From NCBI RefSeq assembly GCF_008369195.1, contig NZ_VOBC01000002.1, positions 62,001 to 126,000 of the forward strand: a stretch of DNA of 64,000 nucleotides. The letters are read 5' to 3'. The position numbers were made by a program, and so were the translations under genes. The first letter of the stretch is position 1; every line of letters starts with the position of its first letter. The stretch comes from Sporosarcina sp. ANT_H38. GTDB lineage: Bacteria; Bacillota; Bacilli; Bacillales_A; Planococcaceae. The notes below the pieces were generated by a model that worked only from the letters and a program-made list of their open reading frames with translations, searched no databases and was not told where the DNA came from. This document shows positions 1 to 64,000 of the stretch, in pieces.

Positions 1-48
1 GCTTTTTTTTGTTTTTTAGGCAAGAATATAAACGGAGGTGTTATTTGA

Positions 49-390
49 ATGAATAAAGATTGGATAAAAGTATTTATTGCAGCTTTTTTCGAGATTTTTT
101 GGGTTATTGGATTAAAACATGCAGATGATTTTTGGACTTGGACTGGGACTGCCATTGCTGTCTTTATCAGCTTCTATTTAATGATTATGGCTGGACAAAA
201 ACTCCCTGTGGGAACTGTATATGCCGTTTTTGTCGGTCTAGGTACAGCAGGAACTGTCTTTTCAGAAATCCTATTCTTTGGAGAACCATTTAAAGTGGAA
301 AAAGCACTCTTGATTTTACTTTTATTAGCTGGAGTAATTGGCTTGAAATTAGTTACAACGGACAAAGTTCAGGAAGGTGATGAATCCTAA
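49..390 (+). CDS. ykkC: SMR-family efflux subunit YkkC-like
   Basis: 113-residue, four-helix small multidrug resistance protein. It has the family Glu in the first helix ([15 protein letters not shown], about residues 11-25) and the [16 protein letters not shown] loop/helix near residue 53. The sequence closely resembles my memory of Bacillus subtilis YkkC. YkkC and YkkD form a paired, heteromeric transporter; related pairs export guanidinium or cationic drugs. The ribosome site GGAGGTG is at 34-40. The TAA stop overlaps the ATG of the next gene (TAATG), so the two are translationally coupled. Any upstream guanidine (ykkC-type) riboswitch would lie left of the window and cannot be judged. Confidence 0.9.
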
Positions 391-704
391 TGGCGTGGAT
401 TTCTTTAATATTAGCAGGTGTGTTTGAAATGTTTGGTGTTGCTATGATAAATAAGTTGCATAAAGACCGTAATTGGCAATCCATGCTATATCTTATTCTC
501 GCGTTTGGGGCAAGTTTTGTGTTTCTTGCTTATTCAATGAAAACACTACCTATGGGTACGGCTTATGCAATTTGGACAGGAATTGGTGCGTCTGGTGGAG
601 CAATTTTAGGTATGCTTTTATATGGTGAATCAAAAGATTGGAGAAGACTTGTTTTTATAGGCATGGTTTTAGGTGCAGCAGTAGGTCTAAAACTCGTCTC
701 ATAA
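390..704 (+). CDS. ykkD: SMR-family efflux subunit YkkD-like
   Basis: 104-residue, four-helix SMR protein, the partner of the preceding gene, with which it overlaps by one base. The first helix carries Glu (LAGVFEMFGVA, residues 8-18). The PMGTAYAIWTGIGASGGA stretch is typical of the YkkD/SugE branch. It presumably assembles with the YkkC-like subunit in the cytoplasmic membrane to export a small cation. The one-base overlap argues for strictly coupled expression. The substrate (guanidinium versus quaternary ammonium) cannot be settled from sequence alone. Confidence 0.9.
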   Translation: MAWISLILAGVFEMFGVAMINKLHKDRNWQSMLYLILAFGASFVFLAYSMKTLPMGTAYAIWTGIGASGGAILGMLLYGESKDWRRLVFIGMVLGAAVGLKLVS

Positions 705-962
705 AAAAGTTTTTAGATCGTAATAGGAAGAAGATATTTTTTTATTAAGTAAGCAAATTTAATGTGTGCCACAACTTTTATAGTACTGCACACTTTTCAG
801 GATGCAGTACTATAAAGGTAGTCACTTTGACCGATAGTTCACTCTTAACTGAATGTTAAATTTATAATATTCTCTAAAATATAAAAAGGTTAGAAAAAAG
901 GAGATAGAATTAATTTCTATCTTCTTTTGCTTAATTTTTTGAAAGTATCATTTACTACGACA
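705..962. other. Intergenic region between convergent ykkD and MFS gene
   Basis: No gene seen. It holds a perfect 14-bp inverted repeat (left arm 777-790, right arm 803-816, 12-nt loop) with no T-run after it, and a terminator-like hairpin at 902-922. Confidence 0.7.
902..930. terminator. Bidirectional intrinsic terminator
   Basis: AGATAGAA (902-909) pairs with TTCTATCT (915-922), followed by TCTTTTG on the plus strand and preceded by an A-rich run that serves the minus strand. It lies between the convergent ykkCD and MFS genes. Confidence 0.65.
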
Positions 963-2210
963 TTACTTTTGCCTAATCTCCTTAGCAAGACGGTAGGTAG
1001 CCATCCAAAATACAAGAGCCAAAGCACTGACAGAGACTCCGAATAAACATACCGCTTCCCAGCCATAATTTGCGTATATGTTGGTTGAAACTATGGAGCC
1101 CGTTGCACTGCCAATAGAATAAAAAAACATGTATGCAGCAGTAAGTCGACTTCCTGCCTCAGGTTGGACTGTGAGAATCATACTCTGATTGGTGACATGA
1201 ACTGCTTGTACAGCAAGGTCAAGTAAGATAATACCAATAACTAATACAACAATTGAATAGCTAATAAAGTTAATAAAGAACCATGATAACATTAATAACA
1301 CTAAGGCTACGCCCGTTGTAAGCTGTCCTAATCCTCGGTCAGCTAGTCGCCCAGCCCGTGCAGCAGCTAATGCTCCAGAAACTCCAGCCAGACCAAATGC
1401 TCCAATAGCCGTATGTGAAAATGAGTAAGGTGGAGAACTTAGCGGTAACACTAATGAAGTCCAAAAAGTACTAAAAACAGTAAAAATCAAAAGCGCCAAT
1501 ATCCCACGAATAACCAGAATTCTTTCTTGAACAAATAGCATTAGAACAGAATGTAACAATTTTGGGTAGGATAGAGATGAACGCTTGTGAACAGTACCTG
1601 GAAGTTCTTTGTGTAATAAGACAGCCAGAATCAGAATTAACACAGCTGAAACAAGGTAGACAGAACGCCAACCTCCAAGATCAGCAATTATGCCAGCAAA
1701 CGTCCTTGCCAGTAAGATGCCAATGACCAATCCGCTTGTAACGAAGCCTAATACTCGTCCACGTTCAGCAGGAACAGCCAACGTTGATGCAAATGCGACA
1801 AGAGTTTGTGTAACAGTGGCAAGCAAACCTACCACTGCAATACCAATGAAAAACACTATACTGGTAGGGGATATACCGACAACAACTAAAGCAACAACTA
1901 ACATTAACATTTGACCAATAATCACACGTCGTTGATTTAATAAATCGCCTAAAGGGACCAATAACAGCAGTCCTAGCGCATAACAAATCTGAGTAATTGT
2001 AATTACGATTCCAATTGTCGAGGGTTCAATAATGAATTCACTTGCAATTGAGTCGAGTAATGGGTGGGCGAAATAAACGTTAGCAACAGCCATACCACAA
2101 GCAATTGCTAATAATAGTTCTGTATATCGAGAAATGGTTGAACTGGATTCTAATTGTAACTCATCCGTTTTTGCAACAAAATTTTCAGCGCCTTTTATTT
2201 TAACCTTCAA
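963..2210 (-). CDS. MFS transporter (YgaY/drug-efflux type)
   Basis: 415-residue, twelve-helix major facilitator superfamily permease. The ANVYFAHPLLDSIA segment after the first helix and LGDLLNQRRVI (the MFS loop 2-3 motif A region) mark it as an arabinose-efflux/YgaY-like permease. It starts at TTG with GAGGTG seven bases upstream. It is divergent from a SnoaL-like gene and a TetR regulator. The shared intergenic region contains three copies of a 14-bp near-palindrome, so TetR control is likely (inference). The substrate is unknown. Confidence 0.85.
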   Translation of the reverse strand: MKVKIKGAENFVAKTDELQLESSSTISRYTELLLAIACGMAVANVYFAHPLLDSIASEFIIEPSTIGIVITITQICYALGLLLLVPLGDLLNQRRVIIGQMLMLVVALVVVGISPTSIVFFIGIAVVGLLATVTQTLVAFASTLAVPAERGRVLGFVTSGLVIGILLARTFAGIIADLGGWRSVYLVSAVLILILAVLLHKELPGTVHKRSSLSYPKLLHSVLMLFVQERILVIRGILALLIFTVFSTFWTSLVLPLSSPPYSFSHTAIGAFGLAGVSGALAAARAGRLADRGLGQLTTGVALVLLMLSWFFINFISYSIVVLVIGIILLDLAVQAVHVTNQSMILTVQPEAGSRLTAAYMFFYSIGSATGSIVSTNIYANYGWEAVCLFGVSVSALALVFWMATYRLAKEIRQK

Positions 2211-2236
2211 TTTAGTACACCTCTTCTCTTTGAATT

Positions 2237-2250
2237 ATACCGATAAGTAT
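2237..2250. promoter_or_regulatory. Candidate TetR operator, copy 1
   Basis: ATACCGATAAGTAT, a near-palindrome matching the reverse complement of the 2462-2475 copy at 11 of 14 positions. It lies just upstream of the MFS ribosome site. Confidence 0.5.
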
Positions 2251-2253
2251 AAT

Positions 2254-2267
2254 ATACCAAACGGTAC
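2254..2267. promoter_or_regulatory. Candidate TetR operator, copy 2
   Basis: ATACCAAACGGTAC, matching the 2462-2475 copy (ATACTGAACGGTAT) at 11 of 14 positions. It is in the MFS promoter region. Confidence 0.5.
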
Positions 2268-2461
2268 AAATTATACTTTGCAAATATAACTCTTAACTTA
2301 ATTAGGTGTCAAGTTAGTTTTGATTGTTATTCATTGTTCATTAAAGCATTTGGCCAATTAACATGTGAAAAGAAGCACATCTTTTATTACTCCAAGTCGA
2401 GTGTTTAATTGAAAAAACATGCAATATTGACAGAAAGGATATAAAAGAATAAAATTAAAAC

Positions 2462-2475
2462 ATACTGAACGGTAT
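2462..2475. promoter_or_regulatory. Candidate TetR operator, copy 3
   Basis: ATACTGAACGGTAT, with ATAC/GTAT arms. It lies 19 bases upstream of the ATG of the SnoaL-like gene and overlaps the likely -10 region (TATAAT at 2473-2478). Confidence 0.5.
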
Positions 2476-2494
2476 AATATAAGGAGGTTTTGAT

Positions 2495-3034
2495 ATGATT
2501 GAAAAAGGAAAGTTTGATACAGACGTAGCAATTCATGAACTGAATAAATCAATAGATATAAATGAATTCAGTGGTGATCCTTCTTTAAAAAAATCGCCCT
2601 TATCAAGACAGACAAACGAACAGATTATAAAAGGATTCTTCGAAGTTGTCAGATCAGGTAAAAAACCGGAGCAAGCTGAAACTTTTATGGCGAAAGAGGT
2701 GAAAGCTCATCAAATGAATTCAGAAAGTATGCTGATAATAATAAGATCACCCAAGGATTATACAGACCATATAAAAGAAATGTTGAATGTATGGGGAAAC
2801 TTTAAAATTGAAATTCAAGAACTACTCACTCAAAATCAAAAGGTTTATGTTAGATGGAAACAAATTGGAATACATATTGGAGAGTATGAGGGTTACCTTC
2901 CTACAAATAGAGAAGTTATTGAAATAGGTAGTGCCATATACCGACTAGAAGAACAAAAAATTGTGGAATATTGGATTCAAGTGGATAGAATTGGAGTTAT
3001 TGAACAAATAAAAAAATATAAAGAACAAGATTAG
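2495..3034 (+). CDS. SnoaL-like/NTF2-fold protein (ester cyclase-like)
   Basis: 179 residues; AAGGAGG at 2481-2487 precedes the ATG. After a charged N-terminal extension (about 1-40) the sequence fits the SnoaL/NTF2-like fold. It has an initial helix (NEQIIKGFFEVV), a MAKEVKAHQM strand region, and alternating strands ending GSAIYRLEEQKIVEYWIQVD. That ending resembles the ester-cyclase subfamily, in which the last strands carry 'g..iyRl.dGKI.E.W...D'. The natural substrate is unknown. It is probably co-transcribed with the TetR gene 40 bases downstream, which would make it part of a detoxification locus with the divergent MFS pump (inference). Confidence 0.75.
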   Translation: MIEKGKFDTDVAIHELNKSIDINEFSGDPSLKKSPLSRQTNEQIIKGFFEVVRSGKKPEQAETFMAKEVKAHQMNSESMLIIIRSPKDYTDHIKEMLNVWGNFKIEIQELLTQNQKVYVRWKQIGIHIGEYEGYLPTNREVIEIGSAIYRLEEQKIVEYWIQVDRIGVIEQIKKYKEQD

Positions 3035-3074
3035 ATATTAGTGAGATACTCATTTTTTGTAAAGGAGGGTTACC

Positions 3075-3656
3075 GTGGTTCGAAAGCGTGAATTTGATAA
3101 GGAAAAAGCATTGGATAATGCTATGGAACTTTTTTGGGAGAAGGGATATGCTGCTACATCGATTAGCAATTTAACGGCTAAAATGGGTATACAACGGCCC
3201 AGTTTATACGCAACTTTTGGAGACAAAGAGGCATTGTTTGAAGCTGCATTACGTAAATATACAAATTTGCATGCCTCCCTCATAAGAACTAAACTGCAAA
3301 ACACTAAATCTGCGAAGGAAGCATTTCGTTATCTATTTGAAGGATTAATAGAAGAAGAGTATAAGGATAAAGTAAGTAAGGGTTGTTTTTGTATTAATAC
3401 AATGGTAGAACTTGCCCCGCACGATGAAAAATTTAAAATACTTACAAGGGAGCATGAAATGTATCTTTCAGTCATATTTCAAGAAACCCTTCTAAAAGGC
3501 ATTAAATCGGGTGAGTTAGAAAGCAACCTAGATGTTAAAGCCTTAGCTCAGACATTAGTTGTTGCATTAATTGGAATTACTGTTTTATTGAAATCTCATC
3601 CGGAGCGATCATTCGTAGATAGATCTGTAACTTTAATATTATCATTAATAAAGTAA
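3075..3656 (+). CDS. TetR/AcrR-family transcriptional regulator
   Basis: 193 residues, GTG start with AAAGGAGGG eight bases upstream. The N-terminal helix-turn-helix spans about residues 10-55: AMELFWEKGYAATSISNLTAKMGIQRPSLYATF in shortened form, with the typical 'W.kGy.atSi..L...mgi..pSlY..FgdK' pattern. The ligand domain contains KGCFCINTMVELAPHDE near residue 97. It is the likely autoregulator and repressor of its own operon and the divergent MFS gene through the 14-bp near-palindromes at 2237-2475. Confidence 0.92.
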   Translation: MVRKREFDKEKALDNAMELFWEKGYAATSISNLTAKMGIQRPSLYATFGDKEALFEAALRKYTNLHASLIRTKLQNTKSAKEAFRYLFEGLIEEEYKDKVSKGCFCINTMVELAPHDEKFKILTREHEMYLSVIFQETLLKGIKSGELESNLDVKALAQTLVVALIGITVLLKSHPERSFVDRSVTLILSLIK

Positions 3657-3863
3657 ATAGAAGAAAGTTCGGATCAATAGAGCTATATCTTTAATAAGCA
3701 TTCCCCCCAAAAAGACTAAAACAAAAATAGGAACCAAAAAACCTGAATAATATTTATTCCACAATCGATTTTTGAATAACGCCTTTAAAGAAATTTGAAT
3801 AGTTATGTAAGCGCCAAAGGTTCTTTCCATCGTAAAGAATTTTCCCGAAAAAAGTTTGTTCAT
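3645..3863 (-). CDS. Possible small membrane protein
   Basis: A 72-codon frame from the ATG at 3863 (a TTG lies three codons earlier at 3872), ending inside the 3' end of the TetR gene. One clear hydrophobic segment (FLVPIFVLVFLGGML) follows a basic region. An AGGA sequence lies upstream, and the frame starts directly after a cassette-boundary core at 3874-3908, as other cassettes do. No family is recognised and it could be a spurious frame. Confidence 0.35.
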   Translation of the reverse strand: MNKLFSGKFFTMERTFGAYITIQISLKALFKNRLWNKYYSGFLVPIFVLVFLGGMLIKDIALLIRTFFYLLY

Positions 3864-3873
3864 TTTCAGCAAT

Positions 3874-3908
3874 CCTACTTAAACTAAAACACCGTTAGTT
3901 GAAGTAGG
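3874..3908 (-). repeat. Cassette-boundary core (B-like)
   Basis: Core AACTAAAACACCGTTAGTT inside an outer CCTACTT/AAGTAGG stem. It is the first array element in the window, directly after the stop of the 3911-4399 gene. Confidence 0.75.
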
Positions 3909-3910
3909 AA

Positions 3911-4399
3911 TTATTTAACTTCCTCAATTTTAGAAACAGGAATTTCAATTTCTGTTCCTAATACATCATCTGAATCCAACGAAAAATCAGCAATAGCTTT
4001 GAATTCATAAGTACCTGTCTTTAATTCAAGTTTTTCTATCCCATTAAATTTTACTCTGTGAGGTTCATTCCGAATCAGTGTTGTTGTTAATAATGGCTGT
4101 ACCATACTACCTAAATATTCAAAATCACCATCTTGTTGATGTACATTAAAGAAAAAAATACTTCCACCATGATATATATCTTTTTCAGCTGCTTCTCCAA
4201 TATAAGTAATGGTGGCATAAACATTAAGGTCTTTTTCAACATTTATTGATACTTTGAAATCATCCACCTGTTTAGACTCATTGGTGATTTTTGGTTTACC
4301 ACTTACATTTTCTTCATTGTTGTTATTTGTTACAAAGCCAAATAGTCCGAAAATCATAATTATAGAAAGAACGATAAATAATCTTCTAATCGTTCCCAC
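3911..4399 (-). CDS. Secreted or membrane-anchored protein of unknown function
   Basis: 162 residues. The start is a GTG with a very G-rich ribosome site (AAGGGGGTGGG overlapping it). The N-terminal hydrophobic stretch RRLFIVLSIIMIFGLFGFV is a signal peptide or anchor without a lipobox Cys. The rest (about 40-160) is predicted beta-rich, with paired strands such as KLELKTGTYEFKAIADF. This is reminiscent of BsuPI-like or immunoglobulin-like extracellular domains (inference). It is a single cassette between B-like cores at 3874 and 4449. Confidence 0.75.
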   Translation of the reverse strand: MGTIRRLFIVLSIIMIFGLFGFVTNNNNEENVSGKPKITNESKQVDDFKVSINVEKDLNVYATITYIGEAAEKDIYHGGSIFFFNVHQQDGDFEYLGSMVQPLLTTTLIRNEPHRVKFNGIEKLELKTGTYEFKAIADFSLDSDDVLGTEIEIPVSKIEEVK

Positions 4400-4448
4400 C
4401 CCCTTTTACGATTAGACGGAATCCTAGTCGGTTTGTTTCATACTTATA

Positions 4449-4512
4449 CTAAACTCCTCTGTTAGTTGAAGAAGGAAAACCGAAATGGTTACATTTCGGT
4501 TTCCTTTTTTTA
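4449..4512 (-). repeat. Cassette-boundary core plus terminator
   Basis: Core CTAAACTCCTCTGTTAG with GTTGAAGAAGG flank (4449-4477). It overlaps a strong hairpin (GGAAAACCGAAATG 4475-4488, loop 4489-4492, CATTTCGG then TTTCC 4493-4505) with a T-run to about 4512. Confidence 0.7.
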
Positions 4513-4610
4513 TCAACGGTACGACTTTCTTTCAAATTTACAGCTATATGATACAACCTAGACTCGACCGCACAAGCACAAAGTTACTTTAAGTACAATT
4601 TCCCACAATC

Positions 4611-5000
4611 TTATTTACTTTGTAATTCTTCATGGTCAATTTCTTCTATTATTTCTTTAGAACCATCATCTTTAATTAAAGTTATTTCTACATCTTTAGT
4701 TGGACTAATTGCATACCAAAATCTTTTTTCACCTTCAACACTAATAATTTTTGAAGGTTCATCTCCAACATATACTTCGAGTATTGAATTATCACTTATT
4801 GCACCAGAATATATATAGGGTGGTTGGTTCATAGAAGACCATTTAACTGGAGAGATCCATTCTGTCCCTCTAGTTTGAATCCATTTCCATTAATTATCTA
4901 CTTTTTTAATATAAGCAATAAATATTTTTTCTTCATCATCATTACTATTTTCTCTAAAAACGGCTATTGCATCGTCCTCATGTACTACATTAAATTCCAT
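4611..5000 (-). pseudogene. Broken small gene with in-frame stop
   Basis: Reading the minus strand from the ATG at 5000, one frame runs 37 codons (ending ...AYIKKVDN), meets a single TAA, and continues in the same frame through WKWIQTRGTEWISPVKWSS into the 73-codon frame that ends at 4611. Sequence upstream of the ATG (KYSYGLVQ) also looks coding, so the 5' end may be missing too. No family is recognised. It could instead be an intact short protein starting at the ATG at 4832, but continuity across the stop favours a pseudogene. Confidence 0.6.
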
Positions 5001-5173
5001 TTGAACAAGTCCATATGAATATTTATTACTACTAAAACACGTCTTTTAAATTCTTATATTGAGCCACTTCCCGGAAGTAGCATTCTTCTATATAAAAAAT
5101 AAATAAAAAACGTGTATACTTTTTTCAAATCTCTGCGTCTTATGTGTGTTAACAACAAAAAGTAGGTGGCCAC

Positions 5174-5689
5174 TTGCAAATTCAAACGATTGAGGATTTG
5201 TACTGGGAGAAGTCCCGTGTCATATTCCGTTACTTAATAAAAATTGGATGCCCTAAAGAGGATGCTGAAGATATCGTACAAACTACGTTCTCGAAAGCAT
5301 TTGAGCATATGATCCATTTGAATGTGGACAATCCTTCTGCGTGGCTATTTAAGGTGTCCATAAACAATTATTACGATTTATGCCGGAAACAGCAGCGATA
5401 CCCGCATGCGCAAATCGACGAAAGTTTCTTTGAAAATATGTACCAGATGGATGAGGACGGAGAACAACTTGTGCTGAGAAAAGAACATAAACATGAAATT
5501 GAAGTGATTTTGAATCAATTATCGCCCACACAATCGAACTTGCTACTCCTGAAATATGAGCTCGATTTATCGTACGAAGAAATAAGTGGACTATTAAATA
5601 TGAAAATCGACACGATCCGAACGACGCTTTATCGCTCACGGAATACCTTTAAACAGAAATGGAGTGAGTTTGTTGAAAGACAATCATGA
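5174..5689 (+). CDS. ECF-type RNA polymerase sigma factor
   Basis: 171 residues, TTG start with AGTAGGTGG upstream. Region 2 (about 8-75) includes PKEDAEDIVQTTFSKAF and NPSAWLFKVSINNYYDLCRK. Region 4 (about 112-165) includes LSPTQSNLLLLKYELDLSYEEISGLLNMKIDTIRTTLYRSR. It directs transcription of a stress or envelope regulon. The following anti-sigma-like gene overlaps it by 26 bases and is followed closely by a membrane protein gene, a standard ECF operon. The target promoter is not visible. Confidence 0.92.
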   Translation: MQIQTIEDLYWEKSRVIFRYLIKIGCPKEDAEDIVQTTFSKAFEHMIHLNVDNPSAWLFKVSINNYYDLCRKQQRYPHAQIDESFFENMYQMDEDGEQLVLRKEHKHEIEVILNQLSPTQSNLLLLKYELDLSYEEISGLLNMKIDTIRTTLYRSRNTFKQKWSEFVERQS

Positions 5690-6617
5690 ATTGGATGATC
5701 TTTTCAGTTTTGAGAAGAACGAAAAAAACCTCATTACGAAAGCGAAACGAAAAAGTACAATTCGTATGGCCTGTATCAGTGGATTCGTCTCTCTGTTGGT
5801 GCTGACACTCATCGTATTAGTAAAACTGCAAGTGACGCCTTGGCTACTGAACAAGGAAATGATAGCGCAAGAAACATACTATGAAGTGTACGGTGCCAAT
5901 TTGTTTGTTGGCCCTTGGGAAGAGTCGATTCAGATTATTGGAAGCGAGGCAACGGCCCCACAATATAAATTATTGAATGGCCGACCTGTATACCGTGGAG
6001 AAATCTCGAATGACTCCGATAAATTTGAAGTGCATCTCTCACCAAACGAATACGAAACGTACCGTTACCTTGGCGGAAAAGTGATGAATTTCATTCATCC
6101 AGAAGTGAAAATAAACCAGGTACCGAATGATATAAAGAATATCGATATGTTTCGTGACCATCAAATGATTGAAATGGGACTTTCATTTGATCGGGCATAT
6201 TCATTGGATGAAGTGAAAGCAATGTTACCGAAAGATTTACCCTTACAATGGGCATGGATTGATGTTTATTCCGACGAAGAAGTCGACTCGTTGCAAGCTT
6301 CGGAGTCGCCAGCAAATGTATTTACGGAAAATGAAGTCATCGGGTTTTCAATGGTGGACGAAACAGGAATCACGTTAGAGGATCCTGTTAAGAAATTCAT
6401 GGAATCTGTGATGTATGGGAAAAATCACATGGGACCCTATAAAAGAGATATGAAAACGCTCTACGAAACACTGAGCAAGCAAGGTGAAGTCGATGAAACG
6501 AATATCAAAGTCATCGGAGCAGTCGTAGTCGGAGAAAAAGAAGTGCTTAAACAAATCCAGAACGAACCCAGCATCCGTGCATCGAGTGTAGGTGCAGTCG
6601 TCGATTCTTTCAAATAA
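5664..6617 (+). CDS. Membrane-anchored anti-sigma factor (Sigma_reg-type)
   Basis: 317 residues from GTG (a TTG at 5671 is an alternative). A cytoplasmic N-terminus of about 30 residues is followed by one transmembrane segment (about 37-58, SGFVSLLVLTLIVLVKL) and a large extracytoplasmic domain. This topology and the overlap with the sigma gene are those of regulators that bind the ECF factor with the N-terminus and sense outside with the C-terminus. The outer part resembles the Sigma_reg_N/Sigma_reg_C architecture (for example YETYRYLGGKVMNFIHPEV). No Zn-binding HxxxCxxC motif is visible. Confidence 0.8.
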   Translation: MSLLKDNHELDDLFSFEKNEKNLITKAKRKSTIRMACISGFVSLLVLTLIVLVKLQVTPWLLNKEMIAQETYYEVYGANLFVGPWEESIQIIGSEATAPQYKLLNGRPVYRGEISNDSDKFEVHLSPNEYETYRYLGGKVMNFIHPEVKINQVPNDIKNIDMFRDHQMIEMGLSFDRAYSLDEVKAMLPKDLPLQWAWIDVYSDEEVDSLQASESPANVFTENEVIGFSMVDETGITLEDPVKKFMESVMYGKNHMGPYKRDMKTLYETLSKQGEVDETNIKVIGAVVVGEKEVLKQIQNEPSIRASSVGAVVDSFK

Positions 6618-6632
6618 AAGGAGAAAAATACT

Positions 6633-6986
6633 ATGAATAAAACAGTACAATGGATCATTTGGGTATTAGCATTGGTTGCCATCAACATTCCCACAATTTC
6701 GATTGCATCATTTTCACTTTTTGGCACAGCAGAAGGAACAAGCATTTTCTCGATCGATTACTTGATAGCAGCAGGAATCCTACTTTTAGGGAATATCATT
6801 ATAATCCAACTATTTCTTGCTATTCGTAAAGGCCGTTACCAAGGATTCATCTTTGGTTTAAGCGTGGCAGTCGCGCAGGCTATTGCTTTGTATTTGATCT
6901 TCGTGCTTTATTTTACAGTCTGGCTAATCATTATGGGAGTATGTATCCTTGCGGCATTCGTTTTGTTAATCAAAACAATAAAATAG
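6633..6986 (+). CDS. Four-helix membrane protein in sigma operon
   Basis: 117 residues, AAAGGAG upstream. Four hydrophobic segments lie at about 6-28, 40-63, 70-92 and 94-115. It follows the anti-sigma gene by 15 bases and precedes the operon terminator, so it is probably co-regulated. No family is recognised. Confidence 0.75.
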   Translation: MNKTVQWIIWVLALVAINIPTISIASFSLFGTAEGTSIFSIDYLIAAGILLLGNIIIIQLFLAIRKGRYQGFIFGLSVAVAQAIALYLIFVLYFTVWLIIMGVCILAAFVLLIKTIK

Positions 6987-6996
6987 CAATAAAAAT

Positions 6997-7045
6997 AAAA
7001 TGGATAGGGAGCAGATTTTATTTCTGCACTCATCCATTTTTATAT
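6997..7045. terminator. Bidirectional terminator of sigma operon
   Basis: AAAATGGAT (6997-7005) pairs with ATCCATTTT (7032-7040). An inner GCAGA/TCTGC stem (7011-7015/7023-7027) extends the hairpin, with flanking A and T runs. Confidence 0.75.
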
Positions 7046-7131
7046 GTATGGAAATCATTTAGTGCTTCCATCCGATCCTCATCTGGAATCGTAATTTCAT
7101 AGGTCTTCGGTTCAATGGCAAGCCCTGTTTA
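7030..7131 (-). pseudogene. 3' fragment of a coding sequence
   Basis: The minus strand reads TGLAIEPKTYEITIPDEDRM continuing EALNDFHTYKNG and a stop, with strongly coding character and no start. It is a gene remnant next to a long-form cassette-boundary element. The parent family is not recognised. Confidence 0.45.
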
Positions 7132-7173
7132 CAAATCAACATTCATTCCCTAGTTAATCGCAAATTTAGCTTT

Positions 7174-7329
7174 TGCTGAACGACCTTGCATACGCCATAC
7201 ACAATAGCTTTACATAACGCTAAGTTCACGGCAGTAGTTCACGGAAGTAGTTAACTCCCTTACTCAATAAGAAAAAGCCACCCTGTGAAGGTAGCCGATT
7301 CTTCAACTAAAGCACCACGTTAGTTGAAG
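7174..7329 (-). repeat. Long-form cassette boundary
   Basis: Contains the long-form arm (GCTGAACGACCTTGCATACG onward, then ACGGAAGTAGTTAACTCCC). A terminator hairpin follows on the minus strand (GGCTACC/GGTGGC then TTTTTC, about 7270-7297). The B core sits in a perfect CTTCAACTAA/TTAGTTGAAG stem with 9-nt spacer AGCACCACG (7301-7329). Confidence 0.8.
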
Positions 7330-7435
7330 TAGAAAAAATAGACGGATATTCCACACTCGCGCCAGTTCTCCTTCACTTAATTTAAAATAGAGACGGTGCA
7401 TAAAGAAATTAATTCAATTAAGCCATAGCGATTCG

Positions 7436-8098
7436 CTACAAATAGAGCGTCTCATCCAATTTCTGAATCTTTGAGTCGGAAATTAAATAAACATTGCCAA
7501 AAACGTCGATTTTGTCTCCTTTTACACGTACAGCGCAATCTTTGTTCGACGCATAAATATTTATTTCTTCCGATAGGGGAGATAGTTCGCTTTGAACCAG
7601 CGCCATGTTATTTTCAAGATCAAAATGAGACAGGACGGAAAAATTGTCAAGACCGATTCCGTCGTAAACAGAGCTCATTTCAACTTCATCTCCAAAGTTT
7701 TTCGAACATAACCATTTAGCGGACATGTTGATTGCTCCAGCGCTTGCTCCCATCACAACGGCGTTGCTTTTTTTAATCGAATCCGATAATTCATATTCCG
7801 TCAAAAAACGATTTTGATTAAGAATATTGCCACCTAACAAGAAAATGACGGAAGCATTTTGAATTATCGTTTGGGCACCTTCCTTCTGTACGCGGTAATT
7901 AATTAAATGATACTCATCAAACATAATGCCAGCCTGATCGAGCCACGACCGTTCAGTAGCACCATCATCTTCAACAATAGATGGATTCGAGCTAATCATA
8001 GCAAGCGATTTTCTATCAGTTATATCCTCCTGTAACACCCTACCCAGATTCTCTGGAAAAAAGTTGTTAAACCAACCTAAATAATAGTGAGTTTTCAT
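7436..8098 (-). CDS. Peptidase E-like (S51 family) protein, copy 1
   Basis: 220 residues from the ATG at 8098, chosen because GAGGGGGT lies just upstream; the frame is open 17 codons further. The nucleophile elbow GASAGAINM (about 117-125), preceded by IFLLGGNIL, is typical of the S51 dipeptidase E/cyanophycinase fold, with the Ser as nucleophile. These enzymes cleave N-terminal Asp dipeptides or related substrates in the cytoplasm. About 90% identical to the copy at 15150-15806. It is a single cassette, and the copies sit between different boundary types. Confidence 0.85.
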   Translation of the reverse strand: MKTHYYLGWFNNFFPENLGRVLQEDITDRKSLAMISSNPSIVEDDGATERSWLDQAGIMFDEYHLINYRVQKEGAQTIIQNASVIFLLGGNILNQNRFLTEYELSDSIKKSNAVVMGASAGAINMSAKWLCSKNFGDEVEMSSVYDGIGLDNFSVLSHFDLENNMALVQSELSPLSEEINIYASNKDCAVRVKGDKIDVFGNVYLISDSKIQKLDETLYL

Positions 8099-8204
8099 AA
8101 GTACCCCCTCAGCAAAGTGTAAATAACATTTATTCCTTGCGTCACTCATTCTGTTTTCTTGTAACTCTCAATATGTCCGATTGTTAAACACAATTTAAAC
8201 AACA

Positions 8205-8400
8205 CTCTCCAACTATCCTGCTTTGTTAGTTTAACAAGAAATTTGATTATCTCCATCCGCAAACCATCGATTCGATAGCTGAACGGGTTTGTATAGTCCA
8301 TACACACCAGGTTAACATAACACCGATTCACGGAAGTAATTGACTCCATTACTCAATTAGAAAAAACTGCCATGTAAAGGCAGCTGATTGTTCAACAATA
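8205..8400 (-). repeat. Long-form cassette boundary
   Basis: A core variant (AACTATCCTGCTTTGTTAG, about 8211-8238); then the long-form arm (TGAACGGGTTTGTATAGTCC, AACATAACACCGATTCACGG, AATTGACTCCATTACTCAAT); then a CTGCC/GGCAG hairpin with a T-run on the minus strand. The B core is degenerate (TTGTTCAACAATACATTATT). Confidence 0.75.
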
Positions 8401-8412
8401 CATTATTTAAAT

Positions 8413-8979
8413 TTAATCAATTGAAATAACTCCATTCGTAATTGTTATAAAGTTTGCGTTAGAACCGACAATGCAAATTATATAATCACCATCTTCTTCT
8501 ATATCAAAAGAGGTTATCAACTTATCAGAAACGGGAGCCAAAAAAATCTCTGTATATTTCCCATTTAGTATGTATCCAACTCCAGTATGACTTAAGCCAT
8601 CAGGGACCATTGTTAAATCTACCAATACGCTATCCCCCTCTTTTAATTTCAACCCCTGATTTTCTCGATGCAATAAGAAAAGGTCACCATTGTTCAAATC
8701 CATATTTTCAAAATAATAGTAGTTCGGAGATTCCTTTTTTAATTCAATGTTTATTTTATTCCAGCTGTTTAGGGGGTCTTCGATTTCTATTTCAGTCTTT
8801 TCTTCTTGAGGTTCTCCTTTATCAGTATCAGATAAAGGTTCAACTTCTACTGTTTGTACATCAGTTAAAATCTCCGTCGTCTCTTCATTTTCCTGTCCTT
8901 CTGTTTCCTGATTTACACTACACGCTGCTAACACGACAGTTCCAAGTAATATCCCCGCATATATATTTTTTTTCAACAT
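8413..8979 (-). CDS. Lipoprotein of unknown function
   Basis: 188 residues, AGGAGTG upstream of the ATG. The signal peptide ends in a lipobox (LAAC, Cys at about residue 20), so the protein is lipid-anchored outside the membrane. An acidic linker (about 22-65, rich in Glu and Thr) precedes a beta-rich domain with VLVDLTMVPDGLSHTGVGYI. A single cassette; no family is recognised. Confidence 0.8.
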   Translation of the reverse strand: MLKKNIYAGILLGTVVLAACSVNQETEGQENEETTEILTDVQTVEVEPLSDTDKGEPQEEKTEIEIEDPLNSWNKINIELKKESPNYYYFENMDLNNGDLFLLHRENQGLKLKEGDSVLVDLTMVPDGLSHTGVGYILNGKYTEIFLAPVSDKLITSFDIEEDGDYIICIVGSNANFITITNGVISID

Positions 8980-9135
8980 CGTTCACTCCTATAAATATAT
9001 TTCAGTAAATTATAATGTTCAATTTTGAATATTATTTACAAGTGATTGCCCTTTTTTGAGTTACTAAATATAAAAATATTCTATATTTTTATCATACGAG
9101 AAACGGAAAAAATCTACCAGGAAAGGTGGCCGATT

Positions 9136-9163
9136 CTTAAACTAAAGCTCCCTTTAGTTTAAG
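9136..9163 (-). repeat. Cassette-boundary B core
   Basis: Perfect 11-bp stem CTTAAACTAAA/TTTAGTTTAAG around GCTCCC. Both arms differ from consensus in a compensated way. Confidence 0.8.
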
Positions 9164-9184
9164 TAATAAACTGTCCAATACTAA

Positions 9185-9700
9185 TCATTTTTCAAATACA
9201 AACGTTTGATACATTACAGCAATTAGAGATGCGATATCATCATTTATTGCTTCAATACGGATACGTTGTGTTAAATTTATATTTGTATTATCTAAATTTC
9301 TAATGATAGCAATTTTATTATCATTTATCTTTAAAGTTCCTGAGTAAGAGTAATCCTTTTCAAATTTGTACACATCTCCGTTGATACTAAAAGATTGAAC
9401 CTTTTCAATTAGTTGTACTCGATTTTGCTTAATTGGAACTTTATCCACTATTTCGCAATTCTGAAGAGAATAACCAACTCCTGTAAATAAACAATCAATT
9501 TTATATATTGGATTATTATCGTTCGAAAAAACATTATAGCAATAGGGCATGCCTGCTTGGAGAAGAATATGGAAAATTCGTGTTAAAAAGCGATGGCGAC
9601 TTTTCATGAGTATACTTATGACATGGTTGTCATGGTTATATATAGGGATACTCGTGTGGTAAGAATCCGATTCTGGGATGCTATATGAATAGATCTGCAC
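9185..9700 (-). CDS. Uncharacterised cassette protein (tubby/LURP-like?)
   Basis: 171 residues from GTG at 9700 with GGAGG nine bases upstream. It is predicted mostly beta-stranded, with repeated short strands such as VYKFEKDYSYSGTLKINDN and a C-terminal helix (ASLIAVMYQTFVFEK). This pattern is reminiscent of tubby-like/LURP-one barrels, but the match is weak. No catalytic motif is seen. A stand-alone cassette between the 9136 B core and the 9761 A core. Confidence 0.65.
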   Translation of the reverse strand: MQIYSYSIPESDSYHTSIPIYNHDNHVISILMKSRHRFLTRIFHILLQAGMPYCYNVFSNDNNPIYKIDCLFTGVGYSLQNCEIVDKVPIKQNRVQLIEKVQSFSINGDVYKFEKDYSYSGTLKINDNKIAIIRNLDNTNINLTQRIRIEAINDDIASLIAVMYQTFVFEK

Positions 9701-9760
9701 TAATGTTTATCCTCCACACTCTCTCATTATACCCCTTCAATATTATTGTTCTTTGAATTC

Positions 9761-9795
9761 CTTGTTGAACTAACCTGCCTCGTTAGTTGAACAAG
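9761..9795 (-). repeat. Cassette-boundary A core
   Basis: Stem CTTGTTGAACTAAC / GTTAGTTGAACAAG around CTGCCTC, with one mismatch in 14 pairs. Followed by an AGACGC...CGCACCCGATTG third-motif segment to about 9836. Confidence 0.85.
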
Positions 9796-9811
9796 AAAAA
9801 AGAGACGCATA

Positions 9812-10357
9812 TTAAACATTCGCACCCGATTGTTTAACAAAGACAAAGTGATCATCTGGGTCCCACACGTGCTGCTCATCAGCAATGTATCCACGCAACC
9901 ATAGGTCTCCTTTAATGCGTCTGAGATAGAACCCTTTAGGGAAATTTTCTTCATCGTTAATTGTCTCCGAGGCTACTGTGATGGATCCATTTGGGGCTTG
10001 ATGTTGCCGAGAAGGTTTGCCTTCAGGTTGATCCAGATATCCGAGTCTCAGATAAGGTCCAAGCTCTAACGGACACAATTCTAAACCAAGGTGATTTGCT
10101 CTTTCGAAGATTTTGGATAAAGTGTCTCCCTGCGGTAAACCAAGGTCACGTACGGTGAGCTCAACAGTCTCTAAAGAGAACGTTTTAACAGAGGTTGTAA
10201 AATAATCATCTGTGAATAGCTTTTCTCCTAATTCATTCATCAAAATAGAATGTTGTTGCATTTTCTGCATTAGTTGCGATTTAGTAAGACCACCTACTTC
10301 TACCGTTCTTGTTATGGACAGACAATCAGGATATACTTCCATATTTTTGATATTCAT
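9812..10357 (-). CDS. Conserved hypothetical cassette protein
   Basis: 181 residues, with AAGGGGGAC before the ATG. Features include an amphipathic helix near residues 25-45 (KSQLMQKMQQHSILMNELGE), an LTVRDLGL motif, and a Trp-rich C-terminal beta region (GFYLRRIKGDLWLRGYIADE). Soluble, with no transmembrane segment. I do not recognise a family. A single cassette bounded by A cores at 9761 and 10443. Confidence 0.75.
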   Translation of the reverse strand: MNIKNMEVYPDCLSITRTVEVGGLTKSQLMQKMQQHSILMNELGEKLFTDDYFTTSVKTFSLETVELTVRDLGLPQGDTLSKIFERANHLGLELCPLELGPYLRLGYLDQPEGKPSRQHQAPNGSITVASETINDEENFPKGFYLRRIKGDLWLRGYIADEQHVWDPDDHFVFVKQSGANV

Positions 10358-10409
10358 TTATTGTCCCCCTTCTAAGTTTTCCATTACACATAAACATATT
10401 CCGTTAAAT

Positions 10410-10505
10410 TGCCCGATTGTTGAACCCAAGTTAAACAACGCTCTTCAACTAACCTGCCCCGTTAGTTCAATTAGAAAAAAGCTTTACTCCTTCTTGAAGT
10501 AAAGC
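10410..10505 (-). repeat. Third motif, A core and terminator
   Basis: GCCCGATTGTTGAACCCAAG third motif, A core CTAACCTGCCCCGTTAG (10443-10472), and a GCTTTACT/AGTAAAGC hairpin (10481-10505) that on the minus strand is followed by TTTTTTC. This is terminator type 4. Confidence 0.85.
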
Positions 10506-10536
10506 GCCCTATAATGGAATAACTTTTTATATTCAT

Positions 10537-11019
10537 TTAAAGTTCCATATTAAATGCTTCACTATAGATTTTACGCAGTTCAGTTGAGTTATCGTGCCAC
10601 TTAATTGGTTTACCATTGACGATTTGAACCAATACATCCAGACATCTATGCCATCCTGCCGCAGTATTAACTGCCCATGAATCATCGTTAAAAGTATGGG
10701 TAAAGATCATTCGACAGCCTTTATCCTCTTCCTGCAATGAAATGTTTATCAGATCATCAACTTCACGGAAACCAAATAAATATGGCTTGTCCAACTCTGT
10801 AATGATACCATTATATGTCGTTCCTTCACCGTCATCGAAGGCAATCTTGCCACCAAGTCTGAGATCCATCTCCCCTGTTGCAAAAGGGTACCATTGGGAG
10901 AAGTAACTAGGATTCGTAATAACAAGGGACACATCTTCTGGATTACGAGGAAAAAATCGTTCAAATCTTAAAGCATAACGACCGTTTGACTCATGCAGTG
11001 TACCATATTCATTCATCAT
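10537..11019 (-). CDS. SRPBCC/AHSA1-like domain protein
   Basis: About 160 residues from the ATG pair at 11014-11019, preceded by AAGGAGG; the frame is open nine codons further. It fits the START/SRPBCC fold of AHSA1-type proteins: RFERFFPRNPEDVSLVITNP, then WYPFATGEMDLRLGGKIAF, GIITELDKPYLFGF, and the C-terminal helix AAGWHRCLDVLVQIVNG. Such proteins bind hydrophobic ligands in a deep pocket; no ligand can be assigned. The ribosome site is partly built from the adjacent boundary element. Confidence 0.85.
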   Translation of the reverse strand: MMNEYGTLHESNGRYALRFERFFPRNPEDVSLVITNPSYFSQWYPFATGEMDLRLGGKIAFDDGEGTTYNGIITELDKPYLFGFREVDDLINISLQEEDKGCRMIFTHTFNDDSWAVNTAAGWHRCLDVLVQIVNGKPIKWHDNSTELRKIYSEAFNMEL

Positions 11020-11031
11020 TTCATCCTCCTT

Positions 11032-11059
11032 CTTGAAGTAAAGCACCCGTCAGTTTAAG
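11032..11059 (-). repeat. Cassette-boundary B core
   Basis: Core GTAAAGCACCCGTCAG with CTTGAA/TTTAAG flanks, directly after the stop of the 11050 gene and overlapping its last codons. Confidence 0.7.
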
Positions 11060-11364
11060 TACATTCCTTCACATAATTCATACTTTCTTCTCATTTTTTT
11101 CCATTTAACATAATTATAAGTGACGTCCAGTAAAATCATAAACAGGAAAATGATTCCTAATGTTCCGTATTCATTTGATGTTAAATCACTAAACCAATAT
11201 AGAGCAAGATACATTAGGGTTACTAATGGAATCCCCCACAAGCCACGTATCAACCTTCTTCTATACGTTAATCTATGAAAGTTTAGTACAAATCCTTTAT
11301 CCTTTTTTTCTACGTCCTTATATATTACCGACGATATCGTACTAACAATTAAAACCGCTATCAA
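11050..11364 (-). CDS. Small membrane protein
   Basis: 104 residues from the TTG at 11364. The frame is open upstream (ILLCIIGPL) toward a GGGGGAG ribosome site, so a rare start codon about 10 codons earlier is possible. Hydrophobic segments lie at the N-terminus (AVLIVSTISSVI), about 40-58 (GIPLVTLMYLALYWF) and 66-82. Basic C-terminus. No family recognised. Its stop region is part of the B core. Confidence 0.6.
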   Translation of the reverse strand: MIAVLIVSTISSVIYKDVEKKDKGFVLNFHRLTYRRRLIRGLWGIPLVTLMYLALYWFSDLTSNEYGTLGIIFLFMILLDVTYNYVKWKKMRRKYELCEGMYLN

Positions 11365-11434
11365 TGGTCCAATAATACACAGTAGAATATTCTCTTTTCT
11401 CCCCCTAGTAAGACAATAATAGTTTATATGTACT

Positions 11435-11463
11435 CTTCAACTAACCTGCCCCGTTAGTTGAAG
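11435..11463 (-). repeat. Cassette-boundary A core
   Basis: Perfect CTTCAACTAAC/GTTAGTTGAAG stem (11 bp) around CTGCCCC. The TAA stop of the 11454-11648 gene lies inside it. Confidence 0.9.
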
Positions 11464-11648
11464 AAAGCTAAATAGATTTGGGTACCAACTATTATTAAAA
11501 GAATGAGTATTCCTGTACCTTTCCAACCTAGACCCCCAACTAAATCTTGAAGTCCTCAACCGTGAATACTTCCTGCAGGGCTTCTTTTTAATTCTGCTTG
11601 TCTCAATCTTTCTCTTATTTCTTCAGGACCTTCTTTTTCTTTGTTCAA
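11454..11648 (-). pseudogene. DUF6366-like small membrane protein with in-frame TGA
   Basis: A 65-codon frame from TTG (AAAGGTGGTG upstream). It reads MNKEKEGPEEIRERLRQAEL..SPAGSIHG, a TGA, then GLQDLVGGLGWKGTG followed by a hydrophobic helix ending FFN. The order of charged helix, LVGGLGWKGTG motif and single transmembrane helix matches my memory of the DUF6366 family. The TGA (one base from TGG, CGA or GGA) splits it, so it is probably inactive or a sequencing error. The stop codon is supplied by the repeat core. Confidence 0.6.
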
Positions 11649-11735
11649 TGAAAACACCACCTTTACGGTCACTCATTAAATTCAATATACTTCCATCAAT
11701 TATTCTCAACTTTGTTATCAAATATAATGATGATA

Positions 11736-11888
11736 CTACTCATTCGGTGAGATTAACTCAGAACTGAGTGCTTCTTCCTGTATTTCATAAGTGGGTTCGA
11801 ATTTAAAAGACTTTGATATAAACCAGGTAGCTAAAAGAATACATATACCTAAGAAAATAATAGAAAAGGACATAGGATCTTTATTCAT
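11736..11888 (-). CDS. 50-residue single-helix membrane protein
   Basis: ATG at 11888 with AGAGTGGG upstream. It encodes 50 residues starting MNKDPMSFSIIFLGICILLA, a single transmembrane helix (about 8-26) with an acidic tail (EIQEEALSSELISPNE). The N-terminal half resembles that of the 94-residue protein at 14001-14285 (same MNK..., FGIC/LGIC and W..S pattern), so the two are probably paralogous anchors with different tails. Confidence 0.65.
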   Translation of the reverse strand: MNKDPMSFSIIFLGICILLATWFISKSFKFEPTYEIQEEALSSELISPNE

Positions 11889-11956
11889 TTTCCCACTCTT
11901 TTATTTGATTATATTTCTATTATACCATTTACAATAAATTGCATTTATTAAGATTT

Positions 11957-12049
11957 CTTATTGAACTAACCTGCCCCGTTAGTTCAATAAGAAAAGAGCT
12001 CCCTAAGAAGCCCCTGTTGTTGAACTTAAGCACCCGTTAGCTTAACAAG
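11957..12049 (-). repeat. Full cassette boundary (A, terminator 1, B)
   Basis: A core CTAACCTGCCCCGTTAG in a CTTATTGAA/TTCAATAAG stem. Then terminator type 1: the minus strand GGGCTTC/GGAGCTC stem with TTAG loop, then TTTTCTT. Then B core with CTTAAGCACCCGTTAG. Confidence 0.9.
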
Positions 12050-12055
12050 TAAACA

Positions 12056-12634
12056 CTAATTTTCAATTATTTTGTTCTCTGTTCCATTTACAATTCTCTT
12101 TATATTTTGTCGATGTAGAATGATTATCGATACGCTTATTAGTAGAGAAAGTGCTATGAAAACTTTATCTTCAAATATAAGACTGTAAATGAATAATGCT
12201 ATACTAGCCAACATTGAACTTAGTGATACATACTTAGTAAATAGCAAAGTTAACACAAACACAACAAAACCAACAAAAACAGCTAAAGGAGTCAAAAACA
12301 AGAAAACTCCAGTTGCTGTCGCAACTGCCTTTCCACCTTTAAAACTAGCAAAAACTGAAAATATGTGCCCTAATATGACTAATAAACCACATACAATAGG
12401 GTTAACTACAGAACCAAGTATTAAGGGAAGTAAACAAGCAAATGTACCTTTTAATATATCAGCAATTGCAACAATTACTCCTGCTTTTATGCCTAAAACT
12501 CTATAAGCATTAGTTGCACCAAGATTACCACTACCGTAATCACGAATATCTTTCTTATAAAATGTTTTACCGATTACTAAAGCAAATGAGATTGAGCCAA
12601 TTAAATAACTTAGAATCAAAGTTAAAATGTTCAA
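12056..12634 (-). CDS. plsY: Glycerol-3-phosphate acyltransferase PlsY
   Basis: 192 residues, TTG start with AAGGAG nine bases upstream. Multispanning membrane enzyme with the three PlsY motifs: GSGNLGATN (about 34-42), GHIFSVFASFKGGKAVATA (about 89-107) and HRQNIKRI near residue 175. PlsY transfers an acyl group from acyl-phosphate to glycerol-3-phosphate, the first step of phospholipid synthesis, at the membrane. A lone cassette copy is odd for a housekeeping enzyme; the genome probably has another plsY elsewhere (inference). Confidence 0.93.
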   Translation of the reverse strand: MNILTLILSYLIGSISFALVIGKTFYKKDIRDYGSGNLGATNAYRVLGIKAGVIVAIADILKGTFACLLPLILGSVVNPIVCGLLVILGHIFSVFASFKGGKAVATATGVFLFLTPLAVFVGFVVFVLTLLFTKYVSLSSMLASIALFIYSLIFEDKVFIALSLLISVSIIILHRQNIKRIVNGTENKIIEN

Positions 12635-12702
12635 AGTATTATCTCCTTACATAGTTTGTTAAGTAAGTATTTTTATTTATTGCACATGATTTCCTGCAAT
12701 CC

Positions 12703-12793
12703 TTCTTACATTAACCTGCCCCGTTAGTTCGATAAGAAAAGAGCTCCCTAAGAAGCCCCCGTTGTTGAATTAAAGCTACCCGTAAGTCGAATT
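12703..12793 (-). repeat. Full cassette boundary (A, terminator 1, B)
   Basis: TTAACCTGCCCCGTTAG core, terminator type 1 (GAGCTCCCTAAGAAGCCCCC), and a degenerate B core TTAAAGCTACCCGTAAG. Confidence 0.85.
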
Positions 12794-12816
12794 ATTTATT
12801 AAGATTACGATCAATA

Positions 12817-13248
12817 CTATTTATATGATATGTCCAAGTCAATAGATTCTGCTTTAAATGTACTACCATCATCTTTTTTTCTAATTACATTAATGGAAAC
12901 TAAACTATCATTAATCCACTGAATATCAAAATAATCTACGGTCGATAAATCGAACTGAACATACTCTTTATATTCCTCTAGAACACTTCCATATTCTCCG
13001 TAATATATGCGAAACGAATGAAAGGTTTGGATCATTTTATTATCCTTTTTATCTTCAAAATTCTTACCCATTTCTTTTAATTCAATGATATTCACTTGAT
13101 TGGGAGATGCGCTAGTTGTAAGAGAAAATGAGAACAACTCAGGGTCATCTTTGTTTTGATTTGAAGAATACTCTATTCCATTCGAACACGCCGAAATCGC
13201 CAGCAGAGAAACGGCTACCCCTATAAATAACACCCATTTCCTTAACAA
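12817..13248 (-). CDS. Lipoprotein of unknown function
   Basis: 143 residues from TTG with GGGAG upstream. Signal peptide with lipobox ISAC (Cys about residue 21). The mature part is beta-rich, with SFRIYYGEYGSVLEEYKEYV and a repeated strand pattern to the C-terminus (DIQWINDSLVSINVI). The ending resembles small Bacillus DUF5412-type lipoproteins (weak). A single cassette. Confidence 0.78.
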   Translation of the reverse strand: MLRKWVLFIGVAVSLLAISACSNGIEYSSNQNKDDPELFSFSLTTSASPNQVNIIELKEMGKNFEDKKDNKMIQTFHSFRIYYGEYGSVLEEYKEYVQFDLSTVDYFDIQWINDSLVSINVIRKKDDGSTFKAESIDLDISYK

Positions 13249-13289
13249 TCCATCACTCCCAATATAAATTCAGCTAAAACATTCTTCCG

Positions 13290-13420
13290 CAATATAGCCC
13301 GATTGTTGAACACAAATTAAACAACGCTCTTGAACTAACCTGCCTCGTTAGTTCAATAAGAAAAAAGAACTCCCTAAGAAGCCCCTGTTGCTGAACTAAA
13401 GCACCCGTTAGTTCAAGAAG
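13290..13420 (-). repeat. Full cassette boundary with third motif
   Basis: GCCCGATTGTTGAACACAAA third motif, A core CTAACCTGCCTCGTTAG (13328-13360), terminator type 1, B core CTAAAGCACCCGTTAG ending 13420. Confidence 0.9.
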
Positions 13421-13884
13421 AAGTTACAATTTAATTGTTTTTTCGCTTCTTTTACGATGGTTGAAATTAAAGATTCTATTGTAATTCCCTCTATATTATC
13501 GCCATATCGATAGTCGTCTATCATTTCACTAATCTCATACCATACATTTAATTCTTCGCTAACAAATTCTTCACGAACTACCTGATAAATTTCATATGCA
13601 TAGTTAATTGCATTAGATTCATTATCTATTATTTGTTTTAGCAAATACCAGAAGTAATACTTAGAACACTTATCCTGCGAGGGTTCTTCTATACCTAATT
13701 CTCTCACTGCCCTATGAAAATAATCTTCTACCTCAAAAGTATTTAGAGTTTCACTTAGGGAAGAAAGTATATTTAGGGATGCAGACGTATCACTACTTTC
13801 TAACATTTTGATAGCCCAATTAACATAATCGACTGGTTCTACTTTCTTTTTGAATATTTTATAATACAACATTTTAGTTTCCAT
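13408..13884 (-). CDS. 158-residue cassette protein, copy 1 of 3
   Basis: ATG at 13884 with AAGGAG six bases upstream (a GTG lies one codon earlier). A soluble, predominantly helical, acidic protein: VDYVNWAIKMLESSDTSASL, LSETLNTFEVEDYFHRAVRE, and LNVWYEISEMIDDYRYGDN. No family recognised. Identical at protein level to the copy at 52700, with two substitutions relative to 41851 (Ser/Asn in LES/LEN, Lys/Glu in DKC/DEC). Identity between copies begins in the B core and ends in the A core. Its organisation recalls small immunity- or regulator-like proteins, but nothing proves a role. Confidence 0.8.
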   Translation of the reverse strand: METKMLYYKIFKKKVEPVDYVNWAIKMLESSDTSASLNILSSLSETLNTFEVEDYFHRAVRELGIEEPSQDKCSKYYFWYLLKQIIDNESNAINYAYEIYQVVREEFVSEELNVWYEISEMIDDYRYGDNIEGITIESLISTIVKEAKKQLNCNFFLN

Positions 13885-13909
13885 CACTTACTCCTTTTAT
13901 TTTACTCTT

Positions 13910-13944
13910 CTTGTTGAACTAACCTGCCCCGTTAGTTTAATAAG
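13910..13944 (-). repeat. Cassette-boundary A core
   Basis: CTTGTTGAACTAAC / GTTAGTTTAATAAG around CTGCCCC. It marks the right end of the triplicated cassette, copy 1. Confidence 0.88.
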
Positions 13945-14000
13945 AAAATGCAATTATTCATAGCTATCAAGCATGAGACATGAGACATTTTGTTTTTCTA

Positions 14001-14285
14001 TTATTCCCAAGGTTTCCAAGGTAAAGGTGACTTTTCCCAATCAGTTGGTTCTTCACCACTCTCAATAGTTTTACTCCAGTACTCTCCGCTTTTATTATTA
14101 AATAAGACGATATTTTTTTCATTTACTACTATTAGTTCCCAATCAATTTGTTCTGGTTGTGTAACAGTAACTGTATCTGGAGTTTGCTTTGCTATATCTT
14201 GCAAAGCATTTGAAACTAACCACGAACCAACCAAAACACAAATTCCAAAAATAACAATTGATAATGACAAAAAACTTTTATTCAT
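14001..14285 (-). CDS. Small single-helix membrane protein
   Basis: 94 residues, GGTGAGAG before the ATG. The N-terminal helix SLSIVIFGICVLVGSWLVS (about 6-25) is followed by a soluble tail with WELIVVNEKNIVLFNNKSGE, predicted beta, ending in a Pro/Trp-rich segment. Probably anchored in the membrane. The leader resembles the 50-residue protein at 11736-11888. Family unknown. Confidence 0.7.
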   Translation of the reverse strand: MNKSFLSLSIVIFGICVLVGSWLVSNALQDIAKQTPDTVTVTQPEQIDWELIVVNEKNIVLFNNKSGEYWSKTIESGEEPTDWEKSPLPWKPWE

Positions 14286-14374
14286 CTTCTCTCACCCCAT
14301 CGAATTAAATTCAATCTCTTTATACCAGTTACTTCAACAAAAGAACTATCCTCCTGTTTTTTTTACTTTATACC

Positions 14375-14460
14375 CTTATTGAACTAACCTGCACCGTTAG
14401 TTCAACAAGAAAAGAGCTGCTTAAGCACCCCTTTGTCTTTAACTAAAGCACCCGTTAGTA
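14375..14460 (-). repeat. Full cassette boundary (A, terminator, B)
   Basis: A core CTAACCTGCACCGTTAG, terminator variant (GAGCTGCTTAAGCACCCC), B core CTAAAGCACCCGTTAG followed immediately by TAATAAAA. Confidence 0.88.
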
Positions 14461-14466
14461 ATAAAA

Positions 14467-14988
14467 TTAATCCGAAAAAGTTTCCCTTTTATCCAAGTTC
14501 AAAGTGTGATCGTTAATTGTTATAATATGGTTATTTTCCCATTCCACATCAACCTTGTGCATAGGATCTTCGTAATAAATCCTCTTTTTAAACCAAAGGG
14601 GACCATTTACAATTCCTTCTACACTAATAGAGGTAGCCGCTCCACCGTTTAATGTGTAAAAGTCGATAATGAATTTAGAGTCAGGTGATTGTGCTGTTTC
14701 AATGGGTTCTCTCGCAAATGTATTTACCGCTACCCCTAATAGAAATATTGTCGAAAGGGGGAATCCAATTAGCACCGTAAGCCAACTTCTCCATCTCGCT
14801 CGCCTACTACTTTTGTCTTTAAATCCAATAATGCCCGTAACGAAAGCAATAACAGTAAGTAACCATAAAGTCAAAGCAGGTGGTGCCACTTGCCAAGTTC
14901 GGTTATATGACGCATATAACGATTGTAATGAAAGCACTAATACTAACAAACATAAAATGAATGACCACAAATTATATTTTCTTCCCAC
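14467..14988 (-). CDS. Membrane protein with GGA-rich outer domain (DUF5412-like?)
   Basis: 173 residues, GTG start with GGGAGG upstream. Three hydrophobic segments (about 8-26, 35-53, 68-86) precede an extracytoplasmic C-terminal domain with SPDSKFIIDFYTLNGGAATSISVEG. The 'S.D.k..i.FY...GGA.t....g.i' pattern resembles DUF5412-type proteins (memory, weak). A frameshifted second copy lies at 18479-19001. Confidence 0.78.
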   Translation of the reverse strand: MGRKYNLWSFILCLLVLVLSLQSLYASYNRTWQVAPPALTLWLLTVIAFVTGIIGFKDKSSRRARWRSWLTVLIGFPLSTIFLLGVAVNTFAREPIETAQSPDSKFIIDFYTLNGGAATSISVEGIVNGPLWFKKRIYYEDPMHKVDVEWENNHIITINDHTLNLDKRETFSD

Positions 14989-15033
14989 TAAAATACCTCC
15001 CGTTTAGAAGTTCTGGTGTTCCCCAAAAAATCT

Positions 15034-15128
15034 TCTCATTGAACTAACCTTCACCGTTAGTTCAATAAGAAAAGAGCTCCCTAAGAAGCCCCTGTTGTTG
15101 AACTAAAGCACCACGTTAGTTCAATTAA
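15034..15128 (-). repeat. Full cassette boundary (A, terminator 1, B)
   Basis: A core with unusual spacer (CTAACCTTCACCGTTAG), terminator type 1, B core CTAAAGCACCACGTTAG. The same A variant recurs at 19047 beside the sister gene. Confidence 0.9.
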
Positions 15129-15149
15129 GTCATTAGCGATTCGCTATAA

Positions 15150-15806
15150 CTAGAGCGTCTCATCCAATTTCTGAATCTTTGAGTTGGAAATTAAATAAAC
15201 ATTTCCAAAAACGTCGATTTTATCTCCTTTTACACGTACAGCGCAATCTTTGTTCGACGCATAAATATTTATTTCTTCAGATAGGGGAGATAGTTCGCTT
15301 TGAACCAGCGCCATGTTATTTTCAAGATCAAAATGAGACAGGACGGAAAAATTGTCAAGACCAATTCCGTCGTAAACAGAGCTCATTTCAACTTCATCTC
15401 CAAAGTTTTTCGAGCATAACCATTTAGCGGACATGTTGATTGCTCCAGCGCTTGCTCCCATCACAACGGCGTTGCTTTTTTTAATCGAATCCGACAATTC
15501 ATATTCCATCAAAAAACCATTTAGATTAAGAATATTGCCACCCAACAAGAAAATGACGGAAGCATTTTGAATTATCGTTTGGGCATCTTCCTTCTGTACG
15601 CGGTAATTAATTAAATGATACTCATCAAACAGAATGCCAGCCTGATCGAGCCACGAGCGTTCAGTAGCACCATCATCTTCATAAATAGATGGATTCGAGC
15701 TAATCATAGCAAGCGATTTTCTATCAGTTATATCCTCCTGTAACACCCTATCCAGATTCTCTGGAAAAAGAATGTCAAACCAACCTAAATAATAGTGAGT
15801 TTTCAT
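15150..15806 (-). CDS. Peptidase E-like (S51 family) protein, copy 2
   Basis: 218 residues from the ATG at 15806, with GAGGAGAT upstream. Same S51 features as the gene at 7436 (FLLGGN, GASAGAINM nucleophile elbow, LSHFDLENN). It lacks the last two residues and differs at scattered positions. The shared sequence extends past the gene into both boundary elements, but the terminators differ: type 1 here, type 2 at the first copy. It is therefore a duplicated cassette rather than a local tandem duplication. Confidence 0.85.
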   Translation of the reverse strand: MKTHYYLGWFDILFPENLDRVLQEDITDRKSLAMISSNPSIYEDDGATERSWLDQAGILFDEYHLINYRVQKEDAQTIIQNASVIFLLGGNILNLNGFLMEYELSDSIKKSNAVVMGASAGAINMSAKWLCSKNFGDEVEMSSVYDGIGLDNFSVLSHFDLENNMALVQSELSPLSEEINIYASNKDCAVRVKGDKIDVFGNVYLISNSKIQKLDETL

Positions 15807-15884
15807 AAGTATCTCCTCAGCAAAGTGTAAATAACAGTTATTCCTTGCGTCACTCATTCTGTTTTCTTGTCACTCTCAATATGC

Positions 15885-16005
15885 CCGATTGTTTAACACG
15901 AATTTAATAACACTCTTCAACTAAACTGCCCCGTTAGTTCAACAAGAAAAGAGCTACCTAAGCTGCCCTTGGTCTTTAACTAAAGCACCTCGTTAGTTTA
16001 ATAAG
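15885..16005 (-). repeat. Full cassette boundary with third motif
   Basis: GCCCGATTGTTTAACACGAA third motif, A core CTAAACTGCCCCGTTAG, terminator (GAGCTACCTAAGCTGCCC), B core CTAAAGCACCTCGTTAG ending near 16005. Confidence 0.88.
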
Positions 16006-16140
16006 GTTTAACTATATTTAGTTCTATATCGGTACGATATAGCATTGTCTCAACCCAATTATGAAACATTTCATAGTCTTCTTGGTCTGTTTGAACATTA
16101 ACTAAGAATACGCCCTTAAATTCATTACAAAAAAATCATT
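15998..16140 (-). pseudogene. 3' fragment of a gene
   Basis: The minus strand reads NEFKGVFLVNVQTDQEDYEM then FHNWVETMLYRTDIELNIVKPY and a stop that falls inside the B core. No start is present and the upstream part runs into the S66 peptidase gene. A remnant of an unidentified cassette gene. Confidence 0.5.
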
Positions 16141-16159
16141 AAAGAACACATCTATAATT

Positions 16160-17173
16160 TTATTTAAAAGTTTGTAACACAGTACCTTGACCATTATCTG
16201 ATTCAACTTCAGCGAATGCTCCATTTATAAAAGTCATTTGTGGCGGAACATGACCGCAATCAATATCGTACAAAATAGGAATTTGAAGCTCTTTAGAAAG
16301 TTCTTTATAAACATCTTCAACTGTATAATTTGTAACAGCTGGATTTGCTGGACTTCTCCCAAACATAATGCCACTACAATCCTCAAACCAACCTGCTAAT
16401 TTCATTTGCACGAGGGTCCTACGCAATTCAGTTGGCGATAACTGCAAATTTTCGAGATACCAAATAACAGAATCTCCTTCAATATAATTCTCTTTAAAAT
16501 TTTGTACATTCCCATATGGTGTACCAATCAGATGCCTAATTATATCAATACAACCACCAAGTAATCGCCCCTGTATCTTAACTTTTTCGTTTACAGTTGA
16601 TTTCCAGTTAGTTTGTTCTGTTAGATTGAAAATATAAGGAGTAGGGTTATCAGGTTGCCATTCTTTTTGATATTTTTCTGATGAATGTTGGAGAATTGAT
16701 TCATTCATTTTGGTAGACAATACTGTTCGCCACATCGCTGTCGTATCATCAGAATACTCTCCTCTTAAATCCACTAAGTTGGTTCCGTGTGCTGTAGCAG
16801 TACCCGTTTTCAATGTAATTGCTAACAGTAGCAGACTTATATCAGAATAACCTAATATCCACTTACTTTTTATATTTTCAAAGTCAATATATTCAAGTGT
16901 CTCAATGAGTAGCTCTCCGCCCCAAGGAGGAATAATAAGTTGAATATTATCACTAAGCATCATTTTATTGAACTCTTCTGCACGCTTTTTAGCAGATGCA
17001 GACTTTTCCTTATCTTGTGTCCATGCAGTTTCTCCGCAGATGAAGTTAAAACCTTTCTTTTCCACACTTTTGAATGCAGATTTCAACAAGTGATGTAATT
17101 CACTTGGGACTCCAGAGGATGGTGCAGTTACTCCTATTGTTGCACCTTTTTCTAAGATTGGATATTTTATCAT
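16160..17173 (-). CDS. S66 family (LD-carboxypeptidase/MccF-like) peptidase
   Basis: 337 residues from the ATG at 17173 (GGGAG about 12 bases upstream; open six codons further). N-terminal domain: GATIGVTAPSSGVPSE, then IIPPWGGELLIETLEYIDF and WILGYSDISLLLLAIT, where family members have 'GG.....L..id...i...pK.fiGYSDit' and the catalytic Ser lies in the nearby GxTxxGP-like region. C-terminal domain: GRLLGGCIDIIRHLIGTPYG and a terminal IDCGHVPPQMTFINGA. The His in GH and a Glu (YLENLQ) fit the Ser-Glu-His triad. Hydrolyses murein LD-tetrapeptides or microcin-type conjugates in the cytoplasm. Confidence 0.9.
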   Translation of the reverse strand: MIKYPILEKGATIGVTAPSSGVPSELHHLLKSAFKSVEKKGFNFICGETAWTQDKEKSASAKKRAEEFNKMMLSDNIQLIIPPWGGELLIETLEYIDFENIKSKWILGYSDISLLLLAITLKTGTATAHGTNLVDLRGEYSDDTTAMWRTVLSTKMNESILQHSSEKYQKEWQPDNPTPYIFNLTEQTNWKSTVNEKVKIQGRLLGGCIDIIRHLIGTPYGNVQNFKENYIEGDSVIWYLENLQLSPTELRRTLVQMKLAGWFEDCSGIMFGRSPANPAVTNYTVEDVYKELSKELQIPILYDIDCGHVPPQMTFINGAFAEVESDNGQGTVLQTFK

Positions 17174-17279
17174 GCTTAGCCACTCTCCCAACGCTTTTTA
17201 TAAAAACAACATTTTATATGTTATTAAAAAACACTTCTTTTATTACACTAACCTCCTTTTTCATAAAAAAAGCCGTATA

Positions 17280-17625
17280 CTGTTCTATCTCAATTCGAGA
17301 TAAAAATTCAAGCCTGATTAAACATTTATTTGCTAAAGTCCCATCGGGAAGTTCTATAGTTTTTTACTATGCAGATGAAACACTCTATGAAGAAAAAGGC
17401 ATGTCTAATAGAGTTGAAAATATGGTTAAAATGGCTTCAGCAAGTGGCGAATCGATGAAATCCAGTTTCACAAATAACGAAATTCAAACCATGTTAGAAG
17501 AATCAGGTTTGCTTATTTATGAACATTTGACACCTAATGCAATACAGGAACTTTTCTTTAGAGTTCGTACAGATTATTTATGTGCTTTTGAGACAGTCCA
17601 TTTTATCCATGCTGTAAAGAGGTAA
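17280..17625 (+). pseudogene. 3' part of a SAM-dependent methyltransferase
   Basis: The plus strand encodes the C-terminal part of a leucine carboxyl methyltransferase-like class I enzyme: FAKVPSGSSIVFYYADETLY, then NRVENMVKMASASGESMKSS, MLEESGLLIYEHL and FETVHFIHAVKR. The SAM-binding N-terminal half is missing; upstream sequence is unrelated, running antisense into the S66 gene. A truncated gene, oriented opposite to most array genes. Confidence 0.65.
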
Positions 17626-17682
17626 TATATAATTTAATATACTTTTCATTGTCTGGATTATTGAGCGATATTTTTTGTTTTT

Positions 17683-17774
17683 CTTATTGAACTAAACAGC
17701 CTCGTTAGTTCAACAAGTAAGAAGAGCTGCCTAAGCAACAACATGATCTTTCACTAAAGCACCAGTTAGTTGAA
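17683..17774 (-). repeat. Full cassette boundary (A, terminator 3, B)
   Basis: A core CTAAACAGCCTCGTTAG, terminator type 3 (GAAGAGCTGCCTAAGCAACA ... GATCTTTC), B core CTAAAGCACCAGTTAG. Confidence 0.88.
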
Positions 17775-18386
17775 TATGTAAATCTGTTTTGCGTAGGAAT
17801 CCCAATCTTTATTATCAGTATTTATTTCAATTGTAGGAATGATAGAATTTCCAGCTTGACTCCTATACTCTTGTTGTTGTTCTAATAATAATTTACACGC
17901 TAATTGCATTTCTCCCATGGTTTCCCATTCCCATTCATTGGGATTTCTACTACTTATTCTTTGCTCTAAAATCTCTGGTGATACAGTTAATAAAGTACAC
18001 CTTGCTCCCACTTCAAATAACTGGTCTTCTAATTCCTTGATTTCATCTGATATTGAATGAGAAAATGCTACTCGATGATTTAAATGAAACCTTTCCAATA
18101 TAAAGAATAAGCCTTTTGAACGTTGGGTTTGTCCAATTTCTCTTGACCAATCATTTAACATTTTCAGCATCGTGACTCTTTCTCTTAAGACTTGTAAGTG
18201 TTCCTCTCGACTTAAAGACTTTAATTCACCATTTACTTTGTGTAATACTTGCGAATAATGCTCGCTGAGAACTATGACACTACGTTCGGCATCATCACTT
18301 GCATGAAGTTGTTTCAACGCTTTTAAGACTGATGTTTTTCCAGCATTCGAGTAGCCTTCTAAGATTATCCCTCTAAAATTACTCAT
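17766..18386 (-). CDS. P-loop nucleoside/thymidylate kinase-like protein
   Basis: 206 residues, GGGGGAG upstream of the ATG. The Walker A motif EGYSNAGKTSV (about 10-20) opens an ATPase fold like dTMP kinase or deoxynucleoside kinase. A FILERFHLNHRVAF segment near residue 95 corresponds to the DR(F/Y)xxS-type substrate region, with Glu replacing Asp. A lid region follows around EQRISSRNPNEWEW. The substrate is uncertain and it may act on another small molecule. Its stop overlaps the B core region. Confidence 0.78.
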   Translation of the reverse strand: MSNFRGIILEGYSNAGKTSVLKALKQLHASDDAERSVIVLSEHYSQVLHKVNGELKSLSREEHLQVLRERVTMLKMLNDWSREIGQTQRSKGLFFILERFHLNHRVAFSHSISDEIKELEDQLFEVGARCTLLTVSPEILEQRISSRNPNEWEWETMGEMQLACKLLLEQQQEYRSQAGNSIIPTIEINTDNKDWDSYAKQIYIFN

Positions 18387-18443
18387 TTCTCTCCCCCTAA
18401 TTAATGTTATTTCTATTTAAATAAGGTCTGTAGATTATTTACG

Positions 18444-18470
18444 CTTGTTCAACTAACCTGCCCCGTTAGT
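18444..18470 (-). repeat. A core fused directly to a gene end
   Basis: CTTGTTCAACTAACCTGCCC then CGTTAGTAAAAAAAATTAAT. The A core sits where the sister copy (14375-14460) has terminator plus B core. A probable recombination product. Confidence 0.85.
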
Positions 18471-18478
18471 AAAAAAAA

Positions 18479-19001
18479 TTAATCCGAAAAAGGTTCCCCT
18501 TTATCCAAGTTCAAAGTGTGATCGTTAATTGTTATAATATGGATACTTATCCATTCTACATCAACCTTGTGCATAGGGTCTTCGTAATAAATTCTCTTTT
18601 TAAACCAAAGGGGACCATTTACAATTCCTTCTACACTAATAGAGGTAGCCGCTCCACCGTTTAATGTGTAAAAGTCGATAATGATTTTAGAGTCAGGTGA
18701 TTGTGCTGTTTCAATGGGTTCTCTCGCAAATGTATTTACCGCTACCCCTAATAGAAAAAAATGCCGAAAGGGGGAATGCAATTAGCACCGTAAGCCAACT
18801 TCTCCATCTCGCTCGCCTACTACTTTTGTCTTTAAATCCAATAATGCCTGTAACGAAAGCAAAAACAGTAAGTAACCATAAAGTCGAAACAGGTGGTGCC
18901 ACTTGCCAAGTTCGGTTATATGACGCATATAACGATTGTAATGAAAGCACTAATACTAACAAACATAAAATGAATGACCACAAATTATATTTTCTTCCCA
19001 C
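18479..19001 (-). pseudogene. Frameshifted second copy of the 14467-14988 gene
   Basis: The N-terminal 96-codon frame (18711-19001) and the C-terminal frame (18479-18781) together match the 173-residue membrane protein at 14467. The break is at an A7 run near 18755 (AATAGAAAAAAATGCC here versus AATAGAAATATTGTC there), a net +1. The three membrane helices are separated from the GGAATS domain, so it is presumably non-functional, unless the homopolymer is a sequencing error. Confidence 0.85.
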
Positions 19002-19046
19002 TAAATCACCTCCCGATTAGAAGTTCTGGTGTTCCCCAAAAATCTT

Positions 19047-19137
19047 CTTATTGAACTAACCTTCACCGTTAGTTCAATAAGAAAAGAGCTCCCTAAGAAG
19101 CCCCTGTTGTTGAACTAAAGCACCCGTTAGTTGAAGA
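19047..19137 (-). repeat. Full cassette boundary (A, terminator 1, B)
   Basis: A core variant CTAACCTTCACCGTTAG shared only with 15034, terminator type 1, B core CTAAAGCACCCGTTAG with GTTGAAGAAG flank. Confidence 0.9.
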
Positions 19138-19160
19138 AGAACTAAAGGTGTTGAGATTAA

Positions 19161-20030
19161 TTAACACTTTTTTATATCTCCAAAAGTAATTTTCATGCTG
19201 GGTGCGTATATTAAAGAGGAATCCATGTTAAAAACTTGCGAAAACAGTAGTTCAGCTCCAAATTGTTCCTGTGCTTCCTTAAATGTAACTCCTCGTTTGG
19301 TCAAACTTTCAATGAACTGATCTTTATTTATAGGTTCTCCACCTACTCCATCTTCTTTAAGCGAATTAAACAATTTTTTCTTATCTTGTTGATTCTTATC
19401 TGAATAGAGGAAGTTAACTTTATCACTGACTCTGCACTCAATGTTCTTCACGCCTAATTCAAATAGGTATTTAGGTACTTTTGCTCCAATATTCCCATCA
19501 TTTGTACTCTCTTCGAATAATTTCTGCAGAATACCAAGTGGAACAATTTGTGATTGTTCATACCCTCCAAGTTCGTATGAGGACATACCTGAAATCCAAT
19601 GTGGTTCAAAACAGATTATTTTCCCATCGTTAACAATAGAATTCACCATTCTTTCAAGCATTTTTTGGGGTTCGGACATGTGTAATAAAAAAGCATGGCA
19701 AACAGCAATGTCATACTTACTCTCTAATTCAATCTCATTGGTATCTGCTACAAAGAATTCGGATTCATACGGAAGACCATGAAAATATTCTATCGCCTTA
19801 TTAATAAGTTGTTGTCCTTTATCTATCCCTGTATATTTAGATCCTTTCGGTAATAGAGGCAATAATTTGAGTCCTAAATATCCATATCCACAACCAAAAT
19901 CAATAATATGTACTGATTTAGAAATCTTCCAAACACTATTTACTAAAAATTCTAAATAGTAATCGTTATAATATAAATCTCTCGTTCTTTTGAGGTATTC
20001 CAGTTGAGTATCCCAATAATACTTCTCCAT
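19161..20030 (-). CDS. Class I SAM-dependent methyltransferase
   Basis: 289 residues, GGGGGG ribosome site. SAM-binding motif I is IIDFGCGYGYLGLKLLPLLP (about 37-56). Motif II acidic residue lies in YTGIDKGQQLINKA, and DIAVCHAFLLHMSEPQKML (about 108-126) is the post-motif region. The C-terminal half (from about 190) is a helical extension of unknown substrate specificity. A stand-alone cassette. Confidence 0.9.
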   Translation of the reverse strand: MEKYYWDTQLEYLKRTRDLYYNDYYLEFLVNSVWKISKSVHIIDFGCGYGYLGLKLLPLLPKGSKYTGIDKGQQLINKAIEYFHGLPYESEFFVADTNEIELESKYDIAVCHAFLLHMSEPQKMLERMVNSIVNDGKIICFEPHWISGMSSYELGGYEQSQIVPLGILQKLFEESTNDGNIGAKVPKYLFELGVKNIECRVSDKVNFLYSDKNQQDKKKLFNSLKEDGVGGEPINKDQFIESLTKRGVTFKEAQEQFGAELLFSQVFNMDSSLIYAPSMKITFGDIKKC

Positions 20031-20090
20031 TTAAGTCCCCCCAATCTTTCTATTAAAGAAAATATTCTATACAAATCCTACAATTCCTTC

Positions 20091-20182
20091 CTCAACTAAA
20101 CTGCCCTGTTAGTTCAATAAGAAAAAAGAGCTCCCTAAGAAGCCCTTGTTGTTGAACTAAAGCACCCGTTAGTTAAAGAAGA
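20091..20182 (-). repeat. Full cassette boundary (A, terminator 1, B)
   Basis: A core CTAAACTGCCCTGTTAG, terminator type 1, B core CTAAAGCACCCGTTAG. Confidence 0.88.
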
Positions 20183-20222
20183 ATAGTTGCTAATCACTGT
20201 TTTTATCGAGCTATTTAAGAAA

Positions 20223-20885
20223 TCACATTCTTAAACCTTTCTGTATCCTTTCTCGGTCGACTCCTTCTATCCAGTCGTAGTATTTCTCATAGAGCGGACG
20301 TAATCTGTCAGCTGTACGTGATATGACTTCACATCCACGGTCGTCATATACAAAAAATATAATGTCTTTTGTGATGTTCACAAAGAAAACATCTGGATAA
20401 TGAACAGAATCCCCTCCAAACCTTGGTTTTAATGGGAAGTCTTCATTAATCGCTGCTTTGAGTAATCCATTCACGCGTATATCATTCACTTTGCAATGTA
20501 AAGAAAACTGTTGCATTTCATATTCTTCTCTCTCATTTTCCTCAAACGGATAAGGATACGTCTTAACTTGAAGTTGTTTTAATTTATTTTTGTCCCTCAA
20601 ATTTGGTTGATATACTTTCATTTTTTTGGTTGGTTGTTGTGTTTTTTGCCGATAAATATTTGTTACAAGGAACAAGTCATCATTTTGATCAAATAACTCT
20701 TTAAAAATTGTTAACGTTTGTTTATACCCTATGCGAAACCGTTCTAAATTGAGTTCACCATTTTCTCTTAATTGATAGATTCCTTTACCAAGTGAAAAGT
20801 GGATGCCGATATCCCATTGATAATAAACGGTGGGTACTAATTCGACTGTGGGAAATTTTTCATTTAGATATTCCATGATGTTCAT
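20223..20885 (-). CDS. DUF3885 protein
   Basis: 220 residues, AGGGAGAACG before the ATG. Characteristic DUF3885 features: YYQWDIGIHFSLGKGIYQLR near residue 22, a DDLFLVTNIY strand, and the C-terminal DVFFVNITKDIIFFVYDDRG followed by LRPLYEKYYDWIEGVDRERI. Soluble, function unknown; often found as isolated genes in Bacillales. A single cassette. Confidence 0.85.
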   Translation of the reverse strand: MNIMEYLNEKFPTVELVPTVYYQWDIGIHFSLGKGIYQLRENGELNLERFRIGYKQTLTIFKELFDQNDDLFLVTNIYRQKTQQPTKKMKVYQPNLRDKNKLKQLQVKTYPYPFEENEREEYEMQQFSLHCKVNDIRVNGLLKAAINEDFPLKPRFGGDSVHYPDVFFVNITKDIIFFVYDDRGCEVISRTADRLRPLYEKYYDWIEGVDRERIQKGLRM

Positions 20886-20919
20886 TTACTCGTTCTCCCT
20901 TCTCTTAATCATCAATCTG

Positions 20920-20978
20920 GCCGATTATTGAAAAAAAGTTAAACAACACTCTTCAACTAACCCGTCCGTTAGTTGGAG
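20920..20978 (-). repeat. Third motif and A core
   Basis: GGCCGATTATTGAAAAAAAG motif, then core CTAACCCGTCCGTTAG (20951-20978). Confidence 0.75.
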
Positions 20979-21068
20979 GACCATTCATTATCACCCATTT
21001 GTGAGGCATTAAAAAAACACCTCATAAAGGTGCTTGCTACTACACATAATGGTCCGGATGCGACATGA

Positions 21069-21118
21069 AAAAGACCGTCTATAGACGATTACGTCTTGTT
21101 CAATTAACTCGTCAAATT
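21069..21118 (-). terminator. Terminator-like hairpin in degenerate boundary
   Basis: Minus-strand CGTCTATAGACGG followed by TCTTTTTC. A similar piece is at 23643-23675. It belongs to a decayed boundary between 20978 and 21118. Confidence 0.5.
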
Positions 21119-21168
21119 GCTTAAGTAAACTTCTCTATTTTCTCATGAATTCACATAAAGAATATGCT

Positions 21169-21366
21169 TTATTGTTCGATTAATGTTGCAATATCTTTTT
21201 CTATTTCAAAAACTAAAAAATCATCATCTTCCTCAACAACTTCTTTTTCATATCTCATTTCTTTATCAATCAGCATTTCAAAATAGTTTGTTTCGTTATT
21301 TAGTTCAAAAACTGGACATTGATCAAATCTAACATCACCAATAAATATCGCTCTAATTTTTTTCAT
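21169..21366 (-). CDS. Small acidic hypothetical protein
   Basis: 65 residues, GAAAGGAAAAG upstream of the ATG. Pattern MKKIRAIFIGDVRFDQCPVF followed by an acidic helix/strand region (EKEVVEEDDDFLVFEIEK). No family known; probably a small soluble protein. Boundaries on both sides are degenerate. Confidence 0.6.
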   Translation of the reverse strand: MKKIRAIFIGDVRFDQCPVFELNNETNYFEMLIDKEMRYEKEVVEEDDDFLVFEIEKDIATLIEQ

Positions 21367-21424
21367 TTATGACTTTTCCTTTCAAAACGCATTTTCATTA
21401 TCTGGGCGAAACAAAGATCAAACA

Positions 21425-21460
21425 GCACTTTTCACCTAAACTTCATGTTAGTTGAAGTAC
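21425..21460 (-). repeat. Degenerate cassette boundary
   Basis: CTAAACTTCATGTTAG with GTTGAAG flank, a weak A-like core. Confidence 0.5.
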
Positions 21461-21573
21461 AATCCATCCTCATAGCACCATAATTACCCATAAGGAGGCA
21501 TAAAACACCTCCTATAAGTTTTCCCTATTACACATAATGGTCCTTATTTACATAAGCCCCGTTAGTAAAGCGT

Positions 21574-21852
21574 TTAAAAATCCGGCTTATGTGATTTTAA
21601 TAGCCGTAAAAATTCTCCTTTTGTATAGACATACACTGTTGGCTTAGGAGTATTTTCTGTCGCAACTTCATTTTCTAACTGAACGTGATTTACATTTATT
21701 TTTCTAATAACATACATATTACCTTCGTACTCACCCTGTCGGAAATTATCAAATGCAACAAAATTATAAATTAAGTTAAATGTTTCAATTTCCATTACAT
21801 CATTGTCAATAAAATCACCAAATGTATTTATACTGAACTCATCCTTATTCAT
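21574..21852 (-). CDS. Small hypothetical protein
   Basis: 92 residues, TTAGGGGGAAAG before the ATG. Repeating strands (MEIETFNLIYNFVAFDNF, NMYVIRKINVNHVQLENEV) and a C-terminal KGEFLRLLKSHKPDF. No transmembrane segment and no recognised family. Confidence 0.65.
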   Translation of the reverse strand: MNKDEFSINTFGDFIDNDVMEIETFNLIYNFVAFDNFRQGEYEGNMYVIRKINVNHVQLENEVATENTPKPTVYVYTKGEFLRLLKSHKPDF

Positions 21853-22105
21853 TACTTTCCCCCTAATTCAAATTAGTTGAATAACAACAATTATTGTAAT
21901 TGTACCAAATTCATCCCACAAGGTGTTTGCTGCAACACATAATGGTCCGAATGTGCAACTAAAGCACAAAGTTTTCTTAACAAGAAACATTATTTTTTAT
22001 AACAGTCGACCCTATTTTTGTTATATTTCCCTTCACAAATAAGATTATTCGGAACACCAAGTGCACAAGTCCCTTGTCTGGGCTGAAATGCGCCCTACAT
22101 TACTC

Positions 22106-23281
22106 TTATTCTTCATCCGAACTGAACATATACGACCGATGATGGAACTTCAAACTGAACACAAGTCCGATTGCAAGCATATTTCCCATGAGCGAACTTC
22201 CTCCATAACTGATAAACGGTAGTGGTATTCCTGTAATTGGAAGTAATTGAATAGTCATGCCAATATTTTCGAAGACGTGAAACGTAATCATTGCAATGAT
22301 TCCGGCACATATATACGTACTAAAAGGATCTTTCAATTCAAGCGTGATTATAGTCAAATAATAGATGAGGAAGAAATATAAACAAATAACGAAAGTTGAT
22401 CCGATAAATCCCCATTCTTCCGCGATGGTTGTAAAAATAAAATCTGTATGACTCTCTGGCACATAAACTTCACGCCCTTTATAGCCTTTCCCAAACAATT
22501 CCCCAGAACCAATCGCATTGAGTGATGTAATGAGATGCATCCCTTCATTGGATGAATAGGAGTATGGATCAATCCATGAATAGATGCGTTCAAAATAATG
22601 GAGCTTAAAGCCTAGTTTAGTCTGAAGGAAATCTTGTTGATAGAGTACCGCCCATAACACTGTGGCCCCGAATGCTGATATCCCTGTAAATAATGGCAAA
22701 ATGATTCGCCATGAAATGCCTGAAACAATGATTAGCGCCACTGTAATAGCTATAAATACAAGACTTGTCCCCAAATCGGTTTGCAACATGATAAAAAGTA
22801 ATGGCACAAATAAAACGACAATGATTTTTGCAAGCAAGTAAAAATCGGTTTTCAACGTTTTCATGCTGAACTTTTCGTGATGTTTCGTAATTAAACGCGC
22901 CATACTGATGATAAAAAAAGTCTTCATGAATTCAGCCGGTTGAATACTCCCCACTTTGGGAAGATGAAACCAACTTTTTGCCCCATTTCTCTTTTCTACA
23001 AGCTCCATGTGATCAGGAAGAATAATTAAAAGAGCGAGTAGGAAGACCCCGCCACCGTAAATAAACCAAGCAATTTTTTTATATTGTTCCGGTTCCAGGT
23101 ACATTGTCAACGCAATAATTATTATTCCAACGACGTACCACTTTAATTGTTCCAAGACATAGTTAACTGTATATTGTCCTGTTGTTTGAGCTGATGCAAT
23201 CGCAAATAAGCTGATGAAGCAAAAAAGTAGCAAGAGAAATGCTAGTGTCCAGTCAAAACGATCTGCAGGTTTATCGTTCAA
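22106..23281 (-). CDS. rodA: RodA/FtsW-type SEDS glycosyltransferase
   Basis: 391 residues, TTG start with AAGGATG upstream. Ten or so membrane helices. SEDS signatures are SIQPAEFMKTFFIISMARL (about 117-135), MLQTDLGTSLVF (the Asp-containing pore motif), PESHTDFIFTTIAEEWGF (about 283-300) and GIPLPFISYGGSSLMGNM (about 350-367). Polymerises lipid II into glycan strands with a class B PBP partner during side-wall growth. Most similar to the RodA branch. It stands alone here, so it may be one of several SEDS paralogues. Confidence 0.95.
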   Translation of the reverse strand: MNDKPADRFDWTLAFLLLLFCFISLFAIASAQTTGQYTVNYVLEQLKWYVVGIIIIALTMYLEPEQYKKIAWFIYGGGVFLLALLIILPDHMELVEKRNGAKSWFHLPKVGSIQPAEFMKTFFIISMARLITKHHEKFSMKTLKTDFYLLAKIIVVLFVPLLFIMLQTDLGTSLVFIAITVALIIVSGISWRIILPLFTGISAFGATVLWAVLYQQDFLQTKLGFKLHYFERIYSWIDPYSYSSNEGMHLITSLNAIGSGELFGKGYKGREVYVPESHTDFIFTTIAEEWGFIGSTFVICLYFFLIYYLTIITLELKDPFSTYICAGIIAMITFHVFENIGMTIQLLPITGIPLPFISYGGSSLMGNMLAIGLVFSLKFHHRSYMFSSDEE

Positions 23282-23758
23282 TTATATTCATCCTTACTCA
23301 AAAGTTTCATTATTTTTCAATTGGAGTTAAAGAAGTACTGAGATTCGCAGTAAAGGAGTTTATTTAGAGGTACAAATAAGTAGATAGAAAGCTTTAAATT
23401 GATTTCAAACTATAATAAATGCAAACAAAATTAGAACCCTTTATTTTATATCCTTATTTTGTATATTAATATATATTATAACATATCTGTTTTTTATTTA
23501 ATTACTTTTGCAATGAAATAGCTCCAATTTTTGTAAAATTATAAAAATTAATATTTAAGCACGCATTTAACTAGATTACATAATAAGAAAAAGCCGCCAT
23601 GAAAGGCAGCCAATACTTTTAAATTTTAACACTTGAAAAATGCAAAAAAGACCATCTATTGACAGTCCTATTCTTGAATTTAAGTACCTGTTTTTTAATA
23701 ACTAACCTTACGCATAACTCCCTCGTAAAAGCAGATAATATGCTGAGGTGATTAGAAT
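23282..23758. other. Intergenic region with decayed boundary element
   Basis: No gene seen. An AT-rich stretch is followed at 23560-23710 by a degenerate element: GCCGCCATGAAAGGCAGCC hairpin with an A/T run, then a CATCTATTGACAG piece like terminator type 5, then TAACTAACCTTACGC. Confidence 0.6.
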
Positions 23759-24544
23759 ATGTTAAAAACAAGGACTGGTTATATTATTTTTTTTTCAATT
23801 ATTTTAAGCTTTTTTGTTTACAATAAGTCCATAAATACAAAATCGATGGAGCTATCGTACTCGCAACCGAATAGTGATAAAAGTGAACAGGAACGAATTC
23901 AGGAATTGGAACAACGTTTAGATAGCCTCGAACCACCTGAACCTACCACTATTCTTGATTCACCTTTCCCATTTGAAAAAGGAACAGAGATTCACTTCCC
24001 TACCGATGTCATCCCTATTTCAGAAGTGTTAAAAGAAGGAACAAAAATCCCTTTCAAAGTAATAAAAAGCGACCCGAACTATATTAGACCAATATATGAA
24101 GAACACTGGCATAGCACATTTTGGGGTGGGAGATGGAGCTATATTCCTTCTCGAATACACTATTCTCTTCACCGTATATTCCCCTTTTATGCCATCGGGA
24201 TTTCAGCTGAATTAAATTTCCAACAGAACGTAGGTATTGCTTTTAATACTGCTACAAATGAAACAGACCTTGACCTGTATATAGTTGTGTTTCAAACAAA
24301 TATCACTGATGTTTATACAAAAGGAAATCAAGTTGTTGTTGTCGGAACACCTAAACGAACAGGAGTAGAGGTTGTAAACATTAAAACAGCAGATATACAA
24401 CCGAGTAATAAGGAGAAACTTTTGTTAGTCCAGTTAGCTACTAATGGAGTTGAACTTGATTATTCTTTAATTAATTATGAACCACCCGATTTTTGGTTAA
24501 AGCTAAAACAAAAAAATGAACGTGAAAAATCTAAAACCGAGTGA
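23759..24544 (+). CDS. Secreted or anchored protein of unknown function
   Basis: 261 residues; GCTGAGGTG lies 8-10 bases upstream of the ATG. N-terminal signal/anchor helix (about 5-25). A predicted coiled coil follows (SEQERIQELEQRLDSLE, about 41-57). Then a beta-rich domain with RYIPS-like aromatic segments and EDLYIVVF-type strands. The coiled coil suggests oligomerisation outside the cell. One of few plus-strand genes in the array zone. No family recognised. Confidence 0.78.
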   Translation: MLKTRTGYIIFFSIILSFFVYNKSINTKSMELSYSQPNSDKSEQERIQELEQRLDSLEPPEPTTILDSPFPFEKGTEIHFPTDVIPISEVLKEGTKIPFKVIKSDPNYIRPIYEEHWHSTFWGGRWSYIPSRIHYSLHRIFPFYAIGISAELNFQQNVGIAFNTATNETDLDLYIVVFQTNITDVYTKGNQVVVVGTPKRTGVEVVNIKTADIQPSNKEKLLLVQLATNGVELDYSLINYEPPDFWLKLKQKNEREKSKTE

Positions 24545-24551
24545 ACCTTTG

Positions 24552-24586
24552 CCTTATCATGTAAGTTGATAAGGCTGTTATTTTAT
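24552..24586 (+). terminator. Intrinsic terminator
   Basis: CCTTATCA (24552-24559), 7-nt loop, TGATAAGG (24567-24574), then CTGTTATTTTAT, directly after the 23759 gene. Confidence 0.7.
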
Positions 24587-24630
24587 ATAATCATTCTTCT
24601 CCTACTCTAGCTACTGATATATTAACCCCA

Positions 24631-24660
24631 AATTGAAGTAAAGCAGCTTGTTAGTCTAAT
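24631..24660 (-). repeat. Cassette-boundary B core
   Basis: GTAAAGCAGCTTGTTAG with TTGAA flank, just after the stop of the YciI-like gene. Confidence 0.65.
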
Positions 24661-24666
24661 TTGGAT

Positions 24667-24957
24667 TCACTTACTTTTTGCGTACAATCCTTCTAATGGT
24701 TCCCAAGGATGTACTACATACTCAAACTTCCCTTCTAATACGGCAGGGTCATTTTTGGCGACTTCTTCAGCTTCTTGTATACTATCAACCTCAACAATTA
24801 CCATACCCCCAGTATGATCCATAAAAGGTCCAGCAGACACCAATCTTTCCTTTAAGGTGGCTACTAAATAATCGCGATGTGGTACTAACTTTTGTTCCCA
24901 ATGAGGTTTTCCATTTAACCACGCTTTTCCTGTTGAATAGATAATCACTGCTTTCAT
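24667..24957 (-). CDS. YciI-like (YCII-domain) protein
   Basis: 96 residues from the ATG at 24957 (GGGGGGAT upstream). Ferredoxin-like fold of the YCII family: KAVIIYSTGKAWLNGKPHWE, LVPHRDYLVATLKERL (the conserved His with the helix), GPFMDHTGGMVIVEVDS and AKNDPAVLEGKFEYVVHPWE, with the DP...G motif. Such proteins are putative hydrolases or dimeric small-molecule-binding proteins with a His-Asp pair. Confidence 0.88.
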   Translation of the reverse strand: MKAVIIYSTGKAWLNGKPHWEQKLVPHRDYLVATLKERLVSAGPFMDHTGGMVIVEVDSIQEAEEVAKNDPAVLEGKFEYVVHPWEPLEGLYAKSK

Positions 24958-25146
24958 TAAACATCCCCCCAGTCGTGAATAATTCCACGAATACCATAAC
25001 ATTAAAATTCAACTCTCCTTTTTTCGTTTTTCTTATCATCCGTAGGTTCTCGGCGTCTCCTAAATCAACATTAATTTCCCATCTCGTTTCCGTAAATTAA
25101 TTTTCCATTTAACAACAAATTCGACATCCTTCAAAAAATCCCTATT

Positions 25147-25180
25147 TATTGAACTAACCTACCCCCGTTAATTAATAAGA
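25147..25180 (-). repeat. Cassette-boundary A core
   Basis: TTGAACTAACCTACCCCCGT then TAATTAATAAG, a degenerate core. Confidence 0.65.
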
Positions 25181-25186
25181 TGTTAG

Positions 25187-25708
25187 TCAGAATTTAGATA
25201 ATACTACGTCAAGGTTTTTCCATTTGTATATAAGAAGATTCAATTCAACACCTGCAATTTTTATCTTTTCGGATTTAAGTAAATTAGCACCATAATACTC
25301 ATAGAAATAGCGGGTTTTATTGTCTTCTAATACTTCCACAAAAACACTATTGAAACCGAGTTCTTTAAATTGAAGAAAAAGTTGTTTTAATAATTGTTTC
25401 CCCACTCCAGTTCCTTGATATTCTTCAAGGAGATAAATAGATGTTAAATCACCAGAATTAGCATCAATATTTCTATCTCTTTTTCCGCAATCTGCAAATC
25501 CTATAATTTCGCTCTCATTATTTTCTGCGACAAAGACGTAATTTCCCTCTTTAGAAATATTATGATTCCACAAGTCCGTTCGTTGATCATTTGATAATTT
25601 CTCTAAAAATTCATCCGGAATAATGTTTTTATAAGTGGATTTCCAACTTTCAACGTGGACTTTCGCAATACCCTTTGCATCGGATAAAATAGCTTTTCTT
25701 ATATTCAT
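25187..25708 (-). CDS. GNAT-family N-acetyltransferase
   Basis: 173 residues from the ATG at 25708, eight bases after AGGAGGTGG. GNAT fold: MNIRKAILSDAKGIAKVHVE, VFVAENNESEIIGFADCGKR, acetyl-CoA motif A YLLEEYQGTGVGKQLLKQL (Q/RxxGxG/A), and motif B ELGFNSVFVEVLEDNKTRYF. Substrate unknown. Confidence 0.93.
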   Translation of the reverse strand: MNIRKAILSDAKGIAKVHVESWKSTYKNIIPDEFLEKLSNDQRTDLWNHNISKEGNYVFVAENNESEIIGFADCGKRDRNIDANSGDLTSIYLLEEYQGTGVGKQLLKQLFLQFKELGFNSVFVEVLEDNKTRYFYEYYGANLLKSEKIKIAGVELNLLIYKWKNLDVVLSKF

Positions 25709-25782
25709 TGAATCCACCTCCTAGAGCTTTATTCCATTTCAAAAAGAATTAATCCTCCATTTTATTGAACTACCCTTCAGTA

Positions 25783-26304
25783 TCACCCTCTTGAATCTAG
25801 ATTCCAAGCTACTGCCTTTTGTTCAATCTCCAATGCTACTTGTTCTTTTCCTTTGATGTACGATTCAATGTCGTAGGGAAAAAGTTGAGACAATTTCTCT
25901 TTTAAATCTCCATACTTTTTTGCTTCATCTGGATATGCCCGCAGGTAATCCCGAAATGCAAGATGCCGTTCAATTTCGGGATTACCTAATTCATAAACAT
26001 GGACATGGTGAGTTCGATTATCTCCTCCTTTTTGGAAGTATCGACGTTCAGATATCCCGTTTTCTCCCTTTGGTTCATAACCACTGGTGACCATTGCCGT
26101 GTTAAACTCATCAATCCGATTAATGTTTCTAACTACAGGCATTATGTCAATGATAGGTTTTGCTTTTAGGCCGTTTACCGACGTACTGCCGATGTGGTGG
26201 ATTTCAATGATTTCGCTTTGAAAAATCTCATGCAATTTATTTGCTTCCTTTTCAAACATTGAAAACCATTGCTCGTTATAAGGCTTAACTTCAACTTTTC
26301 TCAT
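25783..26304 (-). CDS. GrpB-family protein (UPF0157)
   Basis: 173 residues, AGAGAGG upstream. GrpB signatures: VKPYNEQWFSMFEKEANKL, IEIHHIGSTSVNGLKAKPIIDIM (the nucleotidyltransferase-like GS...D.D motif, shown in pieces), HHVHVYELGNPEIERHLAFRDYL and the C-terminal YIKGKEQVALEIEQKAVAW. Related to nucleotidyltransferases, with no settled substrate; sometimes fused to dephospho-CoA kinase. Confidence 0.92.
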   Translation of the reverse strand: MRKVEVKPYNEQWFSMFEKEANKLHEIFQSEIIEIHHIGSTSVNGLKAKPIIDIMPVVRNINRIDEFNTAMVTSGYEPKGENGISERRYFQKGGDNRTHHVHVYELGNPEIERHLAFRDYLRAYPDEAKKYGDLKEKLSQLFPYDIESYIKGKEQVALEIEQKAVAWNLDSRG

Positions 26305-26521
26305 TCAAAACCTCTCTTTTCCTCTTCCAATAAATAAGCTTTCCTTCTTTAAAGTACAGCAATTCGCTAGTTATATTACTATTACTTTTTTTCACGTCTG
26401 TTGATTGTCCATTTATTCGCAGAAAATACTGGTGAATAGGGCTTGGAAAAAACCATTTTCACTGGATAACTTCCGGTTCGCTTTCGGCTAACTATTCATG
26501 ACTGATTTACTGAGGGGGCCT

Positions 26522-26560
26522 AGTATGGCTAGAAGTGACCCTGTCACTTCTAGCCATACT
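26522..26560. repeat. 18-bp perfect hairpin of interspersed repeat
   Basis: Left arm 26522-26539 begins AGTATGGCTAGAAGTGAC; right arm 26543-26560; 3-nt loop. A matching hairpin is at 50167-50203. Confidence 0.85.
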
Positions 26561-26696
26561 CTTAGGGAGGAATTGTAGTTCATTCATCCTTAGTAATCCT
26601 GTTGTGAATAGTTGCCTGTCGCGTACCTACAATGTTAAAGTGTAAAACACGGTTGTTTTGGAAGAAACGAATAGATGACTCTCTTTAGAGATTGTA

Positions 26697-26724
26697 AGTG
26701 CCCGAAGATGCAATTTCGGGCACT
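26697..26724. repeat. Hairpin 1 of interspersed repeat
   Basis: AGTGCCCGAA / TTCGGGCACT stem. The loop region AAGATGCAATTT is the exact reverse complement of the loop region of hairpin 2 at 26849-26876. Confidence 0.85.
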
Positions 26725-26848
26725 CTTGCACGTTGTACAATGTGTTCCCTGCTTACTTTCAGCAAAGATTATGCATCTAATCAGGTGATATCATATAGAA
26801 AATGACACTTCATTAAAGTATATAAGAAAAAACCATAGGGAACGCATC

Positions 26849-26880
26849 AGCCGCCAAAATTGCATCTTTGGCGGCTTTTC
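26849..26880 (+). terminator. Hairpin 2 of interspersed repeat, terminator-like
   Basis: AGCCGCCAAA / TTTGGCGGCT stem with loop region AAATTGCATCTT, followed by TTTTC. Confidence 0.8.
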
Positions 26881-26983
26881 TCCATGTAAGAAGCCCCTCT
26901 ATTCTTTCGTCTCAAAAATCCTCAGCACGCTGTGTACGCATGCATTTGGAGCGCGACGGATGAAAGACAAATATACGATTACC

Positions 26984-27010
26984 TAGGGATGCGACAAAGT
27001 CGCATCCCTA
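26984..27010. repeat. Hairpin 3 of interspersed repeat
   Basis: TAGGGATGCGAC / GTCGCATCCCTA with an AAA loop; 12-bp perfect stem. Confidence 0.8.
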
Positions 27011-27639
27011 CACATCCAGCCATCGCGGTAATCGTACTAAAAGTCATTCAATCCAAAGCAATCTAAAGACAACTAAACACGTAGCGCCAGTAGATGCTCA
27101 TGTTATTCACTGGTTATTTTTGATCAAAATCAAACATTTGATAATGCCGCTTCCCATGTGGAAAAAGATAGTACTACTTGAATTTCCAACAATAAAATAA
27201 CCCTTAACCTAAAACCAGATTGAAAGGTGTTGTGCGAAAAGCAATCCGGAATCTTCGTCATGACCTAATTGTATTTATATTTATCAGATGTGAATTAATA
27301 AATATTTAACATATTGTATAATGTTACCGATATAAATATTAAATTTATAATTTCACACTTTATTTTCATGAAATTGTAGTGTATTTACTACATAGCACGC
27401 TTCGCAGGTGCCTAAAACTCAATAGTCCCTGCACATGGCTGCAAATACTCCGATTGAAAACAACATTGATTTGCTGTAAAATAGGAATTATAAGAATCCT
27501 TTCTACTGGTTATTTTTGTAAAGATTTAACCTCGGCAGAAACGGATTTTTTTTTTACTTTTCCCGTTGGAAAATCCGGCTAATCATTCAAGCTAGGGTAT
27601 ATATAATACTTACAAGGATGTTGGGAGGAGAACATAAAT

Positions 27640-29853
27640 ATGATGGAACCAAACTACATAACAGAGTCTAAAAGAATGTGCACAGCGTGCGGTATGGACC
27701 CGAATGTCGTATCAAGACCAAAGAATTTTTTGAACGAAGTGGAGCTTGATAAGAAAAGAAAATCACATAGTGAAATCCTGTCAGTTGTGAGTTTTTTCTC
27801 AAATAAGCTACTGAACTCCTTAAAAGGCACTCCGATACTCGTTGTCGTTTCAGATGCAAACGGTTACCTTCTTGATATTGACGGGGATGCAACTATAAAG
27901 TCTACCATCGATCAATTTGGGATTTGCCTAGGCGGCCTGTTCACCCAGGAAGATACGGGCACGAATGTCGTCAGTCTTTCATTGCAACAAAAGCACCCGA
28001 TCAGTTTAATTGGCGAACAACATTATCATTCGTTTCTTCAGGACATTGCGTGTTATGGGACTGCATTTCATAATACAGATGACAACACCCTACTTGGTAG
28101 CGTTTCCATCATGATGCCCATCTCGTTTCAAAATCCCCTTTTTCTAACGATGTTAACCCAGGCGGTTGATTCAATTGAGAGAGAACTATTATTAAGGAAA
28201 CAAAATAAGAAGCTTAATATTATGAATCAGATTATGTTAAGCAGAACAAGAAATGGAATTGTTGTAACCGATGAGTTCGGAATTACTACCGCGTTTAATG
28301 ATTTTGCTCAAAAAATCTCGAGTAACGACAGAGAATCGGTTGTAGGAAGAAACATTTGTGAATCACCTCTAACGGGAGATTATTTTAAAGAAGTACTGGA
28401 ACACGAAAAAATATTTGAAAACGAAGAAATCAAATTTAAAGATGACGCTGGTAACCTAGTGGTCTGCCTGTTCGATGCTCAGCCTATTTATGAAGAAGAT
28501 AAAATGATTGGTGCATTCGGCCAATTCAGGGACATTTCAGACCGTTACTTACTGCAGGAAAAATATAACTACTTAGCCTATCATGATGATTTAACAAACC
28601 TTCCAAACAGACGATATATAAATAAGGAAATAGAAACCATCATCAAGGAACTAAACGCTGGTCACCATAAAACTATGGCTCTTTTATATATTGATCTGGA
28701 CCGTTTTAAAGTCATTAACGATAACTTTGGTCATTCATATGGCGATGAACTCATTATCAAGGTGAGCAAGCGTTTAGCAGGTTGTCTCGGGGTAAAAGAT
28801 ACACTTGCCCGAATGGGTGGTGATGAATTCATTTTCCTACTCACAGATTTTGTTAGTCCTGATTATGTCACGAAAAAAGCTGAAGAGGTTCTCAATCTTT
28901 TTCATGAACCTTTTCATGTCGGTCAGAAAGAATTACATACGACAGCGAGTATCGGGGTTGCGATTTATCCCGACTATCCTATTTCAATGGAAAAGCTCAT
29001 GGTCTACGCAGATAATGCAATGTACCAAGCAAAATCACAGGGGAAAAATCGCTATGTCGTTCATACTTCCGAATTATTAGAAGATATGATGGACGAATAC
29101 AGTCTCGAGATTGATTTAAGGAGAGCACTTGATAATAATGAGTTTGTTCTTCATTATCAGCCGCAGATTCATAACCAGACCGGAAAATTGGTTGGGTTTG
29201 AAGCGTTGATTCGCTGGCAGCATCCTAGGCTAGGTCTGCTACCTCCAGGGAAATTTATCAAACTGGCTGAAGAAAACGGATTGATCACCCAAATTGGGGA
29301 ATGGGTCATCAATGAAGCTTGTACCCAAAACAAAAAATGGCAGGATGCTGGAATGGCACCGATTAAAATCTCCGTTAACCTATCTACTCAGCAATTTCTT
29401 ACTAGAAATCTCATAACATTCGTGGAGGAGGTGTTGGAACGTACAGCACTTGACCCGCACTATTTCGTAGTAGAGATCACTGAATATATGGCGATGGAGT
29501 ACGATTATTCCATTCTAGTATTGAAACAGCTAAAATCACTCGGCATTGGCATCAGTATCGATGATTTTGGGACAGGCTATAGCTCGCTGAATTATCTTAA
29601 AAACTTTCCGATTGATTATATTAAGATCGACAAATCCTTCGTCAGTGAATTAATGAACGATCCGAATGATGCCATTATTGTAAACGCAATTATCTCGTTA
29701 GCACATAACCTTCACAAGGAAGTAATTGCAGAAGGCGTTGAAACAAAGGAGCAACTTGACTTCCTGACAGCTCACCAGTGTGATATAACACAAGGTTATT
29801 TTTTCAGTAAACCACTTACAGCCAAGGCAATCGAGGAGATTTATTTAGTTTGA
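27640..29853 (+). CDS. GAF-PAS-GGDEF-EAL cyclic-di-GMP enzyme
   Basis: 737 residues, GGGAGGAG upstream. An N-terminal Cys pair (CTACG, about 14-18) is followed by an AcoR/NtrC-activator-type GAF domain (about 65-185: GTNVVSLSLQQKHPISLIGE then HYHSFLQDIACYGTAF). A PAS domain follows (about 200-300: NGIVVTDEFGITTAFNDFAQ). Then GGDEF (about 310-475) with intact GGDEF at 393-397 but no RxxD inhibitory site at the expected place, and EAL (about 485-737) with EALIRW at 521 and DDFGTGYSS. Both catalytic motifs are intact, so it may make and/or degrade c-di-GMP under control of a ligand or redox signal. The next gene overlaps or abuts it. Confidence 0.93.
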   Translation: MMEPNYITESKRMCTACGMDPNVVSRPKNFLNEVELDKKRKSHSEILSVVSFFSNKLLNSLKGTPILVVVSDANGYLLDIDGDATIKSTIDQFGICLGGLFTQEDTGTNVVSLSLQQKHPISLIGEQHYHSFLQDIACYGTAFHNTDDNTLLGSVSIMMPISFQNPLFLTMLTQAVDSIERELLLRKQNKKLNIMNQIMLSRTRNGIVVTDEFGITTAFNDFAQKISSNDRESVVGRNICESPLTGDYFKEVLEHEKIFENEEIKFKDDAGNLVVCLFDAQPIYEEDKMIGAFGQFRDISDRYLLQEKYNYLAYHDDLTNLPNRRYINKEIETIIKELNAGHHKTMALLYIDLDRFKVINDNFGHSYGDELIIKVSKRLAGCLGVKDTLARMGGDEFIFLLTDFVSPDYVTKKAEEVLNLFHEPFHVGQKELHTTASIGVAIYPDYPISMEKLMVYADNAMYQAKSQGKNRYVVHTSELLEDMMDEYSLEIDLRRALDNNEFVLHYQPQIHNQTGKLVGFEALIRWQHPRLGLLPPGKFIKLAEENGLITQIGEWVINEACTQNKKWQDAGMAPIKISVNLSTQQFLTRNLITFVEEVLERTALDPHYFVVEITEYMAMEYDYSILVLKQLKSLGIGISIDDFGTGYSSLNYLKNFPIDYIKIDKSFVSELMNDPNDAIIVNAIISLAHNLHKEVIAEGVETKEQLDFLTAHQCDITQGYFFSKPLTAKAIEEIYLV

Positions 29854-29879
29854 ACATGATAATAGGGGGAGTAAACAGT

Positions 29880-31514
29880 ATGAAAACGACTGCATCCGTA
29901 TTAGTATCGAATTTTAAACATTGGGGAATTAATCACATTTTCGGTATTCCAGGCAAGGCGATATCTCCTATATTATTTGAGATATTAAAACATGATTTGG
30001 AATTTGTCTTAAGTAAACATGAAGCCGCTGCTGGGTTTGAAGCTACCGGATATGCCTTAATGAATCAGAAAATCGGGGTCGCGGTTGGTACGTCCGGGCC
30101 TGGTGGTACCAACCTACTTACAGCTGCTGGTCAGGCGAAAGCCTCAAATCTCCCCCTATTAATCATCACAGGACACCCTTCGATGAAAGATACTGGAAAA
30201 GCAATGGGACAGGACTCCAGCATATTTGGTACCGATCTTATGGATATGTTCAAATCTGTCACCAAGTTCAGTGCACGGGTAGAACGTGGTGATATGCTAC
30301 AACCGTTCCTGCAGCACGCCCTTGAAAAAGCATTGTCTGGTGTAAAAGGACCTGTGCATTTATCCATCCCGTTTGATATTTTGCTAGAGGAAATCAATCC
30401 ATTCCAATTGGAATTTCCAGTGTCACATGAAATGATTTCACCCAAAACAGGTGAAGTAATCGAAAAACTAAATGCAGCCAATCGTCCGCTTCTATTCCTA
30501 GGAAAAGGCATTCATTCAAGCAAGGCTTACGAAGAAGTTCAGCATCTTGCTGAGCATTGGAATATTCCTGTCATCACTACACCAGGGGGAAAAGGTACAT
30601 TTCCATCCAATCATAAGCTATCATTAGGAGCATTCGGATTGGGTGGTACCGTGGAAGCGACAGAATACTTTAATGAGCGGGTTGACCTACTCATTGTCAT
30701 TGGTTCAAAACTAAGTGACATGTCGATCGCTGGATTATCCGAAGCCATGTATCCGGAGCATATCATCCACTTTGACTATGATCCGACCTATATCGGAAAA
30801 TCGATTCAAGTACCAACTACTCCTGTGCTTGGTGATATAAAATCTAATCTAGCAGTAATTTTAAAGGATATACCGGTAACAAACAGCGAGGCCTTTTTAT
30901 CGACAATCGAGTTCAACCCACTTCAGGACAATGATCCCGGAGAGCGAATGTCTGCAGTCCAAGTATTACGGGCGATGCGTAACGTGCTTCCAGAAGACGC
31001 GATTATTTTTGGAGATGATGGGAGCCACTCTTTCTACGGCATCAAATACTATGATATTTATAAACCAGGGACTTTCTACTTTGATGATATATTCGGAGCG
31101 ATGGGCAACGGGATCGGCTATTCCATAGGTGCAAAACTAGCAGCCCCCGAGAAAACAATTATTTGTTTAGTAGGTGATGGATGTATGTTCATGCACGGTA
31201 CGGAACTTTCGACAGCGTATAATTATGACTCCCCTGTCTTGTTCATCGTTTTAAATAATGGACGATTAGACATGGTGGAAAAAGGTATGCAAAAAATGAT
31301 TGGCACATCTATCGGTGGTATTTATGAAACGCCACTCGACGTAGCCAAATTTGCCGAATCAATGGGACTACAAGCAACTACATGCCATAATCCTTATGAT
31401 TTATCCGACGCTATAAAAGAAGCATTAGTTATGATCAAAGAAACCAATAAACCGATAGTCATTGAAGCATTAATTCTTGAAGATGAAATACCACCAACAA
31501 TGGGGAGGCAATAA
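29880..31514 (+). CDS. Thiamine-diphosphate-dependent enzyme (acetolactate synthase/pyruvate oxidase family)
   Basis: 544 residues from the ATG at 29880 (GGGGGAG upstream; the frame is open 10 codons further, overlapping the previous stop). Three ThDP-enzyme domains are present. The Pyr domain has FGIPGKAISPIL and the catalytic Glu in LSKHEAAAGFEATGYAL, then GVAVGTSGPGGTNLLTA. The central domain spans about 185-330. The PP domain has the GDGCMFMHGTEL...NN Mg/ThDP motif (about 415-445). The substrate is a 2-oxo acid such as pyruvate; the exact reaction (oxidase, decarboxylase or carboligase) is not resolved. Operon with the c-di-GMP enzyme and a CMD-family protein. Confidence 0.88.
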   Translation: MKTTASVLVSNFKHWGINHIFGIPGKAISPILFEILKHDLEFVLSKHEAAAGFEATGYALMNQKIGVAVGTSGPGGTNLLTAAGQAKASNLPLLIITGHPSMKDTGKAMGQDSSIFGTDLMDMFKSVTKFSARVERGDMLQPFLQHALEKALSGVKGPVHLSIPFDILLEEINPFQLEFPVSHEMISPKTGEVIEKLNAANRPLLFLGKGIHSSKAYEEVQHLAEHWNIPVITTPGGKGTFPSNHKLSLGAFGLGGTVEATEYFNERVDLLIVIGSKLSDMSIAGLSEAMYPEHIIHFDYDPTYIGKSIQVPTTPVLGDIKSNLAVILKDIPVTNSEAFLSTIEFNPLQDNDPGERMSAVQVLRAMRNVLPEDAIIFGDDGSHSFYGIKYYDIYKPGTFYFDDIFGAMGNGIGYSIGAKLAAPEKTIICLVGDGCMFMHGTELSTAYNYDSPVLFIVLNNGRLDMVEKGMQKMIGTSIGGIYETPLDVAKFAESMGLQATTCHNPYDLSDAIKEALVMIKETNKPIVIEALILEDEIPPTMGRQ

Positions 31515-31515
31515 T

Positions 31516-31890
31516 ATGGACATTAACAAGCGATACGAATCGGGTATAAATGTAATGGAGGAATTATTCTCAAAAGAAGTACGTACTGGCATGAAAGGAA
31601 TAAATGATATTTCACCTGACCTTTGGAATATGATTGTATCCTTCGGCTTTGGAGAACTTTACTCTAGAGATATTATTTCCCTCAAGCAACGGGAATACAT
31701 AACACTCACTACGCTCATCACACAGGGAGCTTTTGACCAGTATAAAGTGCACTTGCAAGCTGCCCTAAACATCGGTGTTACAAAAGAAGAAATCATCGAA
31801 ATTATTATCCAATGTGCCGGGTATGTAGGGTTCCCAAAAGCCGTTCAGGCAATGGGAATCGCCGGAGAGATTTTCAAGCAGAATGAGTAG
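31516..31890 (+). CDS. Carboxymuconolactone decarboxylase-family protein
   Basis: 124 residues from the ATG at 31516, preceded by GGGAGG. All-helical CMD/AhpD-like fold: SPDLWNMIVSFGFGELYSRD, LKQREYITLTTLITQGAFDQ (where AhpD has the CxxC pair, here absent), HLQAALNIGVTKEEIIEIII and GFPKAVQAMGIA. Lacking the redox Cys pair, it resembles gamma-carboxymuconolactone decarboxylase-type isomerase/lyases. It likely handles the product of the ThDP enzyme immediately upstream (inference). Confidence 0.9.
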   Translation: MDINKRYESGINVMEELFSKEVRTGMKGINDISPDLWNMIVSFGFGELYSRDIISLKQREYITLTTLITQGAFDQYKVHLQAALNIGVTKEEIIEIIIQCAGYVGFPKAVQAMGIAGEIFKQNE

Positions 31891-32007
31891 ATTGTGTGAG
31901 TGCCGGAAGCCTGCCTGATTTTTAAACAAGATCACCCCCTGGCGGCTACTTGTATCGTTGCGCTTTTGGAATGAATGACTTCTAGTACGATTACCGAGAA
32001 GGCTGGA

Positions 32008-32050
32008 TGTGTAGGGACGCGAATTTGTCGCATCCCTACACATTTTTTTC
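32008..32050 (+). terminator. Probable terminator of the GGDEF/ThDP/CMD operon
   Basis: TGTGTAGGGACGCGA pairs with TCGCATCCCTACACA (one mismatch), followed by T7. Confidence 0.7.
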
Positions 32051-32261
32051 GTTAATCGTATGGGTGTCCTTCATCCGCCGCGCTCCAAATGCATGCGTAC
32101 ACAGCGTGCTGATGATTTTTGGGACGAAAGAATAGCTGGCTTCTTACCTGGAGAAAAGCCGCCAAAGATGCAATATGGGCGGCTGATACTTTCTCTATGG
32201 TTTTTCCTTATTTAGTTTAAAGAAGTGTCACTTTCTATAGAGCATCACATGACGCCCATGT

Positions 32262-32290
32262 TGTTCGACTAAAGTACTTGTTAGTTGAAG
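32262..32290 (-). repeat. Cassette-boundary B core
   Basis: CTAAAGTACTTGTTAG with GTTGAAG flank, directly downstream of the GNAT gene. Confidence 0.75.
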
Positions 32291-32305
32291 CGGATAATGA
32301 CTATA

Positions 32306-32746
32306 CTACTTATTAGATAAAGGAAAAAAGTGTTCAGTCATTAAAATCCATACATTAAATTCCTCATTTTGTTCTTGTAAATACCACCCTGATTTATCGT
32401 AATAATCATTTAAATAAGAATCAGTCGGACATAGTGAAATGATAGGTAAATCATTTATCGTTTTTAACATCTTTATTAATAACCCTTGACCGCGATACAT
32501 TTCACTAATTGCAAATTGATATAAAGATATTTTGTTTTGTGTTTTTTTTCGGTAAAACCGAAAAGCACCTACTACTTGACCTTCTACCGTTGCCACTATC
32601 ATTTGCTTTCTTCTTATAGATGCTTTAATTCCAAGAGGACATAAAAACTCTTCAGAATAAACCGCACTGTTATTGCTGTCTAAATTTCCTTTGAAGAACG
32701 ACACAACTTCAGGTATATGAGTTGGATTTGCTAAGGTTATCTGCAT
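32306..32746 (-). CDS. GNAT-family N-acetyltransferase
   Basis: 146 residues, GAGGGGAG upstream. Short GNAT domain: MIVATVEGQVVGAFRFYRKK, acetyl-CoA motif YRGQGLLIKMLKTINDLPII (RGQG) and a C-terminal YYDKSGWYLQEQNEEFNVW segment. Substrate unknown. It lies close to the next gene (22 bases) on the same strand, so the two may be co-transcribed. Confidence 0.85.
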   Translation of the reverse strand: MQITLANPTHIPEVVSFFKGNLDSNNSAVYSEEFLCPLGIKASIRRKQMIVATVEGQVVGAFRFYRKKTQNKISLYQFAISEMYRGQGLLIKMLKTINDLPIISLCPTDSYLNDYYDKSGWYLQEQNEEFNVWILMTEHFFPLSNK

Positions 32747-32768
32747 ATTTCTCCCCTCTTAACGCTTT

Positions 32769-33806
32769 TTAAGACAAAAGAGATTTATATATTTCTCCTA
32801 TAATACCTTCGAGTTGATGAACACCCAATTCTGCATTCGTCATTATGACTGCACCTTTCTCTAAATAGGGAAACGACACCATCATACATTGAAAACCTAC
32901 TCCCCAACAAAGTGATGTAATTTCTAGTTCATTTTCAGAGCCTTCAAGAAACACACCTAATCCAGTCCAACTTTTACCTCTTTGTGGGGTTATCATTTCT
33001 TTTGCTAAACTTTCCGAAATGCCAACCTTGCTTTCTCCTTTTACAGCATTCATTAACTCAAGAACTAATTCAGCTAAATTCAAAGAAGTTGTCCATAATC
33101 CTGAAGCCGCTGGGTAAGGATATATAGGATATTTTTCATCTACTAATTCACCTTTTTTGTTGTGACCGCAAGAAAAATTTTGTCCATCTACTTCCAACAT
33201 CGTTGTAATGAATTGGCTATTTGTCATTCCTAAGGGTTCAAATATATGCTCATTCATAACTTGATGAAACGGTCTCTCAGTAACATCCTCTATCAGTTGC
33301 TGAATGATACAAAAACCTGCATCCGAATAATGGAATTCACTTTCTGGTTCACACTTAACATCAATTGGATACTTACAATAAGGAGTTTGCCCCTCTACTA
33401 ATTCAACCATTGATGGAAGCCCTATTTTCGAATTCAGTTCAGGAAAACTACCTTCGGGGTCTTTAATTCCAGATTGATGACTTAGTAAGTTCCTCAATGT
33501 CACTTTTTTATTTTTGGTAAAATCATTTTCTGATACTTTCCACGATACAAGGCTTTCATTCACATCATCATCTAAATCAAGAAGTCCTTCCTCTACTAAC
33601 TTCATAGCAAGCATTCCTGTTGAGAACTTGCTAATTGAACACGCACTAAATATAGAATCTTCATTTGCTTTTCTATTGCTTTCCACTTCTAATAAGCCGT
33701 AATTTTCTGTTCCACTAATTTCACTGCCCTCAAGCAATGTGATACTTAAACCTTGTACTTTATAATGTTTCATTCGTTCTACAATGTTAATGTTCTTTAG
33801 TTTCAC
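32769..33806 (-). CDS. Serine beta-lactamase-like hydrolase (class C/PBP4*-type)
   Basis: 345 residues from the GTG at 33806, which follows AGGGGG; the frame is open five codons further. SxxK motif in SACSISKFSTGMLAMK (about 58-62), the YxN-type motif as YSDAG, and conserved LLSHQSGIKDPEG and LGMTNSQFI. The C-terminal HxG/KTG-like region is weak (CWGVGFQCM). No signal peptide, so cytoplasmic. Members are esterases, D-amino-acid peptidases or related enzymes; not a likely resistance enzyme. Confidence 0.88.
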   Translation of the reverse strand: MKLKNINIVERMKHYKVQGLSITLLEGSEISGTENYGLLEVESNRKANEDSIFSACSISKFSTGMLAMKLVEEGLLDLDDDVNESLVSWKVSENDFTKNKKVTLRNLLSHQSGIKDPEGSFPELNSKIGLPSMVELVEGQTPYCKYPIDVKCEPESEFHYSDAGFCIIQQLIEDVTERPFHQVMNEHIFEPLGMTNSQFITTMLEVDGQNFSCGHNKKGELVDEKYPIYPYPAASGLWTTSLNLAELVLELMNAVKGESKVGISESLAKEMITPQRGKSWTGLGVFLEGSENELEITSLCWGVGFQCMMVSFPYLEKGAVIMTNAELGVHQLEGIIGEIYKSLLS

Positions 33807-33887
33807 AATTATCCCCCTCATCAGTGTTATTAGATTAATAATAACACGAATATACGTTCCTTTTATCTATATTTAAAATAAATTCAC

Positions 33888-33966
33888 CTTAAACTAACCT
33901 GTATCGTTAGTTAAATAAGCAAATATGCTTTACTCCTTCTTGAAGTAAAGCACCCTTTAATTGAAT
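33888..33966 (-). repeat. Cassette boundary (A, terminator 4, B)
   Basis: AAACTAACCTGTATCGTTAG, GCTTTACT/AGTAAAGC hairpin, then GTAAAGCACCCTTTAATTG. Confidence 0.8.
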
Positions 33967-33977
33967 ATAGTCGTAAA

Positions 33978-34271
33978 TTACGTTGATCTGCTGTTATATC
34001 TTTTTATTACAGTTGCTAAAATGGCAATTAAAAAAGCAATAACACTATTTATTAGCAAATAGTAGCCTACTTGAAATCCGTAAAATATCGCAAAAGCATC
34101 ACGAATAACCAAAAGTGCTAATACACCACCGATTGCCCCAAATAAAACTGCTGACAATAATATTGTAAAAGCCGCAAAGTATAGATTTTTCTTTTTCTTG
34201 TAGGATATAAATCCAATAACATTTGCAACAACGATAAAAAAGCCCATAAGTATTAAGAAAAAATCATTCAT
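33978..34271 (-). CDS. Small three-helix membrane protein
   Basis: 97 residues from the ATG at 34271 (AGGGGGGAATTAC upstream). Hydrophobic segments at about 3-20, 28-55 and 65-90, with a basic tail (KRYNSRST). No family recognised. Confidence 0.72.
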   Translation of the reverse strand: MNDFFLILMGFFIVVANVIGFISYKKKKNLYFAAFTILLSAVLFGAIGGVLALLVIRDAFAIFYGFQVGYYLLINSVIAFLIAILATVIKRYNSRST

Positions 34272-34320
34272 GTAATTCCCCCCTTTTAAAAACATATTTT
34301 ACCGTTAAAACCAAGAACCT

Positions 34321-34370
34321 TCTTGAACTATTCTGCACCGTTTGTTCAACTAAAGCAGCTCGTTAGTTTA
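34321..34370 (-). repeat. Compact cassette boundary without terminator
   Basis: CTTGAACTATTCTGCACCGT merges directly into GTTCAACTAAAGCAGCTCGT, so A and B cores abut with no hairpin between them. Confidence 0.75.
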
Positions 34371-34401
34371 ATGAAAATTTGTTATTCCTAGTATTACTTT
34401 T

Positions 34402-34932
34402 TCACTTCTTCATTTGCGAAATTCGTCTAAAATCTTTGCTTATACTTGATTGTTTTAGTCTTTTTGACTTTAGAAGATTTTTTAAATCAGAGATATTATC
34501 GTATGAAATTTGCACATAAAAGTAGTTTATATACTCAAGAATAGCAAAAACATAAATAAAACCTGCGATAACCAATCCACCTAAAGGTAATGAAGGATAC
34601 CATTTAAAAAAGTCTAAAACGAACATAGCAAGTGAAACGATAATCAAACCTATATTTATTTTCTTTAAACTCTTTAATTTTCGAACGACATGAACAGGAG
34701 TCCTAGATGTATTTTCTCTTTTTAATCGTTTACGTTTTGTATACCAGTAAACAGTCCCTTGTAGTAACAGAAACTCCAAAAGAAAAAAAGATACCCAAAA
34801 AGAATAAAGTGAGTACAACCGTAATCCTGGATAAGTTATATTGTATAGATAACTAATAAGAGCAAACATAACTATCGCAGATGACTCACCTGTATATAAA
34901 TAGGAAAGCCGCTTTTCTAACTTAGCTCTCAT
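34402..34932 (-). CDS. Membrane protein of unknown function
   Basis: 176 residues from the ATG at 34932, preceded by GGTGAGGAG. Four hydrophobic segments at about 18-35, 42-62, 90-110 and 116-140, a basic loop (TKRKRLKRENTSR), and a basic cytoplasmic tail (LKNLLKSKRLKQSSISKDFR). No family recognised. Confidence 0.75.
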   Translation of the reverse strand: MRAKLEKRLSYLYTGESSAIVMFALISYLYNITYPGLRLYSLYSFWVSFFLLEFLLLQGTVYWYTKRKRLKRENTSRTPVHVVRKLKSLKKINIGLIIVSLAMFVLDFFKWYPSLPLGGLVIAGFIYVFAILEYINYFYVQISYDNISDLKNLLKSKRLKQSSISKDFRRISQMKK

Positions 34933-35036
34933 TCTCCTCACCTTTCTACAAATATTAAATTTTCCAGAATCACACCATTTCATCCCGTTTTAACCATTCG
35001 AATAATAACAATATTATACAATATATCGAAAAACCT

Positions 35037-35062
35037 TATTTAACTAACCCCAGTTAGTTTAT
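35037..35062 (-). repeat. Minimal cassette-boundary core
   Basis: TTTAACTAACCCCAGTTAGT: the stem is kept but the spacer is only CCCC. Confidence 0.7.
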
Positions 35063-35084
35063 GTAAAATCCTTCACAATCTCCC

Positions 35085-35306
35085 TTAAAAATAATTGAGG
35101 TAACTTCCAATCAGACACCCAACCCCAATCAATAAATAAATTACTTTTGTAAACCAATATGGTAATTTATCTGTCCAATTCGCTATAAATCCAAGAATGA
35201 TGGAATCGCTTGAACCAAAACCTTCTTCTTTATGAATATTTTTATTGTGTCTAACCCCAAAAGTAATAAATCCTATACCGAAAATTAACAATAAAATGCT
35301 TTCCAT
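35085..35306 (-). CDS. Small two-helix membrane protein
   Basis: 73 residues, AGAAAGGA upstream. N-terminal helix SILLLIFGIGFITFGVR, a loop with GFGSSDSIILGFIANWTDKL, and a C-terminal helix KVIYLLIGVGCLIGSYL. Function unknown. Confidence 0.7.
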   Translation of the reverse strand: MESILLLIFGIGFITFGVRHNKNIHKEEGFGSSDSIILGFIANWTDKLPYWFTKVIYLLIGVGCLIGSYLNYF

Positions 35307-35363
35307 TTAAAATTCCTTTCTACGTTTAAAACCAAGCTACGGTTTTTAAACTCATGAGTCGTT

Positions 35364-35488
35364 TCTTCGACTAATCTGTCCTGTTAGTTCAATAAGAAAA
35401 GAGCTCCATAAGAAGCCCCTGTTGTTGAATTAAAGCACCAGTTAGTTGAATAAGAAAGAGACGCTTATTAAACAATCGGGCCCGATTG
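35364..35488 (-). repeat. Full cassette boundary plus 16-bp palindrome
   Basis: A core CTAATCTGTCCTGTTAG, terminator type 1, B core TTAAAGCACCAGTTAG, then GAGACGC followed by the perfect palindrome CAATCGGGCCCGATTG (35473-35488), where two third-motif halves meet. Confidence 0.85.
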
Positions 35489-35511
35489 CGGTATAAAGTT
35501 GATATCCGTAT

Positions 35512-35688
35512 TTAGCCTTCTTGCTTCTTCTTTCTCTTCCCGATAATAGGAGTCAATAATCCCCACATAATAACGACTACCAAACCAAGAATTCTAACCC
35601 ACAATGGCTTAGTATCAACGAATACAGAGTAGCCAAAATAAACCACCAAAAGTATCCAAAAAATGAATAACCAAGCTTTTCTGTTCAT
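35512..35688 (-). CDS. 58-residue two-helix membrane protein
   Basis: Starts at the ATG at 35688 (GTGGTG upstream); the open frame further up is repeat sequence. Helices AWLFIFWILLVVYFGYSVF and WVRILGLVVVIMWGLLTPII, then a basic tail (GKRKKKQEG). Function unknown. Confidence 0.7.
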   Translation of the reverse strand: MNRKAWLFIFWILLVVYFGYSVFVDTKPLWVRILGLVVVIMWGLLTPIIGKRKKKQEG

Positions 35689-35747
35689 GAGAAACACCAC
35701 TTTTCTATTTAAAAATTTGCAGTTGATTATTATCGAGTTACCGCAAT

Positions 35748-35910
35748 CTGGCCCGATTGTTGAACACAAGTTAAACAAAGCTATTGAACTAACCTGCCCC
35801 GTTAGTTCAATAAGAAAAGAGCTCCCTATTAAGCCCCTGTCGTTGAACTAAAGCACCCGTTAGTTGAATAAGAAGAGGGACGCTTATTCCACAATCGCGC
35901 CTGTTTACGG
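35748..35910 (-). repeat. Full cassette boundary with third motif
   Basis: GGCCCGATTGTTGAACACAA, A core CTAACCTGCCCCGTTAG (35781-35813), terminator type 1 variant, B core CTAAAGCACCCGTTAG (to 35873), then GGGACGCTTATTCCACAATC. Confidence 0.88.
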
Positions 35911-35933
35911 AAATAGTTTCCATTTTTATATAC

Positions 35934-36377
35934 TCAGACATATTTTTCTGGTATGTACAACCGCATATAAAGATAACCATCCTCCATATCGTCTGTTATT
36001 TCAAAGCCTATGTTGATCCAAAATTTTTGTGCGGTTATATTTTCTAGATTAACTGGTAAGGAAATCCTACTTGCATTGTATTCTTTCCGCAAATATTCAA
36101 CACAAAGCCTAGCCGCTGCTGATCCATAGCCTCTTTTTTGAAAACGGCTATCTATCATAAAATTTATGATTTGGGGATTATTTTCGCCAATATACATTAA
36201 AACATAGCCCACCATCACATTATCGGCATAAATTGCAAAGGGCCGTGCACCATCATAAAGCACCCAAGCTTCGGCTAAAGACCACGCTACAGAGTCTACA
36301 AAGCCCTCATTGATAGCAGTTGTATGCAAGTTTAAACATTCTTCATAATTGTCCTGATTAATTGTTCTTAACTCCAT
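35934..36377 (-). CDS. GNAT-family N-acetyltransferase
   Basis: 147 residues from the ATG at 36377, AAGGTGA upstream. GNAT domain: PFAIYADNVMVGYVLMYIGE, INFMIDSRFQKRGYGSAAAR (QKRGYG acetyl-CoA motif) and LPVNLENITAQKFWINIGFE. The pattern resembles the diamine/spermine N-acetyltransferase (BltD/SpeG-like) branch. Substrate unproven. Confidence 0.93.
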   Translation of the reverse strand: MELRTINQDNYEECLNLHTTAINEGFVDSVAWSLAEAWVLYDGARPFAIYADNVMVGYVLMYIGENNPQIINFMIDSRFQKRGYGSAAARLCVEYLRKEYNASRISLPVNLENITAQKFWINIGFEITDDMEDGYLYMRLYIPEKYV

Positions 36378-36591
36378 CAAAAAATATCACCTTCCTAATA
36401 TAGTTAAGGATGTTTAATGTAAATAATTCAACTTTTGAAAAGTGGAATTAGCAAATAAATCTTAATACAACCTGGAAATCCTAGAACTTAATGCACCAAT
36501 TGATTTTGAATCAGTTCTCCTGGATAATAGTCATTCATATAGTCGCATTGCACCACTTTATTATTATAGCTCTATGCCACATAATGGCTCG

Positions 36592-36703
36592 ATTGTGGAA
36601 CAAGCTAAAAAATTTCTTATTGAACTAACCCCGTTAGTTCAATAAGAAAAGAGCTCCCTAAGAAGCCCCTGTCGTTGAACTAAAGCACCCGTTAGTTGAA
36701 TAA
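36592..36703 (-). repeat. Full cassette boundary, shortened A spacer
   Basis: GGCTCGATTG motif, A core CTAACCCCGTTAG (spacer CCCC), terminator type 1, B core CTAAAGCACCCGTTAG. Confidence 0.88.
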
Positions 36704-36897
36704 CAAAACTCCCAATTTGAATCAATAATCAATTGAATTGGCTACATATAACAAGGTTTCAGGAGTATTTTTATCTGATACTCGTTTATCGACACTTAGC
36801 ATATATTACCAATTCTTAAGGTGATTATGTGGATAGCAACTTCTGATAACTGATGATATGTAAACTATTTGCGGCTTTTTTATTCTTAGATAAATGT

Positions 36898-38643
36898 TTA
36901 GGAGAGCCGGTTATACTGCTCAATATCTCGGACTACATTTTGCACTGACCGTTGCCAAAATTCTGGTTGAGAAAGATCGATTTGGAAATGTTTTTTTACC
37001 AGCTGTTCCAGTGGCAGTCTTCCCGTTTCACTCAAGAAGCCCTTAAATTTCCGCTTGAAATGTTCATCTTCTTTCGCTTGTTCTAAAAGACCGATACTAA
37101 ATAAAAACCCGAACGAATAGGGATAATTGTAAAAAGGAATCGTTGCCTGGTAGAATTGCACGTATTTCATCCATACATAAGGCTCATATTCACGTAAACT
37201 GCTTCCATACGCTTTTTCCTGACATCTAAGTGAAAGTTCTTCTATCTGTCGAACATTCAAAGGGCTTTCTTTTCGATATTGATAAAACTCATTTTCAAAT
37301 AAGTAGGCTCCTCTGATCGACATCAGGTAATTCAGGCTGCGTTCAATCTTCGGTCCCAGAATCGCTTTTTTGACCGAGGCTTCATTTGCCTTTTGAAGCA
37401 TATGATTAGTGAAAACTGTCTCAAAAAAGATGGAAGATGTTTCCGCCATTGTCATTTCCAACAGATCATCTGTGAACTGCAGCGAAGGGGTATCGTGCAT
37501 CTGTTTAAAGTGCCATGCATGACCCAATTCATGTGCAAGCCTTCTGGCACTATCTAAGTTGTTGTCATAACTTAATGAAATCCGTGATTCCCCTTCCTGA
37601 ATAAAAGGTGCACAAAATCCACCGGATGATTTTGTTTTGCGTGGCTCTGCATCTACCCATCCTTTTGTAAGAGCTTCTTTCACGAACTCGCTCATATTGC
37701 TGTCAATAGTAGCAAGTGAATTGATGATTTCATAAGCAGCCTGTGAGAACGTGATCGGAAAAGAAACATTTTGAGATGAAGTCATCAACTCATGCCATGA
37801 CATTTTTTCAGTTCCGACTTCTTTCTTATTAAAATAACTTGAAAGCCCTTTCATATTGTCGTCTACTGCATTCCACATGGCATCGAGTGTTTGACTTGTT
37901 ATGCCATTGAATTTGAGGGATTCATCAAGGTAATCTATCTTCTTGAGTTTGTTTTCATGAAGTCTAATCCCAACCATTTGGTTATAAATTGAAGCAAAGA
38001 TATTCGATTGTGCTTCCAAGGTTCTATTCAGTTCAGTAAACACATGTAGCCGTTCATTCTGCTCTGGATGTACCAAAGCTTGTTCCATCGCTTCCGCAAA
38101 AGAGATTTCTTTCTTTACGTGGCCAAGACCAATTTCTACTTTTAGGTTGTTCCGGACTTGACTATAAAGGTCTTCAAGACCGCTTAGCGTTTCTCGGGAA
38201 AAGTTTGAAATCATCTTTTCCTGCTTACTATTCCTTTTACGATTGTTTACTAATTCTGCAAGAAAATTCATCGGTTTGGTATTGTTTATCCACTCTGTAA
38301 GTTGTGTTTCATTCATTTCGTTGAGTCGTTCTTCCAAGTTAGTAACAATAGAATAAACTTGTGATTTTAAGGTTGAGATAATTCCGATGACAGAGGTTAA
38401 TTGGGAAGGCTCAATATCTTCAGTGGTCAAGCAGTAATAAAAAGATTCGGCTGATTCAATCTGGCTGATCAATTGCGAAAGTTTTAGGACTTCACTATCC
38501 CTTAAAACAGCTAAATTTGACTCCTTCTCGATTTCAAGTAACTTTTCCTTAACCATGCCCATCTGATTTTTAAATTTTTTTACATCTGCTTCATATTGAA
38601 GCGAACTTAAATTCCAGCGAGTGATTAAACTAGATGTCTCCAT
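36898..38643 (-). CDS. M3-family oligoendopeptidase F-like
   Basis: 581 residues, GGTGGAAGGGAT upstream of the ATG. Zincin with HELGHAWHF (His371, Glu372, His375) and the third-ligand helix TMAETSSIFFE near residue 397. N-terminal helical half (1-200) and the PYSFGFLFSIGLL segment near 515 match the PepF clade. Cytoplasmic endopeptidase for short peptides. It has the highest coding quality in this zone and no B core directly after its stop, so it may be a resident gene rather than a cassette. Confidence 0.93.
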   Translation of the reverse strand: METSSLITRWNLSSLQYEADVKKFKNQMGMVKEKLLEIEKESNLAVLRDSEVLKLSQLISQIESAESFYYCLTTEDIEPSQLTSVIGIISTLKSQVYSIVTNLEERLNEMNETQLTEWINNTKPMNFLAELVNNRKRNSKQEKMISNFSRETLSGLEDLYSQVRNNLKVEIGLGHVKKEISFAEAMEQALVHPEQNERLHVFTELNRTLEAQSNIFASIYNQMVGIRLHENKLKKIDYLDESLKFNGITSQTLDAMWNAVDDNMKGLSSYFNKKEVGTEKMSWHELMTSSQNVSFPITFSQAAYEIINSLATIDSNMSEFVKEALTKGWVDAEPRKTKSSGGFCAPFIQEGESRISLSYDNNLDSARRLAHELGHAWHFKQMHDTPSLQFTDDLLEMTMAETSSIFFETVFTNHMLQKANEASVKKAILGPKIERSLNYLMSIRGAYLFENEFYQYRKESPLNVRQIEELSLRCQEKAYGSSLREYEPYVWMKYVQFYQATIPFYNYPYSFGFLFSIGLLEQAKEDEHFKRKFKGFLSETGRLPLEQLVKKHFQIDLSQPEFWQRSVQNVVRDIEQYNRLS

Positions 38644-39105
38644 ATCCCTTCCACCCCATGTCTATATTATAAGAAAACTATTGCCTCATCAGATTACCAT
38701 AAAATCCCGAAAAATATTAATTAACTATTGACAATTTTAGCACTCTATTCCCTATGTATGAATAAAACAAATTACATTTCAAAAACTTTGGAGTATATAG
38801 AAAGAAAACTAATTAAAGACCGTTCGTAAAAATGGATAACGACTTTACGAGCATCTCCTTATTTCCAGATACCTTTATGAACTGTGTTTCCATTCAAAAT
38901 TAAACAACTTTATTATTTGTTGACACTAAATATGGTATAAATCTCAATTAATAGTATCACTGTTCTTATTCAACTAAATGCGGCGTTAGTTCAATAAGAA
39001 AAAGCTACCCCTAAAGGCAGCCTCTTGTTAAACTAAAGCACCCGTTAGTTTAAGTGCAATCATTCACATACTAAAGGGATTGTTAGGCGAATTGTTGAAT
39101 TAACC
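38644..39105. other. Intergenic region with one cassette boundary
   Basis: No gene seen in 38644-38960 (AT-rich). The boundary element follows at 38965-39055. Confidence 0.65.
38965..39055 (-). repeat. Full cassette boundary (A, terminator 2, B)
   Basis: A core CTAAATGCGGCGTTAG, minus-strand hairpin GGCTGCCTTTAGGGGTAGC then TTTTTC, B core CTAAAGCACCCGTTAG. Confidence 0.88.
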
Positions 39106-39654
39106 TTAGCATTGATTCCAGTCTCTTTTTAACAAAGAAAAAGAATAGTGGTCATAATACTTTCCTCTAAACAAATGCTTATCTCTGTAAATCCCTTCAT
39201 TCTTAAATCCTAGCTTTTCTAATAATTTTATAGAATTGATATTTTCCAAAGCTACAAATGCGTTAATTCTATTCAGTGCCATATTATTAAAGCCACTTTC
39301 GATAGCTACTTTCAATCCCTCTTTCATATATCCCTGTCCCCAATATTCGTGCCATAAATCATAGCCTATCTCCGCCGTTCTATTCCAAGAATCATATCCA
39401 CACGTTCCAATTTGTTGCTGATTATTTTTTTCGACTAATATCCACCGATTAAATCCTTTTTCTTCAGGATTTGAATTCCATTCAACAAACTCTGTAGCTT
39501 CATTTCTAGTAGTAAACAATTCCTCATCATATAAAAATTTACATACTTTTTCGTTGCTGAAGAGTCGATAAATAAAGTCAATATCCTCATTTCCCACATT
39601 CCGCAAAATCAATCTGTCAGTTTCTAAATTAGGGAATTTACTATGTACAGTCAC
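39106..39654 (-). CDS. RimJ/RimL-type GNAT acetyltransferase
   Basis: 182 residues from the GTG at 39654, eight bases after AAGGAG (an in-frame GTG at 39663 overlaps the ribosome site). Acetyltransf_3 features: LETDRLILRNVGNEDIDFIY, IGTCGYDSWNRTAEIGYDLW, HEYWGQGYMKEGLKVAIESG, and NRINAFVALENINSIKLLEK with GF..EG. Probably N-acetylates protein N-termini or small amines. Confidence 0.93.
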   Translation of the reverse strand: MTVHSKFPNLETDRLILRNVGNEDIDFIYRLFSNEKVCKFLYDEELFTTRNEATEFVEWNSNPEEKGFNRWILVEKNNQQQIGTCGYDSWNRTAEIGYDLWHEYWGQGYMKEGLKVAIESGFNNMALNRINAFVALENINSIKLLEKLGFKNEGIYRDKHLFRGKYYDHYSFSLLKRDWNQC

Positions 39655-39759
39655 TTTAAGCACTCCTTATAATAACTAAATTTGAAACATTTATTATTAG
39701 ATGAACAACGTTAAATCTTTACGTCTTTACTATTTGGACAGTCTTTAAAATATGCCTTC

Positions 39760-39785
39760 TTATTCAACTAACCTGCCTCGTTAGT
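39760..39785. repeat. A core upstream of the recombinase gene
   Basis: CTTATTCAACTAACCTGCCT then CGTTAGTAAAAAC; the downstream half diverges right after GTTAGT. Confidence 0.82.
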
Positions 39786-39862
39786 AAAAACACTCCTTAT
39801 GTCTATAATTCTATAAATTCGGCAATAATCCTTTTAACATTACTACTTTTGGAGGAATAGAA

Positions 39863-40702
39863 TTGTTACTATCAAAAGCATGGTCTTCGTTTGAAGCTGA
39901 TAAACAAATACAGGATTTTTCACCACAAACGCTGAAGGCCTATCAGTTACAGTCTAGGCTACTAATCGGTTATTTTAAGGATGTAGAGATGGAATCGCTG
40001 GATACAAATCAACTGAAGGAATACCATGCTGTATCGGTCAAGCATTTGAAACCAGCCAGTCTTGCACATCGCATCCGCTTTATAGAATCTTTTTTTCATT
40101 GTTCTCATGAAGAAGGCTACCTGAGTAAGAATCCAACTTCCAAGATTAAAGAGGCCAAAGTAGGTAAGCGGATACCCAAGTATTTAACCGAACGGGAGAT
40201 TGAACACCTTCGTGAATCCTGTCATACCCCAATAGAAAAAGCGATTTTTGAATTCATGTTTTCTACCGGTTGTCGAATTGGAGAAATAGTTGCGTTAGAA
40301 AAGAACAATATTAATTGGACCAATCAATCCGCGTTCGTTAGAGGAAAAGGTTATAAGGTGAGGGGATTTTATTTTAATATACGATGCGACATATGGCTTA
40401 AACAGTATATTGAAAGCCGTAATGACAATAATCCTGCCATCCTTGTGACAGTCAGGCAGCCACATAAAATAAGTGTTGCCCAAATGCGATACATCATCAA
40501 GCGGATCTCCAATCGTGCTGAAATTATTAAAGAGATTCATCCACACCAACTAAGACACAGCTATGCCACTCATTTGTTGCCTAATGGAGCTCCACTTGAA
40601 GTCATACAAAATCTTATGGGGCATGAGAAAAGTGAAACCACAAGGATATACGCTCATTTAAACGGAAGGATAAGGAAAGAGTATTATCAGAAGTACTTTT
40701 AA
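39863..40702 (+). CDS. Tyrosine recombinase (XerC/D-like integrase)
   Basis: 279 residues, TTG start with TGGAGGAATAG upstream. An N-terminal SAM-like core-binding domain (about 1-95: SPQTLKAYQLQSRLLIGYFK, SLAHRIRFIESFFHCSHEEG) precedes the catalytic domain. All active-site residues are visible: Arg138 in STGCRIGEI, Lys165 (or 162) in RGKGYKVR, His228 and Arg231 in HPHQLRHSYATH, His254 in MGHE, Tyr263 in TTRIYAHL. Length and spacing fit Xer-type enzymes; the extra IntI insertion is not seen. It lies on the opposite strand from most cassettes, between an A core (39760) and a B core (40739). A candidate enzyme for cassette movement (inference). Confidence 0.93.
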   Translation: MLLSKAWSSFEADKQIQDFSPQTLKAYQLQSRLLIGYFKDVEMESLDTNQLKEYHAVSVKHLKPASLAHRIRFIESFFHCSHEEGYLSKNPTSKIKEAKVGKRIPKYLTEREIEHLRESCHTPIEKAIFEFMFSTGCRIGEIVALEKNNINWTNQSAFVRGKGYKVRGFYFNIRCDIWLKQYIESRNDNNPAILVTVRQPHKISVAQMRYIIKRISNRAEIIKEIHPHQLRHSYATHLLPNGAPLEVIQNLMGHEKSETTRIYAHLNGRIRKEYYQKYF

Positions 40703-40738
40703 ATGTAAAAGGAGCAACGTCTTAAAAGACCTTGCTCT

Positions 40739-40767
40739 ACTTGACTAAAGCACCCCGTTAGTCAAAT
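40739..40767 (-). repeat. B core downstream of the recombinase gene
   Basis: TTGACTAAAGCACCCCGTTA then GTCAAATAA: compensated arm change (TTGAC/GTCAA). Preceded by a GAGCAA/TTGCTC hairpin at about 40711-40737. Confidence 0.85.
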
Positions 40768-41583
40768 AATCCCTGCTCTTTCCATTGGTCTAAAATTTTC
40801 CGACTCAAGTCTGTTTAACCAGTTATGCACTAACGCGTTAAATACATCGGTTTGTTCGATTTGTAGGTTGTGACCAGCCATGTCAAGCACTACAAAAGTT
40901 GCCCTTGGGTAATCTTCAATTAGTCGCCACGCATCGTGGTAACCGACTACATTGTCCTGACGTCCTGTGATAATTAGCGTGGGAGACTCAAGTTTAGATG
41001 AAATATCGAAGGTAAAGCCATATCCATTTTGACGAATGTGGTTTACGAATTCATAATTTGTTTGTTTAGAAGGAAGTAAAATTTCATTTCGAAACCTCTC
41101 CCATTCAGTTTGACCTTGCACTACCCCCATGGAGCAAAAACCTTCAGCATCCTCTGGTGACAAATGTGAGATCAAGTTGCTGTCTCTTTTTAGAACGGTC
41201 TGCTGTGGTACTACCCTTTCATCGAATTCAGGTATAGTCAAGGGTGCCATCAACAGTAATCCACGTACTGTGTCCTGCCGTGAACGGACTATCCCCCTGG
41301 CAATGTAGCCACCATAGGAATTACCACAAATAACAAACGGTTGACCTGGGATTATCTCGTCCAAAAGCCGTAATATCGCTTCTAAAATATCATCAGAGTT
41401 CTGAATAGATGGTTGCGATTCGGAATGCCCCATACCTGGTAAATCTATGTATATTCTCTTCCAACCACTTCGTTTCTCGAATAACGGTTCCATTGCATGT
41501 AACATCACTTGATGGTCAAGCGTCCAACCGTGCAACATAACGATGGGATATCCTTCTCCAATTACTTTATGGTAAATCGACAT
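40762..41583 (-). CDS. Alpha/beta hydrolase
   Basis: 273 residues from the ATG at 41583, preceded by AAGGGGGAAAC. YPIVMLHGWTLDHQ oxyanion strand, nucleophile elbow CGNSYGG (Ser about 98), acid in ITGRQDNVVGYHDAW and catalytic His in DMAGHNLQIEQ. The full triad indicates an active esterase/lipase-like or C-C hydrolase enzyme. Substrate unknown. Confidence 0.92.
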   Translation of the reverse strand: MSIYHKVIGEGYPIVMLHGWTLDHQVMLHAMEPLFEKRSGWKRIYIDLPGMGHSESQPSIQNSDDILEAILRLLDEIIPGQPFVICGNSYGGYIARGIVRSRQDTVRGLLLMAPLTIPEFDERVVPQQTVLKRDSNLISHLSPEDAEGFCSMGVVQGQTEWERFRNEILLPSKQTNYEFVNHIRQNGYGFTFDISSKLESPTLIITGRQDNVVGYHDAWRLIEDYPRATFVVLDMAGHNLQIEQTDVFNALVHNWLNRLESENFRPMERAGII

Positions 41584-41668
41584 GTATTTGTTTCCCCCTT
41601 CCCAGTAATAAACCAGATGTATGAACATTTAATCCTCTCATACATCTATTTGAATTTCAATAAATTTC

Positions 41669-41863
41669 CTTATCCAACTAAACTGCCCCGTTAGTTGAAC
41701 AAGAAATTGGATTCGCTAAATGAAATCAATCTTGTATACGCCATGCACACGAGGTTGACATAACACCCATTCACGGAAGTAGTTAACTTCATTATGCAAT
41801 AAGAAAAAGCCACCCTGTAAAGGCAGCCGATTGTTCAACTAAAGCACCCGTTAGTTCAAGAAG
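41669..41863 (-). repeat. Long-form cassette boundary, complete
   Basis: A core CTAAACTGCCCCGTTAG in a GTTGAACAAG flank. Long-form arm (CTTGTATACGCCATGCACAC, TTCACGGAAGTAGTTAACTT). Terminator type 2 (GGCTGCC/GGTGGC then TTTTTC on the minus strand). B core CTAAAGCACCCGTTAG. The best-preserved long form. Confidence 0.9.
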
Positions 41864-42327
41864 AAGTTACAATTTAATTGTTTTTTCGCTTCTTTTACGA
41901 TGGTTGAAATTAAAGATTCTATTGTAATTCCCTCTATATTATCGCCATATCGATAGTCGTCTATCATTTCACTAATCTCATACCATACATTTAATTCTTC
42001 GCTAACAAATTCTTCACGAACTACCTGATAAATTTCATATGCATAGTTAATTGCATTAGATTCATTATCTATTATTTGTTTTAGCAAATACCAGAAGTAA
42101 TACTTAGAACACTCATCCTGCGAGGGTTCTTCTATACCTAATTCTCTCACTGCCCTATGAAAATAATCTTCTACCTCAAAAGTATTTAGAGTTTCACTTA
42201 GGGAAGAAAGTATATTTAGGGATGCAGACGTATCACTATTTTCTAACATTTTGATAGCCCAATTAACATAATCGACTGGTTCTACTTTCTTTTTGAATAT
42301 TTTATAATACAACATTTTAGTTTCCAT
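41851..42327 (-). CDS. 158-residue cassette protein, copy 2 of 3
   Basis: ATG at 42327 after AAGGAG. Same helical acidic protein as at 13408, with Asn for Ser (LENSDT) and Glu for Lys (SQDECS). Left neighbour is a long-form type 2 boundary and right neighbour a type 3 boundary, whereas copy 1 has type 1 and a bare A core. The flanks differ abruptly at the cores while the interior is almost identical, which points to recent movement or conversion through the cores. Confidence 0.82.
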   Translation of the reverse strand: METKMLYYKIFKKKVEPVDYVNWAIKMLENSDTSASLNILSSLSETLNTFEVEDYFHRAVRELGIEEPSQDECSKYYFWYLLKQIIDNESNAINYAYEIYQVVREEFVSEELNVWYEISEMIDDYRYGDNIEGITIESLISTIVKEAKKQLNCNFFLN

Positions 42328-42352
42328 CACTTACTCCTTTTATTTTACTCTT

Positions 42353-42447
42353 CTTGTTCAACTAACCTGCTTCGTTAGTTCAACAAGTAAGAAGAGCTGA
42401 CTAAGCAACCACATGATCTTTCACTAAAGCACCGGTTAGTTTAATAA
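42353..42447 (-). repeat. Full cassette boundary (A, terminator 3, B)
   Basis: A core CTAACCTGCTTCGTTAG in CTTGTTCAA/TTCAACAAG, terminator type 3 (GAAGAGCTGACTAAGCAACC), B core CTAAAGCACCGGTTAG. Confidence 0.9.
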
Positions 42448-42666
42448 AATTTTAAATGAAACATAAAAGGTAAATCCTGATACTAAGAAAAGAGTAATGG
42501 CAGTTGCCTTTCGTTTTTCACGAAATTCAGTAATTCCAGTAACTAAAAGCATTAACCCTATGAAAAACAATACATAAGGAATTATTCCTCCAAATATACC
42601 AGTTATCAAAGCATAACTTGATAAAGCAACAACAATAATGGCTAAAATAAGTCTAAGTATTTTCAA
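42436..42666 (-). CDS. DUF3953-like small membrane protein
   Basis: 76 residues from the TTG at 42666 (GGAGG eight bases upstream); the upstream open frame is not needed. Three hydrophobic segments: LRLILAIIVVALSSYALITG, YVLFFIGLMLLVTGI and ATAITLFLVSGFTFYVSFKI, with the FREKRKA basic loop. Matches the DUF3953 pattern from memory. Function unknown. Confidence 0.78.
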   Translation of the reverse strand: MKILRLILAIIVVALSSYALITGIFGGIIPYVLFFIGLMLLVTGITEFREKRKATAITLFLVSGFTFYVSFKILLN

Positions 42667-42759
42667 CGTTATATCCTCCAAAAATAAAATTAACTCCATT
42701 ACCAATTCCTAATTAATAATATCATTAACTATATATATATTGGGTTGAACTGGATATTT

Positions 42760-42793
42760 CTTATTGAGCTAACCGACCGCATTAGTTTACGTA
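42760..42793 (-). repeat. Cassette-boundary A core, degenerate
   Basis: TTATTGAGCTAACCGACCGC then ATTAGTTTACG. Confidence 0.65.
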
Positions 42794-43459
42794 CATGCCT
42801 TCACAAACTCATTCGAATTTCAACATAAATATCCAGTTAAGGTGAAACTTATTTTATTAGATGCAGGGTGCTGACATAATAGCGTTTTACACTATATCAA
42901 CCTTTTCCTTTAACATAGCCATTTATTATAAAGAACTGTCACTTTCTATAGAGCATCAAATCATTGTACAAAGTACAAAAGTGCCCGAAATTGTATCTTC
43001 GGGCACTTACAATTTTTATAGAAAGTCATCTATTTTTTCTTTCAAAGCAACGCCATTTTTCACTTGAACGTTGTAGGAATGCGACAGGCATCTGAAAACG
43101 AGTATTGCCTATCCAATCTTCCTAATAGGTAAAATGATCCATATCATAAAAAAGTAGAAGCGTCAAAAATATATCCATAAGTGGAATAGCCTGTAATGAT
43201 TAGGAGCCTATAGTTCATTGTATTTGTTATTCTCTATCTCTAGCATAAATCATTGATATCCATTCTTTAGTCTCTTATCATTAAGGTAGTATTGTAGTAA
43301 TGAGATGAATTACTAGCCGAATATATTTTCCATATTAAAGGATTTCATTGAAGCTACTCCAGTGCTAAGGAATGGCTTCAACTCCCCCCTGTAAGGCGTC
43401 TTCGCTTTAATGATTTGTTCAACACATATAGTAACTATACTTCAGGAGGTATTTGACAA
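42794..43459. other. Non-coding region with inverted part of interspersed repeat
   Basis: No gene. 42930-43095 is an inverted partial copy of the second repeat family (ACTGTCACTTTCTATAGAGC; hairpin AGTGCCCGAA/TTCGGGCACT at about 42979-43008; GTTGTAGGAATGCGACAGGC). The rest up to the LPMO ribosome site (TCAGGAGG near 43442) is unremarkable. Confidence 0.7.
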
Positions 43460-44578
43460 ATGAAATCACGTATGTTTACTGCGAAACCATTGGCCGTCGT
43501 TTTCGGAGCAATGTTAATGGTAGTTCTTTCACTTACTTTTTCTAGTACGGTGAATGCTCACGGTTATGTAAGTCAACCAGAAAGTCGTGGCTTGTTATGC
43601 AAAACGGGTGCTAACATTGATTGTGGTGGCGTTCAGTATGAACCACAGAGTTTAGAAGCCCCTGGTAACTTCCCCATCGGCGGTCCGGCTGATGGACATA
43701 TTGCAGGCGCTAACATATTTCCAAAGCTTGACGAACAATCAAAATACAGATGGACAAAAGTACCAATGAAGAGCGGTGCCAATACTTTTGAATGGTCACT
43801 TACAGCTGCACATGCAACAACTAAATGGGATTACTATATTACGAAGAAAGATTGGAATCCCGATCAGCCTTTAAAGCGAGCTGACCTTGAACCATTCTGT
43901 ACAATTAATGACGGTGGCAAGAACCCAGCATTCAGCGTAAAGCATAATTGTAATGTACCAGATCGTTCCGGATATCAAGTCATTCTTGCGGTCTGGAGCA
44001 TCGCGGATACACCAAATGCATTTTACAATGTAATCGATGCAAACTTTGATGGGACAACTGTTCCGCCTATTGATCCAGGTCCAGTCGATCCTGATCCTAC
44101 CCCTAATCCTAATCCCGAAACTGACACTTGGAGCAGCACACAAGTTTACGTGGGTGGTAATGAAGTTACGTATAACGGATCTGTATACAAAGCTAAATGG
44201 TGGACGCAAGGTGAAAAACCAGGTGATTCGGCTGTTTGGGAACTTGTTACGGACAACGGCAACGTAACACCGGAACCTTCAGCAAATGAATGGAACACTA
44301 GTAAAGTCTACTTAGGTGGACATAAAGTCGAGTACAACGGGAACCATTACCAAGCGAAGTGGTGGACACAAGGCGAAAAGCCTGGCAGTTCAGCGGTCTG
44401 GGAACTGGTTAAATCTAACGGTAGCGTGGTACCCGATGACTCGACGAATGAATGGAGTGCGAGCAAAGTCTACTTAAGTGGAGATAGAGTGAAGTACACC
44501 AGTGTTCTTTACCAAGCGAACTGGTGGACACAAGGAAATAGTCCAGATTCAAGTCGTGAGTGGTCGATTGTAAACTAA
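43460..44578 (+). CDS. AA10 lytic polysaccharide monooxygenase with three CBM5/12
   Basis: 372 residues, AGGAGG upstream. A signal peptide (1-33, ending VNA) leaves His34 as the mature N-terminus (HGYVSQPESRG). With His118 (TAAHATT) this forms the copper histidine brace, and FYNVIDANF near 188-196 carries the usual AA10 axial aromatic. A Pro/Asp linker (about 200-220) leads to three tandem carbohydrate modules (about 222-264, 277-317, 330-372), each with the AKWWTQG motif of CBM5/12. Secreted, oxidative chitin (or cellulose) cleavage. Bracketed by inverted pieces of the second repeat family. Confidence 0.95.
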   Translation: MKSRMFTAKPLAVVFGAMLMVVLSLTFSSTVNAHGYVSQPESRGLLCKTGANIDCGGVQYEPQSLEAPGNFPIGGPADGHIAGANIFPKLDEQSKYRWTKVPMKSGANTFEWSLTAAHATTKWDYYITKKDWNPDQPLKRADLEPFCTINDGGKNPAFSVKHNCNVPDRSGYQVILAVWSIADTPNAFYNVIDANFDGTTVPPIDPGPVDPDPTPNPNPETDTWSSTQVYVGGNEVTYNGSVYKAKWWTQGEKPGDSAVWELVTDNGNVTPEPSANEWNTSKVYLGGHKVEYNGNHYQAKWWTQGEKPGSSAVWELVKSNGSVVPDDSTNEWSASKVYLSGDRVKYTSVLYQANWWTQGNSPDSSREWSIVN

Positions 44579-45253
44579 TTTTGCACATCTGTTAATTAAC
44601 CATATATTTACATAAAACACTAGTGAGAAGGGCTCGATAACCTCCATTTTCACTGGACTATTTTCGGACCGCTTTCGGCTAACGATTCATGACAGATTTA
44701 CTGAGGGTCCTTGTGTGGCTAGTTGCCTGTCGCGTTCCTCCAATGCTCAAGTGAAAAATGCGGTTGTTTTGGAAGAAAAGAATAGATGACATACTATGGA
44801 GAGTGTAAGTGCCCGAAGATGGAATTTCGGGCACTCTTGCACGTTGTACAATGCGTTCCTTAGTTACTTTTAGTAAAGATTATGCATCTAATCCTGTGAC
44901 ACCCTATAGAAAGTGACACTTTCTTAAAAGTAAATATGAAAAAACCATGGAGAAAGCATCAGCCGCCAAAATTGCATCTTTGGCGGCTTTTCTCCAGGTA
45001 AGAAGCCAGCTATTCTTTCGTCCCAAAAAGCTTAGCACTCTGTGTACTTATGCATTTGGAGCGCGAAGGATGAAGGACAACCATACGTGCGACAAAGTCG
45101 CATCCCTACACATTCAGACATCACGGTAATCGTACTAGAAGTCATTCAATCCAAGCGATCCCAAAGCGCAACTATACAAGTGCGGCCGGGAGGGATTACG
45201 TTGTTTACTGGTTATTTTTAGTTAATCAACAGACGTGCTAGTTTTGTTTTTCT

Positions 45254-45301
45254 TACCTATGCGCCATTGAATGATCCATTCAATGGCGCATAGGTATTTT
45301 T
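45254..45301. terminator. Very strong bidirectional hairpin
   Basis: Perfect 20-bp arms (45254-45273 and 45277-45296, beginning TACCTATGCGCC) with a 3-nt loop, preceded by TTTTTCT and followed by TTTTTC. Confidence 0.8.
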
Positions 45302-45762
45302 CATGTTCAATTGGTAAGGGATGATTTCACGTTTGTTGATCAACCATTTTATTACATCGGTAACTTGTCGTAAAATCGGGAGAAACCCATTTTCACTTGT
45401 ACCTTTTCGGCTCGCTCGGAACATAATGGTCACGACGACTTTACCGGTTGGGAAATCCTGTTGCAACCATCTGCCTGCCACGTACCTTCAGTGCTGAAGT
45501 GAAAAATGCAAATATAGTAGGTAGTTACTTACATAACAAATTCCCGTCTAATAAACAAATAATTTTAGTGATTCGCCATATATAAGCACCTAAAATCAAT
45601 TCATTATTTAAGAATGAATAATGAACTTCCACAAGTGAATGTTGCTTTTTGGGATTTTTCGGTGTCACTTACATAACGATTGACCTATCGCAGTCAACGA
45701 CCTATCCAATGGTTTACAAACATATAGAACACTTGTTACTTTCGGAACATTCGAAAATAGTC

Positions 45763-45792
45763 TTGCTTTCTTATTATTCATTAGTGTATAGT
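45763..45792 (+). promoter_or_regulatory. Likely sigma-A promoter of the regulator gene
   Basis: TTGCTT (45763-45768), 18-bp spacer, TATAGT (45787-45792), about 50 bases before the ATG. Confidence 0.5.
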
Positions 45793-45843
45793 TTATTCAG
45801 ATATTGATATTCCATTCAAAAGTATTATATAGAAGGAGGATTT

Positions 45844-47226
45844 ATGGCGAAATTCCATTTAACACCTAACTCTGTACAAGAAATAATCGATACGTATGAT
45901 GAGGATGTCATTGTTACAAATCGGGAAGGAATTATTATTAAGGCTACACGGATAAGCGGTCAGTATTACGGCATGCAGCCTGAAGAGCTCATTGGAAAAT
46001 CCGTCTATGATTTGCAATCTGCGGATATCTTTTCTCCCGCTATCACGCCAATGGTTCTTGAACAAAAAAAGAAAGTGATTCTAATACAACAAACGCCTTC
46101 AGGAGCAAAAGTACTTATTACTGGGATACCTTTTTTCAATGAACACGGAGAAATTGAATATGTTATTAGCTATTCCTATAACGTTTCGGAATTGCTTGTC
46201 ATCCAGGAGTATATGAAAGACTTGGAGTTCGAAATGTCAAAAGTACAGGAAGAGCTTAGCTTATTGAGAAAACAATCTCTGACGATAGATGGGCTTGTCA
46301 TTGAAAGTAAAGAGATCGTAGAAGCGTTTGAAATAGTTTATAGAGTTGCGCCGCTTGATGTTTCCGTAGTGCTAGAAGGCGAACGCGGAACCGGTAAAAC
46401 GACTATGGCAAAAGTGATACATACGAATAGTTCACGTAAAAATGGTCCATTCATCGAGTTCGACTGTGCAACGATTCCGATTTCAATGTTTGAAAAAGAA
46501 CTATTTGGCGAAATAACAGGCACTACACAGGATTCAACTATATCTCCTGGTAGCTTATCAATCGCGGGTGGCGGAACGCTCTATTTGAAAAAAATTGATA
46601 GATTGCCTATCCATTTGCAAAATAAACTATTAAAAACTTTAAAAGATGGTAGTTTTAAGCCTGTTGGTAGTGAAAAGTCCTACCCACTTGACGTCCGCTT
46701 AATTTCTTCTACTGAAACGGATTTGTATGAAGCATCGCAAAGCAACGATTTTATTGAAGAATTATATTTCCTATTAACTATTATCCCTATCCATTTAGAG
46801 CCTATACGAATGAGAAAAGAGGATTTGTGCTCCCTCATTTCGAATCATCTCCATCATTTTTCAAAAAAATACAAAACAACTAAACTACTCTCTGACAGCG
46901 CTTTCAAACTATTGTTAAAAGTGGAATGGAAAGGTAATATTCATGAACTTCGTAACGTTATGGAACGGATTGTCGTTCAAAGTACACAAAGTACGATTGG
47001 CATTGATGATCTACCACCGGAATACCGGTTGCAGGGTGATGATGGACTGACAGATTTCGATTTAGATGGACAAACGCTACCGAGTATATTGGAGCATGTA
47101 GAAATGAAAGTATTGGAAAGTGCACGTCATCGATATAAAACAACAACTGCAATGGCAAGAATTCTTGGCATAAGCCAACCTTCCGTCGTGAGGAAGTTAA
47201 AGAAATATACTTCTCCAGATGATTGA
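45844..47226 (+). CDS. Sigma-54 activator-like regulator with degenerate AAA+ motifs
   Basis: 460 residues, GGAGGA upstream. PAS domain (about 8-118), AAA+ domain (about 150-375) and a C-terminal Fis-type HTH (TTAMARILGISQPSVVRKLK). Walker A GERGTGKT (179-186) is intact. The GAFTGA loop is absent (ELFGEITGTTQDSTISPGS), the Walker B acidic pair is replaced (GGTLYLKKI, 243-251), and the arginine-finger region is altered. ATP hydrolysis and sigma-54 contact are therefore doubtful. It probably regulates the aminotransferase and permease genes downstream by a non-canonical route. Confidence 0.88.
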   Translation: MAKFHLTPNSVQEIIDTYDEDVIVTNREGIIIKATRISGQYYGMQPEELIGKSVYDLQSADIFSPAITPMVLEQKKKVILIQQTPSGAKVLITGIPFFNEHGEIEYVISYSYNVSELLVIQEYMKDLEFEMSKVQEELSLLRKQSLTIDGLVIESKEIVEAFEIVYRVAPLDVSVVLEGERGTGKTTMAKVIHTNSSRKNGPFIEFDCATIPISMFEKELFGEITGTTQDSTISPGSLSIAGGGTLYLKKIDRLPIHLQNKLLKTLKDGSFKPVGSEKSYPLDVRLISSTETDLYEASQSNDFIEELYFLLTIIPIHLEPIRMRKEDLCSLISNHLHHFSKKYKTTKLLSDSAFKLLLKVEWKGNIHELRNVMERIVVQSTQSTIGIDDLPPEYRLQGDDGLTDFDLDGQTLPSILEHVEMKVLESARHRYKTTTAMARILGISQPSVVRKLKKYTSPDD

Positions 47227-47319
47227 ACAGCGAACAAGACATCGCTTAGAACGCTATTTAATCATGGCAGAGACATAAAAATTATTCATAGTAGATATAG
47301 AAGACTAGGAGGATTTATA

Positions 47320-48639
47320 ATGCAAAATGAAATTAGTAAAAAGCAAGATTGGACACATATGGTGGATTCTATCGGAAACTTTCTAGCACCTAGTATGGCG
47401 AAAGATCATCCGAATTTGCCTGTTGTAAAAGCTGAAGGTTGTTATTACTACGGGGCGGACGGCAAAAGATATTTAGACTTCACTTCGGGTATCGCGGTTG
47501 AAAACGTTGGCCATCGTCATCCTAAAGTGGTGCAGGCAATAAAAGACAGTGCAGATCATCTTATTCACGGTCCCTCAGGTGTCATCATCTATGAATCCAT
47601 TTTGAGGTTGGCAGCTGAGCTACAGAAAATCCTCCCACCGAAACTGGATAATTTCTTCTTCGCGAACAGTGGAACAGAGGCAATTGAAGGTGCGTTGAAA
47701 CTCGCTAAATATGTAACGAAGAGACCGTATATCGTCTCATTCACAGGTTGCTTCCACGGCAGATCGATTGGAGCACTTAGTGTCACAACATCTAAAAGTA
47801 AATATAGAAAGCATCTACAGCCCTCTTGGCTAACTTATCAACTCCCTTACGCTCTACCAGAATACTTGCCGACGGATGCTGATCCAGATGTTTATTTTGC
47901 TGAAAAGCTTGAACGTGATGCAGAGCTACTATTTAACCATCAAGTGGATCCGGAAGAGGTTGCATGTATGATCATTGAGCCGATTATGGGAGAGGGAGGC
48001 TATATCATACCACCCGCATCTTGGCTTAAAAAAATCAGAGAAATTTGTGACCGACATGGCATCCTTCTCATATTTGATGAAGTACAAACCGGTTTCGGAC
48101 GTACTGGTAATTGGTTTGCGGCTCAAACATTCGATGTAAAACCGGATATCATGGCGATTGCGAAAGGAATTGCTGCAGGACTTCCTCTTAGCGCAACTGT
48201 TGCTTCCAAAGAACTGATGGAACAATGGCCACTCGGTTCCCACGGGACAACATTTGGTGGAAACCCAATTGCCTGTTCCGCCGCTCTTGCTTCATTGGAA
48301 GTAATACAGGAGGAAAAGCTACTTGAAAACACGCAAGAGATGGGCGCATATGCGTTGGCCCGACTGCTGGAAATGAAAGAGCAATTCCCTATCATTCGGG
48401 ATGTCAGAGGTGTGGGACTGATGATTGGCATCGAACTGGGGGATCCGCAAACTGGAAAACCTTCTGGTCAGACCGTCATGGAAGTACTTGATTATAGTCT
48501 TGAAAATGGAGTGCTCTTTTATTTATGTGGAAATTCAGGGGAAGTCATTCGAATGATTCCACCGCTTACAATTAATAAAGAGCAGATTGATGTTGGACTC
48601 GCTGTGTTAATAGCAGCTCTTGAAACCTACTCAAACTAA
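47320..48639 (+). CDS. Class III aminotransferase (4-aminobutyrate transaminase-like)
   Basis: 439 residues, AGGAGG upstream. PLP enzyme features: [24 protein letters not shown] N-terminus (as [19 protein letters not shown]), [66 protein letters not shown], and the PLP-lysine in [15 protein letters not shown]. Transfers an omega-amino group (GABA, ornithine or similar) to a 2-oxo acid. The preceding regulator and following permease suggest an inducible amine or amino acid catabolic unit. Confidence 0.93.
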
Positions 48640-48654
48640 AATGGGGGAAATGGA

Positions 48655-50022
48655 ATGTCAGTTGTTTACAAAAGGGATACTGTTAAATCGAACAACAATG
48701 CTTGGAAATTCTTAGTACCATCTATAATTGGTGTTCTTCTATTTCTAACGCCCGTAAAAGTGAACGGCGAGATTACAATAGGTGTGGGTGTCTTGGCATC
48801 TGCTCTATTAAAGACATTTGGAGACTGGATTCCGCAATTTATTTTGTTTTTGTTAGGGGTCTCAGTTCTATTGACTGTAGTGACCATTACGCTAAAACCC
48901 GGATTTATAATGAAAAACCAGTTCCTGAAGGGTGTATTCCATGTAGGCGCATTCGGAATTATCATGCGCTTCATAGGGCTTGCCGTCGGGATTATGGCAT
49001 ACTTTGAAATCGGTCCTGAATTCATCTCATCACGGAATACAGGAGGAGTTGTACTTTACGACCTGGCTCCTGTCCTGCTAACATGGTTTCTATTTGCGGG
49101 AATCCTTCTTCCACTTCTAGTCGAATTCGGATTAATGGAATTTGTCGGATCCTTAGTTGAAAAAGTGATGCGCCCCCTCTTTACATTGCCGGGACGCTCT
49201 TCTATTGACACTATGGCTTCTTGGATGGGTGCGGGAACCGTCGGTGTTCTTGTAACAATGAAACAATATGACGAGGGCTATTACACAAAACGTGAAGCCG
49301 CAGTCATTGCGACAACATTTTCAATTGCTTCTGTTGCGTTTTCACTTGTAATTGCAAACGTAGTCGGATTGGGGCACTTATTTATAGAATTTTACCTTAC
49401 TATATCGTTTGCAAGTGTGATTGCAGCATTAATCATGCCACGGATTCCTCCATTATCGCGTAAACCTGATACCTATCACGAACCGATTGGTCAAAGAATT
49501 GATGAATCCCAGCCAGAAGGCGTTTCAAAACTTCAATGGGGCTGGATAAAAGCATTAGAAAAAGCGAACACCGCTAAAAGTCCAAAAAAATTGGTTCAAG
49601 ATGGTGTAGAAACGGTACTGGATATTTGGCTTGGCCTCATTCCACTTGTTATGAGCTTGGGAGCAATCGCCCTTATAGTGGCTGAATATACACCTATATT
49701 CAACATTATTTCATATCCAATAGTGCCAATATTGGAACTCATGCAACTACCTGAAGCTGCAAAAGCTGCCCCAACAATGCTTGTCGGTTTCGCAGATATG
49801 TTTTTACCTGCAGTCATCGCAAGTGGCATTGAGGCTGAAATTACGAGATTCGTAGTCGCCGCCCTTTCACTGACGCAACTTGTCTATATGTCAGAAATCG
49901 GGATTTTGATTTTGCGCTCAAATATTCCGGTCACTTTCCTTGAACTGTTCATTATCTTTATCCAGCGTACAATTATTACGCTTCCTATCATTGTACTTAT
50001 CGCTCATTTCTTTGTATTTTAA
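48655..50022 (+). CDS. YjiH-like membrane protein (nucleoside-recognition/Gate domain)
   Basis: 455 residues, GGGGGAAATGG upstream, 15 bases after the aminotransferase. About ten membrane helices. Gate-domain features: GRSSIDTMASWMGAGTVGVL and KRE-AAVIATTFSIASVAFS in the middle, and SEIGILILRSNIPVT near the C-terminus. Fits the YjiH family, often found next to amine/amino acid catabolic genes. A transport role for the transaminase substrate is likely but unproven. Confidence 0.88.
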   Translation: MSVVYKRDTVKSNNNAWKFLVPSIIGVLLFLTPVKVNGEITIGVGVLASALLKTFGDWIPQFILFLLGVSVLLTVVTITLKPGFIMKNQFLKGVFHVGAFGIIMRFIGLAVGIMAYFEIGPEFISSRNTGGVVLYDLAPVLLTWFLFAGILLPLLVEFGLMEFVGSLVEKVMRPLFTLPGRSSIDTMASWMGAGTVGVLVTMKQYDEGYYTKREAAVIATTFSIASVAFSLVIANVVGLGHLFIEFYLTISFASVIAALIMPRIPPLSRKPDTYHEPIGQRIDESQPEGVSKLQWGWIKALEKANTAKSPKKLVQDGVETVLDIWLGLIPLVMSLGAIALIVAEYTPIFNIISYPIVPILELMQLPEAAKAAPTMLVGFADMFLPAVIASGIEAEITRFVVAALSLTQLVYMSEIGILILRSNIPVTFLELFIIFIQRTIITLPIIVLIAHFFVF

Positions 50023-50357
50023 CACGTCTGTTGATGAACGATTTATTCGCATAAAGGGCTTGAAAACCTCCATTTTCACCGGACTATTTTCGTGGCCGCT
50101 TTCGGCTAACGATTCATGACAGCTTTAAGGAGGAATTGCAATTCATTCCTCCCCAGAGATGTCCCTGTGTGGCTAGAAGTGACTCCGTCACTTCTAGCCA
50201 CACTTTTTCATTAATCCTGTTATGAGTAGTTGCCTGTCGGGTTCCTACACTGTTCAAGTGAAAAACACAGTTTTTTTGAAAGAAAAGAATAGATGCCTGT
50301 CTCTGGAGAGTGTAAGTGCCTCTTGAGTAGTTTCGCACACAGTTACTCGTTTCCAAT
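50023..50357. other. Intergenic region with interspersed repeat piece
   Basis: No gene. It carries the left part of the second repeat family (CACGTCTGTTGATGAACGAT, ATTTTCACCGGACTATTTTC), including the 17-bp hairpin at 50167-50203, and ends in a truncated hairpin 1 region (GAGAGTGTAAGTGCCTC). Confidence 0.75.
50167..50209 (+). terminator. Terminator of the aminotransferase operon
   Basis: GTGTGGCTAGAAGTGAC (50167-50183), loop TCC, GTCACTTCTAGCCACAC (50187-50203), then TTTTTC. Confidence 0.8.
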
Positions 50358-50765
50358 TTATTTCATACGTAATAGTATTTTTGTAAATGCTGTGAAATCA
50401 CTTAGGTGATTATCTAAAATGGCCTGCAAAATATCGAGCTGGATGGCTTGATAATCATGCACGGCAATATTTCGAAACCCGACCATATTCATCAATGTTT
50501 TTGCTAATGATGCGCCAATGATTCCATCTTCCTCTAATAAGCGAAAAGCCTCTCGACTGGCTTTAGGCAAGCCTAATTTTTTCTCACTGACGAGATGCAT
50601 CGCTAAATCAATACTTGCCTCACAAGCACGCTGAATGTTTAAAATGATACTATCCTGTTTAGTGAATTCTTTCAAATTGCTTGGATCCTGATTATAAACT
50701 TCATTGATTCTCTTCACACAACGCTCAATTGTCATCACTTTATTTAAGATTACTTCATTATTCAC
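50358..50765 (-). CDS. hepT: HepT-like HEPN toxin/RNase
   Basis: 135 residues from the GTG at 50765 (GAGGGAG upstream), overlapping the stop of the antitoxin gene by eight bases (GTGAATAA). An all-helical HEPN domain (DUF86-type) with the RxxxxHxY RNase motif as RNIAVHDY (Arg98, His103, Tyr105). The open frame extends 18 codons upstream, but those overlap MntA. In HepT/MntA systems MntA AMPylates HepT near the HxY tyrosine and neutralises it. Confidence 0.9.
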   Translation of the reverse strand: MNNEVILNKVMTIERCVKRINEVYNQDPSNLKEFTKQDSIILNIQRACEASIDLAMHLVSEKKLGLPKASREAFRLLEEDGIIGASLAKTLMNMVGFRNIAVHDYQAIQLDILQAILDNHLSDFTAFTKILLRMK

Positions 50766-51165
50766 CAAAAATACTCCCTCTTTCTTCAATTCCTTGAAGG
50801 ATTTCAATCCGTTGTTCATTCAATGTCACATACATAGAGTATGCCTTCATTCGCTGTTTAATATATTCATTTTCATCGGCACAATCCATAAGGACTCCCG
50901 TAGAAAAAATTTGTACCGCAAATACTGTATCAACTTGCTTAATATCCACTAAATCCACATCAATCTGACATTTCTCAGCTAAATCTCCAGCTACTAAAAA
51001 ACGCTCATAATTCGTTAAAGTGGTTTCTGAAAAGTACGCAATATCTATATCGCTGTCTTCACGTGCAAGCCCCTTAACATAAGAGCCAAATAATAGAATA
51101 AAGGATGGATCTACGTGTTCGTTCAACACTTCTATAATTGTGTTTTCCAGTTGTTTAGATAGCAC
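50758..51165 (-). CDS. mntA: MntA-like nucleotidyltransferase antitoxin
   Basis: 135 residues from the GTG at 51165, eight bases after GGGAGGG; the frame is open 14 codons further. Minimal nucleotidyltransferase: LFGSYVKGLAREDSDIDIAY gives the GSx10DxD motif, and a third acidic residue lies in CQIDVDLVDI. Pairs with HepT in the next gene with translational coupling. Acts as an adenylyltransferase antitoxin in known systems (established for the family). Confidence 0.92.
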   Translation of the reverse strand: MLSKQLENTIIEVLNEHVDPSFILLFGSYVKGLAREDSDIDIAYFSETTLTNYERFLVAGDLAEKCQIDVDLVDIKQVDTVFAVQIFSTGVLMDCADENEYIKQRMKAYSMYVTLNEQRIEILQGIEERGSIFGE

Positions 51166-51207
51166 TTTCCACCCTCCCATAAAAATAAATGTAGTAGTTC
51201 TTTCCAT

Positions 51208-51547
51208 TATACAGACTACTTATGAAATTCACACGTTAGTGTCAAGTGAAAGCGCCTTCTAGTTGATTTTCCCAAGCAAATGTATGGCCTTTAGATGGTT
51301 TCTATAGTTAAAAACAATTTATTTCTATTTTTGAAAAATGGGTGTATTCTATTTCCTTCAATGTTTAACTGTCGTTTAAAATGAAATGACTAATCAAGAA
51401 ATTTAATAATTTAATACTAACCAAAACTGTAATAAAAAAAATACTCAATCACTTCCTTTTCTAAGATAACTTATCCTACAAAATGGCCCGATTGAGCGAC
51501 AGCTGTATTTAATTATCAAGCAAGTTAATATAAAAAATTTCTTTAAA
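51208..51547. other. Intergenic region, nothing recognised
   Basis: AT-rich, no gene. A third-motif remnant GGCCCGATTGAGCGAC is at about 51484. Confidence 0.6.
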
Positions 51548-51850
51548 TTAACCCATCCACGCCACCCAAACAAAAAATGACCATATAGAAACCGGAAGCC
51601 CTATTAAGAAACACGTAATAACACTCACAATAAGGTATTTTTGGGGGATTTTATTGAAAATTAATAGTGAAATAGGGATAATTACATATAATCCAATACT
51701 AATGAAAGTTAAGATAGTCATGGCTGTCATTGACTTAATTGTTGGGAACTGTTCATTTAAATCATAAGCTATAACATGACCAAATATACCTAATATAGTT
51801 GCAAATATAAGACCTACGATTACAAAAGTACTATAAATCATTTTCTTCAT
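51548..51850 (-). CDS. Small three-helix membrane protein
   Basis: 100 residues, GAGGAC just before the ATG. Hydrophobic segments at about 5-27, 43-62 and 72-96. Ends WSFFVWVAWMG. No family recognised. Likely a cassette, with a long-form boundary upstream. Confidence 0.7.
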   Translation of the reverse strand: MKKMIYSTFVIVGLIFATILGIFGHVIAYDLNEQFPTIKSMTAMTILTFISIGLYVIIPISLLIFNKIPQKYLIVSVITCFLIGLPVSIWSFFVWVAWMG

Positions 51851-51889
51851 GTCCTCAATTCCCTCTTTTATAATCGCTATTCAATAATC

Positions 51890-52092
51890 TTACCAGTTTG
51901 TTGAACAAGAAACTCGAATATCTCCATTCGCAAACTATCAATTCAATCGCTGAACGGGCTTGTATAGTCCATACACAGCAGGTTTATATAACGCCAGTTC
52001 ACGGCAGTAGTTAACTCCATTACTCAAGAAAAACTGCCCTGTAAATAAAGGCAGCCGGTTGTTCGACTAAAGCGCCCGTTAGGTCAATAAGA
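51890..52092 (-). repeat. Long-form cassette boundary
   Basis: Right half of an A core (GTTGAACAAG), long-form arm (CTGAACGGGCTTGTATAGTC, TTCACGGCAGTAGTTAACTC), terminator type 2 hairpin, B core CTAAAGCGCCCGTTAG. Confidence 0.82.
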
Positions 52093-52105
52093 GGTTTTGG
52101 TTCAA

Positions 52106-52558
52106 TCATTGTCCAAAGTGTTTGTCCAATGCAAAGGAAGCACGCCTACGTACATACTCTTGATTATCTTTTAGGAATTCATTTAATAGTATTCTACTTG
52201 ATAATTTTTCTTCACTTATTTCTCCAAGACCATAAGCAATTTGCCATTGTGCATCAGCATCTTTATAGGTTATAGCATACTTAGCTAATGATAAAAGTTG
52301 ATTAGGTAATTCTATAAGTTGTTCAATTATATTCTCAACTTCGTTATCCCTTGCTAGTATATAAAGAAAATCTTTAATTAGTTCATCGTTCCATCGTTCA
52401 ACTGACAGTCCTTCGATTAACGCTTTTGTAAGTTGGTAAAGTTCATCCCATTTAGGGTATTTCGTTTCCCATTCCCTATAGGATTTGTCAGCTTTGCTAC
52501 TCCATTTTTTGAAGTCCGAAACTCCATTTTTGAAGGGGATTATTAGTTCCACTCCCAT
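52106..52558 (-). CDS. HEAT-repeat-like cassette protein
   Basis: 150 residues from the ATG at 52558 (GAGGGT upstream). All-helical: KWDELYQLTKALIEGLSVER, LIKDFLYILARDNEVENIIE, and a C-terminal HEAT-like repeat (LNEFLKDNQEYVRRRASFAL). N-terminal MGVELIIPFKNGVSDFKKW. Probably a protein-binding scaffold; function unknown. Note the similar helical-repeat protein at 59007. Confidence 0.75.
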   Translation of the reverse strand: MGVELIIPFKNGVSDFKKWSSKADKSYREWETKYPKWDELYQLTKALIEGLSVERWNDELIKDFLYILARDNEVENIIEQLIELPNQLLSLAKYAITYKDADAQWQIAYGLGEISEEKLSSRILLNEFLKDNQEYVRRRASFALDKHFGQ

Positions 52559-52616
52559 TGCTATACCCTCACTTTGTATTGTATTTTCCAATATTACCGA
52601 TGTATGAATTCAAAAC

Positions 52617-52713
52617 CTTGTTCAACTAACCTGCCCCGTTAGTTCAACAAGTAAGAATAACTGCCCCAGCAGCCACAAGATCTTTCACTAAAGCACCCGT
52701 TAGTTCAAGAAGA
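52617..52713 (-). repeat. Full cassette boundary (A, terminator 3, B)
   Basis: A core CTAACCTGCCCCGTTAG in CTTGTTCAA/TTCAACAAG, type 3 variant (CTGCCCCAGCAGCCACAAGA), B core CTAAAGCACCCGTTAG. Confidence 0.9.
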
Positions 52714-53176
52714 AGTTACAATTTAATTGTTTTTTCGCTTCTTTTACGATGGTTGAAATTAAAGATTCTATTGTAATTCCCTCTATATTATCGCCATATC
52801 GATAGTCGTCTATCATTTCACTAATCTCATACCATACATTTAATTCTTCGCTAACAAATTCTTCACGAACTACCTGATAAATTTCATATGCATAGTTAAT
52901 TGCATTAGATTCATTATCTATTATTTGTTTTAGCAAATACCAGAAGTAATACTTAGAACACTTATCCTGCGAGGGTTCTTCTATACCTAATTCTCTCACT
53001 GCCCTATGAAAATAATCTTCTACCTCAAAAGTATTTAGAGTTTCACTTAGGGAAGAAAGTATATTTAGGGATGCAGACGTATCACTACTTTCTAACATTT
53101 TGATAGCCCAATTAACATAATCGACTGGTTCTACTTTCTTTTTGAATATTTTATAATACAACATTTTAGTTTCCAT
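52700..53176 (-). CDS. 158-residue cassette protein, copy 3 of 3
   Basis: ATG at 53176 after AAGGAG. Identical in protein sequence to copy 1 (13408-13884), 39 kb away, and two residues different from copy 2. Left boundary is type 3 and right boundary type 1, a third combination of flanks. Near-identity at DNA level from core to core, with unrelated sequence outside, makes this the clearest mobile unit of the window. Confidence 0.82.
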   Translation of the reverse strand: METKMLYYKIFKKKVEPVDYVNWAIKMLESSDTSASLNILSSLSETLNTFEVEDYFHRAVRELGIEEPSQDKCSKYYFWYLLKQIIDNESNAINYAYEIYQVVREEFVSEELNVWYEISEMIDDYRYGDNIEGITIESLISTIVKEAKKQLNCNFFLN

Positions 53177-53201
53177 CACTTACTCCTTTTATTTTACTCT
53201 T

Positions 53202-53290
53202 CTTGTTCAACTAACCTGCCCCGTTAGTTCAATAAGAAAAGAGCTCCCTAAGAAGCCCCTGTTGTTGAGCTAAAGCACCCGTTAGTTTAA
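53202..53290 (-). repeat. Full cassette boundary (A, terminator 1, B)
   Basis: A core CTAACCTGCCCCGTTAG with CTTGTTCAA on one side and TTCAATAAG on the other, terminator type 1, B core CTAAAGCACCCGTTAG. Confidence 0.9.
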
Positions 53291-53381
53291 ATGAAACTTT
53301 TCACATTTCTCGTAAAGCTTATTTGAAGGGGCAATCCTTCAGCCAATTTTCCATGGCTTTTGGGACAGCCCCTCTAATCCT

Positions 53382-54227
53382 TTAACTAATAGAAAACCTG
53401 TTCAATTTTGCCTCAGTACCAAGCATGACAATGTTAAGCTCATTCCATCGGCTATCTTGTCCCCTTCTGAAATAGAGACTGCGTAAAAAATTCTTGCTGT
53501 TCACGCGAGCAATCACTTGAGCGCGACTTCTCGGCAAATTGCAGCATTGCGCTAAGCCGCTAATCCAATCAGCGATTTCATGATGTAGAAGTAACTCTTT
53601 GTCAATCATCGTATCCACGATGTTGACAAACCGCTCATCATCCTCATCGCTAAAAATGTGTCTACCATTATGAAGCATGCCAGAAATAGCGACAAGAACC
53701 TCACGCAGCATTGCGACGCTGCTTTCCTCGCACTGCACCAGCTCGACAAAAACGTCCGCACCGTGAGACGCGCTGTGAGCCCAGCCTCCTACTGAAAGAT
53801 AACCTCGCAGATCCTTCTCCTCTTTATAATATCGGAGCATTACATGCATTAATTGCTCAATTTCCGATTGATTGAAAAATGGATTCTGTCTGTGGCTTTG
53901 CACAATCAAAGAGATAGGCAAGGCAGAGAACGTCCTTGTGAAAACTGACTGATCATCCTCGCTGCCAATATTATAGAACAAATGGTTTTCATCAGTCAGA
54001 ACAGTTAAAAGGCTACGCAACTCCTCTCCACTGAACCTATTCTCTTCCTTAATCCACATATAAAACATCGGATAAATCAGGTTATCCCGTAATTCTGGCT
54101 GAGGATCACCAATATATTGAAGTAACAAAGGTAAGAAATCTTGATGCTGCTCACCTTCGCGTAACTGAAACTGATCCTTCTCAATTCTTTGCAAATCCAG
54201 CATCGATTTGGTCCTTGTATCGCTCAT
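53382..54227 (-). CDS. DUF2785 protein
   Basis: 281 residues. Hallmark GGWAHSASHGADVFVELVQ (about 140-158), preceded by YPMFYMWIKEENRFSGEELR and LPISLIVQSHRQNPFF. Soluble, all-helical, function unknown. Overlaps the preceding hydrolase gene by four bases (ATGA), so the two form a translationally coupled operon. Confidence 0.9.
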   Translation of the reverse strand: MSDTRTKSMLDLQRIEKDQFQLREGEQHQDFLPLLLQYIGDPQPELRDNLIYPMFYMWIKEENRFSGEELRSLLTVLTDENHLFYNIGSEDDQSVFTRTFSALPISLIVQSHRQNPFFNQSEIEQLMHVMLRYYKEEKDLRGYLSVGGWAHSASHGADVFVELVQCEESSVAMLREVLVAISGMLHNGRHIFSDEDDERFVNIVDTMIDKELLLHHEIADWISGLAQCCNLPRSRAQVIARVNSKNFLRSLYFRRGQDSRWNELNIVMLGTEAKLNRFSIS

Positions 54228-54982
54228 TTTCCCATCTCCATCAACATTAACATAATCTCCTCTATAACAATTTCTGGCTCATCATGATGAATATAATGTC
54301 CACTTTGACTAGCAATCCTGTACTTGCTTGACTTTGACAGCCATTGGAATTCTGCTTGGAGTCTTTGCTCAATTTCCAATATTTCTTGAGATGTCCATCC
54401 CTCTTCATCATTGTCAGGCAAACCTCTTGTAATAATTGAGAGTGGGAGGTTACTTTGCTTTGAATGATCAACGATTTGCTTATAGCTTTGTATTTTATCA
54501 ATATTCTCACTATTCAACATAGGATTCTCGTAATATTCCCTATTTCCTGCAATCAGATCTTCGGGTAGAACCTTTTCATAGGCAAGTTCTTTATATTCCG
54601 GTGCAGCGTCAACCAAAACCATACCGCAGATGTTCAGTGGATAAAGGCTGGCATATAATCTAGCAACCAAACCGCCAAAAGAATGTCCCACCAATATATA
54701 GGGCTTCTCCACTTCATGCGCCAGCAACAATTCGTTGAGCTCCTCAACTAGATCATAGCAAGTAGTCGGGACAGATGCGACTTGACTCCTGCCAATACCC
54801 GACCTGTTATAGGAAAAGGTTGATGTTTTTTGCGATATTCGGTCTTGGACTTTTTTCCATGTCTCATAGCTATCGCCTAACCCTGCTATGAAGATTACGC
54901 TTGGAATACAGTTACGTGAATATTTATTGAATAGTATGCGGTCATCACAGATATCAATTATCTTTTTATTTTGCATATTCAC
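54224..54982 (-). CDS. Alpha/beta hydrolase
   Basis: 252 residues from the GTG at 54982, seven bases after AGGTG. PSVIFIAGLGDSYETWKKV oxyanion region, then YNRSGIGRS; nucleophile elbow LVGHSFGGLVARLYA (Ser about 97); DAAPEYKEL; catalytic His in SQSGHYIHHDEP. Typical epoxide hydrolase/esterase-like enzyme. Upstream partner of DUF2785 in a two-gene operon. Confidence 0.92.
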   Translation of the reverse strand: MNMQNKKIIDICDDRILFNKYSRNCIPSVIFIAGLGDSYETWKKVQDRISQKTSTFSYNRSGIGRSQVASVPTTCYDLVEELNELLLAHEVEKPYILVGHSFGGLVARLYASLYPLNICGMVLVDAAPEYKELAYEKVLPEDLIAGNREYYENPMLNSENIDKIQSYKQIVDHSKQSNLPLSIITRGLPDNDEEGWTSQEILEIEQRLQAEFQWLSKSSKYRIASQSGHYIHHDEPEIVIEEIMLMLMEMGK

Positions 54983-55234
54983 TTTTAATCACCTAGCTCA
55001 ATTATAGGCTTCACACTATTAATATTTCCATAGAAATTGGATTATTATATAGTTTTGCGAACCTTTCCATTTTCCCCTTTGAAACTTCAGCTGAAACCAC
55101 TCCAAAAGAAATCTTTAGAATACCAATTGATAATTTGCTTACTTCCAAGGTATTTATCGTTTTAAACATTTAACACTAGATCGCCGAAATCTACTTGATG
55201 TTCTGTACATAAAAATAGACCATCGAATGATCGT

Positions 55235-55267
55235 CTTGTTCTGCTAAAGCTACCAGTTAGTTTAAAT
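55235..55267 (-). repeat. Cassette-boundary B core, degenerate
   Basis: CTTGTTCTGCTAAAGCTACC then AGTTAGTTTAA, next to the ASCH gene stop. Confidence 0.7.
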
Positions 55268-55276
55268 TATTTTAGT

Positions 55277-55651
55277 TTAATACTTTATAGTAATTGCCAA
55301 TGTTCCCCATTGTTTTTCTTGTTCTGGTGTATATATTTCATAGGTTCCTTCTACCATTTCTTTCATTGACCAACCTTCACAATCAAAATCTTGAAACGGA
55401 ATATTTTCATACATTTCTTCAAATGTATCGTACTTTCTTAAATCTGAAACTTGTACTTTTAATGTTTCATTTTGTTCAGGAACACTTACAAATTCGATAG
55501 TATCGCCTACTTTTATTTCCCTCCTATCCTCATCGTTTAAACGAACCTCAACTGTCTTTTTTCCTTCTATAATTGCTTTAAAATATTCTCCGTATAATCC
55601 CATTTTATGTACTATGTTATTCACCCCTACTTTGTATTTCGACATCTTCAA
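55277..55651 (-). CDS. ASCH-domain (PUA-like) protein
   Basis: Up to 124 residues; the true start is uncertain (AGGGGTG precedes VNNIVHKM; candidates include the ATG at 55603). ASCH fold: YFKAIIEGKKTVEVRLNDED (the conserved GxKxxExR-like motif), REIKVGDTIEFVS, RKYDTFEEMYENI and GTLAITIKY. ASCH proteins are putative RNA-binding or nucleoside-deaminating/acyl-cytidine hydrolase-type proteins. Confidence 0.88.
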   Translation of the reverse strand: MKMSKYKVGVNNIVHKMGLYGEYFKAIIEGKKTVEVRLNDEDRREIKVGDTIEFVSVPEQNETLKVQVSDLRKYDTFEEMYENIPFQDFDCEGWSMKEMVEGTYEIYTPEQEKQWGTLAITIKY

Positions 55652-55662
55652 TTAACTTTCCT

Positions 55663-55847
55663 TCTTCAACTAAACTGCCCCGTTAGTTGAACAAGAAACT
55701 CGATTCGATCGCTGAACGACCTTGCATACGTCATGCACACGAGGTTAACATAACACCAATTCCCGGAAGTATTTAATTTCATTACTCAATAAAAAAAGCT
55801 GCCATGAACGGCAGCCGATTGTTCAACTAAAGTACCTGTTAATTGAA
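55663..55847. repeat. Long-form cassette boundary
   Basis: A core CTAAACTGCCCCGTTAG with GTTGAACAAG flank, long-form arm (GACCTTGCATACGTCATGCA, CCCGGAAGTATTTAATTTCA), CTGCC/GGCAG terminator hairpin, degenerate B core CTAAAGTACCTGTTAATTG. Confidence 0.85.
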
Positions 55848-55884
55848 AATTTTTTTTATTGGAAACGTTACTTTTTTTACCTAT

Positions 55885-56303
55885 TTAAAAACGAAATATT
55901 TGGTGTTTTATGCTTTTTATTAATTCTGGGCTTATCTGTTTCTGCCCAAGAAATAAAGTCGTCCAAAATGCTTACTTACCATGGTGAAAACGAAAATTGG
56001 GTGGGTGATTTTACAATTGGAATTTCGGAAGAGGGAATAACAAGACTAGGGAATCTAAAGTATAAAGGGGAAGATGTTGATTCTGTCGGGCAAGTTTCAG
56101 TTACGTTTGAAACAATTTTCAGTAAATCATCAAGTAAAAGTCTATTAGCAGGTTTGGATTCACCTGATTCACCTATAGGAGAAAAAGGTACTGTTTCAAT
56201 TAAATCATTATCAGGGAATGGTAATCCATGGTCCAAAGTAGAAGTTGTTAAAGTGAATGCAGAATGGGATGGGAAAACCGAATCATTTAATTTATACAAA
56301 TAA
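55885..56303 (+). pseudogene. Secreted small protein, possibly missing its start codon
   Basis: The ATG at 55968 gives 111 residues (MLTYHGENENWVGDFTIGIS onward). The same frame continues upstream as KNEIFGVLCFLLILGLSVSA then QEIKSSK, an evident signal peptide with an SVSA/QE cleavage site. No ATG/GTG/TTG in frame lies before it: the codons read YWKRYFFYLFKNEI back to the boundary element at 55847. It is therefore either start-truncated by the boundary or begun at a non-standard codon. The mature domain is beta-rich. Plus-strand cassette; no family recognised. Confidence 0.6.
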
Positions 56304-56372
56304 TAAAGATTGCATGTATTGTCGACAGGTGTCATCAATTATTTCACCATATAAAAAGTTGGATTACTTTTT

Positions 56373-56399
56373 TGACTAAACTGCCCCGTTAGTGTAAGT
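56373..56399. repeat. Cassette-boundary A core
   Basis: TTTGACTAAACTGCCCCGTT then AGTGTAAGTG. Confidence 0.75.
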
Positions 56400-56576
56400 G
56401 CATTTTTTTTCAAACTTGCATATATCATTTCAATTATTTCTATAAATTCAGTTTACACTCAACTACTTCATTAAGTAAGTTCTTTTACAACTAAACACAC
56501 CTTTACATAAAAATCCAAAGGGGTAAAACTGTTAAGTGACAATAAAGTTCTTTCATTTTGATGCTGAAAGAATGAA

Positions 56577-56606
56577 TTACACCGTCCGCATTTGCGGACG
56601 GTGTAA
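56577..56606. repeat. Perfect 14-bp hairpin
   Basis: TTACACCGTCCGCA (56577-56590), TT loop, TGCGGACGGTGTAA (56593-56606). GC-rich in an AT-rich setting, no T-run. Confidence 0.75.
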
Positions 56607-56927
56607 AGATAAAGTTGTTCAATTCCTTTTATAATTACTGAATAGGAACTTAAGGAAGCAACAATAAAGTCGTTTAAAAATCGTATCATTATGCAACAAT
56701 CGCGCCCTATTGTTGAAGATTGTTATTAAAAAAACCGCTAACCTTTAGTTGAATTAAAACACAATATCGAAAATTATGTTCCATATCATTTATTTATCAT
56801 TAATTCAAATTCTTCTACCTCATCGTTCCATTCATCGAATTTTCAAAGTTGTTTCATTTAGAGTTCATACCAAAGATTATACGTGGTAAACTGAATCTAT
56901 GATGCAATTTTGAAAGTAGGTTGTTCA

Positions 56928-57665
56928 ATGGAATTTGTCATTTTTTTTATGATTGGAATTATAGGTAATGTAGTCGGTACATTGGTCGGAGGAGGGGGAC
57001 TGATTAGCTTACCCACTATGTTACTTATGGGGTTACCCGTGCATTCAGCAATCGGTGCAAACAAGGTTTCCAATACTGTCAGTTCACTCTCAAGCTTTCT
57101 TGTCATATTTAAGAGAAAAGAAGTTTCCACAAAAGAAGCATTATTAGTCCTAATGTTTTGTCTTGGAGGAGGTATTTTAGGTGGACTCATTGCTTCCTTT
57201 TTAAGCGGAAGTACCCTAACGCTTATTGCAATCATTTTATTAAGCTTTGCATTTGTAACTTCCTTCATGAATACAGGTAATTTTGATGGAACTGAACAGT
57301 TTCATGCAAGTAAAAAATCAGGAACTGCACTAATTGGTATAGGAATGTATGACGGAATGTTTGGGCCAGGAAGCAGTACACTTGCGATGTATTTATATGC
57401 AAGCCAAAAAATTGCCTATATCCGAGCAATTGGCTTAGCAAGAGTTGGGGTTTTTGCAAGTTGCTTTGGTTCTGCCATCACTTACATATCAACGGGTAAA
57501 ATTTTCTGGCCACTTACCATAGCATTAATGCTTGGATCCATTGTTGGTGCACAGTTCGGAGTAAGATTAGCTCGTAAATTAAAAACGGAACATGTAAAAC
57601 CACTTCTTAGATTAGTAACAGTTCTTTTAATCGTACAAATGATTATAGATTACTTTAACTTTTAA
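56928..57665 (+). CDS. TSUP-family transporter (TauE/SafE-like)
   Basis: 245 residues from the ATG at 56928 (AGTAGG upstream; a TTG six codons earlier is possible). Two repeated halves of about four helices. Each half opens with the signature GxxxGxxxGxGGG-type segment: IGNVVGTLVGGGGLISLPTM (about 10-29) and GIGMYDGMFGPGSSTLAMYL (about 137-156). Exports or imports sulfur-containing anions such as sulfite or sulfoacetate; substrate unproven. Confidence 0.93.
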   Translation: MEFVIFFMIGIIGNVVGTLVGGGGLISLPTMLLMGLPVHSAIGANKVSNTVSSLSSFLVIFKRKEVSTKEALLVLMFCLGGGILGGLIASFLSGSTLTLIAIILLSFAFVTSFMNTGNFDGTEQFHASKKSGTALIGIGMYDGMFGPGSSTLAMYLYASQKIAYIRAIGLARVGVFASCFGSAITYISTGKIFWPLTIALMLGSIVGAQFGVRLARKLKTEHVKPLLRLVTVLLIVQMIIDYFNF

Positions 57666-57810
57666 AAGTATCTTTTTTGAGGATTCTAATTGAACTACAA
57701 TTCTAACCAGACAAATAAGACGTCCATCACACTTTTGGATCGACGCCTCCTCCTTGATTTAAGATAATATTTATTGGGGTTCTAATAAAAATATTAAAAT
57801 TCTATTCAAC

Positions 57811-57890
57811 TTGTTATTCAACTCTCCTGCCCCGTTAGTAAAAAAGGCTTTACTCCTTCTTGAAGTAAAGCACCCCGTTAGTTGAATAAG
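57811..57890 (-). repeat. Full cassette boundary (A, terminator 4, B)
   Basis: CTCTCCTGCCCCGTTAGTAAAAA, GCTTTACT/AGTAAAGC hairpin, B core GTAAAGCACCCCGTTAG with GTTGAATAAG. Confidence 0.88.
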
Positions 57891-57899
57891 AGAGATGTA

Positions 57900-58124
57900 C
57901 TAAAGACTTTTTAATATAATGCTAATAATTGCTATTATAGAAAATACAAGACAGTATAATGACAATTTTTTAGCTTTCTGATTATATTCCTCTTTAAGTA
58001 CTTTTCTTGTTTTCATTTCTTTATTGAAGTACATATACACCTTGATGGCTTCATACAAGCCCAAAACAGAAAAAATAATAAACAACAAAAAATTAATTAG
58101 TTTTAATATAGTTATTAACCCCAT
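57900..58124 (-). CDS. Small two-helix membrane protein
   Basis: 74 residues, AAGGAGATATC upstream. Helices ILKLINFLLFIIFSVLGLYE and LSLYCLVFSIIAIISIILKS flank a basic cytoplasmic loop (NKEMKTRKVLKEEYNQKAKK). Function unknown; single cassette. Confidence 0.72.
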   Translation of the reverse strand: MGLITILKLINFLLFIIFSVLGLYEAIKVYMYFNKEMKTRKVLKEEYNQKAKKLSLYCLVFSIIAIISIILKSL

Positions 58125-58195
58125 TGTGATATCTCCTTAATCCGTCAATAACTTCATAATAATTATAAATTATTATTGGGAAATTCGTATATATT

Positions 58196-58275
58196 TCTTC
58201 AACTAAACTGCCTCGTTAGTTCAATAAGAAAAGCATTAGAGTTGTTCAACTAAAGCCAACCGTTAGTTGAATAAC
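58196..58275 (-). repeat. Cassette boundary (A, short linker, B)
   Basis: A core CTAAACTGCCTCGTTAG, then AAGAAAAGCATTAGAG (no clear hairpin), then TTCAACTAAAGCCAACCGTT with GTTGAATAAC. Confidence 0.85.
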
Positions 58276-58287
58276 ATTAAATTTTTT

Positions 58288-58578
58288 TTAAAACTCAATG
58301 GGTGTGAGAAATGCACAAACAAACATTGAGCTTGGAATAGCTATTACTAATAATAATGTTTTTTTTACATTGGATATTTCGTTAAATCTCATATAAGTAT
58401 CAATAATAAGTAATCCAATTACTAATTTAATTATGTTTATCAAAACCATTCTTGAAATATCCATAATATCTAAAGTATTGAATGACTTTTGAAAATATTC
58501 ACTAGAAAAAATAGTCGTCATCCCGAATATAGCTATCATTACAAAGAAATACATAAAAATTTTCATATAGGTTTTCAT
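58288..58578 (-). CDS. Small membrane protein
   Basis: 96 residues from the ATG at 58578 (GTGGGAG upstream). Three hydrophobic segments: KIFMYFFVMIAIFGMTTIF, VLINIIKLVIGLLIIDTY and TLLLVIAIPSSMFVCAFL. Function unknown. Confidence 0.7.
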   Translation of the reverse strand: MKTYMKIFMYFFVMIAIFGMTTIFSSEYFQKSFNTLDIMDISRMVLINIIKLVIGLLIIDTYMRFNEISNVKKTLLLVIAIPSSMFVCAFLTPIEF

Positions 58579-58677
58579 ACAATCTCCCACTCTTAATAAA
58601 ACTTAGAAATAAAACATACGTCATCCCATTTTAATCTTTATTATATCGAATACGCTATATAAAAATATTTCCTTATC

Positions 58678-58712
58678 CTTATTCAACTAACCTGCCTCGT
58701 TAGTTGAACAAG
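58678..58712 (-). repeat. Cassette-boundary A core
   Basis: CTTATTCAACTAAC / GTTAGTTGAACAAG around CTGCCTC; one G-T type mismatch. Third-motif pieces follow at about 58780-58805 (GATTAAACAATCTCGCCCGA). Confidence 0.88.
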
Positions 58713-58904
58713 AAAAAGGATTGCCTCAGCACCCTTCCAACTTCAACTCTTGCCTTTTTAGATAAAAAAGAAAAAAGGCGTTGATTAAACAATCTCGCCC
58801 GATTGTGGAAGCTCTTTTTCTATTGAATAGTATCGTTGTACTGCACAGTTGGAAAGTTGTTCTTTTTAAAGATAAGCGCCCTACAGATCAAAAGAGATAG
58901 TGGG

Positions 58905-58997
58905 TTAATCCTTTACATCTTCCTTGCCTATTTCACTAACTAGCTGCCATAACGCGTTGTTTTCTTTATTTTTCGCATTAAACCCTAATAATTTTTT
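58905..58997 (-). pseudogene. 3' fragment of a gene
   Basis: The minus strand reads KLLGFNAKNKENNALWQLVS then EIGKEDVKD and a stop, coding-like but without a start. It follows directly after the stop of the DNA alkylation repair-like gene. Family not recognised. Confidence 0.4.
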
Positions 58998-59006
58998 CAG
59001 AGGTAA

Positions 59007-59675
59007 CTACTTATTATGTCGTTTGTTAACTACAATCGTAATGAACTCCGGCAAATAGTTGGGCGTACATCCTTTTGCTACTATTTCATCTTTGTAAAGA
59101 CCCGTTTTTTCACCAAGTTTAATACAACGTGCCCGATTCTTTTCATCAAAAACGCCTATCCAGCCTGCGGTGAAATTCATAGCCCATTGAACTTCCGGCT
59201 CTTCCTGCGTAATAGTAGCTTCTAATGAAGATAGCAAGTCTGCGGTGTTATCAGGCGGTGTTTGTCCAGTCCATCTCAATCGCCCTTGATAATACCAGAA
59301 AGCTCGCCTTTGAAGAGTAGAAGAACTATTTTCCCATGACTCCATCAATGCAATATTCTTCTTGTCTTTGGTGAGCTGATTAGCCATTAACCAATCCATT
59401 AAGTTATTTCGCTCATCAAAAGGGTGAGTCTGCATATCCTTATCAAGCTTATTTAGCACATCTTGTGAAAGAAGTTTTTTGTCCATAATTAAGGTTGCTA
59501 ATAGTCTGGGCAAAAACTCTTCGGTTGACCAAAGTTCCATAGCTAATTCGTGATCTTTTTTAATGTCCTTCGCGATTTTTCGTAAGTCGCCTAGCTTAGT
59601 TTTACTATTGATCTGAGGTAGAATGTTTTCTGCTTTTGAAGAGCGTTTTATTTCTGTATCTTTTTTTTCATCCAT
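59007..59675 (-). CDS. DNA alkylation repair protein-like (AlkD/HEAT-like)
   Basis: 222 residues from the ATG at 59675, preceded by AAGGAG. HEAT-like repeats of the AlkC/AlkD superfamily: TKLGDLRKIAKDIKKDHELA, MELWSTEEFLPRLLATLIMD, NNLMDWLMANQLTKD, LQRRAFWYYQGRLRWTGQTP and EVQWAMNFTAGWIGV (the typical W.....WI stack). Such proteins bind alkylated DNA and excise bases, but many members are uncharacterised. Confidence 0.85.
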   Translation of the reverse strand: MDEKKDTEIKRSSKAENILPQINSKTKLGDLRKIAKDIKKDHELAMELWSTEEFLPRLLATLIMDKKLLSQDVLNKLDKDMQTHPFDERNNLMDWLMANQLTKDKKNIALMESWENSSSTLQRRAFWYYQGRLRWTGQTPPDNTADLLSSLEATITQEEPEVQWAMNFTAGWIGVFDEKNRARCIKLGEKTGLYKDEIVAKGCTPNYLPEFITIVVNKRHNK

Positions 59676-59919
59676 TTTATACAACTCCTTTATTAATGCA
59701 CTGTTTCATAATATGTCCTTGACGGGATATATCTAGAACTTAATTTCGTTATAAGTCTAATTGCAGTGGTTCACCTCCAAATTTTACCTTTTTTAAATAT
59801 TGTAGCATATATCGTATTAAAGCTTTCTCCACCTTTGATAGAAGAGTAACCATCTTTAATATAATAATAACATTTACTTCCTTTAAATTGGATACGAAAA
59901 GAGCATTCCTTTTTAAAGA

Positions 59920-59941
59920 AACGCCCCCGTTAGTTGAATAT
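59920..59941 (-). repeat. Partial B core
   Basis: ACGCCCCCGTTAGTTGAATA: only the right half of a core is present. Confidence 0.6.
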
Positions 59942-59967
59942 TCTACAACCTAAATTTATTTATCACG

Positions 59968-60265
59968 TTATAAAATCAACCTTCTATTTTTTATAAATTC
60001 GAGTATCCAAAAATTAAGGTATGTAATTATTGGAATGAAAAACACCAATACTCCTATACCTAAACTACTAAATAATCCTTCTGCCTGTCTGTGAAATGTT
60101 TGAACATCTAACTTGTAAAGTAGGATTGTTGTTATTGACAAGATACGTGTATTTACGAAAAATGCAACTAACCTTGCCAGCCATTTCTTATGTTCTTCAT
60201 TTTTAATAACCCATAGAAGTTTGAGTAGAAACGAATAAGGAAAATACCAAAATAATGAAAAACAC
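59968..60265 (-). pseudogene. Frameshifted membrane protein
   Basis: From the GTG at 60265 (AAGGTGG ten bases upstream) the minus strand reads MFFIILVFSLFVSTQTSMGY and stops. A different frame continues as LLWVIKNEEHKKWLARLVAF, then FVNTRILSITTILLYKLDVQ and a final helix GIGVLVFFIPIITYLNFWIL. The break is near 60215. Three membrane helices would result if the frame were restored. Family unknown. Confidence 0.6.
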
Positions 60266-60440
60266 TATATTTTAGCCACCTTTTTTAGAAATAAAGTTAT
60301 TTTTCAGTAGTGGACTAACAGTAATTCAATGGAGCCTCATGAGATAAACCATATAGCGTATTTCTTTGTAAAGATGAATGTTTTTTGTCCCATTTACTTA
60401 TTAACAACAAAAATAGTGTAATAAGCAACAAAAATTTATT

Positions 60441-60454
60441 GTTTATCGATAAAC
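60441..60454. promoter_or_regulatory. Candidate operator of the YozG-like regulator
   Basis: Perfect palindrome GTTTATCGATAAAC 13 bases upstream of a TATAAT (60467-60472) that precedes the DUF2975 gene. Confidence 0.5.
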
Positions 60455-60499
60455 GACGTGGTAAAATATAATAAACAATACTTAAGAGAGGTGCTTTTC

Positions 60500-60979
60500 A
60501 TGAAACCCAAAACACTATTTTTAAAGTTAGCTGTTGTTCTTATGGCCTTTCCAGTTCTTGCTTTATGCATCTTTTTGGTACCTGAGTTAGGTAATATTGC
60601 AGCAAAATTGCTGCCAGAGTTTGATTCGATTAAATACCTCGTTTCCATGGTTTTTGATGCATCGGCGATTCCTTTTTACTTTGCTTTGTATCAGGCGTTT
60701 AAACTTTTACGCTATATTGACAAAAATAAAGCTTTCTCACAATCATCTGTACATGCATTGAGAAATATCAAATTCTGTGCCATCACAATCAGTAGTTTGC
60801 ATGCGCTACTCTTGCCGCTCTTTTATCTCTTTGCGGAGAAAGACGATGCCCCAGGTGTCATCTTTGTTGCATTGGTTGTTCCTTTTGCTTCAATAGTGAT
60901 TGCAGTCTTTGCTGCTGTTCTTCAAATGCTATTAAAAAATGCCATCGTTATAAAATCAGAAAATGATTTAACGATATGA
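60500..60979 (+). CDS. DUF2975 membrane protein (YoaS-like)
   Basis: 159 residues from the ATG at 60500, which follows AGAGAGGTG; the upstream open frame lies in promoter sequence. Four hydrophobic segments (about 8-28, 45-65, 88-108, 118-140), with FDSIKYLVSMVFDASAIPFY and a FKLLRYIDKNKAFSQSSVHA motif typical of DUF2975. Followed 10 bases later by the small HTH gene, the arrangement of yoaS-yozG in Bacillus subtilis. Confidence 0.88.
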   Translation: MKPKTLFLKLAVVLMAFPVLALCIFLVPELGNIAAKLLPEFDSIKYLVSMVFDASAIPFYFALYQAFKLLRYIDKNKAFSQSSVHALRNIKFCAITISSLHALLLPLFYLFAEKDDAPGVIFVALVVPFASIVIAVFAAVLQMLLKNAIVIKSENDLTI

Positions 60980-60989
60980 GGTGAAACCA

Positions 60990-61205
60990 ATGGCAATTAT
61001 TATCAATATTGATGTGATGTTGGCGAAAAGGAAAATGAGCGTAACTGAACTTTCTGACAAGGTCGGAATCACGATGGCGAATATTTCTATATTGAAAAAT
61101 GGAAAGGCAAAAGCGATTCGATTATCAACTCTAGATGCGATTTGTAAGGCTTTAGAATGTCAGCCTGGGGATGTTTTAGAATACAAAAGTGATGAAGACA
61201 TTTAA
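60990..61205 (+). CDS. Small Cro/C1-type HTH regulator (YozG-like)
   Basis: 71 residues from the ATG at 60990 (GAGGTG upstream). The entire protein is one HTH: IINIDVMLAKRKMSVTELSD, KVGITMANISILKNGKAKAI, RLSTLDAICKALECQPGDVL. Belongs to the small Xre-like group that pairs with DUF2975 proteins. Likely binds the palindrome at 60441-60454 and autoregulates the operon (inference). Confidence 0.92.
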   Translation: MAIIINIDVMLAKRKMSVTELSDKVGITMANISILKNGKAKAIRLSTLDAICKALECQPGDVLEYKSDEDI

Positions 61206-61239
61206 AGATAATTCCACAATTATTAGGGGAGGCATAAAC

Positions 61240-62487
61240 GTGAACGATAATAATTTGATTATTAAAAATATATATAACCCTCATAAGCTTGAGAGAATGT
61301 TTAGAAATGACCCCAAAGCCTTTAAAAAGTCATTCTCATACGCATGGGAACAAAATCCTGATTCGAAGGTTCTTGCTGTTTGGTATGAAAGATTAAATTT
61401 CAAGGAGACGGCACATACAGAAAAAACTTCCTTTCTTCAACAAGATTTCTTATTCATGAGCATTTTAGCCATTTTGGCCGGGATAAGCACAAGGATCATT
61501 TTCCATTTTGTAGAACAGGAAACAATTGCCCCAATTAACCTTGCTTTTGGGGTTCTTCCCTATATTGGCGCCTATTTTGTATACAAAAATAAACCTCGAA
61601 AAAAGGTTCTTTACACACTTGCATTGTTGTTCCTAATCTCCGGTTTGTATCTTAATATGCTGCCATTAAATGTTAATGATAGTACTATCCTTGCTTATTT
61701 ACACCTTCCCATATTCTTATGGGGATTGATAGGGCTCGCATTTATAGGTAATGAATATTCAAAAGGAAGCACAAGATTAGCCTATCTTAAATTCAATTTG
61801 GAACTTTGCATACTCTACGCCAGCATGGCCTTTAGCGGAATGCTGTTAGCAGCATTAACTATGCAGTTATTTAGCTTTGTCGATCTAGATATAGCAGACT
61901 TCTATTTTAGAAATGTTGTGTTATTTGGTGCTGCTGCTCTCGCTATTGTGGCTACCTACCTGGTGTCAATGAATCTTAAACTTGCTAAGAATATTACACC
62001 ATATATAGCTAAAATTTTTAGTCCTCTTGTCCTGGTCACTTTGTTGGTCTATCTTATAACGGTTATTTGGGTCGAAAAAAATCCATTCTTGGACAGAAAT
62101 TTCCTGATAGCATTTAACGGAATACTCCTTGGTGTTTTGGCTGTTAACATATTTTCAATTACCGAAAGCGGCACAGACGAGAAAAAGAACATTTCTGATT
62201 ATATAAATTTCGCCCTAATTGTTTTAGCTCTTGTCATTGACAGTGTAGCTTTGTCAGCCATAGTTTTTAGACTTTCTTCTTTTGGGATTACACCAAACAG
62301 ACTTGCTGTTTTAGGTGTAAACATACTTATCTGGGGAAACCTTATTTGGATTATGATCTCCTATATGCGTTTTCTACAAAACAAGACCGGACCTTCACCC
62401 ATCCAAGATGCGGTTACTAAGTATTTGCCAGTCTACGTACTTTGGGCGGCTTTCGTTACATTTACTTTTCCTTTCATTTTTAATTAG
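61240..62487 (+). CDS. Multispanning membrane protein (DUF4153-like)
   Basis: 415 residues from the GTG at 61240 (GGGGAGGC upstream). A soluble N-terminus with NPHKLERMFRNDPKAFKKSF and SYAWEQNPDSKVLAVWYERL is followed by about ten membrane helices. Pattern resembles DUF4153-type proteins (moderate). Probably in the same operon as the DUF2975/HTH pair. Function unknown. Confidence 0.8.
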   Translation: MNDNNLIIKNIYNPHKLERMFRNDPKAFKKSFSYAWEQNPDSKVLAVWYERLNFKETAHTEKTSFLQQDFLFMSILAILAGISTRIIFHFVEQETIAPINLAFGVLPYIGAYFVYKNKPRKKVLYTLALLFLISGLYLNMLPLNVNDSTILAYLHLPIFLWGLIGLAFIGNEYSKGSTRLAYLKFNLELCILYASMAFSGMLLAALTMQLFSFVDLDIADFYFRNVVLFGAAALAIVATYLVSMNLKLAKNITPYIAKIFSPLVLVTLLVYLITVIWVEKNPFLDRNFLIAFNGILLGVLAVNIFSITESGTDEKKNISDYINFALIVLALVIDSVALSAIVFRLSSFGITPNRLAVLGVNILIWGNLIWIMISYMRFLQNKTGPSPIQDAVTKYLPVYVLWAAFVTFTFPFIFN

Positions 62488-62526
62488 AAAGGCTTTATTA
62501 ATGTAACGGTTGCTGATCTTCCTTAT

Positions 62527-62582
62527 AAAAGCCAAAAATGAACAAGTTTCTATTCAAAACTTGTTCATTTCCGGCTTTTTAT
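62527..62582 (+). terminator. Strong operon terminator
   Basis: AAAAGCC/GGCTTTTT outer and AAATGAACAAGTTT/AAACTTGTTCATTT inner arms (62527-62580), 7-nt loop, T-run. Confidence 0.85.
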
Positions 62583-62622
62583 TTTCCTAAAAAAACTCTA
62601 TTGTTACATGATAAAACAAATA

Positions 62623-62730
62623 CCTTATTGAACTAACCTGCTCCTTTAGTTGAACAAGGAATTTGATCGCTGAACAAGGTTATATGCTGCATGCACCCCT
62701 AAGACATAACACGCTTTCAGGGGCATTCGA
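62623..62730 (-). repeat. A core with decayed long-form arm
   Basis: CTTATTGAACTAACCTGCTC then CTTTAGTTGAACAAG; then GATCGCTGAACAAGGTTATA and GACATAACACGCTTTCAGGG from the long form. Confidence 0.8.
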
Positions 62731-62769
62731 AATTAAATAAAAGAGATAAATCTTTATAGGCTTTCCGAT

Positions 62770-63222
62770 TTATTTTGTTTTAAATTTTTCAGATAAAGTT
62801 TCGCTCCCAATTGCTCCAATAATTGAAGTAATAAATGGAATTGCCATGTACAGTATTGATCCTTGGAAGAACGTAATATCAAAGTTCAAAAATTTATTTC
62901 CAATTGCTATAAAAATTTTGGCAGCTACTAGAAATAAGCCCATGACTAGAAGTATGTCAAAGAATAGTTTTAATCTTGGATAAGCTAATTGCTTCCCATC
63001 TTCAATGATTTTTTCCTTCAAATGATCATCTCCTTTCAATAATTCATCGATTGTAATGTCAAAAACTTCACTTAGTTTAATTAGCGATTCAATACCGGGA
63101 TAACCTTCTCCACGTTCCCATTTTGAGATCGATTGTCTACTAATGTTAAGTAATTCACCAAGCTGTTGTTGCGACATTTCATGTTTTAGACGTTCTTCTT
63201 TAATTTTTTTTTGGAAATACAT
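62770..63222 (-). CDS. Xre-family HTH protein with C-terminal membrane domain
   Basis: 150 residues from the ATG at 63222, preceded by AGGAG. N-terminal HTH_3: KIKEERLKHEMSQQQLGELL, NISRQSISKWERGEGYPGIE, LSEVFDITIDELLKGDD (about 5-65). The C-terminal half has two membrane helices (LFFDILLVMGLFLVAAKIFI and SILYMAIPFITSIIGAIG). A membrane-tethered regulator of the kind common in Bacillales. Target unknown. Confidence 0.9.
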   Translation of the reverse strand: MYFQKKIKEERLKHEMSQQQLGELLNISRQSISKWERGEGYPGIESLIKLSEVFDITIDELLKGDDHLKEKIIEDGKQLAYPRLKLFFDILLVMGLFLVAAKIFIAIGNKFLNFDITFFQGSILYMAIPFITSIIGAIGSETLSEKFKTK

Positions 63223-63678
63223 TTCTTCAACTCCTAACCCAAATATACTTGTGTCTCTATCTAAACGTAAAGAACCGTGCAGTAGCAACTATGTAAACTA
63301 ATAGTTGCGTAATAAAAGAGACAAATCTTTATAAGTTTTCACGGAAGTATTTACCTTCATTACGCAATAAGCATCAATCCATTTTATCATTACGTATAAA
63401 TGTTTCTGTAAATTCATTCATGTATTCGTTCATTTCCTTATATCAAGTCCAATGTAGATAATGGTGTCCTTAGTTACATTACTTAATTGAGTTAAAATTG
63501 TAATTATTTCTTTTTTGCTGAACGGATATTCTATACACACCAGCTTTACATAACGCCAGTTCACGGCAGTATTTAGCTTTACTACTCAATAAGAAAAGGC
63601 TGCCCTGTAAGACAGCCAATACTTAACTATAGCAACCGTTAGTTTAAGAAGGAAATTAAAAAAGCATAATATAACCTG
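63223..63678. other. Intergenic region with long-form boundary
   Basis: No gene. A partial arm at about 63339-63375 (TTCACGGAAGTATTTACCTT) and a further long-form element from about 63510. Confidence 0.7.
63510..63650 (-). repeat. Long-form cassette boundary
   Basis: GCTGAACGGATATTCTATAC, TTCACGGCAGTATTTAGCTT, terminator type 2 hairpin (GGCTGTC/GGCAGCC then TTTTC on the minus strand), degenerate B core CTATAGCAACCGTTAG with TTTAAG flank. Confidence 0.82.
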
Positions 63679-63996
63679 TTAACAATTTAAGAATTCATTT
63701 TGTTTACGATTTTTAGAAATAACTCCGAATTTAGCAATTAAAAGAACCAGTAAAAATATAAAGCAACTAAAACCAGTATTATCACTTGTAAGTATATTTG
63801 ACTGGATAAGTTGCATCGCAAGTAAAACGTTTAATATATAAGAAAAGAGAAAACCCAAAAATGAAATACACGTTACATAATTGCCGAATAACGTCCTTCT
63901 GTAATTAGATACATCTGTTTTATTAGCGTTTTGGATAGTCAAAGTATGTTGGATTTGTCTAACTAGACCGTATGCGAAACCGATAATTAAAAACAC
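63679..63996 (-). CDS. Small membrane protein, 5' end at window edge
   Basis: At least 105 residues. The GTG at 63996 is a possible start, but the gene may begin outside the window. Three hydrophobic segments (FLIIGFAYGLV, CISFLGFLFSYILNVLLAM, GFSCFIFLLVLLIAKFGVIS). No family recognised. Confidence 0.55.
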   Translation of the reverse strand: MFLIIGFAYGLVRQIQHTLTIQNANKTDVSNYRRTLFGNYVTCISFLGFLFSYILNVLLAMQLIQSNILTSDNTGFSCFIFLLVLLIAKFGVISKNRKQNEFLNC

Positions 63997-64000
63997 AACT

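Follow-up and report, generated by a model that had tools for sequence, protein, structure and literature searches.

A probable gene-cassette array system with an embedded tyrosine recombinase in Sporosarcina and other Bacillales

The window analyzed here—a whole stretch of 64,000 nucleotides from Sporosarcina sp. ANT_H38—very probably belongs to an array of gene cassettes on the chromosome, operated by a dedicated tyrosine recombinase, a system found in many Bacillales genera. We further consider it likely that this is an independent cassette platform, evolved in Bacilli from XerA/XerD-like recombinases and not from integrons, with double-stranded sites, two spacer classes alternating around genes and terminators, and a recombinase that is often a cassette of its own; its recombinases may fall into two or more clades, a second one (280 aa) possibly acting with GATTGTT-armed cores of its own. 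An earlier note on this DNA had described an integron-like array. The array itself stands, and unit differences and block ends at cores support the likeness; the tests run here speak against an integron in the strict sense, and the dedicated recombinase embedded in the array had been overlooked.

Two boundary cores define the array, to which we gave our own labels: A is CTAAAGCACCCGTTAG and B is CTAACCTGCCCCGTTAG in gene sense, with the consensus CTAA-AGCACCC-GTTAG and CTAAC-CTGCNNC-GTTAG, respectively, and the outer arms CTTNTTNAA / TTNAANAAG. Scanning the window returned 32 cores at ≤1 mismatch, 43 at ≤2 and 50 at ≤3 (22 A and 28 B), all 50 on the plus strand (Table 1), against none at 1 and 2 mismatches and 0–1 at 3 in ten dinucleotide shuffles—confirming the two cores proposed before. 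More diverged copies also occur, e.g., at 4449, 8213, 20957, 40745, 42769 and 59918. Read in the sense of the minus-strand genes, the order is fixed, as previously claimed, and runs from the stop codon through A, then a hairpin and T-run resembling a terminator, then B, to the next gene. In gene sense, the spacers of 99 B–spacer–A elements from all arrays have a mean folding z of −1.6, and 91% carry a T-run of at least four; the opposite strand folds similarly (z −1.3, first 60 elements), with a T-run in just 17%.

The array covers parts of C2:20.5–128.1 kb and reaches past the window on both sides (C2:20533–50370 and 66449–128090). It is interrupted at 20.2–32.3 kb and 42.8–52.1 kb by gaps with few or no cores, partly occupied by ordinary plus-strand genes, so that the single continuous array at 3874..63650 of the earlier note holds as an array, not in its continuity. 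Over its full extent the array has 66 units of 150–2500 bp, whose main ORF lies on the minus strand in 50, in keeping with the mostly minus-strand single genes noted before, and on the plus strand in six. In the remaining 10, no ORF of 50 aa fits entirely into the stretch between the cores, one reason being that some ORFs stop within a core sequence. The gene content is of the kinds already listed (GNAT acetyltransferases, hydrolases and DUF proteins), several scanned cassettes have no known family, and defence-system models matched 0 of 10 cassette proteins.

Evidence for the movement of units comes from several comparisons. Three copies of one cassette lie at 13.4, 41.8 and 52.7 kb, and the sequences around them diverge from the cores outward. 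Two close relatives in Paenisporosarcina have collinear arrays differing by whole core-bounded units, and three of the 38 indels examined are clean core-to-core empty sites—the others being mostly one deletion in one recombinase copy versus many relatives. Gain or loss of core–gene–core units, anticipated in the earlier note, is thus seen in strain comparison; the opposite outcome that it had envisaged, genes always syntenic between repeats that are decayed terminators, is not. Moreover, cassettes common to other genera show 83–98% identity, and in several instances the identity breaks off at a core or close to one. Among 305 shared blocks (all recombinase copies excluded, also those in extra genome stretches), the left end fell at a core in both sequences in 42, the right end in 58 and both ends in 10, compared with 43, 33 and 0 among 6100 shifted controls; single ends therefore meet cores 20–35 times more often than controls, and in 295 of the 305 blocks at least one end lies away from a core in one or both sequences.

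This last figure fits inert repeats (terminators, REP-like or MITE-like), without a recombinase, between which RecA-dependent recombination takes place, as do the abundance of the repeats, their terminator-like spacers and the absence of the recombinase from some genomes. We nevertheless regard such an explanation as very unlikely, given the excess of single block ends at cores, the apparent exchange inside the core and the association of the cores with a single recombinase family and with its strand (see below). Additionally, the genome yielded no match to the Y1 (HUH) transposase PF01797 at E 0.001, which argues against IS200/IS605 or REP/RAYT elements.

Exchange appears to map within the core, also under less strict filtering: left ends show full identity from the C before GTTAG onward, right ends show high identity up to the left arm, and both kinds of end vary at the NN of the B spacer. 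This mapping left out recombinase-containing blocks (855 at 80% identity, 471 at 88%) and 23 ends with a CGCAC motif. Leaving aside one special module, A and B spacers are swapped at 3 of the 30 left ends typed and at 3 of the 33 right ends; including it, the count is 24 of 67 left ends, 21 of the 24 coming from that module. We also considered a strict rule of A-with-A and B-with-B exchange, which these discordant ends weaken; the occasional A/B exchange is not predicted by plain spacer homology. Before CGCAC removal, 12 of 38 left ends and 9 of 46 right ends were discordant, the motif lying on eight of these nine right ends. We read CGCAC ends as group II intron ends, with a confirmed group II intron near them in locus L046 only, where the match lies within ~40 bp of a B core. 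Group IIC introns occur at integron attC sites in a similar way; however, the core here is not an attC.

The recombinase gene sits in the array between two cores, on the strand opposite to the cassette genes, with a TTG start after GGAGG. Its product belongs to the tyrosine recombinase superfamily, having the PF00589 domain and, in the alignment, R138, H228/R231, H254 and Y263, which we take to be the catalytic residues. XerA-like recombinases (NF040815; PDB 4a8e, 5hxy) share its family, size and conserved residues; the array enzyme differs from them in its tie to cassette arrays and in scoring 196.9 bits against the NF040815 cut-off of 220, with 183 and 179 bits against the XerD and XerC models, also below their cut-offs. 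Structure prediction from 20 alignment rows was poor (pLDDT 53). The window's own copy may be weak, dead or decaying, because it has other residues at 13 of the 136 positions that 19 relatives keep unchanged, compared with 1–4 in other copies.

Cores accompany this recombinase at 77 of 78 relatives' loci in many Bacillales genera (fewer than two at three loci), with 712 cores on the recombinase's strand and 22 on the other. At 55 of 76 testable loci a core occupies the usual upstream place (2.9% in random windows), ~95 bp from the gene, where it could serve as a primary site, as attI, which lies with Pc next to intI, does in integrons, and at 56 a core occupies the usual downstream place (4.7% in random windows); both are found at 41 loci, the upstream core being absent from its place at 21 and the downstream core at 20. 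The left half of the A core varies with recombinase lineage, reading CTAAA or GTAAA in 51 of 64 cores in L038–L057 versus 14 of 121 in L058–L115. By hand count, a recombinase match is found in 26 of 32 genomes with at least 10 A cores versus 54 of 229 others; six core-rich genomes lack a match at E 1e-60. The core total of a genome reaches 198 A-type matches (G133). Arrays are found on plasmids too, and one core-bounded unit holds mercury-resistance genes. The link of cores to one recombinase clade is not strict: plasmid L138 carries a 44% relative with 11 opposite-strand cores nearby, and L141 a 59% relative with a reversed B core ~40 bp downstream. In favour of the link, twelve loci of a sister clade, 52–60% identical, have no core within 140–150 bp beside the gene and 0–4 cores in 9.7–16 kb.

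Sites in dif modules alternate in inverted orientation. The cores, in contrast, point one way in 712 of 734 cases, and their variants change with the recombinase lineage, which makes it unlikely that host XerC/XerD move the units as dif-like modules with the embedded recombinase as a passenger. The arrays also differ from the dif modules of Acinetobacter plasmids in having a dedicated recombinase beside the cores, which would take the place of host XerC/XerD, in being chromosomal as well as plasmid-borne, and in the two classes of spacer on either side of genes and terminators. In favour of that reading, the cores have a two-arm, dif-like shape, core-rich genomes without the recombinase exist, and the exchange is mostly between like spacers, as an excerpt of PMC13141974 reports for pdif sites in these plasmids, where genes are likewise bounded by short two-arm sites. 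A query with a B. subtilis dif sequence found no match in this genome.

The likeness to integrons, including sedentary chromosomal ones, lies in the long one-orientation arrays of mostly single-gene cassettes moving as units bounded by short sites, in the presence of a tyrosine recombinase and in cassettes common to several genera; arrays without the recombinase resemble CALINs. Moreover, B and A are often ~59 nt apart, and both contain GTTAG, in likeness to attC simple sites. Still, a true integron, its IntI-type integrase and folded single-strand attC sites merely diverged, is very improbable. With the TIGR02249 integron integrase model, the recombinase scores 81.4 bits (cut-off 265), its best stretch being residues 200–268 alone, whereas the XerA, XerD and XerC models score higher; an excerpt of PMC9668308 gives an IntI-specific domain as a feature of integron integrases. 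Furthermore, attC sites are conserved in fold and not in sequence, according to an excerpt of PMC8946536. The core arms are conserved in sequence, and 8 tests for pairing covariation, inside the A core, inside the B core and between the B and A of one element, gave none (z −0.9 to 1.7), so attC-like folding was rejected and the sites look double-stranded. In addition, and unlike in integrons, the recombinase lies inside the array, often as a core-bounded unit in a cassette-like slot, a terminator-like spacer follows many cassettes and parts them from the next, and the hosts are Bacillales.

For a cassette array run by its own recombinase, the following mechanism may be proposed. Each core would be a double-stranded dif-like recombination site in which a spacer of ~6–7 nt separates two binding arms in inverted orientation; inside this spacer the recombinase would cut and exchange strands. 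Recombination between two directly repeated cores would excise the intervening segment as a circle, and the reverse reaction would insert it at another core, making genes (A–gene–B) and terminator spacers (B–terminator–A) separable modules—the recombinase gene often being one. The single two-core element of the earlier note would thus mark boundaries, as it held, with each core acting as its own site and not as part of a composite attC-like site; the terminator spacer would itself be exchangeable. The terminator would insulate each cassette, and cassettes therefore probably carry their own promoters.

Table 1. Cores and genes in the window; scan, found by core scan at ≤3 mismatches unless stated
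Feature	Position	Strand	Remark
A core	9142..9157	+	scan
B core	9770..9786	+	scan
B core	10449..10465	+	scan
A core	11038..11053	+	scan
B core	11441..11457	+	scan
B core	11966..11982	+	scan
Terminator-like spacer between B and A cores	11983..12024	-	59 nt between core starts
A core	12025..12040	+	scan
B core	12711..12727	+	scan
B core	13335..13351	+	scan
A core, left end of thrice-present cassette	13396..13411	+	scan
B core, right end of thrice-present cassette	13919..13935	+	scan
B core	14384..14400	+	scan
A-like match, 3 mismatches, in spacer between 14384 and 14443	14420..14435	+	probably not a site
A core; its cassette elsewhere begins at B core 18453	14443..14458	+	
B core	15044..15060	+	scan
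A-type core, 17 nt	15103..15119	+	
B core	15921..15937	+	scan
A-type core, 17 nt	15980..15996	+	
B core	17692..17708	+	scan
A core	17754..17769	+	scan
B core joined to cassette that at 14443 begins at A core	18453..18469	+	
B core	19056..19072	+	scan
A core	19115..19130	+	scan
B core	20096..20112	+	scan
A core	20157..20172	+	scan
A core	32269..32284	+	scan
B core	33894..33910	+	scan
A core	33945..33960	+	scan
B core	35371..35387	+	scan
A core	35430..35445	+	scan
B core	35789..35805	+	scan
A core	35848..35863	+	scan
A core	36680..36695	+	scan
A core	39033..39048	+	scan
Core upstream of recombinase, with B spacer and TAAAAA in place of the right arm	39768..39784	+	
Core downstream of recombinase, A type, CTAAAGCACCCCGTTAG, after terminator hairpin	40745..40761	+	
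B core	41678..41694	+	scan
A core	41839..41854	+	scan
B core	42362..42378	+	scan
A core	42424..42439	+	scan
A core	52067..52082	+	scan
B core	52626..52642	+	scan
A core	52688..52703	+	scan
B core	53211..53227	+	scan
A core	53270..53285	+	scan
B core	55670..55686	+	scan
A core	55827..55842	+	scan
B core	56376..56392	+	scan
B core	57822..57838	+	scan
B core	58203..58219	+	scan
B core	58687..58703	+	scan
B core	62633..62649	+	scan
A core	63627..63642	+	scan
Tyrosine recombinase, XerA/XerD-like, 279 aa	39863..40702	+	PF00589 5.5e-36
Cassette gene, 159 aa, no Pfam family	13408..13887	-	copies at 41851-42330 and 52700-53179
159-aa cassette gene, second copy, other core context	41851..42330	-	
159-aa cassette gene, third copy, other core context	52700..53179	-	
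Cassette gene, peptidase S51 family	7436..8149	-	near-copy at 15150-15857
Cassette gene, glycerol-3-phosphate acyltransferase family	12056..12634	-	
Cassette gene, LD-carboxypeptidase family	16160..17191	-	
Cassette gene, GNAT acetyltransferase	39106..39663	-	
Cassette gene, alpha/beta hydrolase	40762..41628	-	

Among the matches listed from the open-access literature, preprints aside, no title or abstract opening describes these cores or arrays, in agreement with the earlier note, which knew of no such system in Bacillales. In an excerpt of PMC8779076, the term "gene cassette" is used in another sense. Complete integrons are almost absent from Firmicutes, with a single one in Limnochorda, as stated in an excerpt of the IntegronFinder 2.0 paper (PMC9024848). 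How these bacteria build up a store of accessory genes is the question that follows, and the array system answers it for one group of them. Since several cassettes have no known family, the arrays also offer a list of genes worth testing; the recombinase, together with the two classes of spacer, may prove useful as a tool. If the integron idea evolved here independently, site logic, expression and control could be compared between two separate solutions.

Two classes of short palindromic boundary site, described in the earlier note as the cores of an integron-like cassette array, proved to be real: at no more than 3 mismatches, 22 A cores (CTAAAGCACCCGTTAG) and 28 B cores (CTAACCTGCCCCGTTAG) were counted in the window, on the plus strand without exception, i.e., 50 sites versus 0-1 per shuffle in ten dinucleotide shuffles at the same threshold. 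Across the whole genome, the A core at 1 mismatch occurred 27 times in forward and 3 times in reverse orientation, and its reversed control pattern gave no match in either. The typical element between cassette genes reads TTCTTATTGAAC-TAACCTGCCCCGTTAG-TTCAATAAG, spacer, TTGAAC-TAAAGCACCCGTTAG-TTGAAG—with a core-to-core spacer of 42 nt in the commonest classes—and each single core is an imperfect palindrome of ~34-36 nt. Read in gene sense, the spacer forms a weak hairpin with a T-run (mean folding z of -1.6, T-run of at least 4 in 91% of 99 elements), as compared to a folding z of -1.3 (first 60 elements) and a T-run in 17% on the opposite strand. The mostly minus-strand gene order and the varied gene content likewise held up: of 66 array units of 150-2500 bp, 50 have their main ORF on the minus strand and 6 on the plus strand, and the cassette families included GNAT acetyltransferases, alpha/beta hydrolases, peptidases S51 and S66, a serine beta-lactamase-family protein, a methyltransferase, AHSA1, DUF2785, DUF3885 and DUF5412, with several cassette proteins matching no family in the scan. 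A core-free stretch carrying ordinary genes breaks up the array, and a further repeat with an internal palindrome was also observed.

Coordinates of the array and of associated features (C2, the contig of the window; L046, L077 and L136, loci around recombinase genes of relatives)
Feature	Position	Strand	Remarks
Cassette array	C2 ~20.5-50.4 kb and ~66.4-128.1 kb		window = C2:62001-126000
Tyrosine recombinase	39863-40702	+ (cassettes opposite)	between cores at 39768 and 40745
Core-free stretch	window 42861-50022	+	chitin-binding LPMO, sigma-54 regulator, aminotransferase, nucleoside-recognition protein
Other repeat (~300-700 bp)	window 26427-27120, 31930-32250, 44708-45219, 50017-50320	both	further copies beyond the window
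38-bp palindrome inside this repeat	window 26522 and 50167
Core-bounded mer unit	L136:12125-14827		merA, merR, NUDIX gene
Group II intron match (RF02005)	L046:8227-8462		within ~40 bp of a B core
GTTAG-CCATCCATG sequence (examples)	L077:5083, L046:8559		after A or B cores

The core arms CTTNTTNAACTAAC / GTTAGTTNAANAAG are conserved in sequence, and no pairing covariation was detected, whether inside single cores or from the B to the A core of the same element (z between -0.9 and 1.7 in 8 tests on 331 B cores, 370 A cores and 99 elements), with z values of 2.4 and -0.3 between the ends of gene units. Since the arms are conserved and the variable positions do not covary, the A and B cores look like double-stranded sites with protein-binding arms. 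When unit copies in different contexts were aligned, identity at the left end was complete rightwards from the C before GTTAG (10 B-B pairs, with one site at 0.9); at the right end, 16 pairs kept high identity as far as the left arm, and the B spacer differed in its two variable bases at both unit ends. The switch thus appears to lie within the core, most simply in its spacer. Leaving out one special module (CCATCC), copies agreed in spacer class at 27/30 left ends and 30/33 right ends, and A/B spacer exchange was seen at 3 left and 3 right ends—and at 24 of 67 left ends with the module. The cassette at 14443 behind an A core, for instance, is that found at 18453 behind a B core.

A genome search for tyrosine recombinases placed one such gene within the array. 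Its product matches PF00589 (5.5e-36) and scores 197 bits against the XerA model (cut-off 220), 183 against XerD (330), 179 against XerC (335) and 81 against the integron-integrase model (265), each below its cut-off. We infer the steps from arm binding through circle formation: the XerA/XerD-like recombinase would bind the arms and exchange strands in the 6-7 nt spacer, and cores in direct repeat would let the intervening segment leave as a circle, which could reinsert at any core, with like spacers preferred. In this model, the segments between cores—cassette genes, terminators and, in many cases, the recombinase gene itself—are the modules, and the one-directional core arrangement keeps cassette orientation.

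A protein search returned 733 relatives, the best 120 of which are 67-100% identical (the top match being the protein of ANT_H38 itself) and, where named, nearly all from Bacillales. Scanning one genome per species gave 365 coding stretches, and the best 80 of these comprised 78 distinct loci, scanned for A cores at up to 3 and B cores at up to 4 mismatches with the strand opposite to the recombinase as control. At least one core lay on the recombinase strand in 77/78 loci (fewer than two in three loci), with totals of 712 cores on this strand versus 22 on the other. Among the 76 loci with enough sequence, searched with a laxer core pattern, 55 have a core at the usual place ~95 bp upstream of the gene, 56 have one ~40-50 bp downstream, behind the terminator, and 41 have both; random windows of the same loci gave 2.9% and 4.7%. 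Loci lacking the upstream core include those of Oceanobacillus, Virgibacillus, Gracilibacillus, Aquibacillus and Paucisalibacillus. Core variants follow the recombinase lineage. At E 1e-120, relatives—sister clade included—occur in 18/398 genomes of the class and in 3/398 genomes of a phylum-level sample, all 3 within the same class (own genome counted in both). By hand count, 26 of the 32 genomes with at least 10 A cores have a recombinase match, versus 54 of 229 others; many of those 54 seem to be sister-clade members. Six genomes (G076, G141, G134, G180, G220 and G151) carry 10 to 102 A cores but gave no recombinase match at E 1e-60, and so resemble cassette clusters that lack an integrase.

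The sister clade comprises 280-aa proteins (52-60% identical), whose genes carry a similar leader just before the ATG. In 12 of its loci (L142-L153), no A or B core was found in the flanking 140-150 bp on each side of the gene, and 0-4 cores lay nearby. The link between clade and cores is not strict: 11 cores lie close to a 44% relative on plasmid L138, on the opposite strand, and at L141 a B core in reversed orientation stands ~40 bp downstream of a 59% relative. Palindromic AACAATC-N6-GATTGTT sites number 53 in sister-clade loci (15 counted) versus 19.6 in shuffles, 208 versus 133 in loci of the 279-aa family and 34 versus 14.6 in the ANT_H38 contig; with enrichment in the latter two as well, a second core specificity of the sister clade is only a lead.

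Unit movement was examined in blast blocks (250-2500 bp, at least 80% identity) among the ANT_H38 array, the 78 loci and another 9 array stretches, with all blocks touching a recombinase removed. Counting an end as at a core when within 30 bp in both sequences, the 305 blocks had 42 left ends, 58 right ends and 10 pairs of ends at cores, versus 43, 33 and 0 in twenty rounds of shifted controls (6100 blocks); the 267 blocks between different sequences gave 36, 52 and 5. Single ends thus coincide with cores 20-35 times as often as in controls, and only a minority of shared blocks have a core at each of their two ends. A 159-aa cassette has three copies on the ANT_H38 contig, with flanks diverging from the cores outward. 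Relatives in other genera carry cassettes of this contig as well, e.g., G137 (98.2% over 1753 bp), G133, probably a Psychrobacillus (97.0% over 708 bp), L042 (93%), L110 (91%) and L038 (90%); some of these alignments stop at cores and others do not. Related arrays that differ by whole units, the comparison proposed in the earlier note as support for its cassette reading, were found in the Paenisporosarcina group: the arrays of G075 and G076 are collinear at ~97-100% over many units, with whole units present in just one of them between shared ones. Clean core-to-core empty sites made up 3/38 candidate indels, most of the others being the same internal deletion of one recombinase copy, scored once for each of many relatives. 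On the Sporosarcina psychrophila plasmid pSP10-266k (L136), the mer unit adjoins a core-bounded recombinase. Of 136 positions invariant in 19 relatives, 13 are changed in the ANT_H38 recombinase itself, as against 1-4 in those relatives, so that today its array may be largely fixed or else moved in trans.

Group IIC introns are found at integron attC sites, and the intron match beside a B core resembles this association, as do similar end motifs at other cores; 23 block ends with such motifs were left out of the exchange mapping. The sequence beginning with GTTAG-CCATCCATG occurs at 29 places in the loci, across many genera; in the two copies compared, perhaps 200 bp of conserved non-coding sequence follow it.

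The ANT_H38-type array works like an integron, but the defining features tested—the IntI model and fold-based attC sites—were not found. With dif modules, the cores share site shape and spacer preference, whereas uniform core orientation and a recombinase of its own set the array apart. By these tests it falls within no cassette system, and the part of an open-access literature collection that was covered showed no description of such cores or arrays; its function is convergent with those of integrons and dif modules.
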